Shown: piece after piece, positions 1-64,000 of the stretch
How the letters are laid out: each line of letters opens with the position of its first letter
Position numbering within the stretch: the first letter of the stretch is position 1
Translations under genes and position numbers: made by a program
Assembly (NCBI GenBank): GCA_016758965.1
Contig: JAEPRB010000142.1
Location: forward strand, 42,487 to 106,486
Direction of reading: 5' to 3'
From: Circinella minor
Lineage: Eukaryota; Mucoromycota; Mucoromycetes; Mucorales; Lichtheimiaceae
DNA length: 64,000 bases
Notes under the pieces: generated by a model
The model's database searches: none
Seen by the model: only the letters and a program-made list of their open reading frames with translations
What the model was told of the DNA's origin: nothing

Positions 1-55
1 AAAAACATGCGCAAAAAGTTTTAGAGATGTATAAAATAGAAAAAATTAAACTTAC

Positions 56-386
56 CCTTAGCGTTGTTGGTGGTAGGGACAAAAGTGACCATGGAGAAAA
101 GCTTTTCCTTGGCATCTTCATCGTCATTACGCTTACGGGCAATACGGACACGAATGCGGTGAGGGACGTTACGAACACCACGAGCCCACAAAGCCTTGTT
201 CAAACTGGGGTCGACACGGACATCTTGAGTACCCATGGCCTTAGTGGCAAACTCCTTGATAGCCTTAACGGCATGGGGAGTCTTCTTCTTGAAAGAACGA
301 CCGTGAACCAACTTGTGAAGATGGATGGTGTATTCACGGGTGACAACGTCAGAAAGAGTCGAACGCTTTTGGGTGGACTTGGCCAT
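56..386 (-). CDS. RPL31: 60S ribosomal protein L31 (eL31), 5' exon, partial
   Basis: Component of the large cytosolic ribosomal subunit. The exon encodes about 110 residues with the family landmarks: [13 protein letters not shown] near the N-terminus, [16 protein letters not shown], the segment around [21 protein letters not shown], and EDAKEKLFS. Only the last dozen or so residues are missing. The start at 386 was chosen because it gives [13 protein letters not shown]; an upstream in-frame ATG at 398 would add four atypical residues. A GTAAGT donor at 55-50 follows codons for NAKG, exactly where eL31 continues with a conserved KGLQT-type tail, so the last exon lies beyond the left window edge. 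Identity is certain; only the C-terminus is unseen. Confidence 0.96.
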
Positions 387-536
387 TCTAAAATTCAAAT
401 GGATGAATGGATTAATATAATGGATGGATGGATGGATTAAATGGATTGTTTCTATCGATTATTTTTTTCCATGTAGTTTAACTTACTCGAACTATGGATC
501 AAAGAGGGAGTTGTTTCAGCAACAGATTCAAAATTT

Positions 537-545
537 CCTTTTATA
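537..545 (-). promoter_or_regulatory. TATA box of RPL31
   Basis: TATAAAAGG on the minus strand, about 150 bases upstream of the RPL31 start codon and followed by a purine-rich (GA) stretch. The position suits a TATA element with a 5' leader; there is no transcript evidence. Confidence 0.45.
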
Positions 546-2095
546 CTCCCTCTCTCCCAACCCTCAGCACTGCTTGGATTTTTTTTTTTTTAATTTTACC
601 CCGCCCCGATCATTTTTTTTTTTTTGCTTTAATAGCTTTCTTACCACATAATACACACCATAAAAAAAATGATGGATAACCCACTTTCAACTTTGTTCTT
701 AAAGAAAAAAAAAAACCACATTAAACTTTATAATTCAATAATAATGTTTTTTTAAAAGTCACTCTTGTTTGTTTTATATTAAACAAATGGTGGGTAAATG
801 TATATGTAAATTTTTAGTTTAATCCAAGTGAACTTGTATATACGACAACATACCGTTACAGTAATATATGTTAATATTTAAAAGAATGACAACAAAACAA
901 TCCATGAATTCGTTGGTAATAAAATAGATAACATGCGATATATAACATATTTCATATACGTATCAAAAAATATATATAGGTTGTTTGGTTGGATAGGTTG
1001 CTTTCTAGATCTTAATACGTACGTAGTTATCTATAAATTATTTGACAAGTTTCTATGTTGAATACATCCATAAAAAGATTTGGTAACGGGGTTATTTTTT
1101 TTTTTTTTGCTCAATTGAAAGTTTTTACGTAATATGATTATAGGGCTTATGACTTTTGTTTAAATATATTATGTGAATCATTTATATTTTAATGCACCCA
1201 TTGAGAATGTCATTTGGTTTGAAAGTATGTCAAAATATAGATTTAGATAATACAAATGTTTCGTTTTTTCTAAAAGAATTGGACAGAAATCATGTTTATA
1301 TATATATATATATTGATTATTTTTACATGGATACTTTTCAATGTATAATGTCTATCTTTTAATCAGTCCTACCCCATTAATTATTCACTAACTTATATTT
1401 CTGTTATAGAGTAGTCCTATTGAAATTATACCAACAATTTCAAAAAGAGAAAAATTGACAACTCTGTTAATACGAGTGATTCAATAAGACTACATTCATA
1501 AAATCATATGTATTAGTAACCCAATGATCGGTCTATAAGTATATAGAAAGAATGACCTACTAGACCTCTTTTCTTTTACTTCAAAAAAAAAAAGGGAGTA
1601 TAATAAATCTTTCAATTAGGTCTAAATAATAATGAAAGACACCCTACCCCCCCACCCAAAAAAAAAAGTTTAAATACGTACGTACGACATAATAATAATT
1701 GTCTAGAACTTACAATTATTTTATTCTTTCAATCACTTCTTTGTTCTATTTATATAAACTTTTTGAACCTTTAAATAATAAATCCAAACTTAGAAATAGA
1801 AGAACCAAAAAAAAGCACTGAGTTTTTTTTTTTTTTTTTTAACTCATGTATTTACGTATCACTTAACAGACTATTAATAATATAAAAATAAATAATTTTT
1901 CTTGTTCGGTTATATGATAATCATTCAGTCTTTTCTTTAGATTCAAATAATAGATTCAATTTATAACAAAAATAAAGTACATTTGTCATATTTCAAATGA
2001 TACATGTTAAAAGAAATAGGTTTAATAGATACTCTTTTATTAAAATTTTTCATATACATCCTTAAAAAAAAAAAAAACTACCTCCTCCCCTTCCA

Positions 2096-2126
<31 letters not shown>

Positions 2127-3230
2127 TTAATTACATACTATGTATCGTGTTGAGTCTAATTAAAAAAGTCCAAGTTATCCATTGTGAATTTCAAGATATT
2201 GAGTTTCGAAAACCGTTTCAATTAGGTAGATAATTAATAAACACACTAGTATTCATTCAATCTTGAATAGAAGATAGGAAATTATAATGTAACGCGTATT
2301 TGATATTGTTGAATGATGATAGACTTTATTCTTTTTATTAATAAAATGGTATTTTTACTATACATCTTAAAACCTGTCAATTATACAAGAAAATGAATTT
2401 AGTTGTTATTTTATTATATAAAATTATTTAGGTCTAATTATACGTAGTAAAACTACCTAATTTTTTTTTTCTTCACCTTATTTCAAATTTTTACTATATA
2501 GAATTGTGTCAAGCATTTTCCATGAAATGGCTTTTACAAAATTATTAATCATTATGTCTAATTGACTTCAAACATGAAATTCAAATGACACACTACATAC
2601 ATATTACATACATACATACACTTGAGATTAATTTTATATACGTAATGCAAGTACGTAATACGTATGCATAAAAGAAAATAGAATATTATAGAAACCCAAT
2701 TTTATTTTTCATTTTTTGGTGCCAAGAAAAAAAAGGGTAAGTATACGTAGATGCTGCATAATAATAATAAAAAAAGAGTTCCAGATCTCCATTCATGCAG
2801 TTTTGTTTATAGTTACACAAACAAACAAACACACATAACATTCAAGCTAATTATGTCCGTTATTTTATAATATTCCCATTTTGTTTTATTGTTGTTTAAA
2901 TATGAAAATAGTTACACATTTTTTTAAAAAAAAAGTTCAACTTGCATTTTCGGCGTTAATCTCTTGATAAAGAAAAAAGATTTCACTGTTAGAAACTGAC
3001 TATTAAATAAACGTATATATCCCGGTTGTTATGTTAGTAAACCTGAAGTATATATTACCTCATGATTAAATGTTTTGGGGAAGGATGACTATAGAAATGA
3101 GGAGAGAGAGAATGAGATGATGAAAGAAATAAAAAAAAAAAAACGTTCAACATAAAGTCAAAACATGTATATATAATTCATCAAATACAGTAAATTTTTT
3201 TTCAACTGACAACTCATCTAAATCTTGAAT

Positions 3231-3264
<34 letters not shown>

Positions 3265-3685
3265 GTACACATGCATTCGAAAAAATATATAGAATAGAAA
3301 AAAATCAACTTTTTTTCACAGACATATATAAAAGTAGTAGACCAGTGGGTGAAGACAAAAGATGAGATGCAGATCAAAAAAAAAAAAAAAGTGTTTGACA
3401 TTTTTTTATTTATTTGTATGGATTACAGAAAATAGATTACGTTAACTTGATTTATTGCATATGTTTACGTACAAAAGAATAATGTAAATATTATTATTTA
3501 AATAATACGTAACAGGGATTTATTTAAGATTATGAAAAAGGAGTTCAAAAAAAAAAAAAAAGAGAGAGAGGGATTAATAACAAGTTTTACGTACCACTTA
3601 TTCACTACGTACGTACGTATAGAAATGTAGATAAAAGATAATACCTATAATTGGAATTAAATATAAAGATTCTTTACGTAGATGT
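546..3685. other. Long AT-rich intergenic region without a recognisable gene
   Basis: Dominated by A/T homopolymers, (TA)n near 1298-1313, an (ACT)n microsatellite at about 3232-3262 and several TACGTA words (for example around 1677-1686 and 3604-3619). ORFs here are only low-complexity translations. I see no gene. Confidence 0.6.
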
Positions 3686-3765
3686 TGGGAGGAGGTGGGG
3701 GAGGTTGGGGGAGGGGGTGGGGAGAGAGAAGGATTATATTTTAAAGAGAGGGGAGGGGAGGGGGG
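3686..3765 (+). promoter_or_regulatory. G-rich, G-quadruplex-capable tract upstream of the secreted protein gene
   Basis: Two clusters of G runs (GGTGGGGGAGGTTGGGG-type at 3694-3722 and GGGGAGGGGAGGGGG at about 3750-3765) lie just upstream of a TATA box at 3792. Such dense G runs are rare in this AT-rich window. A promoter role is inferred from position only. Confidence 0.4.
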
Positions 3766-3791
3766 TTATTATGCATTTTGATTGAAAGAAC

Positions 3792-3800
3792 TATAAAAGG
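3792..3800 (+). promoter_or_regulatory. TATA box of the secreted Cys/Ser-rich protein gene
   Basis: TATAAAAGG lies 98 bases before the start codon at 3890. The three small secreted-peptide genes further right have TATA boxes at the same distance (97-105 bases). Confidence 0.55.
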
Positions 3801-3889
3801 GTATACAGTTATTTTGTTTTTTCTTTTTCTTCTTTCTTCTTTACTACTATAACCCTTTTTTTTTTATATTACTTTAACCATTCAATAGT

Positions 3890-4734
3890 ATGAAAAGTTT
3901 TAATTTGATTGCCACCGCTACTATTGTACTTGTCGCCACCGTTGGTATGACCAATGCAGGATGTTCTTGTCAAGCTTCTGATTATGATTGTTTAAGTAAA
4001 TGTGGTAAGTAAATAATTTTTATTTTCATGTCAAAATCTTTTTTTTTTTTTTTTTTTGCCTTCTTTTTTTACAAATAATTCCTATCATTGACGACAAACA
4101 CTCATTTGCTTTTATTTTTTTAGTGGATACAACACATAGTTGTTTATCAAGTTGTAAAGATAATGATTGTTATTCAAGTTGTATTGGTCAAAATTGGCCT
4201 GGTGCAATAGATGAACAAAACCAAAGTGTGGGTGCTTCAGCTGATCCTACACAATCAGCATCTGAAAATCCTACAGCTTCTTCTTCTACAGCAACAACAA
4301 CAACAGAGAGTGTAGATGTTTCTGCATCACCTACCTCTGTTGTTTCAAATACAGTATCTTCAGCATCTGAAAGTATTTCTGATATATCTGCATCGGTTCC
4401 CGTTTCAGCATCTTCTTCTCTTGCATCAAATTCTGTCAGTAATAGTCTTGCTTCAGTTTCATCTTTTTCTGCACCTTCTTCACTTCCTAGCTCTTGTAAG
4501 TTTTTTTTTTTATTTATATATCTCTAATCAATGTAAAAAAAAAAGATACATAGAACTAAAAATAATTTGTTTTTTTTAGCTCTTTTACCATCAGCACTTA
4601 GTAGTAGTAGTAGTATTCATCCTCCTCAAGCATCTCAAACGGCACCTTCTAGTTTTGGTGTTACAAACATGGTTTCTAAAGAATGGATAGCTATTGCTAT
4701 CACCATGGTGCTTGTAACTATGGGTAATATATAG
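3890..4734 (+). CDS. Secreted Cys/Ser-rich protein, probable GPI-anchored cell-surface protein
   Basis: Three exons (3890-4004, 4124-4495, 4580-4734) join in frame to 213 residues. Residues 1-24 form a signal peptide (hydrophobic IATATIVLVATVGM). The next ~35 residues are cysteine-rich, with a CxC pair followed by three CxxxC pairs (CLSKC, CLSSC, CYSSC). Then follow about 110 residues of Ser/Thr/Ala/Pro, typical of O-glycosylated wall stalks. The C-terminus ends in a short hydrophobic stretch (WIAIAITMVLVTMG) directly at the stop, as in GPI-anchor signals. The first and second introns have GTAAGT donors. I infer a wall or plasma-membrane surface protein. The family is not recognised: it is not a clear CFEM or WSC domain. 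Confidence 0.8.
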
Positions 4735-6229
4735 TCCCAATAAATTCCCAACCCCAAAGGTTTCTTACTATCTCACTATTTCTCTTTACATTTAAACTTG
4801 TCTACTTTTTTTTTTTTTCTTTTCCTTCAAAGGAAAACATGATTATTTTACTTTAAAAATTAATTTCCCTTTCACAAAAAAAAAAAAGATATATATATAT
4901 TCCCCGTTTTTTTTTTTTTCATGTTTTTTTTTTTCGTTGTACGTAATAAAAAAAAAAAAGAAGAAATGTTTTATGATAATAATAATTAAAAATTGGAACT
5001 TTATCTCTGGTCCGTTATATAACCAAAAAAAAAAAAAAAGTGGGTTGATAGGTTATGTGCAGTAAGAAAGAAAGAAAGAAATTATTTACTCCTTATCATC
5101 GTTAAGAGAAAAGAGGGAGCTTATAGAAGATAGATGATGATTCAAGTTGAATAAAAAATATTACTTACGTACCATTCATTCCTCTCTCCCGGATGGGCCG
5201 CATGACTTTTTCTTTAAAAAAAAAAATGGTCAATAATGGACACATGTACGTATAAATTATTGGGAAAGAAAAACCACTTTTATGTGTAAAATAATATTGA
5301 GTTACTACGTGATTACTCGATTGAGTTTTTTTTTTTTTTTTAGTTTACAAAAGTCATTGAAAGAGTCAACATATCTATTGTAGGAGTGAGGAGGAAAAGG
5401 AGAAATATATAATCTTACAAGTACATAAAGAAGAAAAGGGAAAAAAAAAACTTTTTTTTTTAATCTAGTTTAAGTAGAAAACTCTCATCTTCCATAGGTT
5501 TGGGTTTTTATTACGTACGTATGTATTGTTTATTAGAAATCGGGAGGTATGTTGAGTTAGTAGAGAGTTGGAAACAACAGTTGGGGTACTCCCAAATATA
5601 AAGTCAAACTTTTCCTCCCCCCGGGTTCTTTTTGTGTATAAGTAAGAAAAAGTAGTACAGAAAATAGTAGTATTAGTAACCTTTTTTTGCCTCGGATGAT
5701 CTGGTGAGCAAGGAGAGGAAGTGAATTGTAACTTTTACTACGTATATATATCATCTCGTACGTAGTATAGTTATTAATATGATAAGCAAAGAAGATGGAT
5801 AAATATATATTAAGAAAAAAGTGATTTATTATTTATTAAATATATACTTCTAGTGTTTATTAAATTCACTCAGTGAATTAATGAACAACTATTATCTGGG
5901 GGGGGGTTGATATTACGTATGAAAAAAAAAATGCAAAGTGATACGTAATGAATATCCAATGGATAAACTGCAAGCAATATATATATATATATATATATAA
6001 TTGACTTTAAGATATTAAGAAAAAAAAAAAAAGGGAAAAATGATTTAAAAATAAAGGAGGATGGGTTGTTGAATATAAAAGATAAATATTACTACGGGAA
6101 AGGGCAAAAAAAAAAAAAAGAAAGAAAGATATATAAACGGATAGGTCGTACGTACGTACGTAGGGAGTAAAAAAAAAAAAAAAAGGATTAACGTATCATT
6201 TTTAATAACAAAAAATGATCTCTTTTTTT
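4735..6229. other. Intergenic region, low complexity
   Basis: Homopolymers, (TA)n at about 5980-5999, several TACGTA runs (the longest at about 6148-6162, four overlapping units) and a short G run near 5900. No gene seen. Confidence 0.6.
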
Positions 6230-7652
6230 TTAGGCAGCAAACTATATATATATATAAATAAATAAACGTAATAATTTAATTATTGAATATATACGTTACG
6301 TAAAGATGAATACGTAGACAAATAAAACTTACATAATTACTTGGAACGATTCCTATAGAACCATCCTTTTTCTTTGCCTGCCACCAATTACCACGTTTAT
6401 CTAAGATTTCAAGAACTTCATGTTTTTCAAATGAAAGTTCATTAGGATCTTCAATATTGGCTCGATCTATTCATACGTATTATTATATTAGTTAATCAAA
6501 TAAAGTTACGTATCTAAGCGTAGTAAAACTTTTAAAACTTACATGCATGTAATGCTTTTACATGATTCTTTTTTAATTCTGTTGTTGTTGTTGTTGTTAA
6601 TGTAGTATTATTATTCATTGTTAAAACATGCGTAGTAGGTGCTATGGATGTAGGTGTTGCTGGAACTTCAGATGATGTTAAAGGTGGATTGATAACATTT
6701 AATGTAGTTGTATCTGTATTATTATTATTATTATTATTATTTTGAACAAATGAAACATTGGAGGTGGATACACTAGGTGAATTCTTCTTATGAGATGTTA
6801 TATTACTATTTTTACTACTACGTAATGATAATTCTCTTTGTTGCATTTGTTGTTTTTCAGAAAATTGTTTTTGTTGTTTTTGTTGTTGTCTTTGAATTCT
6901 TTGAGCACGATAAGAAGAGGCTGTACCTATACTACGTAATGATCCAACATTGGAAAAGTGTGTTTGTGTTGCTAAAGGTGTTGAATGCTGCATACCATAA
7001 ATTGAACAAATAATAGCTGATTGTTCAGAACTACCAAAAATGAATACCCACAAATACTATATATATAGATATATATATATTCATCATGTTAATGTTTTAA
7101 ATAATTAAAATAGTTCTTATTGTTACGTATTTTTTATTTTTTACCTGCATAATGACAAGTATACATCCACCTGCTGCTCCAGCATGAGATCCTTGATCTG
7201 TACGGTTAATAAACATTTCAATAAGTTGAGTAAGCATTGCAATACTAATGGCAAGTAATATAAGTAACTAAAATAAAAGATGAATGAGAGAGGTCAATAC
7301 GTATAAATATATATATAATGTTTTTCTTTATTATATATATTTACGTACCAGTAATTGATATTCAATAAACATGGATTTTTTAAGTACTAAATAAATAATC
7401 ATCATTAAACCCAATTCATAAACAATAATCCACCAACTAGCTCCATGAAGATGAGTTATACATGCTGCAATAAATGTAAGTAACCATCCAACCTATCCAT
7501 ATATATATAATATATAAAAAATATATAGATAAGTTACATATTCATATAAAATGATACGTATCCATGAAGAATTAGTAAATACTTACACCCGCTAATACAG
7601 TGGAACATAAAATGATTGGATTCGTTGTCACATGTGATATATTGAAATTCAT
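6230..7652 (-). CDS. SHO1: Sho1-type osmosensor: four-helix membrane protein with C-terminal SH3
   Basis: Plasma-membrane adaptor; in yeasts Sho1 feeds the HOG MAP-kinase pathway by binding a Pbs2-type MAPKK through its SH3 domain. Exons, 5' to 3': 7587-7652, 7349-7492, 7145-7267, 6543-7056, 6333-6466 and 6230-6241, all joining in frame to 330 residues (yeast Sho1 is 367). Roughly residues 10-130 contain four hydrophobic segments. A long linker rich in Gln, Ser, Thr and Asn follows, including a polyasparagine run. Residues ~282-327 form an SH3 domain: [23 protein letters not shown] and IVPSNY are visible, including the paired Trp and the PSNY motif that bind proline-rich ligands. The intron between exons 4 and 5 splits the first SH3 strand (HA/Y). 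The last exon is only FAA-stop and is the least certain part. Confidence 0.9.
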
Positions 7653-8289
7653 TTTATAATAATACCATCAAACTAAAAGGATGAAATGAATGGAAAGGGT
7701 ATATATTATATTCTTAAAGGAATGGAATTGGGGTATTGATTTTTTAAAAAAAATAATAATAATAATAATAAAAAGAAAAAAAAAAGTGGAAAACAAAACC
7801 CTTTTTATATTATTGATTTAAAAAAAAAGACTCCTTAAAAATCCTTTTCATTTATTATTTCGCCAAAATATCACTTTGCTTCTCCTTTACTCTCCCAAAA
7901 ACACTTTCTTAACCCTCACTTTTTCAGTGTATACAACACAAAAGACTTCTCCCCCCCTCTCTCTTCTCCATTTTTCTTAATATTCTGTACGTATAATAAT
8001 CAATTTCATATGAATAACATGATAATAATAATACAAGCCTTTTCCTTTACCCCCCTTTGATTACTTTTATTATTTATTTATTGTTTTACGTAAATAATAA
8101 TAATACGAATAGAAAAGAGAAGAATATATTTTTATTTTTTTATTTTTTTTTGGTTACAAGGATCCCCATGGACACGTCTGGAAAGAAGTGTTTTTATTAA
8201 AAAAAAGTTGGAGGAAAAAAATAAAAATAAAAAAATCCAAGTATAAAAAACTCCAACCCTCAATGGATAGTAGTTTAATTGTTTTTTTT
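7653..8289. other. SHO1 upstream region / RPS29 downstream region
   Basis: AT-rich with (AAT)n and a pyrimidine-rich stretch at about 7870-7970. It serves as 5' flank of SHO1 and 3' flank of RPS29, both on the minus strand. No further gene seen. Confidence 0.55.
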
Positions 8290-8789
8290 TTAACGGTACT
8301 AATTTAATTATTATACCATCAATTAGTTTTTTTTTTCATTACTATTATTATTATTATTATAACTCTTTACTCCCCACCCCCCATTAAAACTATATTTTAC
8401 CTTGTGGAAACCAATGTCATTGGCATATTCACGGAAACATTGACGGCAAATGTTCAAGTTGTACTTGCGAATCAAAGCAGCACGGTGAGCACAAACGCGA
8501 CTATATTATTTTTCAATTCACATCCCCATTTATATATATATATATAATTTTTTTTTTAAAAAAAAATATAAAAATAAAACATAAATGTATAAGCCATTCA
8601 AGATTTTTTTTTTTTTTTTTTTTTCCGTTGATTGGGTTTTGTGTAGGATAGATTGGAATTGAGGTTGGATGGTGTTTGTTTGTTTTGGTTCTTTTTTTTT
8701 TTTTTTTTTAATTAAAAAAAAACATACCATTGACGAGAGCCTTTGCCAAATTGGCGAGGACGAGAGTTCCAGACGTTATCGTGGGCCAT
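8290..8789 (-). CDS. RPS29: 40S ribosomal protein S29 (uS14)
   Basis: Small cytosolic ribosomal subunit protein. Three exons: 8728-8789, 8401-8500 and 8290-8298. They give 56 residues, exactly the usual length. It begins [18 protein letters not shown] and carries the zinc-binding cysteines as CRVC and CRQC, followed by [12 protein letters not shown]. The first intron splits the codon of the first zinc Cys (TG/T). The last exon is nine bases (TAC CGT TAA) and supplies the conserved YR C-terminus. Without it the protein would run into the intron, which supports this tiny exon. Confidence 0.94.
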
Positions 8790-9110
8790 GTTATTTTTTT
8801 TATTTTTTTTTAGTGATTAAACACAAAGGGAAAGAAAGAGAAGGAACAAAAATAAAAATATCAAATCTTTCATAATACAATATTCATTCCCGCTCTACCT
8901 CTCTCTGTCTCTCTCTCTCTTCTCTCTCTCTCTCTGCCCAAAAACAACCTCTCCCCCGCCACAAAATAAAAAAAAATTTTCTCTTTGGTTTTTTTTTTGT
9001 CTCCCGATTTGGTAATTCACTAATGAGATTTCCCCCCAGCCAAACACAACACTTTTACTAACTAGCTACCTAATAATATTATAAGGGTAAGTAATAGATA
9101 TTTTATTTTT
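8790..9110. other. RPS29 5' flank with long CT tract
   Basis: A nearly pure CT tract (GA on the RPS29 sense strand) at about 8893-8937 lies roughly 100 bases upstream of the RPS29 start. Polypurine/polypyrimidine tracts are common in fungal ribosomal protein promoters, so a promoter role is plausible. No gene seen. Confidence 0.45.
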
Positions 9111-11771
9111 CTACAATTTAGCCATCGTTTTGGTTATTGTTGTATTCTTTTCTTCTTCTTCTTCTTTAGCCATTTCTCTAACACGTCTTCTTAATATCTT
9201 GCCACTAGGACTTTTAGGAATCATATCAAGAAAACGAACACCTCCACGTAATTTTTTATAACTTGTTACATTTTTAGCTACATGATCCATAATAAGTTTT
9301 GAAAGAGTTCCATCTATGATAGATGTTTGTTGAATATGAGGAGCTGGTACAATATAAGCTCTTGGATATTCTGTAGCTTCATCTGAATGATATACACCAA
9401 TGACACAACAATCATTGACTTCAGGTATACTAAGTAATAATGATTCAAGTTCGGCTGGTGCAACTATATATATAAAACATAAATCGGATTTTGTTTTACT
9501 ATTTAAAATACGGTAATTCCCAATCGAATTTTTTTTTTTTTTATTTTTACCTTGAAAACCTTTCACTTTAATTAATTCTTTTAATCGATCCATGACAAAA
9601 AATTCTTGTTTTATACTATCAAATTTAATAACATCTCCTGTTCTTAACCATCCTCCTTTAACAAATGTTTTTGCATTTGCTTCCGGATTATTATAATAAC
9701 CCTGTACAGTATACATATATATATTTTTTTGAATTTATTTAGTTAATAAACGAAAGAATACAATTGATACGTATTTTTTTTTAAAAAAAAAAAAAACTAT
9801 ACCTTCATAATAGAAGGACCTCTAATTAATATTTCGCCTTCTTGATCATCTCCAAGTTCTTTTATCATTATTTTACGTAGTAAAAAAAAACAAAAAAAAT
9901 CAATCATTTAAAGTAATCATTTATAATATATCAATGACACTTACCATTTCCTTGATCATCTATAATTTTACATTCAACACTAGGACAAACAATACCAACT
10001 GAACCTAAAAAAAAAAAAAAAAAAGAAAGAACCATTTATTTTTTTTAACTACGTACGTACTCAATCAAATTATATATAGGGAGAGCCAAAAAAAAAGAAT
10101 TATCTTACCAATGGCAGTACCATCATATCCTGATTGTACAACAGCTAAATAAATAAATAAAAGAGTTAAATAGGGAGATATATACGTACGTACGTAGTAT
10201 ATAAATTCTCATCATCTCATTACAAACCACTTGTAGTTTCTGTCATTCCATAACTATATTACAAATATATATATATCTTGTTAATATGTAACATAGTGAA
10301 AGAAATATAGATATAATAAATAAAAATAAACATACGATTGAATTAAATAACCTGGAATTCTTGCTAATAAATTATCTGTATGTTCTTTACCAAGAGGAGC
10401 AGCACCACATTGAATAATACGAACAGAAGATAAATCATATTTTAAAACCAATGGATCTTTGGAAAGTTGAACAGCTATAATAATACGTAGAGATATCAAT
10501 AAGTTTTGATTTATTTACATTTACTGTAACGTACGTACCCGAAAAAAAAAATGAATATCATTACTTTACCTACAGGTGGAACAATACTAAGAAGAGTAAT
10601 ACGATGTTTTTGAATTAATTCCAAATAAATTTTTAAATCAAATCGTGGAATAATCACCACTGGTAATAATTTATAAAAGGCATTAAAACAAAGTACAGTT
10701 AATCCATAAATATGATATAAAGGTAAAAAACATAACGATTTATCATGTTCATTATGAGCATGTTGGTCCGTTTCCATAGTAATTAAAGCTTGAGCAATAA
10801 AATTTTGATGTGTTAACATGACTCCCTATAATAATAATAACATTATTGTTATTTACATTTAAGTTATAAAATAAAAAAAAAATAAAAAAAAAATAGTACG
10901 TAGAGGAAAGAAGGATGTGTCATCATCACATAACCAGGTTTTAAATAGGAATACTTGCCTTTGCTAATCCAGTAGTTCCTGATGAATAACAAATAAAAGC
11001 AATATCTTCTTTTGAATTTAATCCTTGAATAGGATATTCAATAGGTTCAAAATGAGATAATGACATGATGGAATAAACAGATTTAAATTGTTTATAATCT
11101 TTTTTTCCATACATAAAAATCTTGTTTTCAGGAATACCCACTTGATGACATACTTTAAGTAATATAGGTAATAATTCAGGAACAGTGACAAGTGCTTTAG
11201 CACCAGAATTAGAGATTTGATGTAGGAATTCCGCTATACGTAAAAAATAATCCGGGGTAAAAAAAAAAAACTCATGAATATTTTTTTTGTGTGTGTGGGA
11301 AAATAGAGAAAGTACGTAGTTGTTTTACTACAACTATTACTTACCTTCTGTATACATTGGGTTACTACGTACGTATAAAATAATAATAATTTAGTACGTA
11401 TATACAAGTCAATCTATATATATATAGACTACAAAAAAATAAAACAACCAAACGTACCCAGGTGTCACAGTACATTTTGCAGCCAAAAGTGAAAGATAGA
11501 CAACAATATGATCATATTGATTTGGAGCAAAAGAAGCTACAATATCTCCTTTTTTTAATCCAACATGATGAACCCATCCACTCGCCATACGACTGGATAA
11601 ATCACGTATTTGATCATGCGTTAAAAAATCATTGGTATATCCATCAATAACTACTTTACGATCTTTAGGATATTTAGTATTAAATTTATTTGGTTTAAAA
11701 AGAAACGTATATAAATCCAATTCAGGTAAAGGTTCAATGGAATTATATTTAGTTGATTTATAGATAACCAT
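9111..11771 (-). CDS. Peroxisomal 4-coumarate-CoA-ligase-like acyl-CoA synthetase
   Basis: ATP-dependent carboxylate-CoA ligase of the ANL superfamily: it adenylates a carboxylic acid and transfers it to CoA. Eleven exons (11458-11771, 11345-11364, 10959-11233, 10570-10825, 10336-10474, 10228-10253, 10109-10144, 9945-10004, 9803-9858, 9551-9701, 9111-9463) join in frame to 561 residues, normal for 4CL-like enzymes. Visible motifs: the AMP-binding P-loop YSSGTTGLAKGVMLTHQN (~195-212), CGAAPLGKE, YGMTETT, GWLRTGDV, the hinge DRLKELIKVKGFQVAPAELE and the catalytic lysine region PKSPSGKILRR. The last residues, AKL, are a PTS1-type peroxisomal signal. Intron 3 starts with GC instead of GT; exon 2 is only 20 bases. 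The substrate (fatty, aromatic or jasmonate-like acid) cannot be told from the sequence. Confidence 0.93.
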
Positions 11772-12374
11772 TTTCTTAATAATAATATAAAAGGTTATAC
11801 TTATATAGATGTGGTATGAAAGGGGTAAAAAAAAAGGATGAAAGAGAAAAGAAAGAGAGAAAAAAGAAAAAAAAAAGATGGAATATATATTTATATATAT
11901 AAAAGCTTGTTTCTACTTGTGTGCGAATTAAGTTTAGTTAATATGAGTGTTTAAAGACTCCCAGGCTTTTGACTTGTTCCCGATACATCCGGACCATTGT
12001 ATATAATTTACACATTTTCTTATATATTCGTCTATCTATACAGTACAACACCTAGCTATATAATATCTTGTATAATATAAAAAAATAATAATAATAACAT
12101 GATATATATATATACAGTACTACACATAAACATACACTATAAAGTTTTTTTTATAATAATTTAAATGCCCAAAACTTTATGTCTCGTTGTGTTCATTTTT
12201 GTCGGGGAGAAAAAGTTGCTTTTTGCTTTTTTTTTTTTTGTAACCCAAAAAAAGGTTGAGCAAAGTTAGATCTCTTTTTTTGATTCTAAAACGCACTCAC
12301 TACTATACAAACACCTCTATTTTTTGAAAGCACAACGAACAATACACTTTTTTTTTTTTTTTTTAAAAAAAAAC
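11772..12374. promoter_or_regulatory. Bidirectional intergenic promoter between acyl-CoA synthetase and PRP4
   Basis: Head-to-head starts 603 bases apart. AT-rich with (TA)n and poly-T close to the PRP4 ATG; no clear TATA box or named operator. Promoter function is inferred from gene orientation only. Confidence 0.5.
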
Positions 12375-14700
12375 ATGGAAGATAAATTAAAGACAAAACC
12401 ACGCGTTCATTTTGGTGCTTTAGATGAACAAGAGAATGCAAAACGATTAAAAATAAATGAAGATGGTATTCCAAGTTTAGCACCTGGCAGTATTGATCTC
12501 GATTCTTTAGGTTAATATCTATATATATATATATTTTCATTATGTTTTGACTTGATAACCATTCATTAGATATATATATATAAAAGGGGAGAGTAGCCCG
12601 ATCTCAATTTTAATGTATTAATGGAGGAAAGAATGATTCATTTATTTATTACTATAGCTGATGCGACCGATCTTGACATGTCAGAATCGTCTTTACAAGC
12701 AAGACAAGCAGATAAAGAAATTCTTGATGAATTTGAACGACGAAAACGTGCACGTCAAATTGCCGTTCCTACAGACGATGCACGTGTTCGTTTAAGACTT
12801 CGAGAATTAGGTGAACCCCAATGTCTTTTTGGTGAAGGTGTATGTATGAATAACAATTAAATATATATATACATATAGTATCATGTTGTTGTACTCACTA
12901 AAAAGTTTTGAATGTGGGGGGTGGGGGAATAATAATATAGCCAGATGATCGACGATCACGTTTAAGATATTTATTATCAGTTCAAGAAGGAAAAGAAATT
13001 CTTTCAGAATCAGAAAGTGAAGAAGAAGAAGAGGTTCGTATTTTTTTTTTTTTTTGGTGGTGGTGGTGGGAGAGTGGTTGAATTCACACATTTTATTTAT
13101 ATGAAATATTCTTTAGAAAGAAGAAGAATTTTTTACACCTGGATCAGAAGAATTATTAGAAGCACGAAGATGGATTACAAATTATTCTTTACCACGGTTC
13201 GTTTTAAATGGTTTTTTTTTATATATATATATAAAATGAAATCCCCCCTTTTTTCCCATTTATTAAATTTCGGAAATGAATAAATGATTAGAGCAAGAGC
13301 AAGGATACAAAAACAAAATGAACAAGTAGATATTCCATTAGCACAAGTGAAAGCAAGTCGTAAAGAATTACATTCAAAACTCAAGGTTTGTTAAAATAAA
13401 AAAAAATGAATGAATGACTCTAATTCAATTGATAAAATAATAATAAATAAATAAATATATATCTAGAATTATACCAACTGGGCATCACAAATTGCTGATG
13501 AACGTCCAGTCGCTCAATGTGCATTTACACCCGATGCATCTATGATTGTTACGGGTGCTTGGTCGGGTGGTTTAAAATTATGGTCTGTACCTCAAGGTGA
13601 AGAAAAAATGACATTTAAAGGACATACAGATCGAATTGGTGGAATTGCATTTCATCCAGAATCAACAAAAAGTTTAGATAAAAATGTGATGAATTTTGTA
13701 ACAAGTGGAGCAGATTCATTTATTCATTTATGGAGTTTAGACAAGTAAAGATATATAATTAGTGTGTGTGTGTGTGTGTGTGGAAAAGTGGAATAGGCAT
13801 TTGGAGGGAAAGATGGAAAAATAATAATTTGATATACTTTAATTTTTTTTTAGAGAAATACCATTATCTACTTTAACAGGTCATGTAGGACGTGTATCTC
13901 GTATTGCTTTTCATCCATCTGGAAAATATTTAGGAAGTGCAGGATTTGATGGAACATGGAGATTATGGGATATAGAAAAACAAAATGAATTATTACTTCA
14001 AGAAGGTCATTCAAGAGAAGTTTATGCAATTGCATTTCAATGTGATGGTAGTCTTGTTGCTACTGGGTAAAATATCACTTTTTATTTTTTTATTTTTCCG
14101 ATTCACAAATGTATATTCATATTTTTTTATTAGTGGTTTGGATTGTGTAGGTCGTGTTTGGGATACTCGAACTGGAAGATCAGCCATGACATGTGAAGGT
14201 CATGTCAAAGATATTCTTGGATTAGATTGGTCATCGAATGGTTATCAATTAGCTACAGCCAGTGCAGATAATACAGTTAAAATTTGGGATATGCGAACTT
14301 TACGAAATATTTATACTATATCAGCACATCAATCATTAGTATCTGATATCAAATATAGTAAAGATGGATATTATTTAGGTACAACAGGTTATGATGGATG
14401 TGTTAAAATTTGGTCTGGGGATGATTTTCGATTAATTAAAAGTATGGAAGGTCATGAAAGTAAAGTAATGGGTATTGATCTATCTGAAGGTAAAAAAAAA
14501 AAAAAAAAATCTTATCTGTTTTTTTTTTTTTTGCGGGGGGGGGGATTTTAATCATTTAAAAAGCTTCCTATCTAATAAGTATATCCTTTTTTTTTTAAAA
14601 AAAAAAAAATATTATATTATTATTAGATGGTCGATATCTTGCTTCTTGTGGATTTGATCGAACTTTTAAACTTTGGGCAGATGAAGATTTAGTGATCTAA
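12375..14700 (+). CDS. PRP4: U4/U6 snRNP protein Prp4 (PRPF4), SFM plus WD40 propeller
   Basis: Spliceosome component of the U4/U6.U5 tri-snRNP. Nine exons (12375-12510, 12658-12839, 12941-13033, 13117-13196, 13292-13385, 13467-13744, 13854-14066, 14134-14489, 14627-14700) join in frame to 501 residues (human PRPF4 is about 520). Residues ~85-130 contain the splicing-factor motif [18 protein letters not shown] followed by [11 protein letters not shown]. Residues ~210-501 form a WD40 propeller with repeated GH...LW/IW units ([54 protein letters not shown]). An acidic linker ([10 protein letters not shown]) lies between the domains. The intron 1 donor is GTTAAT, a weaker form, but the frame requires it. 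Expressed divergently from the acyl-CoA synthetase. Confidence 0.95.
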
Positions 14701-14903
14701 ACTTTTAAAATAAAAATTGAAAAATTTAGCCCCCATTCATTTTCCCCTCGTTTATTGCAAGTTTTTTTTTGCCATGAACAACACAACCCCAAGATCACGT
14801 CACCCGCAAAGGAAAAAGAAAAAAAAAAAACCCCGCTAACTTTTTTAGAAAATTTGTCTTCTCTCTCTCTTGTTAGTTTTTACTCCAACCAAAATAATAA
14901 ACA

Positions 14904-15575
14904 ATGGTAATAATAAAAATTCAATTCGATTAAACGAAAACGAGACGATTTTTATAGACGAAACTATTTTTGAAAATATAAATTGTGTATAAATTATGAA
15001 CGCATTGAAGTTTAATTATATAATAAAAAATGGAATCCACTTTTTTTTTTAAAAAATAAATATATATATATATATATATATATAGGGTGCTGTTAGCCGA
15101 TATCCTTATCCTAAAGACGTCTGGTAATGTTTTTAATTAATAAAAAGGAAAAAAAAAAGAGAGAGAGAAAAACCAAGGATATTTTTTTATTTTTATTAAA
15201 TGAATTCTTTTTTTTTTTATAGGGTTCCTTCTGGTGGTTGGTGGTCTCAACCAAAGACTTGGAAATCCAATACAGCTATTGCTGCTCTTGGTATGGTTGT
15301 CACCATTGGTGCTCTCTGGAGTGTTTCAGCTCAAAAAGAGGTAAAATAAATAAATAATAATAATATAATTGACAAGTTATCTTACTTTTTAATTGGCGGG
15401 GGGATTATTAATTTATAGCAACGTTATCAAGAACCAAAGCGTTGGATTCCATCCATGATGGTAAATTATTATTATTATCTCTTTTTTTTTTCTTTTATGT
15501 GTTCAAAGTCTTTATTAATTGAACTTTTTTTTTCTTTAGTGGGCCAAACAATATAAAGATCAACAAAAACAATAA
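14904..15575 (+). CDS. Small single-span protein, probable mitochondrial membrane protein, function unknown
   Basis: Five exons: 14904-14906, 15086-15123, 15223-15340, 15419-15460 and 15540-15575, giving 78 residues. The first exon is only the ATG, followed at once by a GTAATA donor; the next exon begins GGT GCT GTT, giving MGAVSRYPYPKDVW. A Trp-rich segment (VPSGGWWSQPKTW) precedes one hydrophobic helix (TAIAALGMVVTIGALWSV, ~34-51), then a basic hydrophilic tail with WIPSMMW. Short Trp-rich one-helix proteins of this type are frequent among fungal inner-membrane respiratory accessory subunits, but I do not recognise the family with certainty. The exon joins and the aligned reading frame through four introns support a real gene; the start exon is the least sure part. 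Confidence 0.7.
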
Positions 15576-16718
15576 AAAAAAAAGTCACCGTTCTTTTTAT
15601 TAGATAAACGATACACACACAACAACAACAACAATAAAATAATAATAAAATTGATATCCATATCATTTCATTTGTTTGTTCCAAAAAAAATGTATAACCT
15701 GATGAACAACTTGGTCTATGGAATGTTATTCAAAGATAATTATTCTATTCAAAACAAAGTATATATATATATATATATATTCATGGTGGAAGAGAGAGGT
15801 GAAGGAACTTTCAAATTTATTCATAAAATGGACAATCCTTTATTATACAAGTAAAACAACAACAGTCAATGGTTTCAAATGAATAAAGGAATTGGGAAGT
15901 AATCATAGTAGCGAAGGCTATGATGATCTTGTAACATAACTATTTTTTTTTGCTATATAATTATGTCAGAGAGAGCAGGTTAATTGTAATTGCCCTTTTT
16001 CATAACTTATATTATTCCCTTCACCAAAGTAATTGAATAATAATGGAATTTATATAAAAGGATAGAGTAATGTTCTTGTAGGGGAAACCTAGATAGGATT
16101 TTGATATTCTTATACGTTAATAATTCTATTTATCTTATAAACGACCCCACCCTCCCCCTGGTTGTACATCTTTTCTTTTAGATAGGAACCCCCCATCTCA
16201 ATTCTTTAAAATTAAAAAAAAAATACATTCGACACGTGTTTTTAAGTAATAAAATGAAGTAAATACATAATGAATAGGTATAAACTCTTCAAATGAACGC
16301 CAGAGGAAATAGATAGTATATAATTTTGTGTGAATAAATATTATTATTATTAATCATGCTGCGCATTTAATAAGTTTTTTTTTTTTCCACCTTGGTGAAA
16401 CATTACAATAGAAACGGAGATTGACAAAACGAAAAAAAAGGTTGAGATCAGAGAAATACCTACTTACACACATAATTTACATATATAGTGTGTATATTAT
16501 ATGTGTGTGTGACTCATTCCTCTCGGGTTCAATGGATCATTTTGAAAAAGAAAAAGAAAAAACCCTTTTTCTTTCTCTCTCTCTCTCTCTTTTTTTTTCT
16601 TTACATAATCCATTTCTGTATACATTCAACTTACCAAACTTTAATTTTTTTTTTTTTTTGTTGCTATTTTATCCAAACTGAAACAAATGAAACAAGTTGT
16701 CCTATCTAATTTATAAAC
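15576..16718. other. Intergenic region upstream of the YdcZ-type gene
   Basis: AT-rich; a (TA)n run near 15760-15780, and a CT-rich tract followed by poly-T at 16560-16605 about 130 bases before the next start codon. No gene seen; the short ORFs are low complexity. Confidence 0.5.
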
Positions 16719-17533
16719 ATGGTCGATTTATTAAGTAATATAGCATTTACAGGGTTTCTTCTTATCACTGGAGGTGCAGCATTATCATTACAAGCTGGTT
16801 AGTTATATATATTCGCGTGTTAATTTATCCCTCCCCCCAAAATAATTGGGGGAGAGAGAGTGTGTATGGAAAAAGTTAATTTTGTTTTTTTTTTTTATTG
16901 TGGTCCCCCCTCCCTCTCTTATAGGATGTAATTCAAAATTAGCTAAACATGGGGGTCGAACACTTGCACCCGTTTGGTCTTTTGCATCTGGTCTTATTAT
17001 ATGTTTAATATTTTTTGGGATTGATATAGGAGCACTAGGAACACCATTACCAGATGCTAGTGTACTTTATGCTCCAGGATATGTTTGGATAGGTAAAAAA
17101 AAAAAAAAGAACACACTTTTTAACAGATCCATTGTTCATCTATGTTTGTGAAAACTTAATTTTTTTTTGTTGAAAATAGGTGGTCTTATGGGTGCTTATT
17201 ATATTTTTGCCAATCTCATTGCCATTCCAAAATTAGGGGCTGCTACTTCATTAAGTATTTTTATTTGTTCACAGGTATTTGTGGGGGGGGGGAGGTTTTT
17301 GCCCGGTTTTTTTTTTGTATCCATTCTTTTCGACACTTTCAAAATAAAAAATTGTGTCATTAAAAAAAAAAAAGTTTTAACTTTTGTACTCCCTATAATG
17401 AATGTAGGTTATAATGGCATGTGTTATTGATCATGGTGGATTACTTGGGGTTGAACAACGTGATTATTCAAAATGGCGAATTCTTGCATCGTTTGGACTT
17501 ATATTTTGTGTGTTTGTTATTTCAAGATATTAA
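16719..17533 (+). CDS. YdcZ/DUF606 (DMT-superfamily) membrane protein
   Basis: Four exons: 16719-16797, 16925-17092, 17180-17274 and 17408-17533, joining in frame to 155 residues. It has about five hydrophobic helices and no long loops. Family-like signatures: GGAALSLQAGCNSKLAK in the first helix-loop, GGLMGAYYIFANLIAIPKLGAAT in the third, and ACVIDHGGLLGVEQRDYSKWR before the last helix. Bacterial YdcZ/DUF606 proteins have the same DHxGxxG core and are placed in the drug/metabolite transporter superfamily; fungal members are common and mostly uncharacterised. The substrate is unknown. The protein is complete, from the first ATG to a TAA stop. Confidence 0.85.
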
Positions 17534-18343
17534 CACACACATACACAAAAAAAAAAAAAAAAAAAAAAGTGTGGTGGTTTTTTTAACTAAAAAGGAAATC
17601 ATTTTAATATGTTACCATTGAATCAAATGTGATGTTACAATTAATATATATATCTATCTAGGGATATTTAACAAGTAAAAAAGTTGGGGAAAATGGATAG
17701 TAGAGTAGTAATAATTTATTCCCCCCCCCTCTCTCTCCCTCCATATACTATCATTATTATATCATTTAATAAATCAGACACATTTTTATAGACTCACTTT
17801 TTTTTTTTTTTTTTGAAGATTACATGACCTTATTACTAAAATAAATTATTCTATAGGTACAAATAATAAAAATACGTATATGCATCATAAAAAACAACAA
17901 CCAATAATACTATATACTTATTCTATTAATATTTTATAATGAAATATGTAGATATTTTCTAAATTATAAGATTCAAAAATGATATGCCTTTATAGAAAGA
18001 ACCATAATATATAGATAATTCATAATAATTGAACATAGTCACTTTCTTAGCTTATATCACACTTGAAATGATAAACAAAGTAACTTTTTCTTTTTTTTTT
18101 GACAGAAGAATTCCACGTGAAAATGAACAGACCTGCAACAGTGGCTATAATTTACTGGTATAAAAAAAAAAAACCCCCAAATGGTAATCTCTTTTACAAC
18201 TTTATGTTTTTTTTTTTTTGATCAACAAGTGAAAAAAAAAAAAAAAAATAGAAATTCAAAAAAGGGATTGATCTTTTTATCAAGAAACTTTGTCATGTCC
18301 ATGTCTTGATTTATATACAGTTTTTTTTTTTATTTATTTATAG
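17534..18343. other. Intergenic region, no gene recognised
   Basis: AT-rich sequence with homopolymers downstream of the YdcZ-type gene. Nothing identifiable. Confidence 0.5.
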
Positions 18344-18490
18344 CATCGCCTCAAACACACGACGACTCGATCTAAAAATGGTGACAAATACGTGTTCCCC
18401 GCATATGATACCAAAAGACTTTGTAAGATAATGCCCCCACACAATCGTGAACAGTTTTGTATACTTTTTGATAGCTATCCTATGCTGTGA
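18344..18490 (+). pseudogene. Isolated coding-like segment, unknown family
   Basis: After a good acceptor (poly-T then TAG at 18341-18343) an open frame of 48 codons begins HRLKHTTTRSKNGDKYVF and ends at TGA 18488-18490. Composition is balanced and less A/T-biased than its surroundings, unlike the usual chance ORFs here. I could not find a convincing upstream exon, so this is either a remnant or the last exon of an unrecognised gene. Confidence 0.25.
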
Positions 18491-19701
18491 CAAAAAAAAA
18501 CCACCTTCGAAGTTAGCATTGCTTTAACTCACTTTATGGACAAATGTCTTCACCCCATATATATTCTATATAATGAATTTTTTTTAATTATAAACAAATA
18601 ACTTTTTTTTTTCTACAAGTTATTATTAACACACATGATGACTACTCAATTGAATAAAAAACATATTATATTGCTACAATAGCAGTCAACATCATAAAAA
18701 AAAAAAAAAACTACGTTTTTTTTTTTTTTTTTTTGGTACTTTTTTAGAATTTTAGTGTTTTTACTCAAGTCTTTGATTTATTATATTTAATATAATGTAC
18801 TTTTTCTAACAGTTATTAAGTAGGCGATGCATACTTTTAGGATTGGGGGGGGGGAGAGGAACAACAACGTCTTTTCATCTCAATGGATGACAAAAGGTTG
18901 ACATGAATAAATCCAGTGGTATTTTTGTAACAAGCAAAATTTGGATTGAATTTGTTAACTAAAAAAAAAAATCAAATAAAACTTTTCTTTGTGCGCGAAC
19001 ACCATAGCAAAATTTTTCTAATAATTATGAGCAACGTACGTATTTAAAAATATGTGATTTGATTGATTTAGGTTATGAATAAGTTATATATATAGAATAA
19101 TAATAATAGAAAGAAGAATGTATAGAAAAAGATTAGCTTTTGGAATATATATTTTTTTTGGTTTGTTTAAAATTAAACATTAAATGAGTGATATCACCAC
19201 GTATCATATCATGATTATACTTATGTATCACAGTAAAGTAAAATAATTTGTTTCAATGTGTTGTTACATAATATGGATAGAAAGAATTATATACAGAATA
19301 AGAAGTATGTAAAATGCTATTTTATAATTGTTATAGTAAGCTGTAGTGTGTTTTTTTTTGGGGGGGGGGATGAAAATGATTTTGGTAATGATAGTAAATA
19401 TGATAATGAACATTATTGGTTCAAGGGAATATCAGGATCATTAGTGTACGGTGCATTCTGCCTTAAACCGTCAAAATAATTTGAATCCCAACACAAAAAC
19501 TTGAACCCTATGAAATATCTTTGCCATGAAGTAAATCAACTTTTTGGAACGATGAATATGTTTATTTATGCATTCTAAATAGATTGTACCATAAGTATTT
19601 TTAATCGAGTTTAATGCCCTTCAAAGTTTTGTTGGAATATGAAATAGTATGAAGTAAACCTCAGAATGAAACATACGTACGTAGCTTTTTTTTTGTTAGT
19701 T
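18491..19701. other. Intergenic region, no gene recognised
   Basis: AT-rich, homopolymers, a G run at 18844-18853 and TACGTA words. Nothing else identified. Confidence 0.5.
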
Positions 19702-20930
19702 TTACGTGGGAGTTAGGTAGGAGCGGTGGGTCGCTCGTTTCCAGGTTTGATGATGAATTACGTGGGGTAAGTGTCGTATTTGGAAGAAATGTTCGTAAAG
19801 TTGGGGGGGGGGTATGTGGTTTGCATCATTGAATGATCGTAATAAATCACATTTACCCCTTTGTACCATCAAATAAACATCTTTGCTTACAAACTCCATT
19901 GGATATGCGCTGGATTCGTAACCTTCAGGAACGAAACCAGCAACAATATCATTGTGAATATCTTTATCAACCAAAGGATCCAACATACACCTTCATTTTT
20001 TTTTTATACAAATCGGGTTGGAGTTGACCACTGGAAACTTTCTTCAGTGCCTTTCACTTTAACGGCGAATATGTCAACCATCTTTTCCTGCAGATGATAA
20101 ATATGATCCTACATAATCTACCGACAGACTGGAAGGATCATTTACTTTGTGGTTTTCGCCATCACGGATATTAATGGTCGGAGGGAAAATATTGCCAAGA
20201 AAGGGTGTTATATGTTGTTGTTTAAAGGCATTTTCAAGGACCCAGTTATCTGACCATGTGTCAAAGATAGACACCCTATGTAAAATTAATGAGCGCCTTG
20301 TTCGTCTTCGTCATTTTTTATAATTATTTTCATGTAGATCATCTGCTTCATCTGCAAAAGCACCTGGCATTCTGCTTAACTTTGTTTTTTTTTGAAACTC
20401 TAAGTTTGATGATAAATAACTTTATCAAACTTAGAGCACCATTTTCTCGCCAAGGATGGTAAAAGCTCTTATTCTTGTTTGGTCTTGTATCGCTTATGGT
20501 GGCGAGTCCATAAAGCTGTTTATCAAACAAATGGAAGCACGAGTTTTCTTGGTCAAGACCGATAAACATTACTGAGTGACAAAACTCTGTTGTCACTCAA
20601 CTTGTTTTTTTCCAAGTTGGTGAGATATATATCAGTGTTGTTATTAATACTCCAAATTCTTTTCAGGTTGCCAGACTTTATCAATATTTGTCAAATAATC
20701 ATACACATATTTTCGGCGTTTGTGCTCTCCTATTCGATCAATACACCATTATTTGAAAAGAAAAGAAAAATAGGCTTGAATATACAAATTGTGATCTCTG
20801 CTATACATTTACATTTAATCCCGTTTCTATTCTTACGTACCTGTTCTTTTTCTTTATCAGTAGCGATGTCTTCAGCTTTGATATCACCCATTCTTTCAAA
20901 GTCAAGTGCTTTTTGATCACTTTAATAAAG
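19702..20930 (-). pseudogene. Decayed multi-exon gene, unknown family
   Basis: On the minus strand a succession of coding-quality segments in changing frames runs from about 20,925 to 19,702. From 5' to 3' these include FERMGDIKAEDIATDKEKEQ followed by a GTACGT donor, HKRRKYVYDYLTNIDKVW, FCHSVMFIGLDQENS (ORF 20348-20596), TWSDNWVLENAFKQQHITPF (20074-20274), then the 19702-19986 ORF with DIVAGFVPEGYESSAYPMEF. Stops and shifts separate them, so the gene is broken. Base composition is clearly less AT-rich than the flanks. It resembles the large families of uncharacterised proteins in Mucoromycota, but I cannot name it. Confidence 0.5.
20398..20436. repeat. Perfect 13-bp inverted repeat (hairpin)
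   Basis: CTCTAAGTTTGAT at 20398-20410 and its exact reverse complement at 20424-20436, with a 13-base spacer, inside the decayed gene region. It may be a small insertion or a local palindrome; no function assigned. Confidence 0.5.
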
Positions 20931-22394
20931 CTTTGCCATCCGCTTAAGATGATTCTATGTTTTCATGTATCATAATAATCAAGTAAATTATTACGTAGGT
21001 CAAAGTTTAGTACTTTTTTTTTATTTATTGTTTTCACCCAAAATATTCGAATCCTCCTTTCCCCAAGCATCAAAAAATAAAATTAACCTCTTGTACTAAC
21101 TTTTTTTTTTTTTTTTTTTTTTCGAATTGCTTCGATAGGATCGATTTTTATTATTAGTGTGAACGCGTTTTTGTCACCTTCGCACCTTCATGGGTTGAGT
21201 CCCCCCCCCTTCGCTTTGTGTTAAACTCTATGAAAGTTACGCTTTGGGCGAGACTCGTTATTTTTCAATGTACAACAAAAGGTGTCACCTTCAACATTAT
21301 TTTGAGTCACATTGAACGATAATGAAAAAGTCGTGCGATCCTGCGGTCGTGTCATGTTCTCTCCGTTTTAACTTGACCATTCCATTCCGGTGTCAAGCTT
21401 AACGTCAATGTTCAAGAAAAGTTGGGGGGGGTAATGTAGCCGAAAATGTCTTGTAAATAAAATGTGTTTCTTTTTTTTCATAAAATTATTTTTCATTAAC
21501 ATAATAGTTTTCATAAAGAAAGAGTAGAATATGAGTGGTGAGGGAAAAAAGTAAGGTCATTTTATATATATCCATCGCTGACTTTAAAAAAATATAGGGG
21601 CAATATTAAATAAGAATTTTAAGTTTGGGCAAAAAGTGTAGTTTTTTGCATAAATAATATTTTATAGGCTATGAAGTTAACCCCCCCGCCACAATGCTTT
21701 TTGTTTTTATTTTAGTAGTTTTGAATGATAATACCTTCCAACTTACATGAATCTAGCTAGAAATGATCAAGAATATTTGTGATCGACAGTGATATTGCTT
21801 ATTTACTTGAAACATGATGCCTGCGCGATATGATAAGTTAAACATCTCTGGCTTTCAATTAGTTACAAGATTCGATGGTACGTAATCTTAGAACAGTATA
21901 TCATTTATGTACTTTTTTAATATAGCTTTCATAGATTTCGTACAGTGTATATGGAGAAAAATTATCCAAGTGTTTCTTAAGTTAGCTGTACTTTATGTTG
22001 GACCATTAGTCGTACGTACGTAGCATGATATCCATCATAATATCATGTATAAAACCAAAGAACACTGTTGTTGTCAATGTAATTCTTTTAGCCTTGGACC
22101 CTTGATTCATACCCAATCCAAAACACCGTACGTACATATTCATTTTATTGTGAAAGAACCTTAACATCCTTTTTTTTTTTTTCCATGAAGAATATAATAA
22201 ACATACGGAAGCAAATGAGTCATCAACATTCTTCTTCTTTGCAACACATAAAAGATTTCATTACTTCTTTTTTTTTTTTTTTTTACGTATCATACGTAAA
22301 AAGATCATTTTGAGTATTCTTTTCTTTTTTTTTTTTATTTAACGCATTGTCTTTCTATATTAATTCAAAGAAAGTATACTTTATTTCAGAATAA
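20931..22394. other. Mixed intergenic DNA with a GC-richer stretch
   Basis: About 21,125-21,420 is clearly GC-richer than its flanks and has many CpG words, suggesting an imported or element-derived segment, but I could not translate it to a known protein. The rest is AT-rich with TACGTA words (for example 22,012-22,022). Confidence 0.4.
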
Positions 22395-22470
22395 CAGGTG
22401 AACCCTATTTTTTTTTTTTTTTTGTACAGGTGGGATTTGGGTCGAAAATATAGCGCAAAAACTGGGGGTA
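22395..22470 (+). mobile_element. Degenerate copy of the GAACCCC inverted-repeat element
   Basis: Starts CAGGTGAACCC and continues with a segment (GGATTTGGGTCGAAAATA, then GCGCAAAAACTGGGGG) that matches the interior of the intact 124-bp element at 29068-29191 (GGATTTGGCTCGAAAGT, GTGCAAAAAAGTGGGG). Its 3' end is not recognisable. Confidence 0.45.
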
Positions 22471-22599
22471 TCATTTTCACTATCCCAGCTATATCTATTT
22501 TTATGCAAAATATTTAATACGTTTTTTTTTTTTTTTTGGACATGATTCTATTTTGTTAAGTTTGAATTGGTACCATTCGTAATTAGAGTCTGGTTTGTG

Positions 22600-23880
22600 C
22601 GATGAAGGGCCCCCGGGGGGGAAAAATTAGTAAAAATAGCATCGATTTTGGTGTTTAGCTGGAGATTGTTAAGGTGACGATAGGATAAGTTGTTTTCAGG
22701 GAGAAAAATGTCAGGAGTTGAGTGGTTTTTGGTAACTCTACGTTGAAATCTCCTGCCAATTTATAAACCCCATTGTTAGGGTATGTATGAATCACTTGCT
22801 GTAATGCTGATATCAGGTCTTGTATTGGTGTTCGTGGTAAACCATTATATAAACGGTGATTAATGAACCACGATTTATACAATCACTGATATACTAATCA
22901 TTAGATGCGGCATATAGCTTGTAAAGTGATTCATGTGTTCCACCAGATCATTGTGTAAAGTATGTATGAAATTGTTCCAAAAGCGTGTCTTTGTGATTCA
23001 TCAGGGTTAGAATCCTGTCTAGTGATCAAGATAAAGTCACCCATGTTCAAATTATCATCACTATCAGTTAGCAGGGTCCATGTCTAGAATAGCCAAAATA
23101 AATAAAGGTAAAAGATATACTCCATCCCTCCGTATTAAAGAAATGTGTCTGTTTAGACTTTGTACATTATGGAATATTAATTGGACAGCTGGTCGGTTAT
23201 CATGGCGACACTAGATACAAAGTATCAAGAATACCGTTTATAATCTTGTAAAAACTCCTGGTGCCAATCGTATTTCGGTAATGGAATTTATATTTGTGAT
23301 CTTGGGAGTCGAAATTACACTTTATCAAGTATAGACCTGTAGTTGTTTTGGCTCTCTTGGACAATAGCGACATACAATAAAAAAAAAAAAAAGCGGTTGA
23401 GGCTCTTCTGTCAACACAACAACCACAATTTCATAATGTTTGACCTTGAGATGTATGAATTGTTATTCGCTTGTGTTGGCGTCAAAGGAAATTGTATTCT
23501 GACCACACCTGATTGATGAAATTTGGTCAGCGTTTGATTAATTTGATGGCGTGATCAAGGGGAGTCTCATGGATGATTCCCTCTCGCTCTCGCTCTCTTA
23601 AGAAGAATTTGATGTTTTTCTCGTTGTTTTCTACCAGTACGTTCATTCAACCCATACACAAAGAGGTCTTGTATTATCATGTCTATCTCTATGTGTACCC
23701 GTGTCGATTCTTTGTAAATGGTCCCATAGGGACCAATTTACAAGACCATCACTAATGTTAATATTTGTAGTCACTCTATATATCCAATCTGATGGAAATA
23801 CCTATAAGGTATATGGAAGACATTGGACTCCATCACAAAATTTGTCTCGATTTTGTTAAATGATACCATTGCCGCTAGAT
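22600..23880 (-). pseudogene. Helitron/Helentron remnant: Pif1-type helicase followed by endonuclease domain
   Basis: Rolling-circle transposon protein fragment, broken by several frameshifts. In minus-strand order: a helicase segment TTNINISDGLVN (near 23,750), then RIQFPLTPTQA running by a one-base shift into ITIHTSQGQTL (near 23,440; the TIHxSQGQT box of Pif1 helicases), then YVA/LSKRAKTTTGLYLI (near 23,360; motif VI-like). Next come endonuclease/exonuclease/phosphatase (EEP) features: FHNVQSLNRHISLIRRD (~23,140), DNLNMGDFILITRQD (~23,030), KLAGDFNVELPK (ORF 22655-22882; the GDFN box) and TKIDAIFTN (~22,640). A helicase C-terminus fused to an EEP endonuclease is the arrangement of Helentron-type Helitrons. 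The Rep (HUH) part would lie further upstream but is not present before the next gene; the copy is truncated and dead. Confidence 0.75.
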
Positions 23881-24136
23881 AGGTCGATTGCTGTGCAGGG
23901 GGGGGGGTTGGCATTCACATTTTGGTAAAAAAAGAAGGAAAGAGAAGCATTTGCCCAAAAGTTATTTTTGCATTTTAAAAAAAATTAGAAAGCGCGGGTT
24001 AGCTCCGACGTTTTTTTTTGAGTTGGGGAAAAATATAATAATCAGCTGTTTCTATTTTTTTCAAACACGTTCTTTTTTTTTGCAAAATAACTTTATACAC
24101 ACCTATTTATTTACACATACACATATATATATAAAA

Positions 24137-25366
24137 ATGAATAGTTTACGATTATCACAACGTATTTGTATACAACGTGGACAACTTTTAATACGGATGC
24201 GTAATACTCAATGTGCTCGTTTTGGTACAAGTCGACGTCATTGGTTTTTTCGACGATTCTTATCCCCTAAAGAAGAACAAAAACTGTATCTTGGTTTAAC
24301 GGCAGCATTTCGACAAAAATTGGATATTCAATCGAATGAAAGTACAAAATCATATTCCAATATAATTGAACAAGTCATTTTAACGTCCAATCCATCGTCT
24401 TCCACTCATTCCCACACCAACAAGAAATCAACAAAAATAATTCCTACGCCAAGTCAATTGGATCAATTAAAACAATCATTGGATTCAACGACAGATAAAG
24501 CAACACTTTTCAAACTGGAACAAGAATTAAATCAATATCAATTAAATAGTGTCGCTCTTTATAATCGGTTAATACGATCGTATATACGTGGTGGTTATTT
24601 AGATGAAGCTGAAAAAGTATTTAAAGACTTAAAACATTTGATGCCGACGACACGGACATTTACGTATCTTATTCAAGCCAATGTAAAATTAGGACGTATG
24701 GAGAAAGCAAAAGATTATGTAGAAAAAATGCAATATTTGGATTTACGATTACGAACAGCATTTGATTGTCAAGTTGTATTAAAATATTATGTACAAGCAG
24801 ATAAAACACATGCCGTAGATATATTATGGCAACATATTGTACAACATAATGATATTATTAAACCTGGATGGAGTTTATATACAATGTATATGGAATGGTT
24901 AATTCGACAAAAACAACAACACCAAGAAGAAGAAGGAACAACAACAACAACAACACAAAGTCAATTAGCTAATGTAGTACAAAATGCAGTTCAACTATTA
25001 GAGCATAAACCTACAATACAACAAGCACGTATTGTTGCTCAAGCAGCGGAAATTTTTAATACAAGTCATCCAGATACAGCCGATCGTGCATTATTATTAG
25101 TTGCCCGGACTGCACCCAAATATATACACAAAAAAACCGTGGATCCTATTTTATGTACTTATTTAAAAAATGGAAAAACACTTAAAGCTGCTGCACTTTA
25201 TTATTTTTTACGTAAAGCACATGTACCGAATGAGTCCATTGGTCATAATGAAACTTTATCCAAATTGAAAAAAGCTTTAAAACAACAAGATATATCATCT
25301 TCTTCTTTAGAACATGAGCATTCTATTTTATCCACCACGGATTTATCCCCATCTTATTATCATTAA
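24137..25366 (+). CDS. Mitochondrial pentatricopeptide-repeat-like protein
   Basis: Intronless, 409 residues. The open frame extends further 5', but the first ATG preceded by an A-rich leader is at 24137 and gives an N-terminus rich in Arg and lacking acidic residues (LRLSQRICIQRGQLLIRMRN), typical of a mitochondrial import signal. Residues ~140-230 hold helical PPR-type repeats: VALYNRLIRSYIRGGYLDEA, FTYLIQANVKLGRMEKAKDY. More weakly repeated helices follow to ~370. There is a short Thr run (GTTTTTTQ) near 275 and a Ser-rich end. PPR proteins bind organellar RNA in translation, stability or processing; the specific target cannot be inferred. It is convergent with the alpha/beta hydrolase, with 86 bases between stops. 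Confidence 0.8.
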   Translation: MNSLRLSQRICIQRGQLLIRMRNTQCARFGTSRRHWFFRRFLSPKEEQKLYLGLTAAFRQKLDIQSNESTKSYSNIIEQVILTSNPSSSTHSHTNKKSTKIIPTPSQLDQLKQSLDSTTDKATLFKLEQELNQYQLNSVALYNRLIRSYIRGGYLDEAEKVFKDLKHLMPTTRTFTYLIQANVKLGRMEKAKDYVEKMQYLDLRLRTAFDCQVVLKYYVQADKTHAVDILWQHIVQHNDIIKPGWSLYTMYMEWLIRQKQQHQEEEGTTTTTTQSQLANVVQNAVQLLEHKPTIQQARIVAQAAEIFNTSHPDTADRALLLVARTAPKYIHKKTVDPILCTYLKNGKTLKAAALYYFLRKAHVPNESIGHNETLSKLKKALKQQDISSSSLEHEHSILSTTDLSPSYYH

Positions 25367-25452
25367 AAGATGATATACTATTTTATATATAATAAAAAAA
25401 ATAATAATATATATATATAAAGTATACAAAAAAAAAAAAAATATACATAAAA

Positions 25453-26829
25453 TTACAATTTAGATGATGATGTTGTTCCGGCAACCAAAGATGCAGCATA
25501 AGAAAAATGATCATCAATAATCGCATTATATCTATCAGGTTGTTCTTCAGGAATAGCATGACCACTTCCTTCAAATAATTCAAATCGAGGATCCAATATT
25601 TTTTTTAAATGATAAGAATATTGAGGACGCACCAAATTATCCCAAGTACCTGTAACGACCAAAACAGGTAATCCAGTTTTTTTCAATTTCAAAAGTCGTT
25701 CATCAGAAACAGAATGTCGTAAACAAGCAGCTGTTTGACCTATATTACCATGAATAGGTTGTAATTTGGATCGTGAGACATGATTCATAAAATTAGATGT
25801 CGCCATCTCACGATTGGTATCAAATTTAGCCGCTTTGGATGGATTTTGAGGTTTTTGAATTAACCATTGTTCTGGATAAACAAGTTCCATAGCAGCATTT
25901 AATTTATCTCTTGGATTATTATAAAAAAAAGTAATTTTGGAAAGAGCAGAGATGGCAGCCCACTATATAGGGTAAAAAAAAAAGATGACATAAGTTTTTT
26001 TTTGTTTCGGGTTCAAATTTATATATATATATAGGGGTATTTCTCTGCTTACAGTAGGTATATTTCGTTTTGCAGTAGTACTTGTTAATGTTAAAGAAGA
26101 AAATCGATTAGGTGCAGCATCTACCATTTCTAAAGAAATCATACCTCCCATAGAAACACCATTGACGTGTACATCTTGGGTCCAACCAAGATGATCCAAT
26201 AATATAAGAGCGTCCCGAGCCATTTGTGAAGTTCTATATAAATTGTTTATAAGCATGTGAGTTTTAGAAAAAAAACTTACCCCAACCATCTAAGGTCAAA
26301 TTAAATAAAAAAAAAAAAAAAAAGATGACTACTTACGAATAAAGACCTATTGGTGAATCTATACATAATCCAATCTTTTTAATAAAAAGCCATAAGAAAA
26401 ATCTTTAATAAGAGAATACATATATAATTACCAGAATGACCCATGCCACGATTATCAAAAATGACAACAGTATATTTGCCACTAGTAGCTAAATAATTCA
26501 CCTAAATCATTATTTATTATTTTAGTATATTATTATTGAATTCTGTTTTTTTTAAATAATAAATTATTTTACCTGTAATTCCCATCCAAAACAGGGTGTA
26601 CTAAGACCTAAATAATTATAATTAATTTTTTTTTTTTTTTTTTTTGCATAAAAAATGAAATAGAGAGTGAGAGAGTTCATTCTTTTTTTAATTCTTTACC
26701 CATGACAAGTAAAACTTTTTCAGGTCCATCACCATGTTTTTCATAATAAATATTTACTGGGTTTGTTTCACGACCATTTTTTCCAACATCAACATAACCT
26801 TTTTCAATTAAAGTTGAAATGGGTGCCAT
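25453..26829 (-). CDS. Peroxisomal alpha/beta hydrolase
   Basis: Serine hydrolase of the alpha/beta fold. Six exons (26700-26829, 26573-26607, 26432-26501, 26337-26358, 26053-26233, 25453-25962) join in frame to 315 residues. Visible: oxyanion-side segment VLLVMGLSTPCFGWELQ, the FDNRGMGHSDSP strand-loop, nucleophile elbow GVSMGG (Ser ~105), TGTWDNLVRP with the acid (Asp ~248), and GSGHAIPEEQPD with the catalytic His. It ends SSSKL, a canonical PTS1 peroxisomal signal. The exon 4/5 join (TC/A) gives YSTSQMARD, matching the family consensus; the 103 bases between them (26234-26336) are read as one intron. The substrate is unknown; epoxide hydrolase, esterase or lipase-like activity is possible. 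Confidence 0.9.
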
Positions 26830-27184
26830 TATATATATAGAGAGATAAAGAATGTCAAAAAAAAAAAAAAAGTAAGAAAAAAAAACCCCACAATTTTTTT
26901 TTTATAGACAGTTTTTTTTTTCGGTACCTGAATCCCAAAAAAGTTTCATTTTTGTTTTTGTCTCATGATTGTGTAATCTTTTCTTCCCCATCCAAAAAAA
27001 AAAAAAAAAAAATTGGTCTTAAAATAATAGCTTTTGTTGACACTCTTTTGCTACAATGTAATGTCTATATCGTAAAGAGTTTAATACTAATATACATTTT
27101 AAAAAGGGAGAAAGTAAAAAGGGGTTCTAGTTATGTGACAATATGTATATATCTTTATTTCAACATACACTAAATAAAATGCTA
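26830..27184. other. 5' flank of the alpha/beta hydrolase gene
   Basis: Poly-A/poly-T-rich; no gene seen. The border of the segmental duplication lies at its right end. Confidence 0.45.
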
Positions 27185-27344
27185 TTTCTTCATTGTTCAA
27201 GATGAAACAATTTTGTTTGAAATTATTTCTTTAATATATTTACCCTTTTTAAATATAATACAACAATTTTTTCTTTTAACTTTGTTTAGACTCAGCTAAT
27301 AAATACAGAATATACTAGAAGATATATTATTTATGATTAGATTA

Positions 27345-27981
27345 AGATGACAGTCCATATAATACAGCTAGTAGCTGCTTATTACGTACATCTTTGAGTT
27401 ATTCTTTTAGCGATAAAAGTCTGATAATATGAATGAAATAGAAACAATGAACCAGAGATTGGATAAATCAATAATAATAAATTCACAACAAAGTGTGTTT
27501 GTAAATTAAAAGTAGAGAGCATGGTTAGCAGTTGAATAAAATGTGTACGTACTTAGAAATTAATTACATATTTAACAGTAACAAAACAAGTACAAGAAGA
27601 AGCGAAGGAAGAAATAAATGATGAAGAAGAAAAATAGCTTTCGTGTGAAATTAGCAAGAGAACACTGTTATCAAAAATTGGTTGATGAACTTTAATTTGC
27701 TGCGCAAAAACGAATTAATTACTTAGAAACAAAGGAAAAGAGCTGATATCTTGACGTTTAAGCATTTTGTACTTCATTGATTTTACCAATCAAAAAAGTA
27801 ATATTATACAAAATAAAAACTATTATTATAAATCTGGTACATATTTAGGAAAACTCACCGGATACCGGTTTATCGAATCACCGGTGGTATTTTACTAAAA
27901 GTATATAAAAGATATTTGAGAGATCCTACCGGTTTAGCGAAATACCAGTTTAACGAGTACTGGTTTAACGAAAAATTACTG
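27345..27981 (+). mobile_element. Non-autonomous TA-flanked element of the GTTTAACGA family, 5'-truncated copy
   Basis: Ends CGAAAAATTACTG followed by TA, and contains the subterminal motifs TTTAGCGAAATACC and TTTAACGAGTACTGG. It aligns over several hundred bases with the full-length 770-bp copy at 35235-36004 (for example CTTTTAGCGATAAAA and ACAAAGTGTGT in the same order). The left terminal repeat was not found. Confidence 0.6.
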
Positions 27982-28384
27982 TATTAATCATTTTTTATGT
28001 TAACAAGTAGTATATCATTTCATTATAAAATAATCATAAAATCCATTCTTATTTTAATAGGTCCACTATTTAAAACGAAAATCTGTTTTTATTTTTTGAA
28101 AAAATTACAGAACATCTTTTTATTTTAATTTTAATAATACGTAACAATGTAAAAGAGAAATACAACATATGAAAATGATAATGGATTATATTATAAAAAA
28201 GACAACAAGTAAACAGAAAATAAAATAAAGTTACTACATAACAAAAATAATAATAATACGTAACAATAATCAAACAAAACAATTACAAAAAAAAAAAAAG
28301 ATATTAGACGAGAATCCATAAGTAATATCATTGAGAGAGGTCTCATAAATTTGACTATACTTGAATTTTTCTTTTTTTTTTCTT

Positions 28385-28654
28385 TTAGTCAAGGTCATCA
28401 ATAACATCATCAACACCATCACCGATGTCACCCCCGAGATCATTCCCGTCCCCGAGGCCTGGAAGCTTTGGAAAAATATCCCCAAGGTCTGGGAAACCTG
28501 GAAGGTCTAGATCAAGACCATCTCCAAGATCCCCATCAAAAAGACCATCTACTCTCTTGTTTAAATGAGTATTTGTAGTAGGAAAACCATGAACTACCAC
28601 CATAAAGAAAGCTAAAAATGTAATAATAATAGTAAAACCAAGGAATTGTTGCAT
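28385..28654 (-). CDS. Small secreted acidic peptide precursor, copy A
   Basis: 89 residues, single exon. Signal peptide 1-23 (FTIIITFLAFFMVVVHG), short propeptide FPTTNTHLNKR ending in a dibasic KR site typical of Kex2-type processing, then a 55-residue mature region of repeated Asp/Gly/Leu/Pro motifs (GDLGDG, LPGFPDLGD, LPGLGDG) with no cysteine and a strongly acidic tail. The paralog at 31510-31695 shares the signal peptide and propeptide almost exactly but has a shorter mature part, showing the coding frame is real. Function unknown; a secreted signal, effector or coat peptide is possible. Confidence 0.75.
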   Translation of the reverse strand: MQQFLGFTIIITFLAFFMVVVHGFPTTNTHLNKRVDGLFDGDLGDGLDLDLPGFPDLGDIFPKLPGLGDGNDLGGDIGDGVDDVIDDLD

Positions 28655-28753
28655 AATTAAGAAAAAAAAAGGTTATTTGTTATTACGTATCGAAAAAGAA
28701 AATTATGAATGAATGGATAGATTTAAAAGAAAGAAAAAGATTACTTGTCAACT

Positions 28754-28762
28754 CTTTTTATA
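28754..28762 (-). promoter_or_regulatory. TATA box of secreted peptide gene A
   Basis: TATAAAAAG on the minus strand 100 bases before the start codon; the same sequence is kept at 97 bases in paralog B, although the flanks have diverged. Confidence 0.55.
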
Positions 28763-29067
28763 TATTTATTCTTTTTTTTTATTTATTTATTTTTTAGATC
28801 ACTTGTTGGATAAATTAGATTATTCTCTTCCTCTTATTATTAAATGATTATAATCAACATGAAAAAAAATAATAATCCGAGTTGGTACGTACAAATAATA
28901 TATTAAGAAATACATAAAAGCAAGAGTAAATTATTATTATTATTATTCAAAAGTTACCTGTTTGTTTTATGGTATATGTATGTATATACGTATATGTATA
29001 AGGGAAAAATATAAAGTTGAACTTTTTTTTTTCTTTTATGTATATAGAGTCGTCTCTTTACTATTTA

Positions 29068-29191
29068 CAGTTGAACCCCGTTTTTTGCACAGGCGAAGGA
29101 TTTGGCTCGAAAGTGGTGCAAAAAAGTGGGGTCAAAAACATAGTGGGATTTTGACCAAAAAGAGAAGTGTGCAAAAAACGGGGTTCAACTG
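29068..29191. mobile_element. 124-bp MITE with perfect 24-bp terminal inverted repeats
   Basis: Left end CAGTTGAACCCCGTTTTTTG (29068 on) is mirrored by its exact reverse complement ending at 29191; the perfect repeat covers 24 bases per side. TA dinucleotides flank both ends (29066-29067, 29192-29193), the target duplication of Tc1/mariner/pogo-like elements. It is absent from the matching place in duplication copy B. No coding capacity. Confidence 0.85.
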
Positions 29192-29610
29192 TATATATTT
29201 CTAATGATAGCAAAGCGTATACATACATTTATATAATGCGTGAGTTGTTACTACGTACTTTTCATGTTTGCTTATTTTATTACGTACTATAGAAACAAAT
29301 TATTATTATCGTCAAGTTGTAGCTGTTACTAGTTATATAATTGCTAGAGTAACTAATAAAATATAACAAAATTGGTTTTTTATTTATTTATCCTTTGACT
29401 ATATATTATTCTCAAAAAATAAAAAAAACTGCAAGTAATAATGACAAAATGAAAATTATAAAGATATGCTAATATATTGAAGTCATGGAAAGAGGGAATA
29501 ATATTGAATATGAAAACGGAACTTTTTTTTTTTTTGTTACGTATCGTTGTTTTCTTTATCATTCCCTATTATTATGCGAAAAAGAGAAAGTTCCACTGCA
29601 TAATTACAGT

Positions 29611-30844
29611 ATGTATCACAATCTTTGTATGTACATATCAGTCAGTGTGGTCGGAAAAAGCTGTTTTTTAAGCAACACGAATGGAAGAGATCCATCCAGA
29701 CTATTGTCACAAAACGAAATGCCATGTCTACGTACATACACCTGTAGTTTAATTTTATTATTATTTCTTAAAATCTTATTGCCCTTTACCATACCCAACT
29801 ATTTCTATCTTCCATTACATCTCATGTTTTAATGCTATTGTATTTCACAAATCCCTTATCTTATTCATTGACCTATATATATATATATATATACCACACT
29901 TAAAAATACGTACGTACACACAACAGTTGCGGTTTTTTTTTATTCACAATACAGCTACATTCACATGTCCCTGATGGATCTAACGCGGGTAATATCAATA
30001 TTATTTTGACCGAAACCATGAAAATATGCGTCTCTTAAATTTGGGAGCAGCTTACAAGCTCATTCTTCATCAAGCATTGTCTTTGTATTGTAGCATAGTT
30101 TGACGCGTTACCTTCAGGCCATCATATCCCTCTTGTTCCTTATTAAGGCTATTATCATGGTCATAATCACAATCGTCAATTTAAAAAAGTCTTCAAGACA
30201 ACGATCAAAACGGTTGTTATGGGATTCGGAGAGTTTTTCTTGTGAATGTTGAGACTCACGGTTTCAATGTTGGCTGTTGCGGTTGCTGTTGTCGTTTACA
30301 TCACTCTCTTTCGCGACTAGTGCTTCGTTTTATAGAGCTTAGAACCGTTGACATTTCAAAGATTGCAGTTGTTTAAAAAAATATGGAAGTAAAAAAAAAA
30401 AAAAAAAAAAAAAAGAGACAGAAAGAGAGTTATACATGAGCAAAAAATATTTTTTTTCTAAACTTTCTACGTACGTAGTTCTAAAACCGTCCATTCCATT
30501 AGAGAGCGTATTATCTTTATAAATTAGGTGACATGACTGTGATTATCCCTCCCACATCCAAAAAAAAAAAAAAAAAATTATCGGACAAAAGTCTTATTGA
30601 CAAGACCAAAATAAATAAATAAGCAATGATGATTCTTTTATTATTTGAGATTTTATGAAAAAGATACTAATTAATACAAACAATGAACAAAGTTTTTAAT
30701 TACGTTTGAATCAAAATTCCATCTTAAAATAATAGTTGGTTAAACACTCACTTACGATTACTTTCTGATGTTTTATAAAGTCACTAAAATATCCACGTAT
30801 ATTGTAGAGTTTAATAATATACATTCTATCTATCTTTACAGAAC
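29611..30844. other. Spacer between duplication copies
   Basis: AT-rich, with a less AT-rich part at about 29,950-30,350 whose minus strand shows short coding-like stretches (for example LNKEQEGYDGLKVTRQTM near 30,130) broken by stops: an unrecognised gene remnant. TACGTACGTA words at about 29,910 and 30,469. Confidence 0.4.
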
Positions 30845-31509
30845 ATTTATTGTTCAAAAAAAGGTGGAAATAAATCTGTTTGAAATTATTTCCTTTTATA
30901 TTCACCCTTTTTAAATTTTTTTTTTTTTTTATTTTCACTATAATATATCCAAGTTATATTCTTAATAATTAACCATTAAAGATTAGACGTACAAAAATAG
31001 ATCTTTATTTTTGATGTATATCATTTCTAGCTTGTTCAAAAAAAAAGTCAATTATTATAGATTATTCTTTTTTTTTTTCCCATTATATTATATAAATCCT
31101 ACAAAGTACATTCTTATTTCAATAGGCTCGTTACAATCTCACCAACCTTATTCTTAAGATGTCATTATATTAATCACTTCTAAAAGAAAAACTTTATTTT
31201 TTTTTATTAAAAAACATTCTTTTTTATTTCTTTTGAATAATGTAAAAGGGAGAAAATGATGATAATGGATTATATTTTAAAAAGACAACAAATAAACAGA
31301 AAATAAAAATGTTACTACAAACAAAACAATTACAAAAAAAAAAAAATACGTAGGAAGAATCCATACTGTAGATAAATATAAAGAGTATATCTAATTTTAC
31401 TTTTCTCTCTCCTCTTCTTGATCGTACGTAATATTGGTGAGAAAGGTCTTGTAAATTTAAATAAACTTGGATTTTGTTTTTGTTTCTTTTTACCGTTTTT
31501 TTTTCTCTT

Positions 31510-31695
31510 TTAGTCAAAAAGATCAGTAATACCATCCACGGCGTCTCCAATGTCGTCTAGATCAAGAACATCTTCAAGATCCAAAATACCATCCAATCTC
31601 TTGTTTAAATGGGTATTTGTAATAGGAAAACCATGGACCACCAAGATAAAGGAAGCTAAAAATATAGCAATAGTAAGACTAAGGAATTGTTGCAT
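31510..31695 (-). CDS. Small secreted acidic peptide precursor, copy B
   Basis: 61 residues, single exon. Signal peptide (LTIAIFLASFILVVHG), propeptide FPITNTHLNKR with the same KR dibasic site as copy A, then a 28-residue acidic mature peptide rich in Asp, Leu and Ile (DLEDVLDLDDIGDAVD). Compared with copy A the mature part has lost the Gly/Pro repeats, while signal and propeptide are conserved. Function unknown. Confidence 0.72.
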   Translation of the reverse strand: MQQFLSLTIAIFLASFILVVHGFPITNTHLNKRLDGILDLEDVLDLDDIGDAVDGITDLFD

Positions 31696-31791
31696 AGTTA
31701 AAAAAAAAAAATGGTTTTTTATTGTTATACGTAGAAAAAGAAATTATGGATGAATGGATAGATTCAAAAGAAAATAAAAATTCTTATCACC

Positions 31792-31800
31792 CTTTTTATA
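31792..31800 (-). promoter_or_regulatory. TATA box of secreted peptide gene B
   Basis: TATAAAAAG, 97 bases upstream of the start codon, the same as in paralog A. Confidence 0.55.
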
Positions 31801-32965
31801 TATTTATTTATTTTTTTAGATCATTTGATAAATTCTTCCTTTTATTATTAAATGATTCTAATCTAAGTTTACGTAAAAAAAAAAAAAAGTTGTTAGTTGT
31901 TTTTATAAAAATAACAAGCCGAGTTGATACAAATATTGATAAGAAATAAAAAAAAAAAAAAGGCAAGAGTAATTATTATTATGCAGAAGTTGCATGATGT
32001 GTTTGTTTTATGGGGAAAATAGAAAGTTAAACTTCTTTTTTTCTTCTTCTTCTATAATGTGGTCGTCTCTTTACGTACAAAGCATCATCGATGTATAAAT
32101 ATTTATAGGTATAGAGCTTTTGGGTTAAGTCTTATTTCTTTCGGACATGTTACAAATATTTGTATGTACAGTCCTCCTCCTGGTTTTTTTTTTTATATAA
32201 AAAGTTACTAAGATGTCAAAAAACTATAGTTATGCAACAAAAAAAAAAGATTGGATGTATTTGTTTTATAGAAACTATCATTGTAAACTGTAAATTTGAA
32301 TAATGAAAGTATATGATAAAACCCCAACACAAAAAGAGGAAGAATGATAAATAGATATTTACGTATAAAAAATATATAATGAAAAATGTGTTGACTATAT
32401 GTCCTTTTTTTTTGGTTGTATGTTACGTAGACAACAAATTAGCAAAATTTAAATCATGTTTTTTATAATACACTTTTTGAATAATTCCTCTCTTATTATT
32501 TCTTCTTCTTCTGTTTATTATACGTACATACGTAGTTGTAATGATAGCAAAATAATACGTACTTATATACATCATATAGCATAACGCGTGGGTTGTTACT
32601 ACTTTGCATGTTTGCTTGTATTACTATATTATAGCAGCAAGTATATTTCTTTTGAATTATCAATTAGATGATAATTATAGTTGTCATAGTAACGAAAATA
32701 TGACAAAAGTGTTGTATTCCCAGTAAATTGATTTTTTTATGCTTTCACTATATTACTATTCCTAAAAACAAAAAAAAAACTCCAAATAAAAGTGAACAAA
32801 TTGATACTACTATAGGACATAAAGGTATACGTATTAATATATCAGAGCCACGAAATAGGAAAAATAGTGTGTATGGAAAGAGAACTTTTTTTTTTTTGTT
32901 ATTGTTATTGTTTTGTTTATTACATATATTTCCTATTATGCGAAGAAAAAGTGCCATTGCATAGT

Positions 32966-33617
32966 TTATGTTTATGAGAAAAAGAAAAGATTTACCACCT
33001 GCATAAATTTTTGTTTATAACTTGTTAAAAAAGCAATGCATCATTTTAGTAACTTTAGGTATCAGTGATATTGGATTGAAAAAAAATGTGTAGGTGTGTT
33101 TTTGAGAAATATATGTGGCTCGTAATATAATAATGATACTGATAATATTGGAAGAAGATGGATTAAATAATAATAATGTATTGTTGTTGATTAAAAAAAG
33201 ATGAAATTAGTTTCCTGATTTTTTTTTTTACTATTATTATGTATTTCTCATGTCTTACGTATTTATTTTTTAAATCATTGTTTACGGATTGCCAATGACA
33301 ACAGAGATAAACATTATACATAAATGAAATCAAAAAGAGACTTTTTTTTTTGTGATTGAATTTTAAAAAAAAAATGCATTAGTAAAAATTAGGAAAAAAC
33401 CAAACATACATGCACACTTTTTCCTTTTTTTTTTCTTTAACAGATACCGTTATTATTACTTGATAATAAAAAAAAAACGGTTATAATAATTTATCAAGTA
33501 GGGAATGTATGTAGTAATTCAAAAAAAGTAAAATGATTTTTTTTTGTGTAAATAACATATTGAAAGAAACCAAGAAGTTGATTTTATTTGAATGAATTGT
33601 ATATGTAATTACTTGTA
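32966..33617. other. AT-rich intergenic DNA
   Basis: Homopolymers and short imperfect palindromes (for example around 33,445-33,500). No gene. Confidence 0.5.
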
Positions 33618-34377
33618 CTGTCACCGCTCGATATAACGATAGGGTTTTGAGGTTCAAGACATATTAAGCGGGAAAATATCATAACGATATCCGATACGTA
33701 CGTAGGGTTTTAGAAAAAATATCGTTATATGGAGCAGACAAATAATATCTTTATCTCTTAAAAAAGAAAATAATACTAGTTTGTTGGGCATTTTTTTATG
33801 TTCTACTTACTTTAGTTTTTAAACAGTTTTGTCAAGTCCTAATAAATTTGAATATCAAATTTATCTTCAGGCACCGTCTTTTCCGAAAAAAAGAAAGCAA
33901 GTGATATCCTGCTTCTGCCTCTTTCTTATGAAAATCAGATTTGCTTTTTACCAACTATGCAAGTCCAACTTGTTTTTGTCATTTTGCATGGGTTTATAAA
34001 CAATAGACAGTTTCTGATGCTTATCATAATATGATGGTCGCATTTTTTTTCTTATATAGGGGACCAGCATTAATTATGTGTGACCATGTGGTTGCAATTC
34101 AATTAAAATTAATGAGACAAGGAATATTTAATAAAGAAAACTGTACAAAGAAAAAGAAATGTTTTATTTTTATAGTTTATTTACAGTATAAATGATATAA
34201 TGTGCTAGAGTTTTCTTCTTTTTGCAAAACATATTAGATACATGTGAGGTCAAATACATATGGATAGGATTTTACTCGATCATTGTAACTCAGATCAAGA
34301 ATTCGTTATAACGATTATTCGACATAACGATACCCTTTTGATCTTACAGGGGGTATCGTTATAGCGAGCAGTGACAG
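33618..34377. mobile_element. 760-bp non-autonomous TA-flanked element (CTGTCAC family)
   Basis: Left end CTGTCACCGCTCGATATAAC and right end ATAGCGAGCAGTGACAG are imperfect inverted repeats of about 25 bases containing ATAACGATA. TA flanks both sides (33616-33617, 34378-34379). An extra internal inverted ATAACGATA motif lies near each end. No ORF of note, so it must rely on a transposase elsewhere. Confidence 0.75.
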
Positions 34378-35234
34378 TATAACAACAACAACAAAAAATC
34401 AACATTCATATGTTTCTTTTTAAAGAAAGTGTAACCATTTTTAGACTCTTGTAAATAATACTGTAGCAATAGATATAATTAGTATCATATATATATTTAC
34501 TTTTATTGCCTCTTTTTTTTTAAGAAAAGAAGATAATTTACTGATAGCTGTAGTATGTAAAGAGCCGAACCCATTTATGTATACTATTGAATGCAGCTCA
34601 CATGATAAATATATATATATTTTTTACTGTTTTACAAAAAGTTATTTTGAGGGAAACACTTTGTTTCTCAGTGATTTATTTCAAAAGTGGGAGGAGGAGG
34701 GGGGATGTAGGAACTTTATCATATGGAGACTACTCTTTTTCAATGCAAGGCAATAGGTGAAGAGGCACATATTACGTGAAACACGAAAAGAAAAAAAAAA
34801 GAAAAGGAATAATATTAGTTCATCAAATATTATTATTGACATCAATATTATAATTCTACGTAGCAAGAAATTTTTTTCTCAGCGATTGTCAAAATATTAA
34901 CAATATGAGAGGATTTATATATCTTATAGAAATAAACATACACGCTTTTTATTGGGTACTTGATCCTAATAAATCTTTATGTGTCATGATGTTTGGTATT
35001 TGTTTTTAATATTAATTTTTTTTTATTACAGCATTTATATGTAAAATATCAAACTAATTTAGTAATGGTCTATAATAAATTTAATAAATATTCAACATTT
35101 TTTTCTTTATACGTAAGTAGGTATTGTAGAAGATGTTTTATTATTATTGGGGTATGTACGTGTAGAGTGTAAGTAATTGCTTATACTAAGAAGGTAAGGG
35201 ACGGGGAAAGACTAATCAATATAATAAATAGATA
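34378..35234. other. AT-rich intergenic DNA
   Basis: No gene or clear repeat recognised. Confidence 0.5.
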
Positions 35235-36004
35235 CAGTGATTATTCGTTAAACTGGTACTCAATATATGTGGGCGAGGATTTGTACCGGTTTTAGCGAAT
35301 TAAAACGCAACTGGTACTAATATGTAGAATATAATGGAAGAATAACTATAATTGAATTAAGCTACAGGTATAAGATAAAAAAAATGGATAGTTCATGTAA
35401 TGTAGCTAACTGCTTAATATAGCTTTACTACTATGAGCTAATCTTTTAGCGATAAAAATGATAATTATGTATTCATCAAATAGTGATAATTAACAGAAGA
35501 TTGTATTAATAATGAATTCACTACAAAGTGTGTATTAATATAGACCATGGTTAACAGTTGAATAAATGAGTAAAAGTAAATTGTATCAGCAACATAATAT
35601 TAATTACATATTCAATGATGGTAATAAACAAGTACATGACAAAGTTGAAACGACGTACGTAGGTAGATGAGGAAGAAGAAAAAAAGCGCCCATGTGAAGT
35701 TGGGAAAAACGAGGCACTGTTATCAACAAGATGTTTCATAGCTTTCTCTTGACGACAAGAATGATTTGTGTATTTTTAATTGCTATGAAAACAAAGTACG
35801 TGACCAACTGAAAACAAAGGAATGAGCTGAGATGACGTTAAAGGAAGGCTGTATTACAGATTTTACCAATAAAAAGACTAATATTATAATATATAAAATA
35901 AAATAATACTATTATAAGCCCGGTAAATATTTAGGGAAAGCTCACAAGATACTAGTTTAGCGAAATGCCCATTTAACGAGTACCGGTTTAACGAATAATT
36001 ACTT
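35235..36004. mobile_element. 770-bp non-autonomous TA-flanked element (GTTTAACGA family), full length
   Basis: Left end CAGTGATTATTCGTTAAACT and right end TTTAACGAATAATTACTT are inverted repeats of ~27 bases, with subterminal repeats of GTACCGGTTT and TTTAGCGAA. TA flanks both ends (35233-35234, 36005-36006). No coding capacity. A truncated copy is at 27345-27981 and a solo end at 46106-46195. Confidence 0.75.
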
Positions 36005-36594
36005 TACAATAAAATTATCATAACCACCAAATATAAAAAAAAAGTTTAGTAACCAGACTATTGATGTCACTGTTACTATATTACTACTTTTACCGACCAC
36101 CAACCCTAACCTCCAACATAATCCCACCCTCCTTTCCAAAATCTTGTATCATAAACTTAAACTGTAGGTATGTAACAAGCAATTTGTAAGGACAAATTTT
36201 TCGTAGCAAATAAAAAAAAAAGGGAAATGGTGTTTTAAAACAAAACAATATACAGGCAGATAGAATCATTAAAGAAAAGCAATACCATTATGTACGTATG
36301 ATAAAAATAAAGTTTATAATGAAAGAACGATTTATTATTATAATTATCATAAAGAGAGATAATTTTATATGATTAATTATAGTATGGTATTTCTATAAGC
36401 TATTTCAAATTCTCTTTGCCATTTTTACTAGGAGAAATATATAATCAACGGTCGGAAGAAAAATATTGGCTTATTTAAACAAGAGCTATACAACAGTGAA
36501 GAATAAGTAAGTTAATTATATGCCACACAAATTATTAATGTCAAAAATTTTTAATTACTATCTGTAGGTACAAAAAGAAAGAACGTACCGACAA

Positions 36595-36855
36595 TTAAAG
36601 ATTTACAAGAATTTCACCAAGAGCTATGTAAATTACATCGAGAATATCTTTAAGACTGCTATTCGACCTCAGGAGGTAGAAAATAAGTTCTCTAACAATT
36701 CCATCAAGGATGTTAAGGTCGGTATTGACATTGACATCACCACCGATAACAGCAGCAGATTGTTTCTTTTCATTTTCTTCAGTAGGGATAGCTTGGGCAA
36801 CACAGAAGGTCAAAGTCACGAAGAAGAAAAGGAAAATACAGATACGTTGCATCAT
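36595..36855 (-). CDS. Small secreted protein, third member of the local signal-peptide cluster
   Basis: 86 residues. Signal peptide MMQRICIFLFFFVTLTFCVAQA followed by IPTEENEKKQS and a hydrophobic/acidic mature part with Asn-Asp-Leu-rich stretches (DVNVNTDLNILDGIVREL). Size, orientation, N-terminal layout and TATA distance resemble the two duplicated peptides, but mature sequences do not align clearly, so common origin is only suggested. No Kex2 KR site is evident; KK is present. Confidence 0.6.
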   Translation of the reverse strand: MMQRICIFLFFFVTLTFCVAQAIPTEENEKKQSAAVIGGDVNVNTDLNILDGIVRELIFYLLRSNSSLKDILDVIYIALGEILVNL

Positions 36856-36959
36856 GATTGTAAAATAAGGAAGTTTAAAGAATAAAAGAGAACTGAGTAA
36901 AAACTGTTGTTGTTGTAAATTGATGATAATAATTTTTTAAAAGTCGTAAAAACGTTTGT

Positions 36960-36968
36960 TCTTTTATA
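36960..36968 (-). promoter_or_regulatory. TATA box of third secreted protein gene
   Basis: ATATAAAAG on the minus strand, about 105 bases before the start codon, the same geometry as the paralog promoters. Confidence 0.45.
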
Positions 36969-39900
36969 TCTTTTTTTGTTCTATAAAGCGTTCAAAGTAA
37001 AATTTTTTAAGCAAGTTGTTATTATTTAGGTGAGTTGATAACTAACTAATGATTTATAATATGTAACGATAGTTGTAGCGATGTATATAGAATTGACCAT
37101 ATTCTCCAAATTTAACGAAAGGAAAATAATATTACGTTAAAAAAAATAATTATAATTATAACGGTATAATGAGAAAAATGAAATATTAAATGGAGCCAAG
37201 TAAAGCACAGATGTTTTTGATCGACCACACAGACTGGGGGTTCCCTCATTTTTTTTTCGACGAGTTTTTGGAATAATATTAATTCATGACCGGTATGTTT
37301 TTTAGACATAATATTTTAATATGTCCGTTGTATTACTTATTTCCAAAGGTTGTAAAGATATAGACAGCAATATTTTGTTTTATTATCTCTTAATGAATGG
37401 AGAAGAGGGGGGGGGAAGAGTGGCGGAATATTTTATCTTAAAACTTGGGTATTTCAAAGGAATGTTTTCTTTATTTCTCTTTTTACAATTTTAAAAAAAC
37501 AATAATAATATTTATTTATTTATTTTTTTAAAAAAAGTCAACAGAAAATCATTTGTATATATTACTTTTCAAACATTTTTCTTTACCATGACTGAATTAA
37601 AGAAAAATACGAGGGCAAGAAGTTTTATAGATAATTTTAGAAAAAAAAAATTCGATATTCCATTCAATGTTATCATTTAAAAAATTCATATGATTTTTTT
37701 TTTTGGTTGAAAAAGGTCTTTGAATCAACCACCAAAGATATTTTGTTATTCATTTACTTTAGTGATGCGTTGCTGGTTATAGTTTGATCTATGCATAAAA
37801 TTATAAAAAAGACCAGGAATTTATTTTTACCCCTGAAAATCGATTGTAAAACTATAGATGTGAAGATCAACGGGTTATGTTGTCATGATAGTTGTACACA
37901 GTCAACCCCCCCGGATTTTGCACACTTATATTTCTTTGTTGCAGAATTGAAGACGCGCAACAAGAGAGAATTAAAATACAGCATGTCATCAATTAGTAAG
38001 TACGCAGATTTATTATTATTATTATTATTGAGCAATTTTCTACCGTTATTTATTTTTCACGGTACTAATAAAAAAAAAAGAAAAAAAGATAACAATTTTT
38101 TTGAGGGTGTCATTCTTAACAAAAACATATCATGAAATGAAGATGTATAAAGAAAATAACCGATTTTTATCAACGTCATAATTAAAAATATGATAAATAA
38201 AGATACCTACGTACGTATCTATGAATACCATTTTTTTCACACGAAATAATGACTTTATGTATATACGAAATATTATAATAAATGCTTAGGTAAATAATGC
38301 TTTTACTTAGGTACGTACGTGGTCGATTTTTGATTCGAGCAAAAAAAAAAAATTGACATTAATCTGTTGATAACTACAAGTTGTATGTCTATACAAACTT
38401 TGCAGATCAAGAAAAAAAAGTAGTGCCACACACACAACTTTACTTTTTGCTATAAAGTAAATATGCTTTAAAACTGCTTGTAATAAATGATAAGTGGTTG
38501 CCATAGAAATGGGTGTGTGTAGGGAATAACACCATCTTGGTAAGTTCATAATAAAATAGTAAGATTCTTGAGTTACTACCTATGAGACAAAGAATAATTA
38601 TTGATAAAAAACGATGGTGTTATTGTTGATGCAATGTAAGCAAAACTAGAGCTTCCGATTGGAAATAAACCACCTGTTCTTGTTTATGCAGCATAAAAAA
38701 TGTATTCCAATGAGCTATGTTTATCGCCCAATGATACTTTTCGAAAATGTTACAATCATACCATCCTATACTCGACTCTTTTGATTTTGTATACAAATCA
38801 CAGCTGTACGTACGTATCTTGATGGAAACCAAAAAAAAAAAAGTAATAGATGTAGTTTTTTTATGTAGCATCTGCTGTTCACAAGCAAGATTTTTGTAGT
38901 TGTGCGAACACATAAATTTTTATTCGCCATAAATATTCAAGTGCAAATACTTGAATCTTTTTGAAAATACGTAAATCAGCTTTCCTATGGAGAAATTTTG
39001 CTTGTGAAGAGCCATCGTTCATTTTTTTTTTTTTTGATACATAAACGTTGTCAAAATATAATATAGATTAACTAAAAATACACAGATTTTACCATAAAAA
39101 AATTACAAACATGCTCATCGCCGGAGTTTTTTTCTGCTTTACTTCCATCGTTAACATCCTATATTACAGCTATTCTTCGGAGACAATGGATTTATTTTTG
39201 TAAAAGTAAAATTCATTGACCTAATTGTGTGTGTGTTATGTAAATTAATTAAGTAATAAATGTTAAAAAAAATGAAGTCAAATAGTTAGTAAAAATGATA
39301 TTACGTAGTACTGTAGTTTACTAATTTATGTTGCTCTTTTTCAAAATGGATTTTTCGGAGGTGTAACGATCTCTTTTGTGGTACGTAACGCCATTACCGG
39401 TGGGTTTGGCCCAAGTGAAGAACTGTGGAGGCTATTATATTGTGAAAATCTATAGTTGAAATTCAGAACGTGTAAATAAAGATGCGATTAAAAGTGATGT
39501 GATAGCGCCAACAATAAGCTTGTTGGGGACAATGATAAGAATACAACAGCAACAAAAAGGGCATCTGGGTAATTATATGTTCGAAACAAGAGATTAAAAT
39601 AAATACGTAAGAAAAGTTAACATTGATTTCTGGGCAAAGTGAATTAAAAAAAAAGACTATCTGCATACAAAAAGCTTTAAAGATTATGAGACTTACGTTA
39701 TTACATAATTAATACGTAATGATATTTATTCAACATTACATATTTACTTTTAATGATAATATAAAATAAGTAAAGTATTCAAATTCTCCTTCATCGAAAA
39801 ATTTACATTCGTCATTTATTTTGTGTCTTCTCACGATTGATAACTTTCTATACACACATAAACTCATGCATACATACAAATGAGCATTCTGTTGTCGTTT

Positions 39901-40516
39901 GACTTTCTCTTCTACATTGCTCCTTCCTTTGTAACAGTAGGATTTTTTCATGAGTACGTAACAATGAAACTATTAATTTCTCAACTCCAAAAATTATATC
40001 TTCAATATATATGCGTATCAAATTCATAACGTAGACAGTTTTCTTTTTAAGTAATTATTTTGTTTCCCATGTTCTACCATTGAATGTTATGTCCATTATT
40101 AACATTATTAAAAAAAATCTCAAAACATTTATTACGTAAAGCAACAATAATATTATAAATTCTTAAAATAGAATACAGTATATACACATGTAACATCGAC
40201 CAAATACTGTATACAAACAGATTATTACTACTTATATACTACTACTACTGCTACGTACTACTCTACAATTTTTGAATATTCTTGGAGCAACTTTTATAGA
40301 GTACGTAATAAAAAAAAGCACTTAAAAACCAAATGAAATATCTGCAACTCTCTATCAAAAAGAGTAATTGTGTCATCACAAATAATATATATTAGGTATT
40401 CCTATTTGAATTGTATAATTTGAAATACAAACTTCTTTTTTACGTACTAATAAAAGAAACAGTCAGAACGTCAAAAACAATAGGATGATCATATAGCTCT
40501 ATTATTGTTATTATTA
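36969..40516. other. Long AT-rich gene-poor region with one solo MITE end
   Basis: At 37899-37926 the sequence CAGTCAACCCCCCCGGATTT, followed by TGCACAC, resembles the left end of the MITE at 29068. Otherwise only homopolymers, TACGTA words (near 38,212, 38,313 and 38,808) and short chance ORFs. Confidence 0.45.
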
Positions 40517-40772
40517 CAGGATTTTGAATACATTTCCGGACACAACCCACATTTTTTTTCGCTTATAAGAGCAATTTGTTTTGCTTATGAGGTCCAAGAA
40601 ATTCACTTTAGAAGATTAGAGATTTATACAAATGATAGAGGAAGTTTTTCGCGATTGATATCAATTTTTTTTTGCTACACCTCTTTTATGGAATTAACCA
40701 AGTGCTCAAAAGCAACAACCATCATAAGCGGAATAATTGAAAGTTGTGTCCGGAAATTAATTCAAAATCCTG
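40517..40772. mobile_element. 256-bp TA-flanked inverted-repeat element (CAGGATTTTG family), copy 1
   Basis: Left end CAGGATTTTGAATACATTTC then CGGACACAACCC; right end is the near-perfect reverse complement finishing CAAAATCCTG. TA flanks both ends. It contains the TTCGCTTATAAG motif shared with copy 2 at 62224-62592. The 107-codon ORF inside is not a recognisable protein. Confidence 0.75.
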
Positions 40773-41220
40773 TATTATTATTATTTTTATTAACGATTTA
40801 TGCATATAAAACATTAATGCATCATTAATACGTATCATTATAAGAACTGAGAGAATAATAAAAATAAGAAGTACCCATTTTTTTTAATATTAAAACTACT
40901 ACGTACGTAGATTAAATAAGGTAATAAAAGGGAAAAGAGGGATGGTACACCACCTGTATTATATTAAGTTCTGTGATTACATTCTAACGAGGATATGCTA
41001 AATGAGTTCAATTGCTTTACTGTATACTTGAGACATAACCCATCATTCATAACAAATGCCTACGACGAATCTCATTTGTGCTTCTTGGTATTAATAGCTT
41101 TTTTTTGTAGCGAAAAAAAGGATTACGTATTAATTATCAAAATGAAAAGCATATCATATATACACAACTGTGGTAGGATTTCAGCATTCTTTTTCATTCA
41201 AAGCGCATTACGTATAACAC

Positions 41221-41252
<32 letters not shown>

Positions 41253-41567
41253 TAAACAAAGATACTTTACTATGTGCTTTTTGTTTTTTATACACATCTT
41301 TGATGTAGCGGCAAATACAATGCAGTGTTGAGATATTGAATACTGTATTTTCTTAGGTAAAAAGGCTAACTATCAATGACACATAATATAATATTACAAT
41401 TAAGATTAAAATTCGTTCAAACCACGGCTGCTTCTCAGAATATATCATGTACTGGATAGTATATACCTTCTATACGAACAGCTAAAGTGGCATACTTATC
41501 AGATCTTGGTCAACGCACACTTCGATGAAAATAAATTTGGGTTTCATTCATACTATACAAAATAATT
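40773..41567. other. Intergenic DNA with (AAT)n
   Basis: (AAT)n microsatellite at about 41,221-41,253. No gene recognised. Confidence 0.5.
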
Positions 41568-42273
41568 CACCACGGCTAAAAAATGCATGGAATTGCTTAA
41601 TTCTCTATGAATATGAATTATGGGTTATGAAATATCATGCTTCTCTATGAATATGCATGAAAAAAAGACAATCATTCATTTTCATGGAAATAAATCCATG
41701 AATCTCTATTACAAAACTTAATGAATCTGAGTGACAATGTATGACTCTGAATGATATATGAATCTGCATAAAATTGAACAAATATCTATGAAAAGATATC
41801 TATGATTATGAATGAAAATGCATGCTTTGTAAATATGAGTGATAATCTACGTATGAAATCGCATACTTATACTTCGTGAAACCATAATCGTTTGACGAGA
41901 AGTAGTATTCCCACGCACTTCTTTTACTACTTTTCTCATTATCTCATATAGTTAATGACCCACAAAAATAAAATTTTATTATTCAAAGTGCCTATCATAA
42001 TATAATAGAACTGGTTTCAACCATGTTATAGCTACGGTATAATGTATATGTTCATAAAGTAAAATATATATTATTCGAAAACTAGGTGCTGAAAATCCAC
42101 GAATCTGCATGAATCTGTATATAAATAGGTAATGGATATGACTGAATATCTATGATTCGGCATAGATCTATGAATCTCCATGAAGTGACACGTTTCATAG
42201 AGATTCATCGCATTAGTGATCATGCAGATCCATGGAAATCCATTCATTTTTATTACTTATTTTAGCCGTGGTG
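41568..42273. mobile_element. 706-bp CACCACGGCTAAAA element, copy 1
   Basis: Begins CACCACGGCTAAAA and ends TTTTAGCCGTGGTG. The interior is filled with short direct and inverted copies of ATGAATCT / CTATGAATATGAAT. Nearly identical to copy 2 at 58583-59284. No ORF, no evident target duplication. Confidence 0.8.
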
Positions 42274-43125
42274 TAAAGTAGAATCGAATATAACCGGTAT
42301 CGTTCATCTTTTATTCCTATTTTTTTTTTTGAAATGTTCGGTTATTCATGAGTGAGATAAACTAGCATACGTAATAATCTATAATTATGATTAATACCAC
42401 ATATTCTATAAAATAAAAAGTATACAGTAATATATTCATCCAATGCTTTATATGTTTTAGAATCATTCTGTATTTTTTCCGATGACTTAAAAATTCATTT
42501 CCAATTAAAGTTGATGAAGTACGTATTCATTTGATAATAAAGCTTAATTTCAGTGCAATAGCTCAAATCAAGAGGGTTATGACCCATTTTCAGCCTGACG
42601 AGCCAATTTAATTTTCAGTAAATCAAAAACTATTCTTATGTAACCAAATTATACAACTATATGTTTGATGACAAAGGCAATATCAATATCAAATACTTCA
42701 TCTTGTTATTATTTTAAAAATATAAGGGTTTCTTTTCGACCATAGATAGATCGACTTTCCTTGAGAATACAATCAAACGATTCAGGGGCCACCTACTTTC
42801 TTTAAATCTACGTAAATTGCCTCAAGGAGATTATTGTTGTGAAGAAAAAAATTGGGCGATTCTTTATCAGACAGCATGGCTTTCATTTTTTTAATACATT
42901 TTGGTCTCCTGTTGAGATGAAATATGATAAAGTGAAATGTACAAGATGATATTGAAAAGTTACACCCTACCTTGAGCGAAGCTAAAGGAGTGTGGACACA
43001 ACAACACAGATCCTTCCACTCTGGCGACGTGTTGAATTTAGCTTGATTTGTTTAAAAATTCTAACTCAGTCTTTAGGAACCTCAAACCAAATTTTTCTCT
43101 CCAAAACGTTGACTTGATTACACTA
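42274..43125. other. Intergenic DNA, mixed composition
   Basis: Somewhat less AT-rich from about 42,740. No protein recognised. Confidence 0.4.
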
Positions 43126-43449
43126 TTCTCCTTGTTCGTGTTCCACGAGGTGATGCAACTTGGCATGCGCATTCCTTTCAATACAACAGTATGTTAGTGT
43201 GCGAGCTCCTTGCTAAGCTTACCTGCCTTGGTGTGGCGAACTTGACCCAATCCGGCAAAAATGCTGCTGCGGGTTTGAGAATGTATTGAATTAGGACTTG
43301 CTGTACAAATCAATGTTTTCTTTGGTAGGCTGTCATTATATAAGGTGATGTAAACAAAATCAAATATTTTTTTTTATATATCATAAAACGAACAAAAGAA
43401 AAAAAAAAGATTATCTCACAAATCTCTTTATTAAAACAGGATCAAAACA
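43126..43449 (+). repeat. Direct repeat unit 1 (about 323 bp, period 415)
   Basis: Nearly identical to 43541-43862. GC-richer, coding-like first half (contains the frame seen in unit 2). Differences: a few substitutions and one-base indels in A/T runs. Confidence 0.8.
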
Positions 43450-43540
43450 TTCGAGGTAACGATTCTGTTATACAACTTGTCTTGCACACAGCCTATCCAA
43501 GACGTTGACTTGTAAGTTTTGGCTTTATTTGATTACGATA

Positions 43541-43862
43541 TTCTCCTTGTTCGTGTTCCACGAGGTGATGCAACTTGGCATGCGCATTCCTTTCAATACA
43601 ACAGTATGTTAGTGTGCGAGCTCCTTGCTAAGCTTACCTGCCTTGGTGTGGCGAACCTGACCCAATCCGGCAAAAAATGCTGCTGCGGGTTTGAGAATGT
43701 ATTGAATTAAGACTTGCTGTACAAATCAATGTTTTCTTTGGTAGGCTGTCATTATATAAGGTGATGTAAACAAAATCAAATATTTTTTTTATATATCATA
43801 AAACGAACAAAAGAAAAAAAAAGATTATCTCACAAATCTCTTTATTAAAACAGGATCAAACA
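43541..43862 (+). repeat. Direct repeat unit 2, with open frame of unknown family
   Basis: Second copy of 43126-43449. The frame 43519-43710 reads LLVRVPRGDATWHAHSFQYN and then VCELLAKLTCLGVANL; composition looks coding, but no family is recognised. The unit 1 frame differs by a one-base run-length change, suggesting decay. Confidence 0.75.
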
Positions 43863-44517
43863 TCCATACTACTGCTCAAGAACAAGAAGCTGGATTGTTT
43901 TTTTTTTGTATGGAATCAAATTAGAACGGGGAAATTATATCACACGCAAGTCGCCATTGATTAAGTGGTCAAAGGATTGGGAATCCCGACACGTCAAAAG
44001 AAATAAAAATACATGTAGAGAAACTTTTTTTTTATTCAATATAAAACTAACAAACCCTTCCTTGCTTCGCTCTGGGTCATTCAACGGATTGCGTCGCAAA
44101 GGGGGTGGGGGAAGAGAGATCCATCCGCCTTGCCGGTAATTTTAATATAATAGATATACTATGGATATTTATTACTATATCAGGAATACAATGTTATAGA
44201 AGAAATCTATAGAATCAATTGGAATAAGATAGGAGTGTTTTGATCGTAAAAAAAACAATAATATGTTTATCATAGCAATGCTAAATAAATCTTAAAAAAT
44301 GGGGAAAAGAGGGAAGGCTGTGGATGAGGTTAAGAGCGAATGCGTCCATGACTTGCTTTTTATTCGTGATTCATGTAGTTTTAAACAATAAGATAGAGGA
44401 GAAGTGAAATCAGTACACAGGATCACAAGCGATACGCGAATCATGATCTACTTTTTTTTTTTTTACCTAAATACTCCTCGAAAGAGAGTGCCGTTATAGC
44501 GTGGAACGATATGCTCA
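43863..44517. other. Intergenic DNA
   Basis: A GC-richer patch at about 43,915-44,140 with a short ORF (43906-44139) that I cannot assign; otherwise AT-rich. Confidence 0.35.
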
Positions 44518-44708
44518 TCAGCTAAACGTTTTTTCCACAGCCTCCCATTCCATAATGCCATCCTAAAAAGACCCTAATGCATGATAATTTTAAAAAGAAA
44601 GCTGTAGTCAAATTTTCACCCCCTATTGCTACCATCATTATTACTTACATAAAGTGTTGTGAGAAGCTCAAAGTACTTAATCCTATCTTGTAGTTTTGGT
44701 CGACCCAT
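44518..44708 (-). pseudogene. Two-exon gene remnant, unknown family
   Basis: Exon 44649-44708 reads MGRPKLQDRIKYFELLTTLY and ends at a GTAAGT donor. After an acceptor at 44563-44564 exon 2 continues DGIMEWEAVEKTFS to a TGA stop at 44518. A one-base shift past the stop reopens ADEHIVPRYNGTLFRGVF to about 44,466, so this looks like the broken start of a longer gene, perhaps element-derived. Confidence 0.35.
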
Positions 44709-44892
44709 TATTTGGGATAGTTACATGATCTCAATTCATTTCTTTTCCACGTGTGTTTAACATTCATGCTTGTTTCAGTAAGTGTCATGACATTTTTTGA
44801 TTATGTGAATAGAAAAAACCTTCATTGATTTGAATGTTTGTACAGAGGCTTGTTTATATTTAAACAAGGGGGGGGAGCAGGAGAAACTGTAG

Positions 44893-44932
44893 CCCATTCC
44901 ATTGGTTTTTATAGTATCACCAATGGAATGGG
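44893..44932. repeat. Perfect 14-bp inverted repeat
   Basis: CCCATTCCATTGGT (44893-44906) and its exact reverse complement (44919-44932) with a 12-base loop. No T run follows; not a terminator in a fungal nuclear context. Confidence 0.5.
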
Positions 44933-46105
44933 AGACATTTTCTCACTGTCCTCACCTCTTAAAATAAATATCTATATTATTAAAAAAAATTTATTAGTAA
45001 AGATAACTTTTACTACTACACAGAAAAAGAGGAAATAGGACTGAGTAGATAAAAAAAAAAGGTACTATAATATAGCCTTGAACATACCTGCTTATTAGGT
45101 GTGAAGCACCTTTCGAGGTTCAAGGGGAGGGGGTAAAACCTCTTGCGACGACAACTGCTAAATGACCTATAGCGAAACGAGACAGGACAGTTGGAAAAAT
45201 GTTAAAATACAACTCTTTTTTTTTTTCTAGTAGATATAATTCATCATTCCCTTCATACACGTATTACCTTGACGATCCTACTATAACTATTTCTGTATCA
45301 CTTGTGGACCGCATTTTACCCAAAGCATCCATAAAATGTCGTGACGTTCAAACCAAAAAAAAAAAATTGAGATCATGATCCAACAATACCGATATGATTT
45401 TGAGTGTTTGCCATTGTCAAACTCACAACCACGAGAATGAAAATACGTGGTTTTTTTTTTTTTTTTTGCTAATGCAAAAGAGTTCTCCACAGAACACCAT
45501 TTTTCAACAAAGAAACGAGGCGTTCATGGTGGTTTGTATAATGGAATAACCATCCTGACATTGTATATGGAAGTTCCAGAGTACATATTTCATCGTACTG
45601 ACCAAAATAACAGCTCCTTTATTATTATCACTAAATGGTCGTTTCCAAAGATTCAAAGGAAAATCGATACATTTCCATGTTGTTCGATACGTCATACATA
45701 TCATCAAGCAAACCATCCTTTTTTTAAAAGAGTAGTTTTTTTTTTTTTTTTTTTTTTTTGTCGTTCGGTTTTTCTTTTGCTCTTGATAATAAAATGTTGT
45801 TGTTGCATCGTCCACCATAACAAAGATTTACTTGTTGCCAATGGGACGTATTCAATATGTGGAGTTTGTTAGTTTAGGTTTATGCGGGCTATTCATGTTA
45901 CGTGACGGTGTATTAATGACATATTGGTTTTTTCCATGTATCAATGTTAATTGATTCTATATATACATAAATTATATATCACACAAAAAAAAAATGAGTC
46001 AGCTATTTAACTATTCTACTGTTTATTTAAGATAGAAAGCTATAAAATAAACCATACTCATAAAATGATTTGATTTGGTTTGGTTTATGATTGAAACCAG
46101 TAACT
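44933..46105. other. Gene-poor DNA with unrecognised ORFs
   Basis: Overlapping ORFs on both strands around 45,290-45,870 include coding-like pieces (for example VHGGLYNGITILTLYMEVPE on the plus strand) interrupted by poly-T. No family recognised. Confidence 0.35.
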
Positions 46106-46195
46106 TTAAGTATGTGAGGATCTGTACCGGTTTAGCGACATACGCGTTTAACGAGTACCCAGTTGAATGAAAAATAAAATAAAATTACTGTCCTT
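46106..46195 (+). mobile_element. Solo end of the GTTTAACGA-family element
   Basis: Contains GTACCGGTTTAGCGACATAC and TTTAACGAGTACCC, then AAAATTACTG, matching the right terminal region of the 770-bp element; TACTG rather than a clear TA flank. Confidence 0.45.
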
Positions 46196-47529
46196 ATTTT
46201 TTTTTTGAGGTTGAGTAAAGTACTGTTAATGAGGAGCATGATTTAGTAGTTAATCCAAAAAAACAAAAAAAAACCACCCCCATCTTAAATAACACATGGG
46301 TGTATATATATACCTTTGGTGGTGATTGGTGTATCACTTGTGTTTTTCTTTTCAACCATGCAAAGTTTCTTATATCATTTCAAAAGTTGACTACAGTTCA
46401 AGTAATGAAATTAAATATGTACAAAGAGTTGAAGAAATAGGTGAGAGGGAAAAAAATAAAACTTGACTTTATCAAGTGGGAACTTCTGGGGTTAAAAATT
46501 TACAACTTGTTAAGTATATGAATCAACCCTGCTTCATTTCAAAATCTGTGTCCTCTTTCCCCCCCCCCAAAAAAAAAATAAAAAATGATGAGCTCATAGG
46601 CTTAGTGTTGTATTGGCCCCCTTCCCTCCTTTCCCCCATCTTACTTTTTTTTAAAACGAAACGTATTATTTAATAATAATATATTTCATGCGAATAACTG
46701 ATTAGAAAATAATATAAAAATAGCGAATTGGGAAATGGTGTGACATTTGTACGACATGAAGAAAAAGAAAACCATTTTTGGGATGTCAAAAATGCCTTCT
46801 TCAACTTACCATTGAAAAAAAAAAAGTCAAGTTCCATCACGATATAAACTTTTCTTTTTATTATAAAACACAATGCATATTATCTAAATAAGATCAAGGT
46901 TTTTTTTTTTTTTTTTAGTGTTTTAAATAAAAAGGGGTTATTCACTAAATAAAGCGAATATGAAATAAGTAGAATAGGAACCCATTGTTCAAAATCGGAA
47001 AGCTAAAGAGCAAATGATTTCTCTCCCACTTTTTTTTATTTATTGTGTTACAAAAAAAAAAAAAAAAATGGAACTCTTTTCTCTCCAATCATACTTTATT
47101 ATTATTCTAGTTTTAAACAGAATAGAATATATATATATATATTTGACAGCCAAAGAAGAACCATCATCATCATTCCTATCAATCTTATTATTATTATTAT
47201 TTATTATTTATTATTTTGAAATATAGACTGAATACTTTTACCTCGAGCCCAAAAAAAAAAATTAAATGGGTGGATTTTTCGCACCCTAATATATAATTTT
47301 TTTTAAAGCACAGAAAAGTTGGGGTAAAATTATTAGACTTTATTTTTCGCCCTCTTTTTTTTTTTTTTTTCTTTCTCACTCTCTCTCTCTTTTTTTTTTT
47401 AAAAAAAAAACCAACCCTACATTCCCCCCCATTCACACACACACACACACACACACATACACACACCTTTCTTTTATTAATTCATATATAACTTTTTAAT
47501 TTTTTATATTTATATTTACAAGAAAACAA
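46196..47529. other. Intergenic region and 5' flank of BEM46
   Basis: Homopolymers, a (CA)n run at about 47,434-47,457 and CT-rich stretches shortly before the BEM46 start. No other gene. Confidence 0.5.
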
Positions 47530-48983
47530 ATGATTATTGTATATTTTCTTTATTTTATTTTAATTGTATCGATAATTACAGTAGGTTTATCCGCATTACT
47601 ATATATATACCAATGCGATATACTTTATGCAGGATTCTTTCCACCTGGTTCGAGATCTACAGTAAGTTTTGAATTATATTATTAAGGAGTTATTATCTAA
47701 GAAAACAAAAAAGGAAACACTTTAATAAGTTTGAACAGGATGAGAAGAAGAAAAAAGAGGAGGAGGGTTTTTTTTTTTTTTCGTCATTGAGAAACATATA
47801 TTAATATATATTATATTATTATAGGTAGCACGACCAGGACAATATGGTTTACCTGAAAAAGAAGAAATATTAATTACAAAAGATGGAATAAGACTCAGAA
47901 GTTATGTATTAATTCAATATGGAGATAATGTTGCAATACAATCACCTACTGTATTATGGCTTCATGTAAATATATTATTATTATTATGATGATTTTGTCT
48001 TTTTTATTTTTTTTTTTCTTTTATTAAAATAATTTAATCATTATTATTATTATTATTATTTAGGCACATACGGGTAATATGGTAAAGTATCCATCTTTTT
48101 TTTTTCTAAATGATTGAATGAAAATTGGAGGAACGGTTTTCATTTATATATATATTAGGGTCATCGATTACCAATTGCTCAAGTATTATATAAACGACTT
48201 GGCTATAATGTAGTTATGTTATCTTATCGAGGGTAAGAAAATAATATCTGAAGGGTGGTTATTATATAGAATTATATATATATTAAACTAGAATTATTAT
48301 ATATAGATATGGATTAAGTGAAGGCAATGCAACAGAAAAGGGATTACAAATTGATGCTCAGGTAAACCAACATCAGGAATATGTGTGAAAAAAACTTCCC
48401 CAAATATTTGTTAATTAAACCCATCCTGACCTTTAATCCAAAAAAAAAAAAAAAAATATTAGACTGCACTTGATTATATTAAACGACATCCAATTTTAAA
48501 ACATACCAAACTTATTGCTTATGGACAATCATTAGGAGGTGCTGTTGCTACACATCTTGTAGCTAGAAATGAAGATAAATTTGATGCTATGATTATTGAA
48601 AATACTTTTCTCAGTGTGGTAAGTAAATTATATATATATATATATATATTGACAACTTTCAACTAATGGATATTTATTATTAGCCGTTATTAATTCCACA
48701 TGTATTTCCACCGATGAGACATCTTGTTTATTTATGTCATCAAAAATGGCGATCTTATAAAACAATTCAATTTATACGGCGGGTTCCGATATTATTTTTA
48801 TCTAGTTTAAAAGATGAATTAGTACCCCCTTTTCATATGGCCAAATTACATAAAGCAGCAGAAACAAGTGGTGGAAAAGTATGGAGAGATTTTGAAAATG
48901 GGACACATAATGATACTTGTATGCAAGAAGGTTATTTTGAAGCCATTGGTGAATTTGTACGTGATTATGTATGGGTATCATAA
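47530..48983 (+). CDS. BEM46: Bem46/ABHD13-type membrane-anchored alpha/beta hydrolase
   Basis: Seven exons (47530-47661, 47825-47965, 48064-48081, 48159-48232, 48307-48361, 48463-48618, 48684-48983) join in frame to 291 residues, the usual Bem46 size. An N-terminal anchor helix (residues ~2-27) is followed by LYAGFFPPGSRS. The hydrolase core shows LWLHAHTGNMGHR (oxyanion loop), VVMLSYRGYGLSEG, nucleophile elbow GQSLGG (Ser ~164), KDELVPP with the acid Asp and GTHND with the catalytic His. Bem46 proteins are ER/plasma-membrane proteins linked to polarity and ascospore germination in other fungi; the substrate is unknown. Exon 3 is only 18 bases (AHTGNM), needed to keep the HxHTGN oxyanion motif. 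Confidence 0.92.
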
Positions 48984-49259
48984 TAATTTACACACACACA
49001 CATATATATATATATAAACACTTTTTTTTATTCAAATTTCATACCTTTTTCATATCATTTTTTTTTTTGTACACACAAACAAACCTACTCTTTTTTTATA
49101 TATATATATATATATCTTATATATCAACAAAACTCTTCCCTCACTCTTTTTTTCTCGTTACATCATTCAAACACATATTTTTTTTTTCTCTTTTCACATA
49201 ATAATAATAATAATAACTTCTCAAACCATGTTTATATACACAAATAATTAAATTAATTA

Positions 49260-49293
<34 letters not shown>

Positions 49294-49564
49294 TCAAAAA
49301 TGGACCTCTTTTTTTTTCCTTATAAAGAACCTGCCAAATATGCAAAAAAAAAAAAGAAAACTTTTTTTAAAAGTCAATTTTTTTGGGGTGATAAAAAAGT
49401 TTCCCGATTTAAGCTTTTTTTTTTTTGAAAAAGATAAGTTTTATGTACCTTTTTTTTTTCTAGATAAATCTATTTATCTTCCCCTTTCCCCATTCCATAT
49501 ATAAATAGAGTCGTTTTTTTTTCGACTCTTTTTTTTTTCCCCCCGTTACTTTGCTTTTATTATT
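48984..49564. other. Intergenic region between BEM46 and GNAT gene
   Basis: (TA)n, (AAT)n at about 49,200-49,290 and long T runs. The last 100 bases before 49565 are pyrimidine-rich, a likely promoter region. Confidence 0.5.
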
Positions 49565-50578
49565 ATGGCTTCTGCTTATGGAAAAATTCCAAAACCAATT
49601 TCTAATATTTCATTGGATACTATTTTACCAATTTATAAAACTTTAAAAAATGGTTCTAAAGCTGTTTTACAACTCGTTGATCCTAATAATGTAGATCTTG
49701 TTGACCATTTACGTTCATTATTTAATGGTGAATTAGAAAGAGGGTAAAAAAGGAAATAGAATTTACTTTAACTTTTTATATTGACTCCAAATATATATAA
49801 TTCTTTTATAGTTCTACTTATCCACAAGAAGAACCTTTAACTGAAACTCAATTTGCTGATTACTTTTTAGCGTAAATGTATATGAATAATTTGTATAGTA
49901 TACAGTAAAAATTAATTTTTTTTTATATAAATTTTTAAATAGATATGATGCATTTGTATTAACTAAAGACGGTATCATTGAAAAAGATCAATCTTATGAT
50001 TATAAAGATAAAGTTTTAGGTATGTTTTATATTAAACCTAATTATCCAGGTCGTTGTTCTCATGTAAGTTTTTTTTTTTTTCATTTATATGTCATCCTTA
50101 TCCCAAAATGTGAGTTTACATCCTTCTTTTTTTTATTTATTTATTTATATACGCAAACTTCATTCCAATATATAGATTTGTAATGCTGGTTTCTTTACAT
50201 CCACACATCACCGTGGCTATGGCGCTGGGGTTGCCATGGCAGAATCTTATATGACATTAGCTCCTGCCCTTGGTTACAAAGCATCTGTATTTAATCTTGT
50301 TTTTGTAAATAATGAATCTTCTATACGAATTTGGCGTCGTCTTGGATTTCAAGAAGCAGGTCGAATTCCAAAAGCTGCAAGGTAAAAAAAAAAAACAGTG
50401 GATGTGTCTAAAATGTATTTCTCGGGTTAAAATTATCCCCATTTAACAAAAAAAAACAAAATGGTTTACATTATTATTACTTAGATTAAAAAATAGTCCA
50501 AATGAACTTGTTGATGCTATCATTTTTTATTATGATTTCACAAAAGAACAAGAAGAAGAACAAGATAAACTTATTTAA
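49565..50578 (+). CDS. Mpr1-like GNAT N-acetyltransferase
   Basis: Acetyl-CoA-dependent N-acetyltransferase. Five exons: 49565-49743, 49812-49871, 49943-50063, 50176-50381 and 50485-50578, giving 219 residues (yeast Mpr1 is 229). The GNAT core is clear: DKVLGMFYIKPNYPGRCSH (beta4 region), ICNAGFFTSTHHRGYGAGVA with the R/QxxGxG/A acetyl-CoA loop, then LGYKASVFNLVFVNNESSIR and IWRRLGFQEAGRIP. The VFNLVF-x-NN-x-S-x-R-x-W-RLGF pattern is that of the Mpr1 subgroup, which acetylates proline analogues and proline-derived pyrroline compounds and supports oxidative-stress resistance in yeast. The exact substrate here is inferred only by subgroup. Confidence 0.85.
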
Positions 50579-53373
50579 ATAATACGTACTACTACTACGT
50601 ATCTGTTGTACTTTTAATATGTAATAATAAGAAATAGAAATTATTTATATATATTTATATTACCCTAATAATAATAATGAAACTTTTTTTTTTCCATTGT
50701 ACTCAGTAATTTACGTATTAAATATAATTCCTATTCTCCTCATCAAATAATACCTTTTGATCGCGGGAAAAAAAAGACAAAACTGATTTTTTGTTGTACG
50801 TATATAAATTAATATAATGTTAAAACTTCATTGATGTGGTGGTTGTGAGGTTCTAGTATATCTAACATTGAATACATACGTAGCTGATTTGAAATATTAC
50901 TTTTTACTTAAAAAATGAAATGAAGTTTAGTAGACTAAATCATAAATAGATATTTAGTATAAATGTTCATTTTCCTTCGTTTTATAGCTTGAGATTTTGG
51001 ATTTTTTTTTTTTTAAAAAAAATAATAATAATAATAGTAATCTAGTAGTACCCATCCTTCGTTTTATTATAACATCAATGAAAAGTAAGATCCCACTTTA
51101 CAAAAAAAAAAAAAAAAAAAAGGTTAATAGTTCCCCCCCCCTTTCCCCCCCTCTTTATTACAGTATATAAAGGGGTTATAGTTTTCCCTCAAACCTTTTT
51201 TTTTAAAGATTGAGAAAAGTGAAATTTTGGAATGATGTTACACTACAATAAGGACAAAAGATTTCCCGTCCTGTCAACCTCCTCCCCTCCTTTTTTTTTT
51301 TTTTTTTTGCTTGAACACGACATTTTCTTTTCAATTTGAACGACTTATAGCTTTGTGTCTTTGATTATCTTTTTAATAATAACATAGTGTCCTCGTATGA
51401 GTAAATAATAATTGAACGAATTTTATCACTTGGTTTTTTTTTTTTTTTTTTTTTTACAAGTAGAGCAGTTTTTATTTCTATGGTGATAAATAATAAAAAA
51501 CCCGGTTTTTTTTGTTTAGCGGTTGTATTTCATCCAAAATTTAAAAAAAATTGTTTCAATTTTGCCTTTTTTAAATACCGCTTCTATATAGGGTAAGCAC
51601 AATGTTTATTTGTGTCACTTGAAATTGAGAGAGGTGACAGAAAGTAAATGGAGAATGTGATCAAGCATATAATTTGCATAAAGAAAACTTTTTCTACCAA
51701 GTCAAAAGAAGCATCATCAATGAGAAAATTTTGGGAATACGTAAGCATCCATAAAATACCAATCTTTGCCAAAAAAAAAAAAAAAAAAATCAGCGAATTG
51801 TAGTTGGGCGTCTCATTCATAAATTAATAGACGATACAAAATCTATAAGAATAAAGCCCTGGCAAATTTTCTTTGAGAGCTTGGAAGAATGAGCAATCAC
51901 ATTTCACTCATGCTATATATACGTTTTGCTGCACCCTACGTAGTTTCTTTCAAGCCAGTTATACTAACTCACAAATGGAATTTAGGGTGTGATTCAAATG
52001 TATGCCCTGTACTTTCCTCTCTCTAGTTTTACAAAGTGCTATCTTCTGTTCACAGAAATCAGGTTGAGAAGCAAGATGATATTTTGCGCAACACTTGTTA
52101 TCATTCGTTGCATCTCCTGTTCTTGTTGGTTATCTTTAGGGATTGGCAAGAAAAAAGTATTAATTTTTTTTTTTCGCCTTTGGCTGCTTTTTCGCTCTCT
52201 TTACGTTTTTTGCCAAATTGTAGTATAAGAATCTTTATTATATACACTACAAATTGAACTGTCAGTTTCTTCTTTCCAAAGTACTATTCCAAAGTACGTA
52301 GATGAGGAAACTACAGAGTTCTGTCAATAAGCACAACAACTGTTCAATTCTAAATCACATCCCAGTCATTGATTGCTTCATCTAAGTCATCATTGACGTC
52401 TACTTGGGAATCTGTGATATTGTTATGGGATTCAGAATCAAAATGAACAATATCTTTTTACTGTCGTTTTTTTTTTTTTTTTTTTTTTTTTTGCAGTTTG
52501 TTTACATTTACTTGGAGATGGCTAGTAACCGTTTGCTTCAGCATCAACGTCACTCCGCAGAAAGGTTTGTGTAACACAACGGAGCTACATTAATCAGATT
52601 GTTTCAATATTACCCCCCCTCTGTTAAAATCCAGTTTTACCAACCAACTTTGACAACTTTTAGCACCGAGACAACTTTTTTTTTTTAGAAGCTAATCCAT
52701 AATAAATGTTTTAAATATGCATAAAATTATATATGTTATCGATTAAAAAGATGAAAAAAAAATATTTTGCATGTTTCTGAAAATCTTTAAAGTTGGGCTA
52801 TATTTTTGGAGGCGGCTATGGGTGAAATACACCCTACAGAGTATTTTACTACGACTGTATATTTCATATTTTCCCTGTTTTGCGAAACCCATCGACCAGA
52901 ATGGATCCTAGAAAATCATGATTGCTACTACTATATAATGTTAATACACACGTAATGATTAACAGTGTATTAATACCAAATAACACTCACTCAACTAAAG
53001 TATTCTTATATCATCATGATTTGTGGAAAGTGTAACGTAATCAATGATCACAAGAGCATACTTTTTTTAATATTCACTGATAACTTTAATAATAGAGCTA
53101 AATATCAATCAAGAATTAGTTTACTTTGTTATCTCTTTCATAGTTCTTCTACCATCCCCCCCCCCGTATTCTCTAGAACTTACTTTGCTGTGTGGTTCCC
53201 CGTATAATAATCCCACTTTATTTTCTCAAGTTCCTCAGCAACATTAGGCATTTTTTTTTTAATTAGAGTCAATGGGGCTTTCAGCATATCTTTATAGAAA
53301 CGAAATCTGAACCAATTCAACAAGTGGTCTTCCCATTAAAACATTCAATTACATTCTTTGGAAATTAATCTAT
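50579..53373. other. Gene-poor AT-rich region with unassigned fragments
   Basis: Long homopolymers and TACGTA words. On the minus strand about 52,350-52,465 an acidic open frame ends ...DVNDDLDEAINDWDVI before TAG (stop at 52350-52352), and ORF 51584-51820 contains LTYSQNFLIDDASFDLVEKV; both look like decayed coding DNA of unknown family. Confidence 0.4.
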
Positions 53374-54702
53374 TCAGTCGCTCAAGATGACTTTAGCTAG
53401 TGATAATGTTAGTCTTTGTTCCAAATCTTCTGTTTGATTTTCGGAAGTTTGCTCGATAAAGTTTGTATTATCATCAATGTGCCGAAATAAAAGCTTAACT
53501 TCAGAAAAGAAATTTTCTACGTATAGGGTTAAGAAATGGACTGTATCTTGGTAATAGCACTAATTTGTAACCACGTTCAGATACTCTATTTGCAATGTAG
53601 TGTGCAGTATGAATTGGTGCATTGTCACACATAATGTTCCAGCCTTTGTATTTAAGATTCCGGCCATCAAGTTTATCCATGACAAGATTCAAAAATGCAT
53701 AAAAGTCTCGGGATTTTGTTCTTCCTCCTTGGCCAACTTTGTTAATCTTGAGACAAACTTCAACTATATCAGTATATGCTATGCTGTTAGCATTGATCTG
53801 GTACGGGTATACATCTGTGGAACTTTAACGTGAGCTACTTCTCCAGCTGCGGACCATGCATAGTTACGTCTCATGTTCGCCATAACTGATGCTTCATCGA
53901 CAAATACACAATTATGTTGATAATCTAAAATTTTTTGTTTCGATATAGTTCTTGACAAACTGTACTCGAAAGTTTTTGGTATCGTCGTCAGTTCGGCGCT
54001 CTGGATACGGATGTACACGCTTGATTGTCATTCGACATTTGTATACGATATATGTATCGGTATCTTGTTGATACTGCTAATCATATTCCAAATTTTTGAA
54101 AGTATGCGCGCTGGAGTTGGTCCAAAGTAATGGTGTTATTATCTGTCACGCTTTGCAAAAGAAATCTGCTACCATTTTCTGTAATTTTTGATGGCATAAC
54201 TCGTTTATGTTTGATTGGATTTGCTTTTCCTTTTCTAGTTTGGGCTCGTTTTCTATGCTCGTAAATAGTTCTACCTCTTGGTATATTCATCAATGCAGAA
54301 ATTTTTCTGTGCGATCCGCCAGTAGCTTTAAGAACCAATGCCTGTTTCATGATGCCTGGTGAATGATACGTATATTTACCATCCCGATTTTTTTGGCAAA
54401 GGTTTATTAACTTTATTTTTCTGTGATTGGACCGAAACTGTTTCTGTTGCAGCAGCTACCGCGATAGTATCCGGTGCAATAGACCGTAATTGGTACATAT
54501 CGTCTTCGTCATTTGACATCTCATCATCACCATCACCATCCGAAATACTGCTGCTTTCACTATCAGAATCATCTGTATCACTAATACTATCGTTTTCTTG
54601 GACTAAGTGAGCAGTTTCTGCAGAGAACGAAAACGAAAATTGACTTGACTCGTGATCAATATTCTCTTTATTAACAAAGTCAATTGATTCAATAATGTCC
54701 AT
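53374..54702 (-). pseudogene. IS630/Tc1/mariner-type DDE transposase, degenerate
   Basis: Cut-and-paste transposase remnant. In minus-strand order: an acidic Ser/Asp/Glu-rich leader (54376-54702), a helix-turn-helix region (54081-54350; ATGGSHRKISALMNIPRGRT), a linker with IKRVHPYPERRTDDDTKNF (frame-shifted), the first catalytic Asp in CVFVDEASVMANMRRNYAW, the second in IMCDNAPIHTAHYIANRV, and LLPRYSPFLNPI. The third acid should follow as NPIE; instead a 4-base CGTA insertion at 53518-53523 shifts the frame. Skipping it restores ENFFSEVKLLFRHID and a frame to the stop at 53374. At least two further shifts separate the ORFs. The element is dead; its terminal repeats were not identified. Confidence 0.8.
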
Positions 54703-54746
54703 AGCAGTATCCTCGTCTGCAATGATTGGTGCTTTGTTACTATAAA

Positions 54747-54781
<35 letters not shown>

Positions 54782-56276
54782 GGTTTCTAATAAGCAAAAT
54801 GGCCCGATTACATAGTAACTATATAAACCATTGTGTACCTGTGTCCACATGGGCTTTTAGCCTTTTACTTGCATATATCTGATAATTTTAAAGCCTCATC
54901 TATCCTCAGTTTATTGAGAGTAACACTCGTCATTGTTCTTGATAATTGGAACAATATTATATTCTTAAAAAAAAGACATTTATACAATATGTTGGTACAG
55001 AGAGTTATGTTTCGTTCATTATTTAGTTATATTTTTATAGTAACCACATTACCTCTAAATCCTTTCCTTTCATCACATATAATATTCTGCACTTCATTCG
55101 ACCATGTCTAGTGCGTTTTCGTGATATCTGAGCGTCCAAATATTTGGTGCCACATTTTTTTTTTTTTTGGATAATTAGATAAATGCTCCGATCTTCTCTT
55201 TTCGATATAAAATTGTACACTGTCTTGTTTAATCGAGAAAATTCCATCTGATAATGTATCAAAGCGTTCGAATACTATTTCGTTTTTGTGGATCGTATAA
55301 AAGAAAAGAAATTGTATTATTATAATACGTTGTGATTCAGAATCTACACTAATTTGTGTGAAGTTGATTTATGAGCGGTAATGAACAAGCAAAAAAAAAA
55401 AAAAAATAGGAGTAATACTTACGAATTACTTTATCTTTTTGTTCCATTATCTACGTCTTTAATTGTTTCTTCAAACACTTTATATGGTGAGCTCAGCTCT
55501 GCATGATGGTTAGCGTTTGTTGCGGATTGGATTGGATCGGATGAGCGAATGTCGGATGAGATGAAGAACGCTAGGTGTAGCAAAATTCAGCATCCTGGCT
55601 TGCGGCAGCTTTTGTTCCATGTAAGAGATGAGTACGTGTCTACATGGGATGGGAAAAAAAAAGAGAGTAAATAAATGTGATAGAAGAATGGTTCAATATT
55701 CAATAGCGTGTTTGTATGAGTATAATGAGTAATGATAGGGGGAAAAGGAGAGTATCTGAAATTGATGAAGGTTTAATAAGAAATTATATGTTTGAATGTA
55801 TTATTCTTCCGGATTTGACAAAGACTTTTTTCATGGTAGTTTTGATGATGTTGGACAGGAGTGTTTATAACATGGGTATATAATGTACTTTGTACGTATT
55901 GGTAATGGTTCGTTTAATATACCTAAATGTTTAACATGCCAACTCTTTCACTTGCGACACCAATTCAAGTAAGTCTCCTAATTGACTCTCAAACGTTTCG
56001 ATTGTCCTTGGAAAAACGTAAGCTGGAGTACCTTTTATTTTGCATATATAAGTGCTTGGATTATCCATAACCACGACACGAAGTTTTCCAACCTAAACAA
56101 ACAAAATCAGCATGTGCTTGCCAATATACTAAACTATTTTTGCGCTTCAAAAAATGCAACTATTTTTTTACTTACCCATCATAACATAACCAATAATAGC
56201 TAACCTTATACCTTTTTTCGGATCAGTTGCCACAATTGATTTTTCATCATTTTTGGTACCTTTAAACCTAACTCCT
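54703..56276. other. Intergenic DNA with long poly-A
   Basis: A run of about 32 A at 54,749-54,780, then mixed sequence; a GC-richer patch at about 55,480-55,640. No gene recognised. Confidence 0.4.
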
Positions 56277-57385
56277 TTACTTCTTTCGTTCCAGCATCAC
56301 CACTATCTTTTTTCCCCACTTCTGAACAACCGATTTCACCATTAGAAACTTTGAATAATATATCTGTTTTGTGGTCATGTTTTTTGCGCTGATTTGGGAC
56401 CCGTTGTTCATTTTTCTTTTTGAGCTAGCATTATTTTCCATCTCACCACTTAAATAAAGCAATTAATTAATATTCTCTTAATCAGCAGCACATCCTTTAA
56501 TTAGAAGAGAATGAAACTCATTTTACTTACGTTCGAACATCCACAATGGTATTGTCAAAGATTGTGTCTACAAAGCTCCATCCTCGTCGAATGATGACAT
56601 GAAAAAGTCTAATCGTGGTTTTGGTATTGACTTGATAACATGTAGAGTTCAGTGTTCGAACTCATGGTTAGAGCACTACTGGGATGGAGAAATAAAACAT
56701 CAACCTTATTTTCTACTGTATCATTTATAGACCAGACTACGTAGTCTATAGCGGCTTTGAATTGATTATTGGGACCGAATCCAAATCGAAATTCTTCAAT
56801 CAAAGTTATATAGCCTTCTTTTTTCTTGGACGCTTTTCCAAAACTTTAATGGTTTTCTAAATTAAGTTCGCATCAGTAATATATCCTTTTTTAATAATAG
56901 AATTATGATCAAACAAAATAGCACGCATACCAAGATCTGTTCGGATATTTTAACAGCTGGAGAGATGTGGGTGATAAAGAGTGAGCCTCTTTATCACACA
57001 TATTTGAGAGCTCCCTGGATGTAAAATTGTTTACGAACATCTTCATCCGCTAAGTCCAATATAAAGCTATGGCAGAAGCTATTGGATAGACAACAATTAT
57101 TTATATAAGCATTTTTCCATTTTCATCTTTTTTTTTTCCACTTGTACGATCATTTACTTACTGTTCATGCCGACAAGTCAATCCAAAAGAGAATAGCACC
57201 TCTTCAACAAACCTTCCCGAACACAACTTCCATTTTTCTTCGTCCATCATATTCTTGTAAGTTCGACGAAAATTGTCAATAAATTTATTGGTGATGGGGG
57301 GGTATGCTTGAAGTACTTTTTGTAGCAGTGGCGGAACTAGTGGTCGTCGCTGTATCCGGTTCATCACTAAATTCCTCATTATCAC
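56277..57385 (-). pseudogene. Decayed gene of an uncharacterised family
   Basis: Minus-strand pieces in order: ORF 57158-57385 with NMMDEEKWKLCSGRFVEEVL and FGLTCRHEQ, then (about 57,080-56,990) HSFILDLADEDVRKQFYIQG, then ORF 56609-56803 with IEEFRFGFGPNNQFKAAIDY and VWSINDTVENKVDVLF, and ORF 56277-56462 with ASSKRKMNNGSQISAKN. The EEKWxLxxGxxVEEVLxxFG...HSFILD pattern is one I associate with large uncharacterised gene families in Mucoromycota. Introns and/or stops separate the pieces; at least one frame break makes it a probable pseudogene. Confidence 0.5.
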
Positions 57386-58582
57386 TTCGATTTGAAGTTG
57401 TTGCTACACTTTCACGTTGCTGCTTTGTTATTTTCTAAATTTCATTTAGTTTCAAAGTTTTGTTTCTCTTTTTTTATGCTGCGCATCGAATATTAATACT
57501 TACTGATAAAACTTCTAGTGCGACACTTCTCCAATCTCCATCTTTGATAACCACTTTTAGTCTTTCATCTTTCGGTATATTATTAAAAAATACGCCAAAA
57601 GCTTTTTTTTTTTGAAACAAGCTAAAGATTTTGATAGAATCGCCATTTATAAACCGATCCGTTTTTCATATGTTTTCAATAGGATTTGGATTATGGTTGT
57701 CCATGATTCGGATCGTTATTATACAACCCAGATTGTAAACGGATTGAAATCTACAGATTCGTCATTATAATTATGGATTCATGGATCAAAGTTTCAACAG
57801 TGCTATGGTAAAACAAGAAATAGGATATATTTGAATAGAAAGGTCATATTACTGTATACTCAAATAGACCAGTTGAAAAAGAAAATAAGTACTGGGTTCA
57901 ATAGAGAAAAACAGGATTCATTCTATTTGAGCCGGAAATATATACATTTTTCTCTCTAAAGTCTTTCTGTTTGTCTTTTTTTCTTCTTTGAATCTTTCTA
58001 CTTTTTATTTCTATATTCTCTCACATTAGTTACACTTCCCAATTCCCCAACATTGATGAACTAAAAAATAACTTTTTTGATATTCTATTAATAATAAACT
58101 GCTAAAAAATGAAACAATAACTAAATATTATATATATAAAGGTAAAAATAAAAGGTAAAACTAAATTGTTAAGTCAACAGGGTGTTTCAGAATCGGAGGA
58201 TGGATAGAGCGAATATCAGTATTGTCAGGGATTGTTGTGAATTTAGGAAGTATTCTGATGGATCGATCAAACACACCTTAAAATACATCGTACCATGGAT
58301 CAAAAGTTAATACTTCTGCTTTATGCCCTCGAGGTTCAAGATAAAGTATACGCCATTAGATATGTGAGCCGGGCTTGATCTTGATAAGAATGATGTGGTT
58401 GTATATAAGTTGTAGGATGATAGGATGAGTGCGTTTTGCATTAAGTGGATTTACACGAAGAGAAGAAATATATTGGATTGGAAACCATCATATAATGCAA
58501 TGTGATTTTGGAATGTATCAGCAGCAATTTGTGTACATTCAGGAGCACAAAACCACTGGTTCAGAATTCCTTTAACGCGATC
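57386..58582. other. Intergenic DNA, no gene recognised
   Basis: Less AT-rich than the left half of the window; short direct repeats of GGATT/GGATC words. It may be the 5' part of the decayed gene to its left, but I could not read it. Confidence 0.35.
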
Positions 58583-59284
58583 CACCACGGCTAAAAATTG
58601 CATGCAATTACCTAATTCTCTATGAATATGAATTTATAGGTTATGAAATGCCATGCTTCTCTATGAATATGCATGAAAAAAGACAATCATTCATTTTCAT
58701 GGAAATAAATCCATGAATCTCTATTACAAATCTTAATGAATCTGAGTGACAATGTATAACTTTGAATGATATATGAATCTGCATAAAATTGAACAAATAT
58801 CTATGAAAAGATATCTATGAATATGAATGAAAGTGCATCCTTTGTAAATATGAGTGATAATCTATGAAGTCGCATACTTATACTTCGTGAAACCATAATC
58901 GTTTGACAAGAAGTAGTATTCCCACGCACTTCTTTTACTACTTTTCTCATTATCTCATATAGTTAATGACTCACAAAAATAAAATTTTATTATTCAAAGT
59001 GCCTATCATAATATAATAGAAGTGGTTTCAACCATGTTATAGCTAAAGTATAATGTATATGTTCATAAAGTAAAATATATATTATTTGAAAACTAGGTGC
59101 TGAAAATCCACGAATCTGCATGAATCTGTATATAAATAGGTAATAGATATGACTGAATATCTATGATTCTGCATAGATCTATAAATCTCCATGAAGTGAC
59201 ACGTTTCATAGAGATTCATGACATTAGTGATCATGCAGATCCATGGAAATCCATTCATTTTTATTACTCATTTTAGCCGTGGTG
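58583..59284. mobile_element. 702-bp CACCACGGCTAAAA element, copy 2
   Basis: Same ends (CACCACGGCTAAAA ... TTTTAGCCGTGGTG) and nearly the same interior as 41568-42273. The clearest length difference is a 4-base CGTA present only in copy 1 (41848-41853). High similarity implies recent movement or duplication. Confidence 0.8.
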
Positions 59285-59707
59285 ATATCTCTATTTATAT
59301 GAATCTTATTATCGGTGGGATATATTGATATGTGTATATAGTTATACGTAATATTTAAATTTGTCATGGCTGTGTGAATTATGAATATAAGATTAATGAT
59401 ATTAAGATTAGACTTTGAGCGGTTGACGATATGATATATCTACGCAGCTGTTATCATTATAGAAGACGGACTTCTGTGTTCTTACAAATTATGGTCCAAA
59501 TAGGGAAGTACACGAAATGTCAGCAAAGATACGCTATACTTTAATAATTAAAATGACAAATACAGTAATTATCTTTATGAATAATATGTGTTGGATACAA
59601 CACTACCAACCCATTTTTCACGAAATTCTAGTTTTCTATTTTGTTTTATTCGATGTATAAAGAGTCAGTTAATTATTGTAACTAATAAATATATTTTATT
59701 ATGGCTT
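59285..59707. other. Intergenic DNA downstream of the MULE remnant
   Basis: AT-rich; no gene. The C-terminal part of the MULE transposase should lie here but is not recognisable. Confidence 0.4.
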
Positions 59708-60950
59708 ACTTACACTTTTAAATATTTAGTGACTTCAGCTGGACTTTTGGCTTTTTGGGCTACATCATTATATTTGGCTAATGCTTCAGCCTCAAACTTT
59801 TCATCTGGAATCACACACATATTTTCAAGTTCGTCATTGTATTGGTCAGTCATTAAAAACTCAACTGCGTTTTCAAGCTCTTGGTAATCATTCTTTACGT
59901 CAAAACGTTTTTGCAACTTTGTTCTGAAATTACGACGTAGGTGCTGGACTTTGCATAACAATTTTTTCCAGTTAGGAAAAACTTTATCCAAGGCTTTTAC
60001 CAGTGCACCTTTACTATCAGTTACAAAAGTCGCTGGATATACAGACTGATTTGATGGCCAAACAATATTTTGAAGATTCTGGATAACCCATTCTTAAGTT
60101 TCATTTGTTTCTTGAGATCCCCATCCACCAGCAATACAAAATGTTTTTAAATGTGGATACCCGATGTTACCAGTGCCAACAATATTCACAAAAGACAAAC
60201 GATGCTTATTTGTCTTGTAAACCACATCCAAAACAACTGTCTCAGGGAACTTGCGAGCTAAAGCAATAGCCGAATTATGCGCAAAAAAAGGGAAAGTAAA
60301 AACCGCTCTTCCCCTTCTTTCTTTGACTGAAAGTCTACTTCATACTCCTTCTCTTCTAATTTTTTGATCAAATTGAACATTGTATGTTGTGGATCATTAT
60401 TAAATATGGTTTGACGTAAGTTTGTTACTTTTTTTGAATTAACGATCTTGCCTTTACTGACAAGGAATGAAAAAATCGAATTATTTGTTGCATGGATTTT
60501 GATCATTTTTATAACAATGGCTTCTTCTTCTGTGTCAAGACGACACGCCATGAAGTAGGACGATATTTCTTGTGCAGGTTTGTAATTATGGTCTCTATCA
60601 ACAAACGACACAATACGCCACTGCTGACTATGAACGTTCAATGACCGAAGAACCATATTGAATTGACATCCAAAACGTTATGAGTTCGCTTCTTCGTGCT
60701 TCCTTTCCTTTAAATCCATAGATCCAAGAACTTCACCATCATCATTGGCAACAAATCTTTTTGGCTTTGAGTTTTTTTTGTTCATATTCATGAACGTCGT
60801 TATTTGCAGGTTTACCATATTGTTTGCAAGCAAGAACCATTTTTCTTTTTTTACTTGAGAGGTCGCTTCTGGCTGTATATGACGCGATTCCATTTTTTAC
60901 CTCATTCAAAACAGGCATCTCTGGCAGCATTATAATCGTCCCATGTTTCT
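59708..60950 (-). pseudogene. FAR1-domain MULE transposase, degenerate and truncated
   Basis: Mutator-like transposase. Minus-strand order: an N-terminal piece SDLSSKKRKMVLACKQYGKP, then (after shifts) a FAR1-type zinc domain ending GCQFNMVLRSLNVHSQQWRI and DRDHNYKP, then SSYFMACRLDTEEEAIVIKM (ORF 60258-60656), then FFAHNSAIALARKFPETVVL-DVVYKTNKHRLSFVNIVG containing the first catalytic Asp, FCIAGGWGSQETNET followed by an in-frame stop (~60,094), TFVTDSKGALVKALDKVFPN with the second Asp and QHLRRNFRTKLQKRF (ORF 59710-59991). The third acid and the C-terminus are missing. Frame changes and the stop make it inactive. Confidence 0.8.
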
Positions 60951-62223
60951 TAGAGCTTATTAGGGATTGAGTTAGAAGATTTTGACAATGTATAAAAGAC
61001 AGTTTAAAAAAAAGCTACTTTGTCTTAAGAAGGATTTTATTATACACTCATATTTCTCTTTATATATATATTTATATGACTTATGTTACAGTATGGTAGA
61101 TCGCCATTATTATTGTTCTTATTCGTATTATTTTGCTATTACGTATTTACTTTCTATATATGCTATCATATAGACGACAGATGTACATTTTATTATATAA
61201 ATTTTCATTTGGTGATCATTTTATTTTTGTATTGATTCAGGTGTTACATGGTTTTTAGGTCTCCATTTATATATATATATATACCTAAATAATTGGTGAT
61301 ACCTAATTAAAACTTTTTGCTGATTGAAAGAAATATTGAATATTGCCATTCAATAGATGAAAGAAGTTTGTACAATGCCTTGGACAACGTATAACAAAAT
61401 GTCAAGTTAAAAATCACAAATTTGAAGTACGTACCAAACATATTACTTACTGGGGATCATAAAGAATTAGATGACTTACGTATGTCAACATATATATTAA
61501 ATGATGTTGAAGGAACAACGATTGGTATTTTTTGCTTCTCTATAATAGATTACCAAAACTAGGTTTAATAAGACAGTACGTATTAATTGATAAAAGTAAA
61601 ATATTTAAAATTTGCTCCCGTAATATATAATAATGTAGACACATTCTCACGTCTCCCTTACTTATTTACCACAAACATGGTTATGCTACGTATCATATGC
61701 GCTAGTATTAAAAATCAATTTAAGGAGTTATTTCTACACAAAAGAAATATCATACATTATATACATTATATACATTATATGTATATCATTCCATGGATTA
61801 GATTAATGGCATACGTATGCATGGGAGGAGTTTTCGATAATGACTCAATCAAATAATACATGACCTGAAAATCAAGTTATCATGAACAAAAAAAACAGAA
61901 ATAGAGACTACGTAACAATAAAATGATATTTTATACTTCAGAACGGAATGTATACTAATGATAGGTAGTTTTCCGGTTGAAACTGAATCAATATACCAAC
62001 AGGATCATAGGAATATGATATATATATATATATATATAATTTTGCTTAATTATATGATTCTATACGTTGTTATGATTTAATATTTGGCAAAATGAAAACG
62101 AATTGTTTACGTATGATTCTCTTATAAGAAAAGTTGGCTTGTGAATAAACATGCATAGTGAATGTGTTCTTATTCTACTTGGTGCATGTAAACCAAAAAT
62201 AAATGTTCCCCAGAACATTAATA
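60951..62223. other. AT-rich intergenic DNA
   Basis: (TA)n at about 61,270 and 62,020; several TACGTA words. Short ORFs are chance. No gene. Confidence 0.5.
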
Positions 62224-62592
62224 CATGATTTTGCATTCATTTCCGGACGCAACCCTCAATTTGTTCGCTTATATCATAATGTCAGTTTTTTTTTGTATAT
62301 GATATGTTATATTGTTCGCTTATGATGGAGATATTTTTCGCTTATAATATGCTATACTTTTCGCTTATGATGGCGGTATTTTTCGCAACCAATATCATTT
62401 TTTTTTTGTATTTGCTATACCTGCTTTTATGAGATTAACCAAATATCACCTATTATAAGCGAAAATTAATGCGATCATAATCGAAAAATACTGCCATCAT
62501 AAGTGAAAAATATAGCATATTATAAGCGAACAAAATCACTCTTATAAGCGAACAAATTGAGGGTTGCGTCCGGAAATGAATGCAAAATCCTG
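62224..62592. mobile_element. 369-bp foldback element (CAGGATTTTG family), copy 2
   Basis: Left end CATGATTTTGCATTCATTTC then CGGACGCAACCCTCAATTTG; right end is the near-perfect reverse complement ending CAAAATCCTG. TA flanks both ends. Beyond the ~50-bp terminal repeat, the interior is itself palindromic: several TTCGCTTATAA/TTCGCTTATGATGG motifs on the left face reverse complements on the right, so almost the whole element can fold. Confidence 0.8.
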
Positions 62593-62793
62593 TACTGTAC
62601 ACAATTAAATAGTTTATCGATCAAGAAATACTTATAATAATTTTTGTCTTCTATATCGCACATAGCAAAAAACTTTGCTATAACCCATAATCAAAAGACT
62701 TAAAAATAAAAAGTGGAACTCTCTTTATTTGTATATTTTACAATTCATTTGTCTAATCCCGTCCCATTCTTTTTTATTATTATTCTTCAGTTT

Positions 62794-63004
62794 ATGACAT
62801 CTCAAACAACGACCTTGGAGACTAATTCCTTGGTATGGACTTCCCTTTTTACACATTTTCCCTCCATCCATTCAACTCATTTGACGATATTTTTTACCAA
62901 ATAAAATATTTTTTATTCTTTGTATGTGTGAATAGGAGACGTGTACAAACAAACAGGAAGGAAAAAAAGCATCTAGCTCAGTGGAAAACCAATCCTCAAA
63001 ATAA
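62794..63004 (+). CDS. Possible two-exon small ORF, unknown
   Basis: ATG at 62794 follows a pyrimidine-rich leader. Exon 62794-62832 (MTSQTTTLETNSL) ends at a GTATGG donor; an AATAG acceptor at 62935 opens a second exon 62936-63004 in the same phase, total 35 residues, Ser/Thr/Lys-rich. Splice sites and promoter-like context are acceptable, but length and composition could arise by chance. Confidence 0.2.
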
Positions 63005-63080
63005 TCACATGAAAACTTATTTTCCAAGTACGAGCATATCTCCCGACCCCCTTTTATATAACCAACGGGACCCATTTACC

Positions 63081-63430
63081 ATCGACAAAAGAGAACGTTC
63101 CAGATAATAGGTAAAAAGCCTATTGTGCGGATAACCTTTTTGCTAGCCAACGGAACACACTGACAAAGGAAATCTTTCTAGAAGCTAAGTAACTATTAAA
63201 AGATAATAGAAACTTGTTGGGGATTCCCTTTTATTGCCTACGGTACCCAGGCGTTTTCCATCGACAAAAGAGAACGTTCCAGATAATAGGTAAAAAGCCT
63301 ATTGTGCAGATAACCTTTTTGCTTGCCAACGGAACACACTGACAAAGGAAATCTTTCTAGAAGCTAAGTAACTATTGAAAATAACAGAAACTTGTTAAGA
63401 GATTCCCTGTTATTTGCCTACGGAAACCCA
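63081..63430 (+). repeat. Tandem direct repeat, period 179 bp, about two copies plus a partial
   Basis: ATCGACAAAAGAGAACGTTC starts at 63081 and again at 63260; both units continue through AGCCTATTGTGC and GGAACACACTGACAAAGGAA. A third, decayed start (CATTGCCAAAGG) follows near 63,440. Units are preceded by a short conserved CCTACGG/CCAACGG-ACCC motif. Confidence 0.8.
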
Positions 63431-63440
63431 ATTGCTGGTC

Positions 63441-64000
63441 ATTGCCAAAGGAATCTTAGAAGATTAGGGAAGAGAGATAAAAAACGAATAAGGTAACGTA
63501 CTGCGGCGTATTTAAATGGGAAGGGATTTCAAGTGGCGCTAAATTTATTTGCCCAATGAAAAACAAAAAAAAAAAATCAGCGTCGCGTTTTGTTACTAAG
63601 TACAGTAACATAGTATTTTTTTTTGGGTCACATGTAAAACGTTTGTATGCTATGTTATAAAAGCTCTTTTATCAAACATGGTTGTACACTAAAGAATTTT
63701 TTTTTTGTTTTTATCCCAAACTGTTGGGTTGTTTACCAAATAAAAGTAACTAAATAAAGAAAAGCATTCTTTGGAATATAAACAAGTACTGTAGTTATCT
63801 CGTCAATGCATTTTGGAAATCAATTTTTCAAGATTACGCCTTGTATCACATTTCTGTAATATCCAAAAACTAGTATATCCAAAAACTAGTATATTAAGAT
63901 AGTTGAACCTCAAAATTTCCTTTTTTGTAAGATAGTCTGTCTTTGAATTCATATTTTTTCGCTTTTCATTTGCTCACTGTATTTTAAAGATAATTGTCAG
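63441..64000. other. Right-end intergenic DNA
   Basis: AT-rich with T runs; a short direct repeat ATCCAAAAACTAGTAT at about 63,861-63,893. No gene seen. Confidence 0.5.

Follow-up and report, generated by a model that had tools for sequence, protein, structure and literature searches.

The window considered here, that is the whole stretch of 64,000 nucleotides that was analysed, corresponds to contig positions 42487-106486 in the 46.6-Mb assembly of Circinella minor, which is composed of 619 contigs. It holds TA-flanked inverted-repeat elements, a fragment of a Tc1-type transposase, two copies of a CACCACGG repeat and many TACGTA words, some of them in tandem (Table 1). Positions 24143-25366 encode a pentatricopeptide protein with an identity of 90% to Circinella umbellata, 77% to Phascolomyces articulosus and 64% to Zychaea mexicana. 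The genome was sampled in 20 stretches of 10 kb each, and stop-to-stop frames of at least 180 codons (long frames), which total 2.7 kb in the window, were used as exon proxy in place of gene models.

Table 1. Coordinates of TACGTA words, repeat copies and TA-flanked elements in the window.
Feature	Position	Strand	Remarks
(TACG)3TA run	3606..3619		
(TACG)3TA run	6149..6162		
(TACG)3TA run	10183..10196		
(TACG)2TA run	22013..22022		
TACGTA facing plain TA in the paralogous stretch near 31927	28886..28891		alignment score 40 with CGTA, 49 without
TA-flanked MITE, ends CAGTTGAACCCCG	29066..29193		16/16 end bases
TACGTA facing plain TA in a paralogous stretch	29252..29257		alignment score 51 with CGTA, 62 without
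TACGTA facing plain TA in a paralogous stretch	29538..29543		alignment score 43 with CGTA, 48 without
TA-flanked inverted-repeat element, ends CTGTCACYGCTCG (CTGTC element)	33616..34379		14/16 end bases alike
(TACG)2TA run, within the CTGTC element	33695..33704		
Inverted-repeat element, one end TA-CAGTGATTATTCG, other end degraded	35233..36006		arms 84% complementary
TA-flanked MITE, ends CAGGATTTTG	40515..40774		14/16 end bases
CACCACGG repeat, copy with putative scar	41568..42273	+	3' coordinate provisional, taken from the extent of the second part in other copies
TACGTA, putative scar in the window CACCACGG copy	41848..41853		absent from 39 other aligned copies
Tc1-type (DDE_3) transposase fragment	53513..53725	-	PF13358, 35.5 bits, cut-off 28.6
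CACCACGG repeat, second window copy	58583..59284	+	95% identical; plain TA at the position of the putative scar
TA-flanked MITE, CAGGATTTTG group	62222..62594		15/16 end bases; three putative scars elsewhere in the family

The excess of TACGTA is genuine and extreme. The word is found 150 times in the window, where a dinucleotide model predicts 12.1 for the 64 kb, and it exceeds every control word: TAGCTA occurs 16 times, TGCGCA 8, TTCGAA 11, TAGGTA 25 and TACCTA 14, so that the comparison proposed in an earlier, sequence-only reading of this DNA bore out the excess. Among the 64 palindromic hexamers of the window the ratio of TACGTA is second to that of CGTACG (itself part of the tandem TACGTA form), and among the TANNTA words other than those made of A and T only, CG is the sole outlier, with 300 occurrences on both strands of the window against 52.0 under a second-order model. 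In the whole genome TACGTA occurs 33,262 times against 18,837 for the reversed control word, and TAGCTA 7,949 times against 14,641; if TAGCTA is taken as background, about 25,000 TACGTA words of the genome would be in excess. The sample gives 122 words against 36 expected per strand over the 20 stretches of 10 kb.

The words are not evenly spread. Their density is 2.3 per kb in the window against 0.7 in the genome, i.e. 3.3 times the genome average, and within the window they are clustered, the index of dispersion per kb being 2.34, whereas random TA gives 1.03 with a 99th percentile of 1.49. The sequence-only reading had placed them in introns and intergenic DNA. The sample agrees in that the enrichment is 1.7-fold inside long frames and 3.9-fold elsewhere; in the window it is 12.8-fold outside long frames, and the 2 words found inside them against 0.5 expected are numbers too tiny to bear on the point. 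A search of paper titles and abstract openings gave no report of TACGTA as a scar or of its excess in fungi.

How these words arise was followed in paralogous stretches, using as test how the alignment score against the paralogue changed on removal of CGTA. Seven comparisons had been put forward in which TACGTA would face plain TA, and four of them held, since the removal of CGTA raised the score at 28886, 29252, 29538 and 41848. At 29281 and 31347 it lowered the score, from 42 to 40 and from 56 to 54 respectively, and the word given as 32082-32087 actually starts at 32072 and has a score of 26 either way.

The word at 41848 belongs to the CACCACGG repeat (family 1), which was aligned at 40 genome places among the matches listed (44 match rows), with 24.2 kb within the repeat. 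None of the 39 other aligned copies has TACGTA at this site, 36 of them reading AATCTATGAA, and the nearest sister (L029) is identical to the window copy at all ungapped columns over 120 columns on either side, bar the four inserted bases. The 40 copies carry 12 TACGTA words where sisters show plain TA, four further words in the flanks being excluded from the count. Of 11 four-base insertions, ten create TACGTA and one GATA; the other two words lie within aligner gaps of 6 and 5 bases. Family 2 is the CAGGATTTTG MITE, which is unrelated to family 1 and was aligned over its right-hand part (22 copies, 5.1 kb), 20 of the 22 copies being chosen from places in the genome match list. It has three TACGTA words, two of which are clear four-base insertions, while one falls in a variable-length stretch. 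Pooling both families, 15 TACGTA words in 62 aligned copies face plain TA in sister copies, and because two pairs of family-1 copies (L058/L061 and L045/L052) share or nearly share a site, they represent 13 to 15 independent events. Other small insertions near TA are few: one TAGTA (L038), a TAATA common to three related copies, a three-base ATT in L032 and L081, and TAAGTTA in L082. Moreover, in the comparison of the sample with itself, two of the four four-base gaps in 36 alignments (at least 80% identity) create TACGTA.

The change from TA to TACGTA is a recurrent and derived insertion of CGTA, as the alignment of paralogous copies, also suggested in the sequence-only reading, has made evident in two unrelated families. 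In family 1 the 22 more similar copies hold only one of the 12 words and the 18 more diverged copies the other 11, which suggests that the words build up with age. Against these 12 words the family shows 1,244 base differences to its consensus, a rough ratio in which a difference common to several copies enters more than once.

This genome has many TA-flanked elements with inverted ends. As had been proposed, all those with readable ends start with C and finish with G, the first two bases being CA or CT; the starts read, whether from the window, the sample or the transposase loci, are CAGTG, CAGCG, CAGCA, CAGG, CAGTT, CTGTC, CTGTA and CTTGC, and the end word TACAGGATTTT occurs 369 times in the genome against 35 reversed. 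The transposase superfamily that matches TA-specific excision is also present, with 146 match rows for PF13358 (DDE_3, Tc1-type), in which gene pieces are counted apart and some fall below the cut-off, and 13 for PF03184 (DDE_1). A readable TA-flanked end, always starting with CA or CT, was found at transposase loci L063, L064, L066, L067, L069, L072, L075 and L077, and no convincing TA-flanked end at L065, L068, L070, L071, L073, L074 and L076.

What the insertion of CGTA adds is two foreign bases and another copy of TA, and excision footprints of the Tc1/mariner type have this form. We therefore regard it as probable that TACGTA is a scar left by DNA transposons of the cut-and-paste kind: an element would insert at TA, duplicating it, and its later excision, presumably by a Tc1/mariner-type transposase followed by end-joining, would leave CG as two bases flanked by the TA copies. 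Two forms of this process can be envisaged. The first, to which we give a slight and tentative preference, is a staggered cut with a self-complementary two-base CG overhang and clean re-ligation; such ends are complementary and their ligation would give exactly TACGTA, which fits the uniform product. The main alternative of the same class, possible though we would not count on it, is that ordinary C...G elements leave one base per side, C and G, as the sequence-only reading had it. In this case C and C cannot pair, so that mixed scars would be expected, among them TACTA or TAGTA. Those words are raised only 1.2-fold outside long frames under the dinucleotide model, while the second-order model gives 1.3-fold for the window and 1.6-fold for the sample; among the traced insertions a single TAGTA stands beside 15 TACGTA. 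The earlier proposal of an excision footprint is thus strengthened by the derived CGTA insertions and the C...G elements, and weakened in its one-base-per-side detail by the low level of TACTA and TAGTA. No excess is seen for TACGCGTA, the double overhang after fill-in (0 against 0.9 and 2.5; 217 genome-wide, 307 for the reversed word), a result compatible with clean ligation and equally with the one-base-per-side form.

The donor was searched for in about 300 kb (less than 1% of the genome), where no TA-flanked element starting with CG was recognised and no exact 11-base inverted ends start with CG. When likeness at 12 or more of 16 end bases was required, pairs starting with CG passed at the highest rate of the 16 dinucleotides (20 of 5,646 CG pairs, or 35 per 10,000; the next is TA with 25). 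The best six CG pairs, with at most 13 of 16 bases, were rejected as elements, none being element-like; five of them start on TACGTA words, which alone match in four bases. Repeated single CG ends formed no family among the best 12 pairs. Two TA-near ends, starting with CC (L007) and AA (L016), were also discarded, as they extend outward beyond the TA, which is then probably not a target copy. Among the matches listed, no resident element splits any of the 36 family-1 copies with both halves, and no element resident at the site of a putative scar was found in the repeats that carry one. Three family-1 places (C6, C9 and C27) gave extra pieces, read as partial duplicates or an assembly gap. It is conceivable, though we rather doubt it, that a very mobile and rarely resident CG-overhang element wrote about 25,000 scars in this 46.6-Mb genome or, in a stronger form, that a novel enzyme adds CG at TA.

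The failure to find either a CG-ended donor or an element resident at a scarred site, in the searched stretches and listed copies, would also suit a process in which no transposon takes part, for instance one that inserts CG and a duplicated TA through a two-base staggered cut by a TA-specific nuclease and a specific mode of repair; so would the very uniform product. We consider such an enzymatic or mutational process unlikely, because transposon scars usually consist of foreign bases enclosed by a duplicated TA, and we know of no process that inserts CG and TA in this way.

Tandem runs bear on a further explanation. The window has 131 runs, of which 115 are single, 13 double and 3 triple; the tandem forms noticed earlier are present, at coordinates 1 to 5 bases away from those first reported. 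If TACGTA is an excision scar, later insertions into its own TA, possibly plus slippage, would build (TACG)nTA. The earlier claim of re-insertion agrees with the existence of multi-unit runs and falls short of their number when re-insertion is random: 16 runs have at least two units, whereas about 5 would be expected if re-insertion were random at the local rates, and 0 of 300 simulations matched the observed number. This implies that scars are favoured as targets, that TAs are unequally attractive, or that slippage adds units. A microsatellite growing by slippage from the beginning would account for the roughly threefold surplus of runs with 2 or 3 units over the random prediction, and for TACGTACGTACGTA, found 141 times in the genome against 6 reversed, but it is very improbable, since most runs are of one unit and the 15 traced events begin at a bare TA, without CG to copy. 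Slippage is contradicted for the first TACG unit; it may have produced later ones.

The same opposition of TACGTA to plain TA in sister copies argues against a protein-binding site under selection, a reading that we find scarcely credible and that is contradicted for the bulk of the words. TACGTA is a palindrome with an ACGT core, which we take to be a bZIP site type, and its clustering and relative scarcity in long frames would be in line with such a role; on the other hand, in the window there is about one word per 430 bases, those newly arisen within repeats are missing from the sister copies, and no fixed place was seen for them among the copies aligned. Least credible of all, and contradicted, is that TACGTA is ancestral, the sisters having lost CGTA by slippage between the TAs, with an excess that would reflect base composition: deletions between the two TAs do occur ordinarily in TANNTA, but the counts exceed composition models and nearly all 40 copies would need an independent loss at each site.

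If the transposon-scar reading is correct, TACGTA would be a countable and near-uniform record of insertion and excision that outlasts the elements themselves, and transposon rates, hot spots and local hopping could be measured from one assembly and a sister strain. Each scar would also be a recurrent frameshifting four-base mutation. Should the CG-overhang element exist, the word would be the readable trace of an otherwise invisible transposon traffic.

Among known systems, Minos, a Tc1 element, has ends that begin with CG after the TA and leaves a four-base scar, TACGAGTA/TACTCGTA; a CG-ended Tc1 element is in this respect possible. Against expectations of 1.8 and 4.6, the Minos scar is found 0 times in the window and 7 times in the sample. 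Excision of Tc1/mariner and Stowaway elements, in the passages cited here, leaves the duplicated TA and a few terminal bases (PMC3432063, PMC1925063), and the footprint of Sleeping Beauty, a Tc1/mariner element, is described there as TAC(A/T)GTA and can be uniform (PMC3432063). Compared with that description, our words are similar in having a duplicated TA around what would be a few terminal element bases and differ in having two bases between the TAs instead of three. TACAGTA and TACTGTA are found in none of the 15 traced events; TAC(A/T)GTA occurs 32 times in the window against 10.6 and 49 times in the sample against 32.6 (second-order model), and in the genome it is hardly above control (5,827 and 5,911 against 5,555 and 5,370 reversed). 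Since it is the scar expected from CAG-ended elements, these elements may leave TAC(A/T)GTA rather than TACGTA.

For Stowaway/Osmar, the plant mariner elements, the cited portion reports a TA duplication with 1 to 4 terminal-repeat bases, and also re-insertion at an earlier footprint (PMC1925063). The likeness lies in the TA duplicated around terminal-repeat bases, the difference in the several footprints per site described there, whereas a single product dominates in this genome. Footprints of 0 to 4 bases are given for Passer, of the pogo group (PMC9976928), and of 0 to 3 bases for ZB, a Tc1 element (PMC7913693); both are TA elements leaving few bases and, unlike the putative scars described here, theirs vary in length. 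Related elements, as far as these partial accounts go, mostly leave mixed scars (PMC1925063, PMC9976928, PMC7913693), and the CGTA insertions of C. minor are more uniform than most of them.

TACGTA is clustered in the window, where its density is high at 1-11400, 28000-34000 and 38000-42000, and the stretches at 11.4-17.8 kb and 42.8-50.5 kb, similar in base composition to the dense ones, contain almost none of it. Local hopping or open chromatin could be the cause of this clustering. Most of the comparisons of TA with TACGTA made in the sequence-only reading come from the pair of paralogous genes in the table below, which also lists a tandem duplication.

Duplicated stretches in the window
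Feature	Copy 1	Copy 2	Strand	Remarks
Paralogous short genes, pair	28400-28660	31530-31700	minus	~3 kb between them; flanks alike
Tandem duplication	43114-43446	43529-43860		copies 98% identical

TACAGTA and TACTGTA, which perhaps represent a second class of scars beside TACGTA, occur together 32 times in the window against 10.6 expected (for example at 857, 3261, 34459 and 41018), a threefold excess that is smaller in the sample of stretches drawn from the genome. Another word, TACTAGTA, is found 20 times in that sample (L001-L003 and L005-L024) against 4.3 expected; despite this excess, the word count over the 64 kb of the window gave none.

On contig C330 of the assembly G000, the CACCACGG repeat is represented at 11934-13886 by two copies of its 3' part, which face each other with about 1.1 kb between them. 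It may therefore belong to a larger element, as that element's long terminal arm. Several matches to Tc1-type transposases, at most a few kb from one another, are carried by the small contigs C297, C471, C316 and C409 of the same assembly, and these groups are perhaps islands rich in elements.
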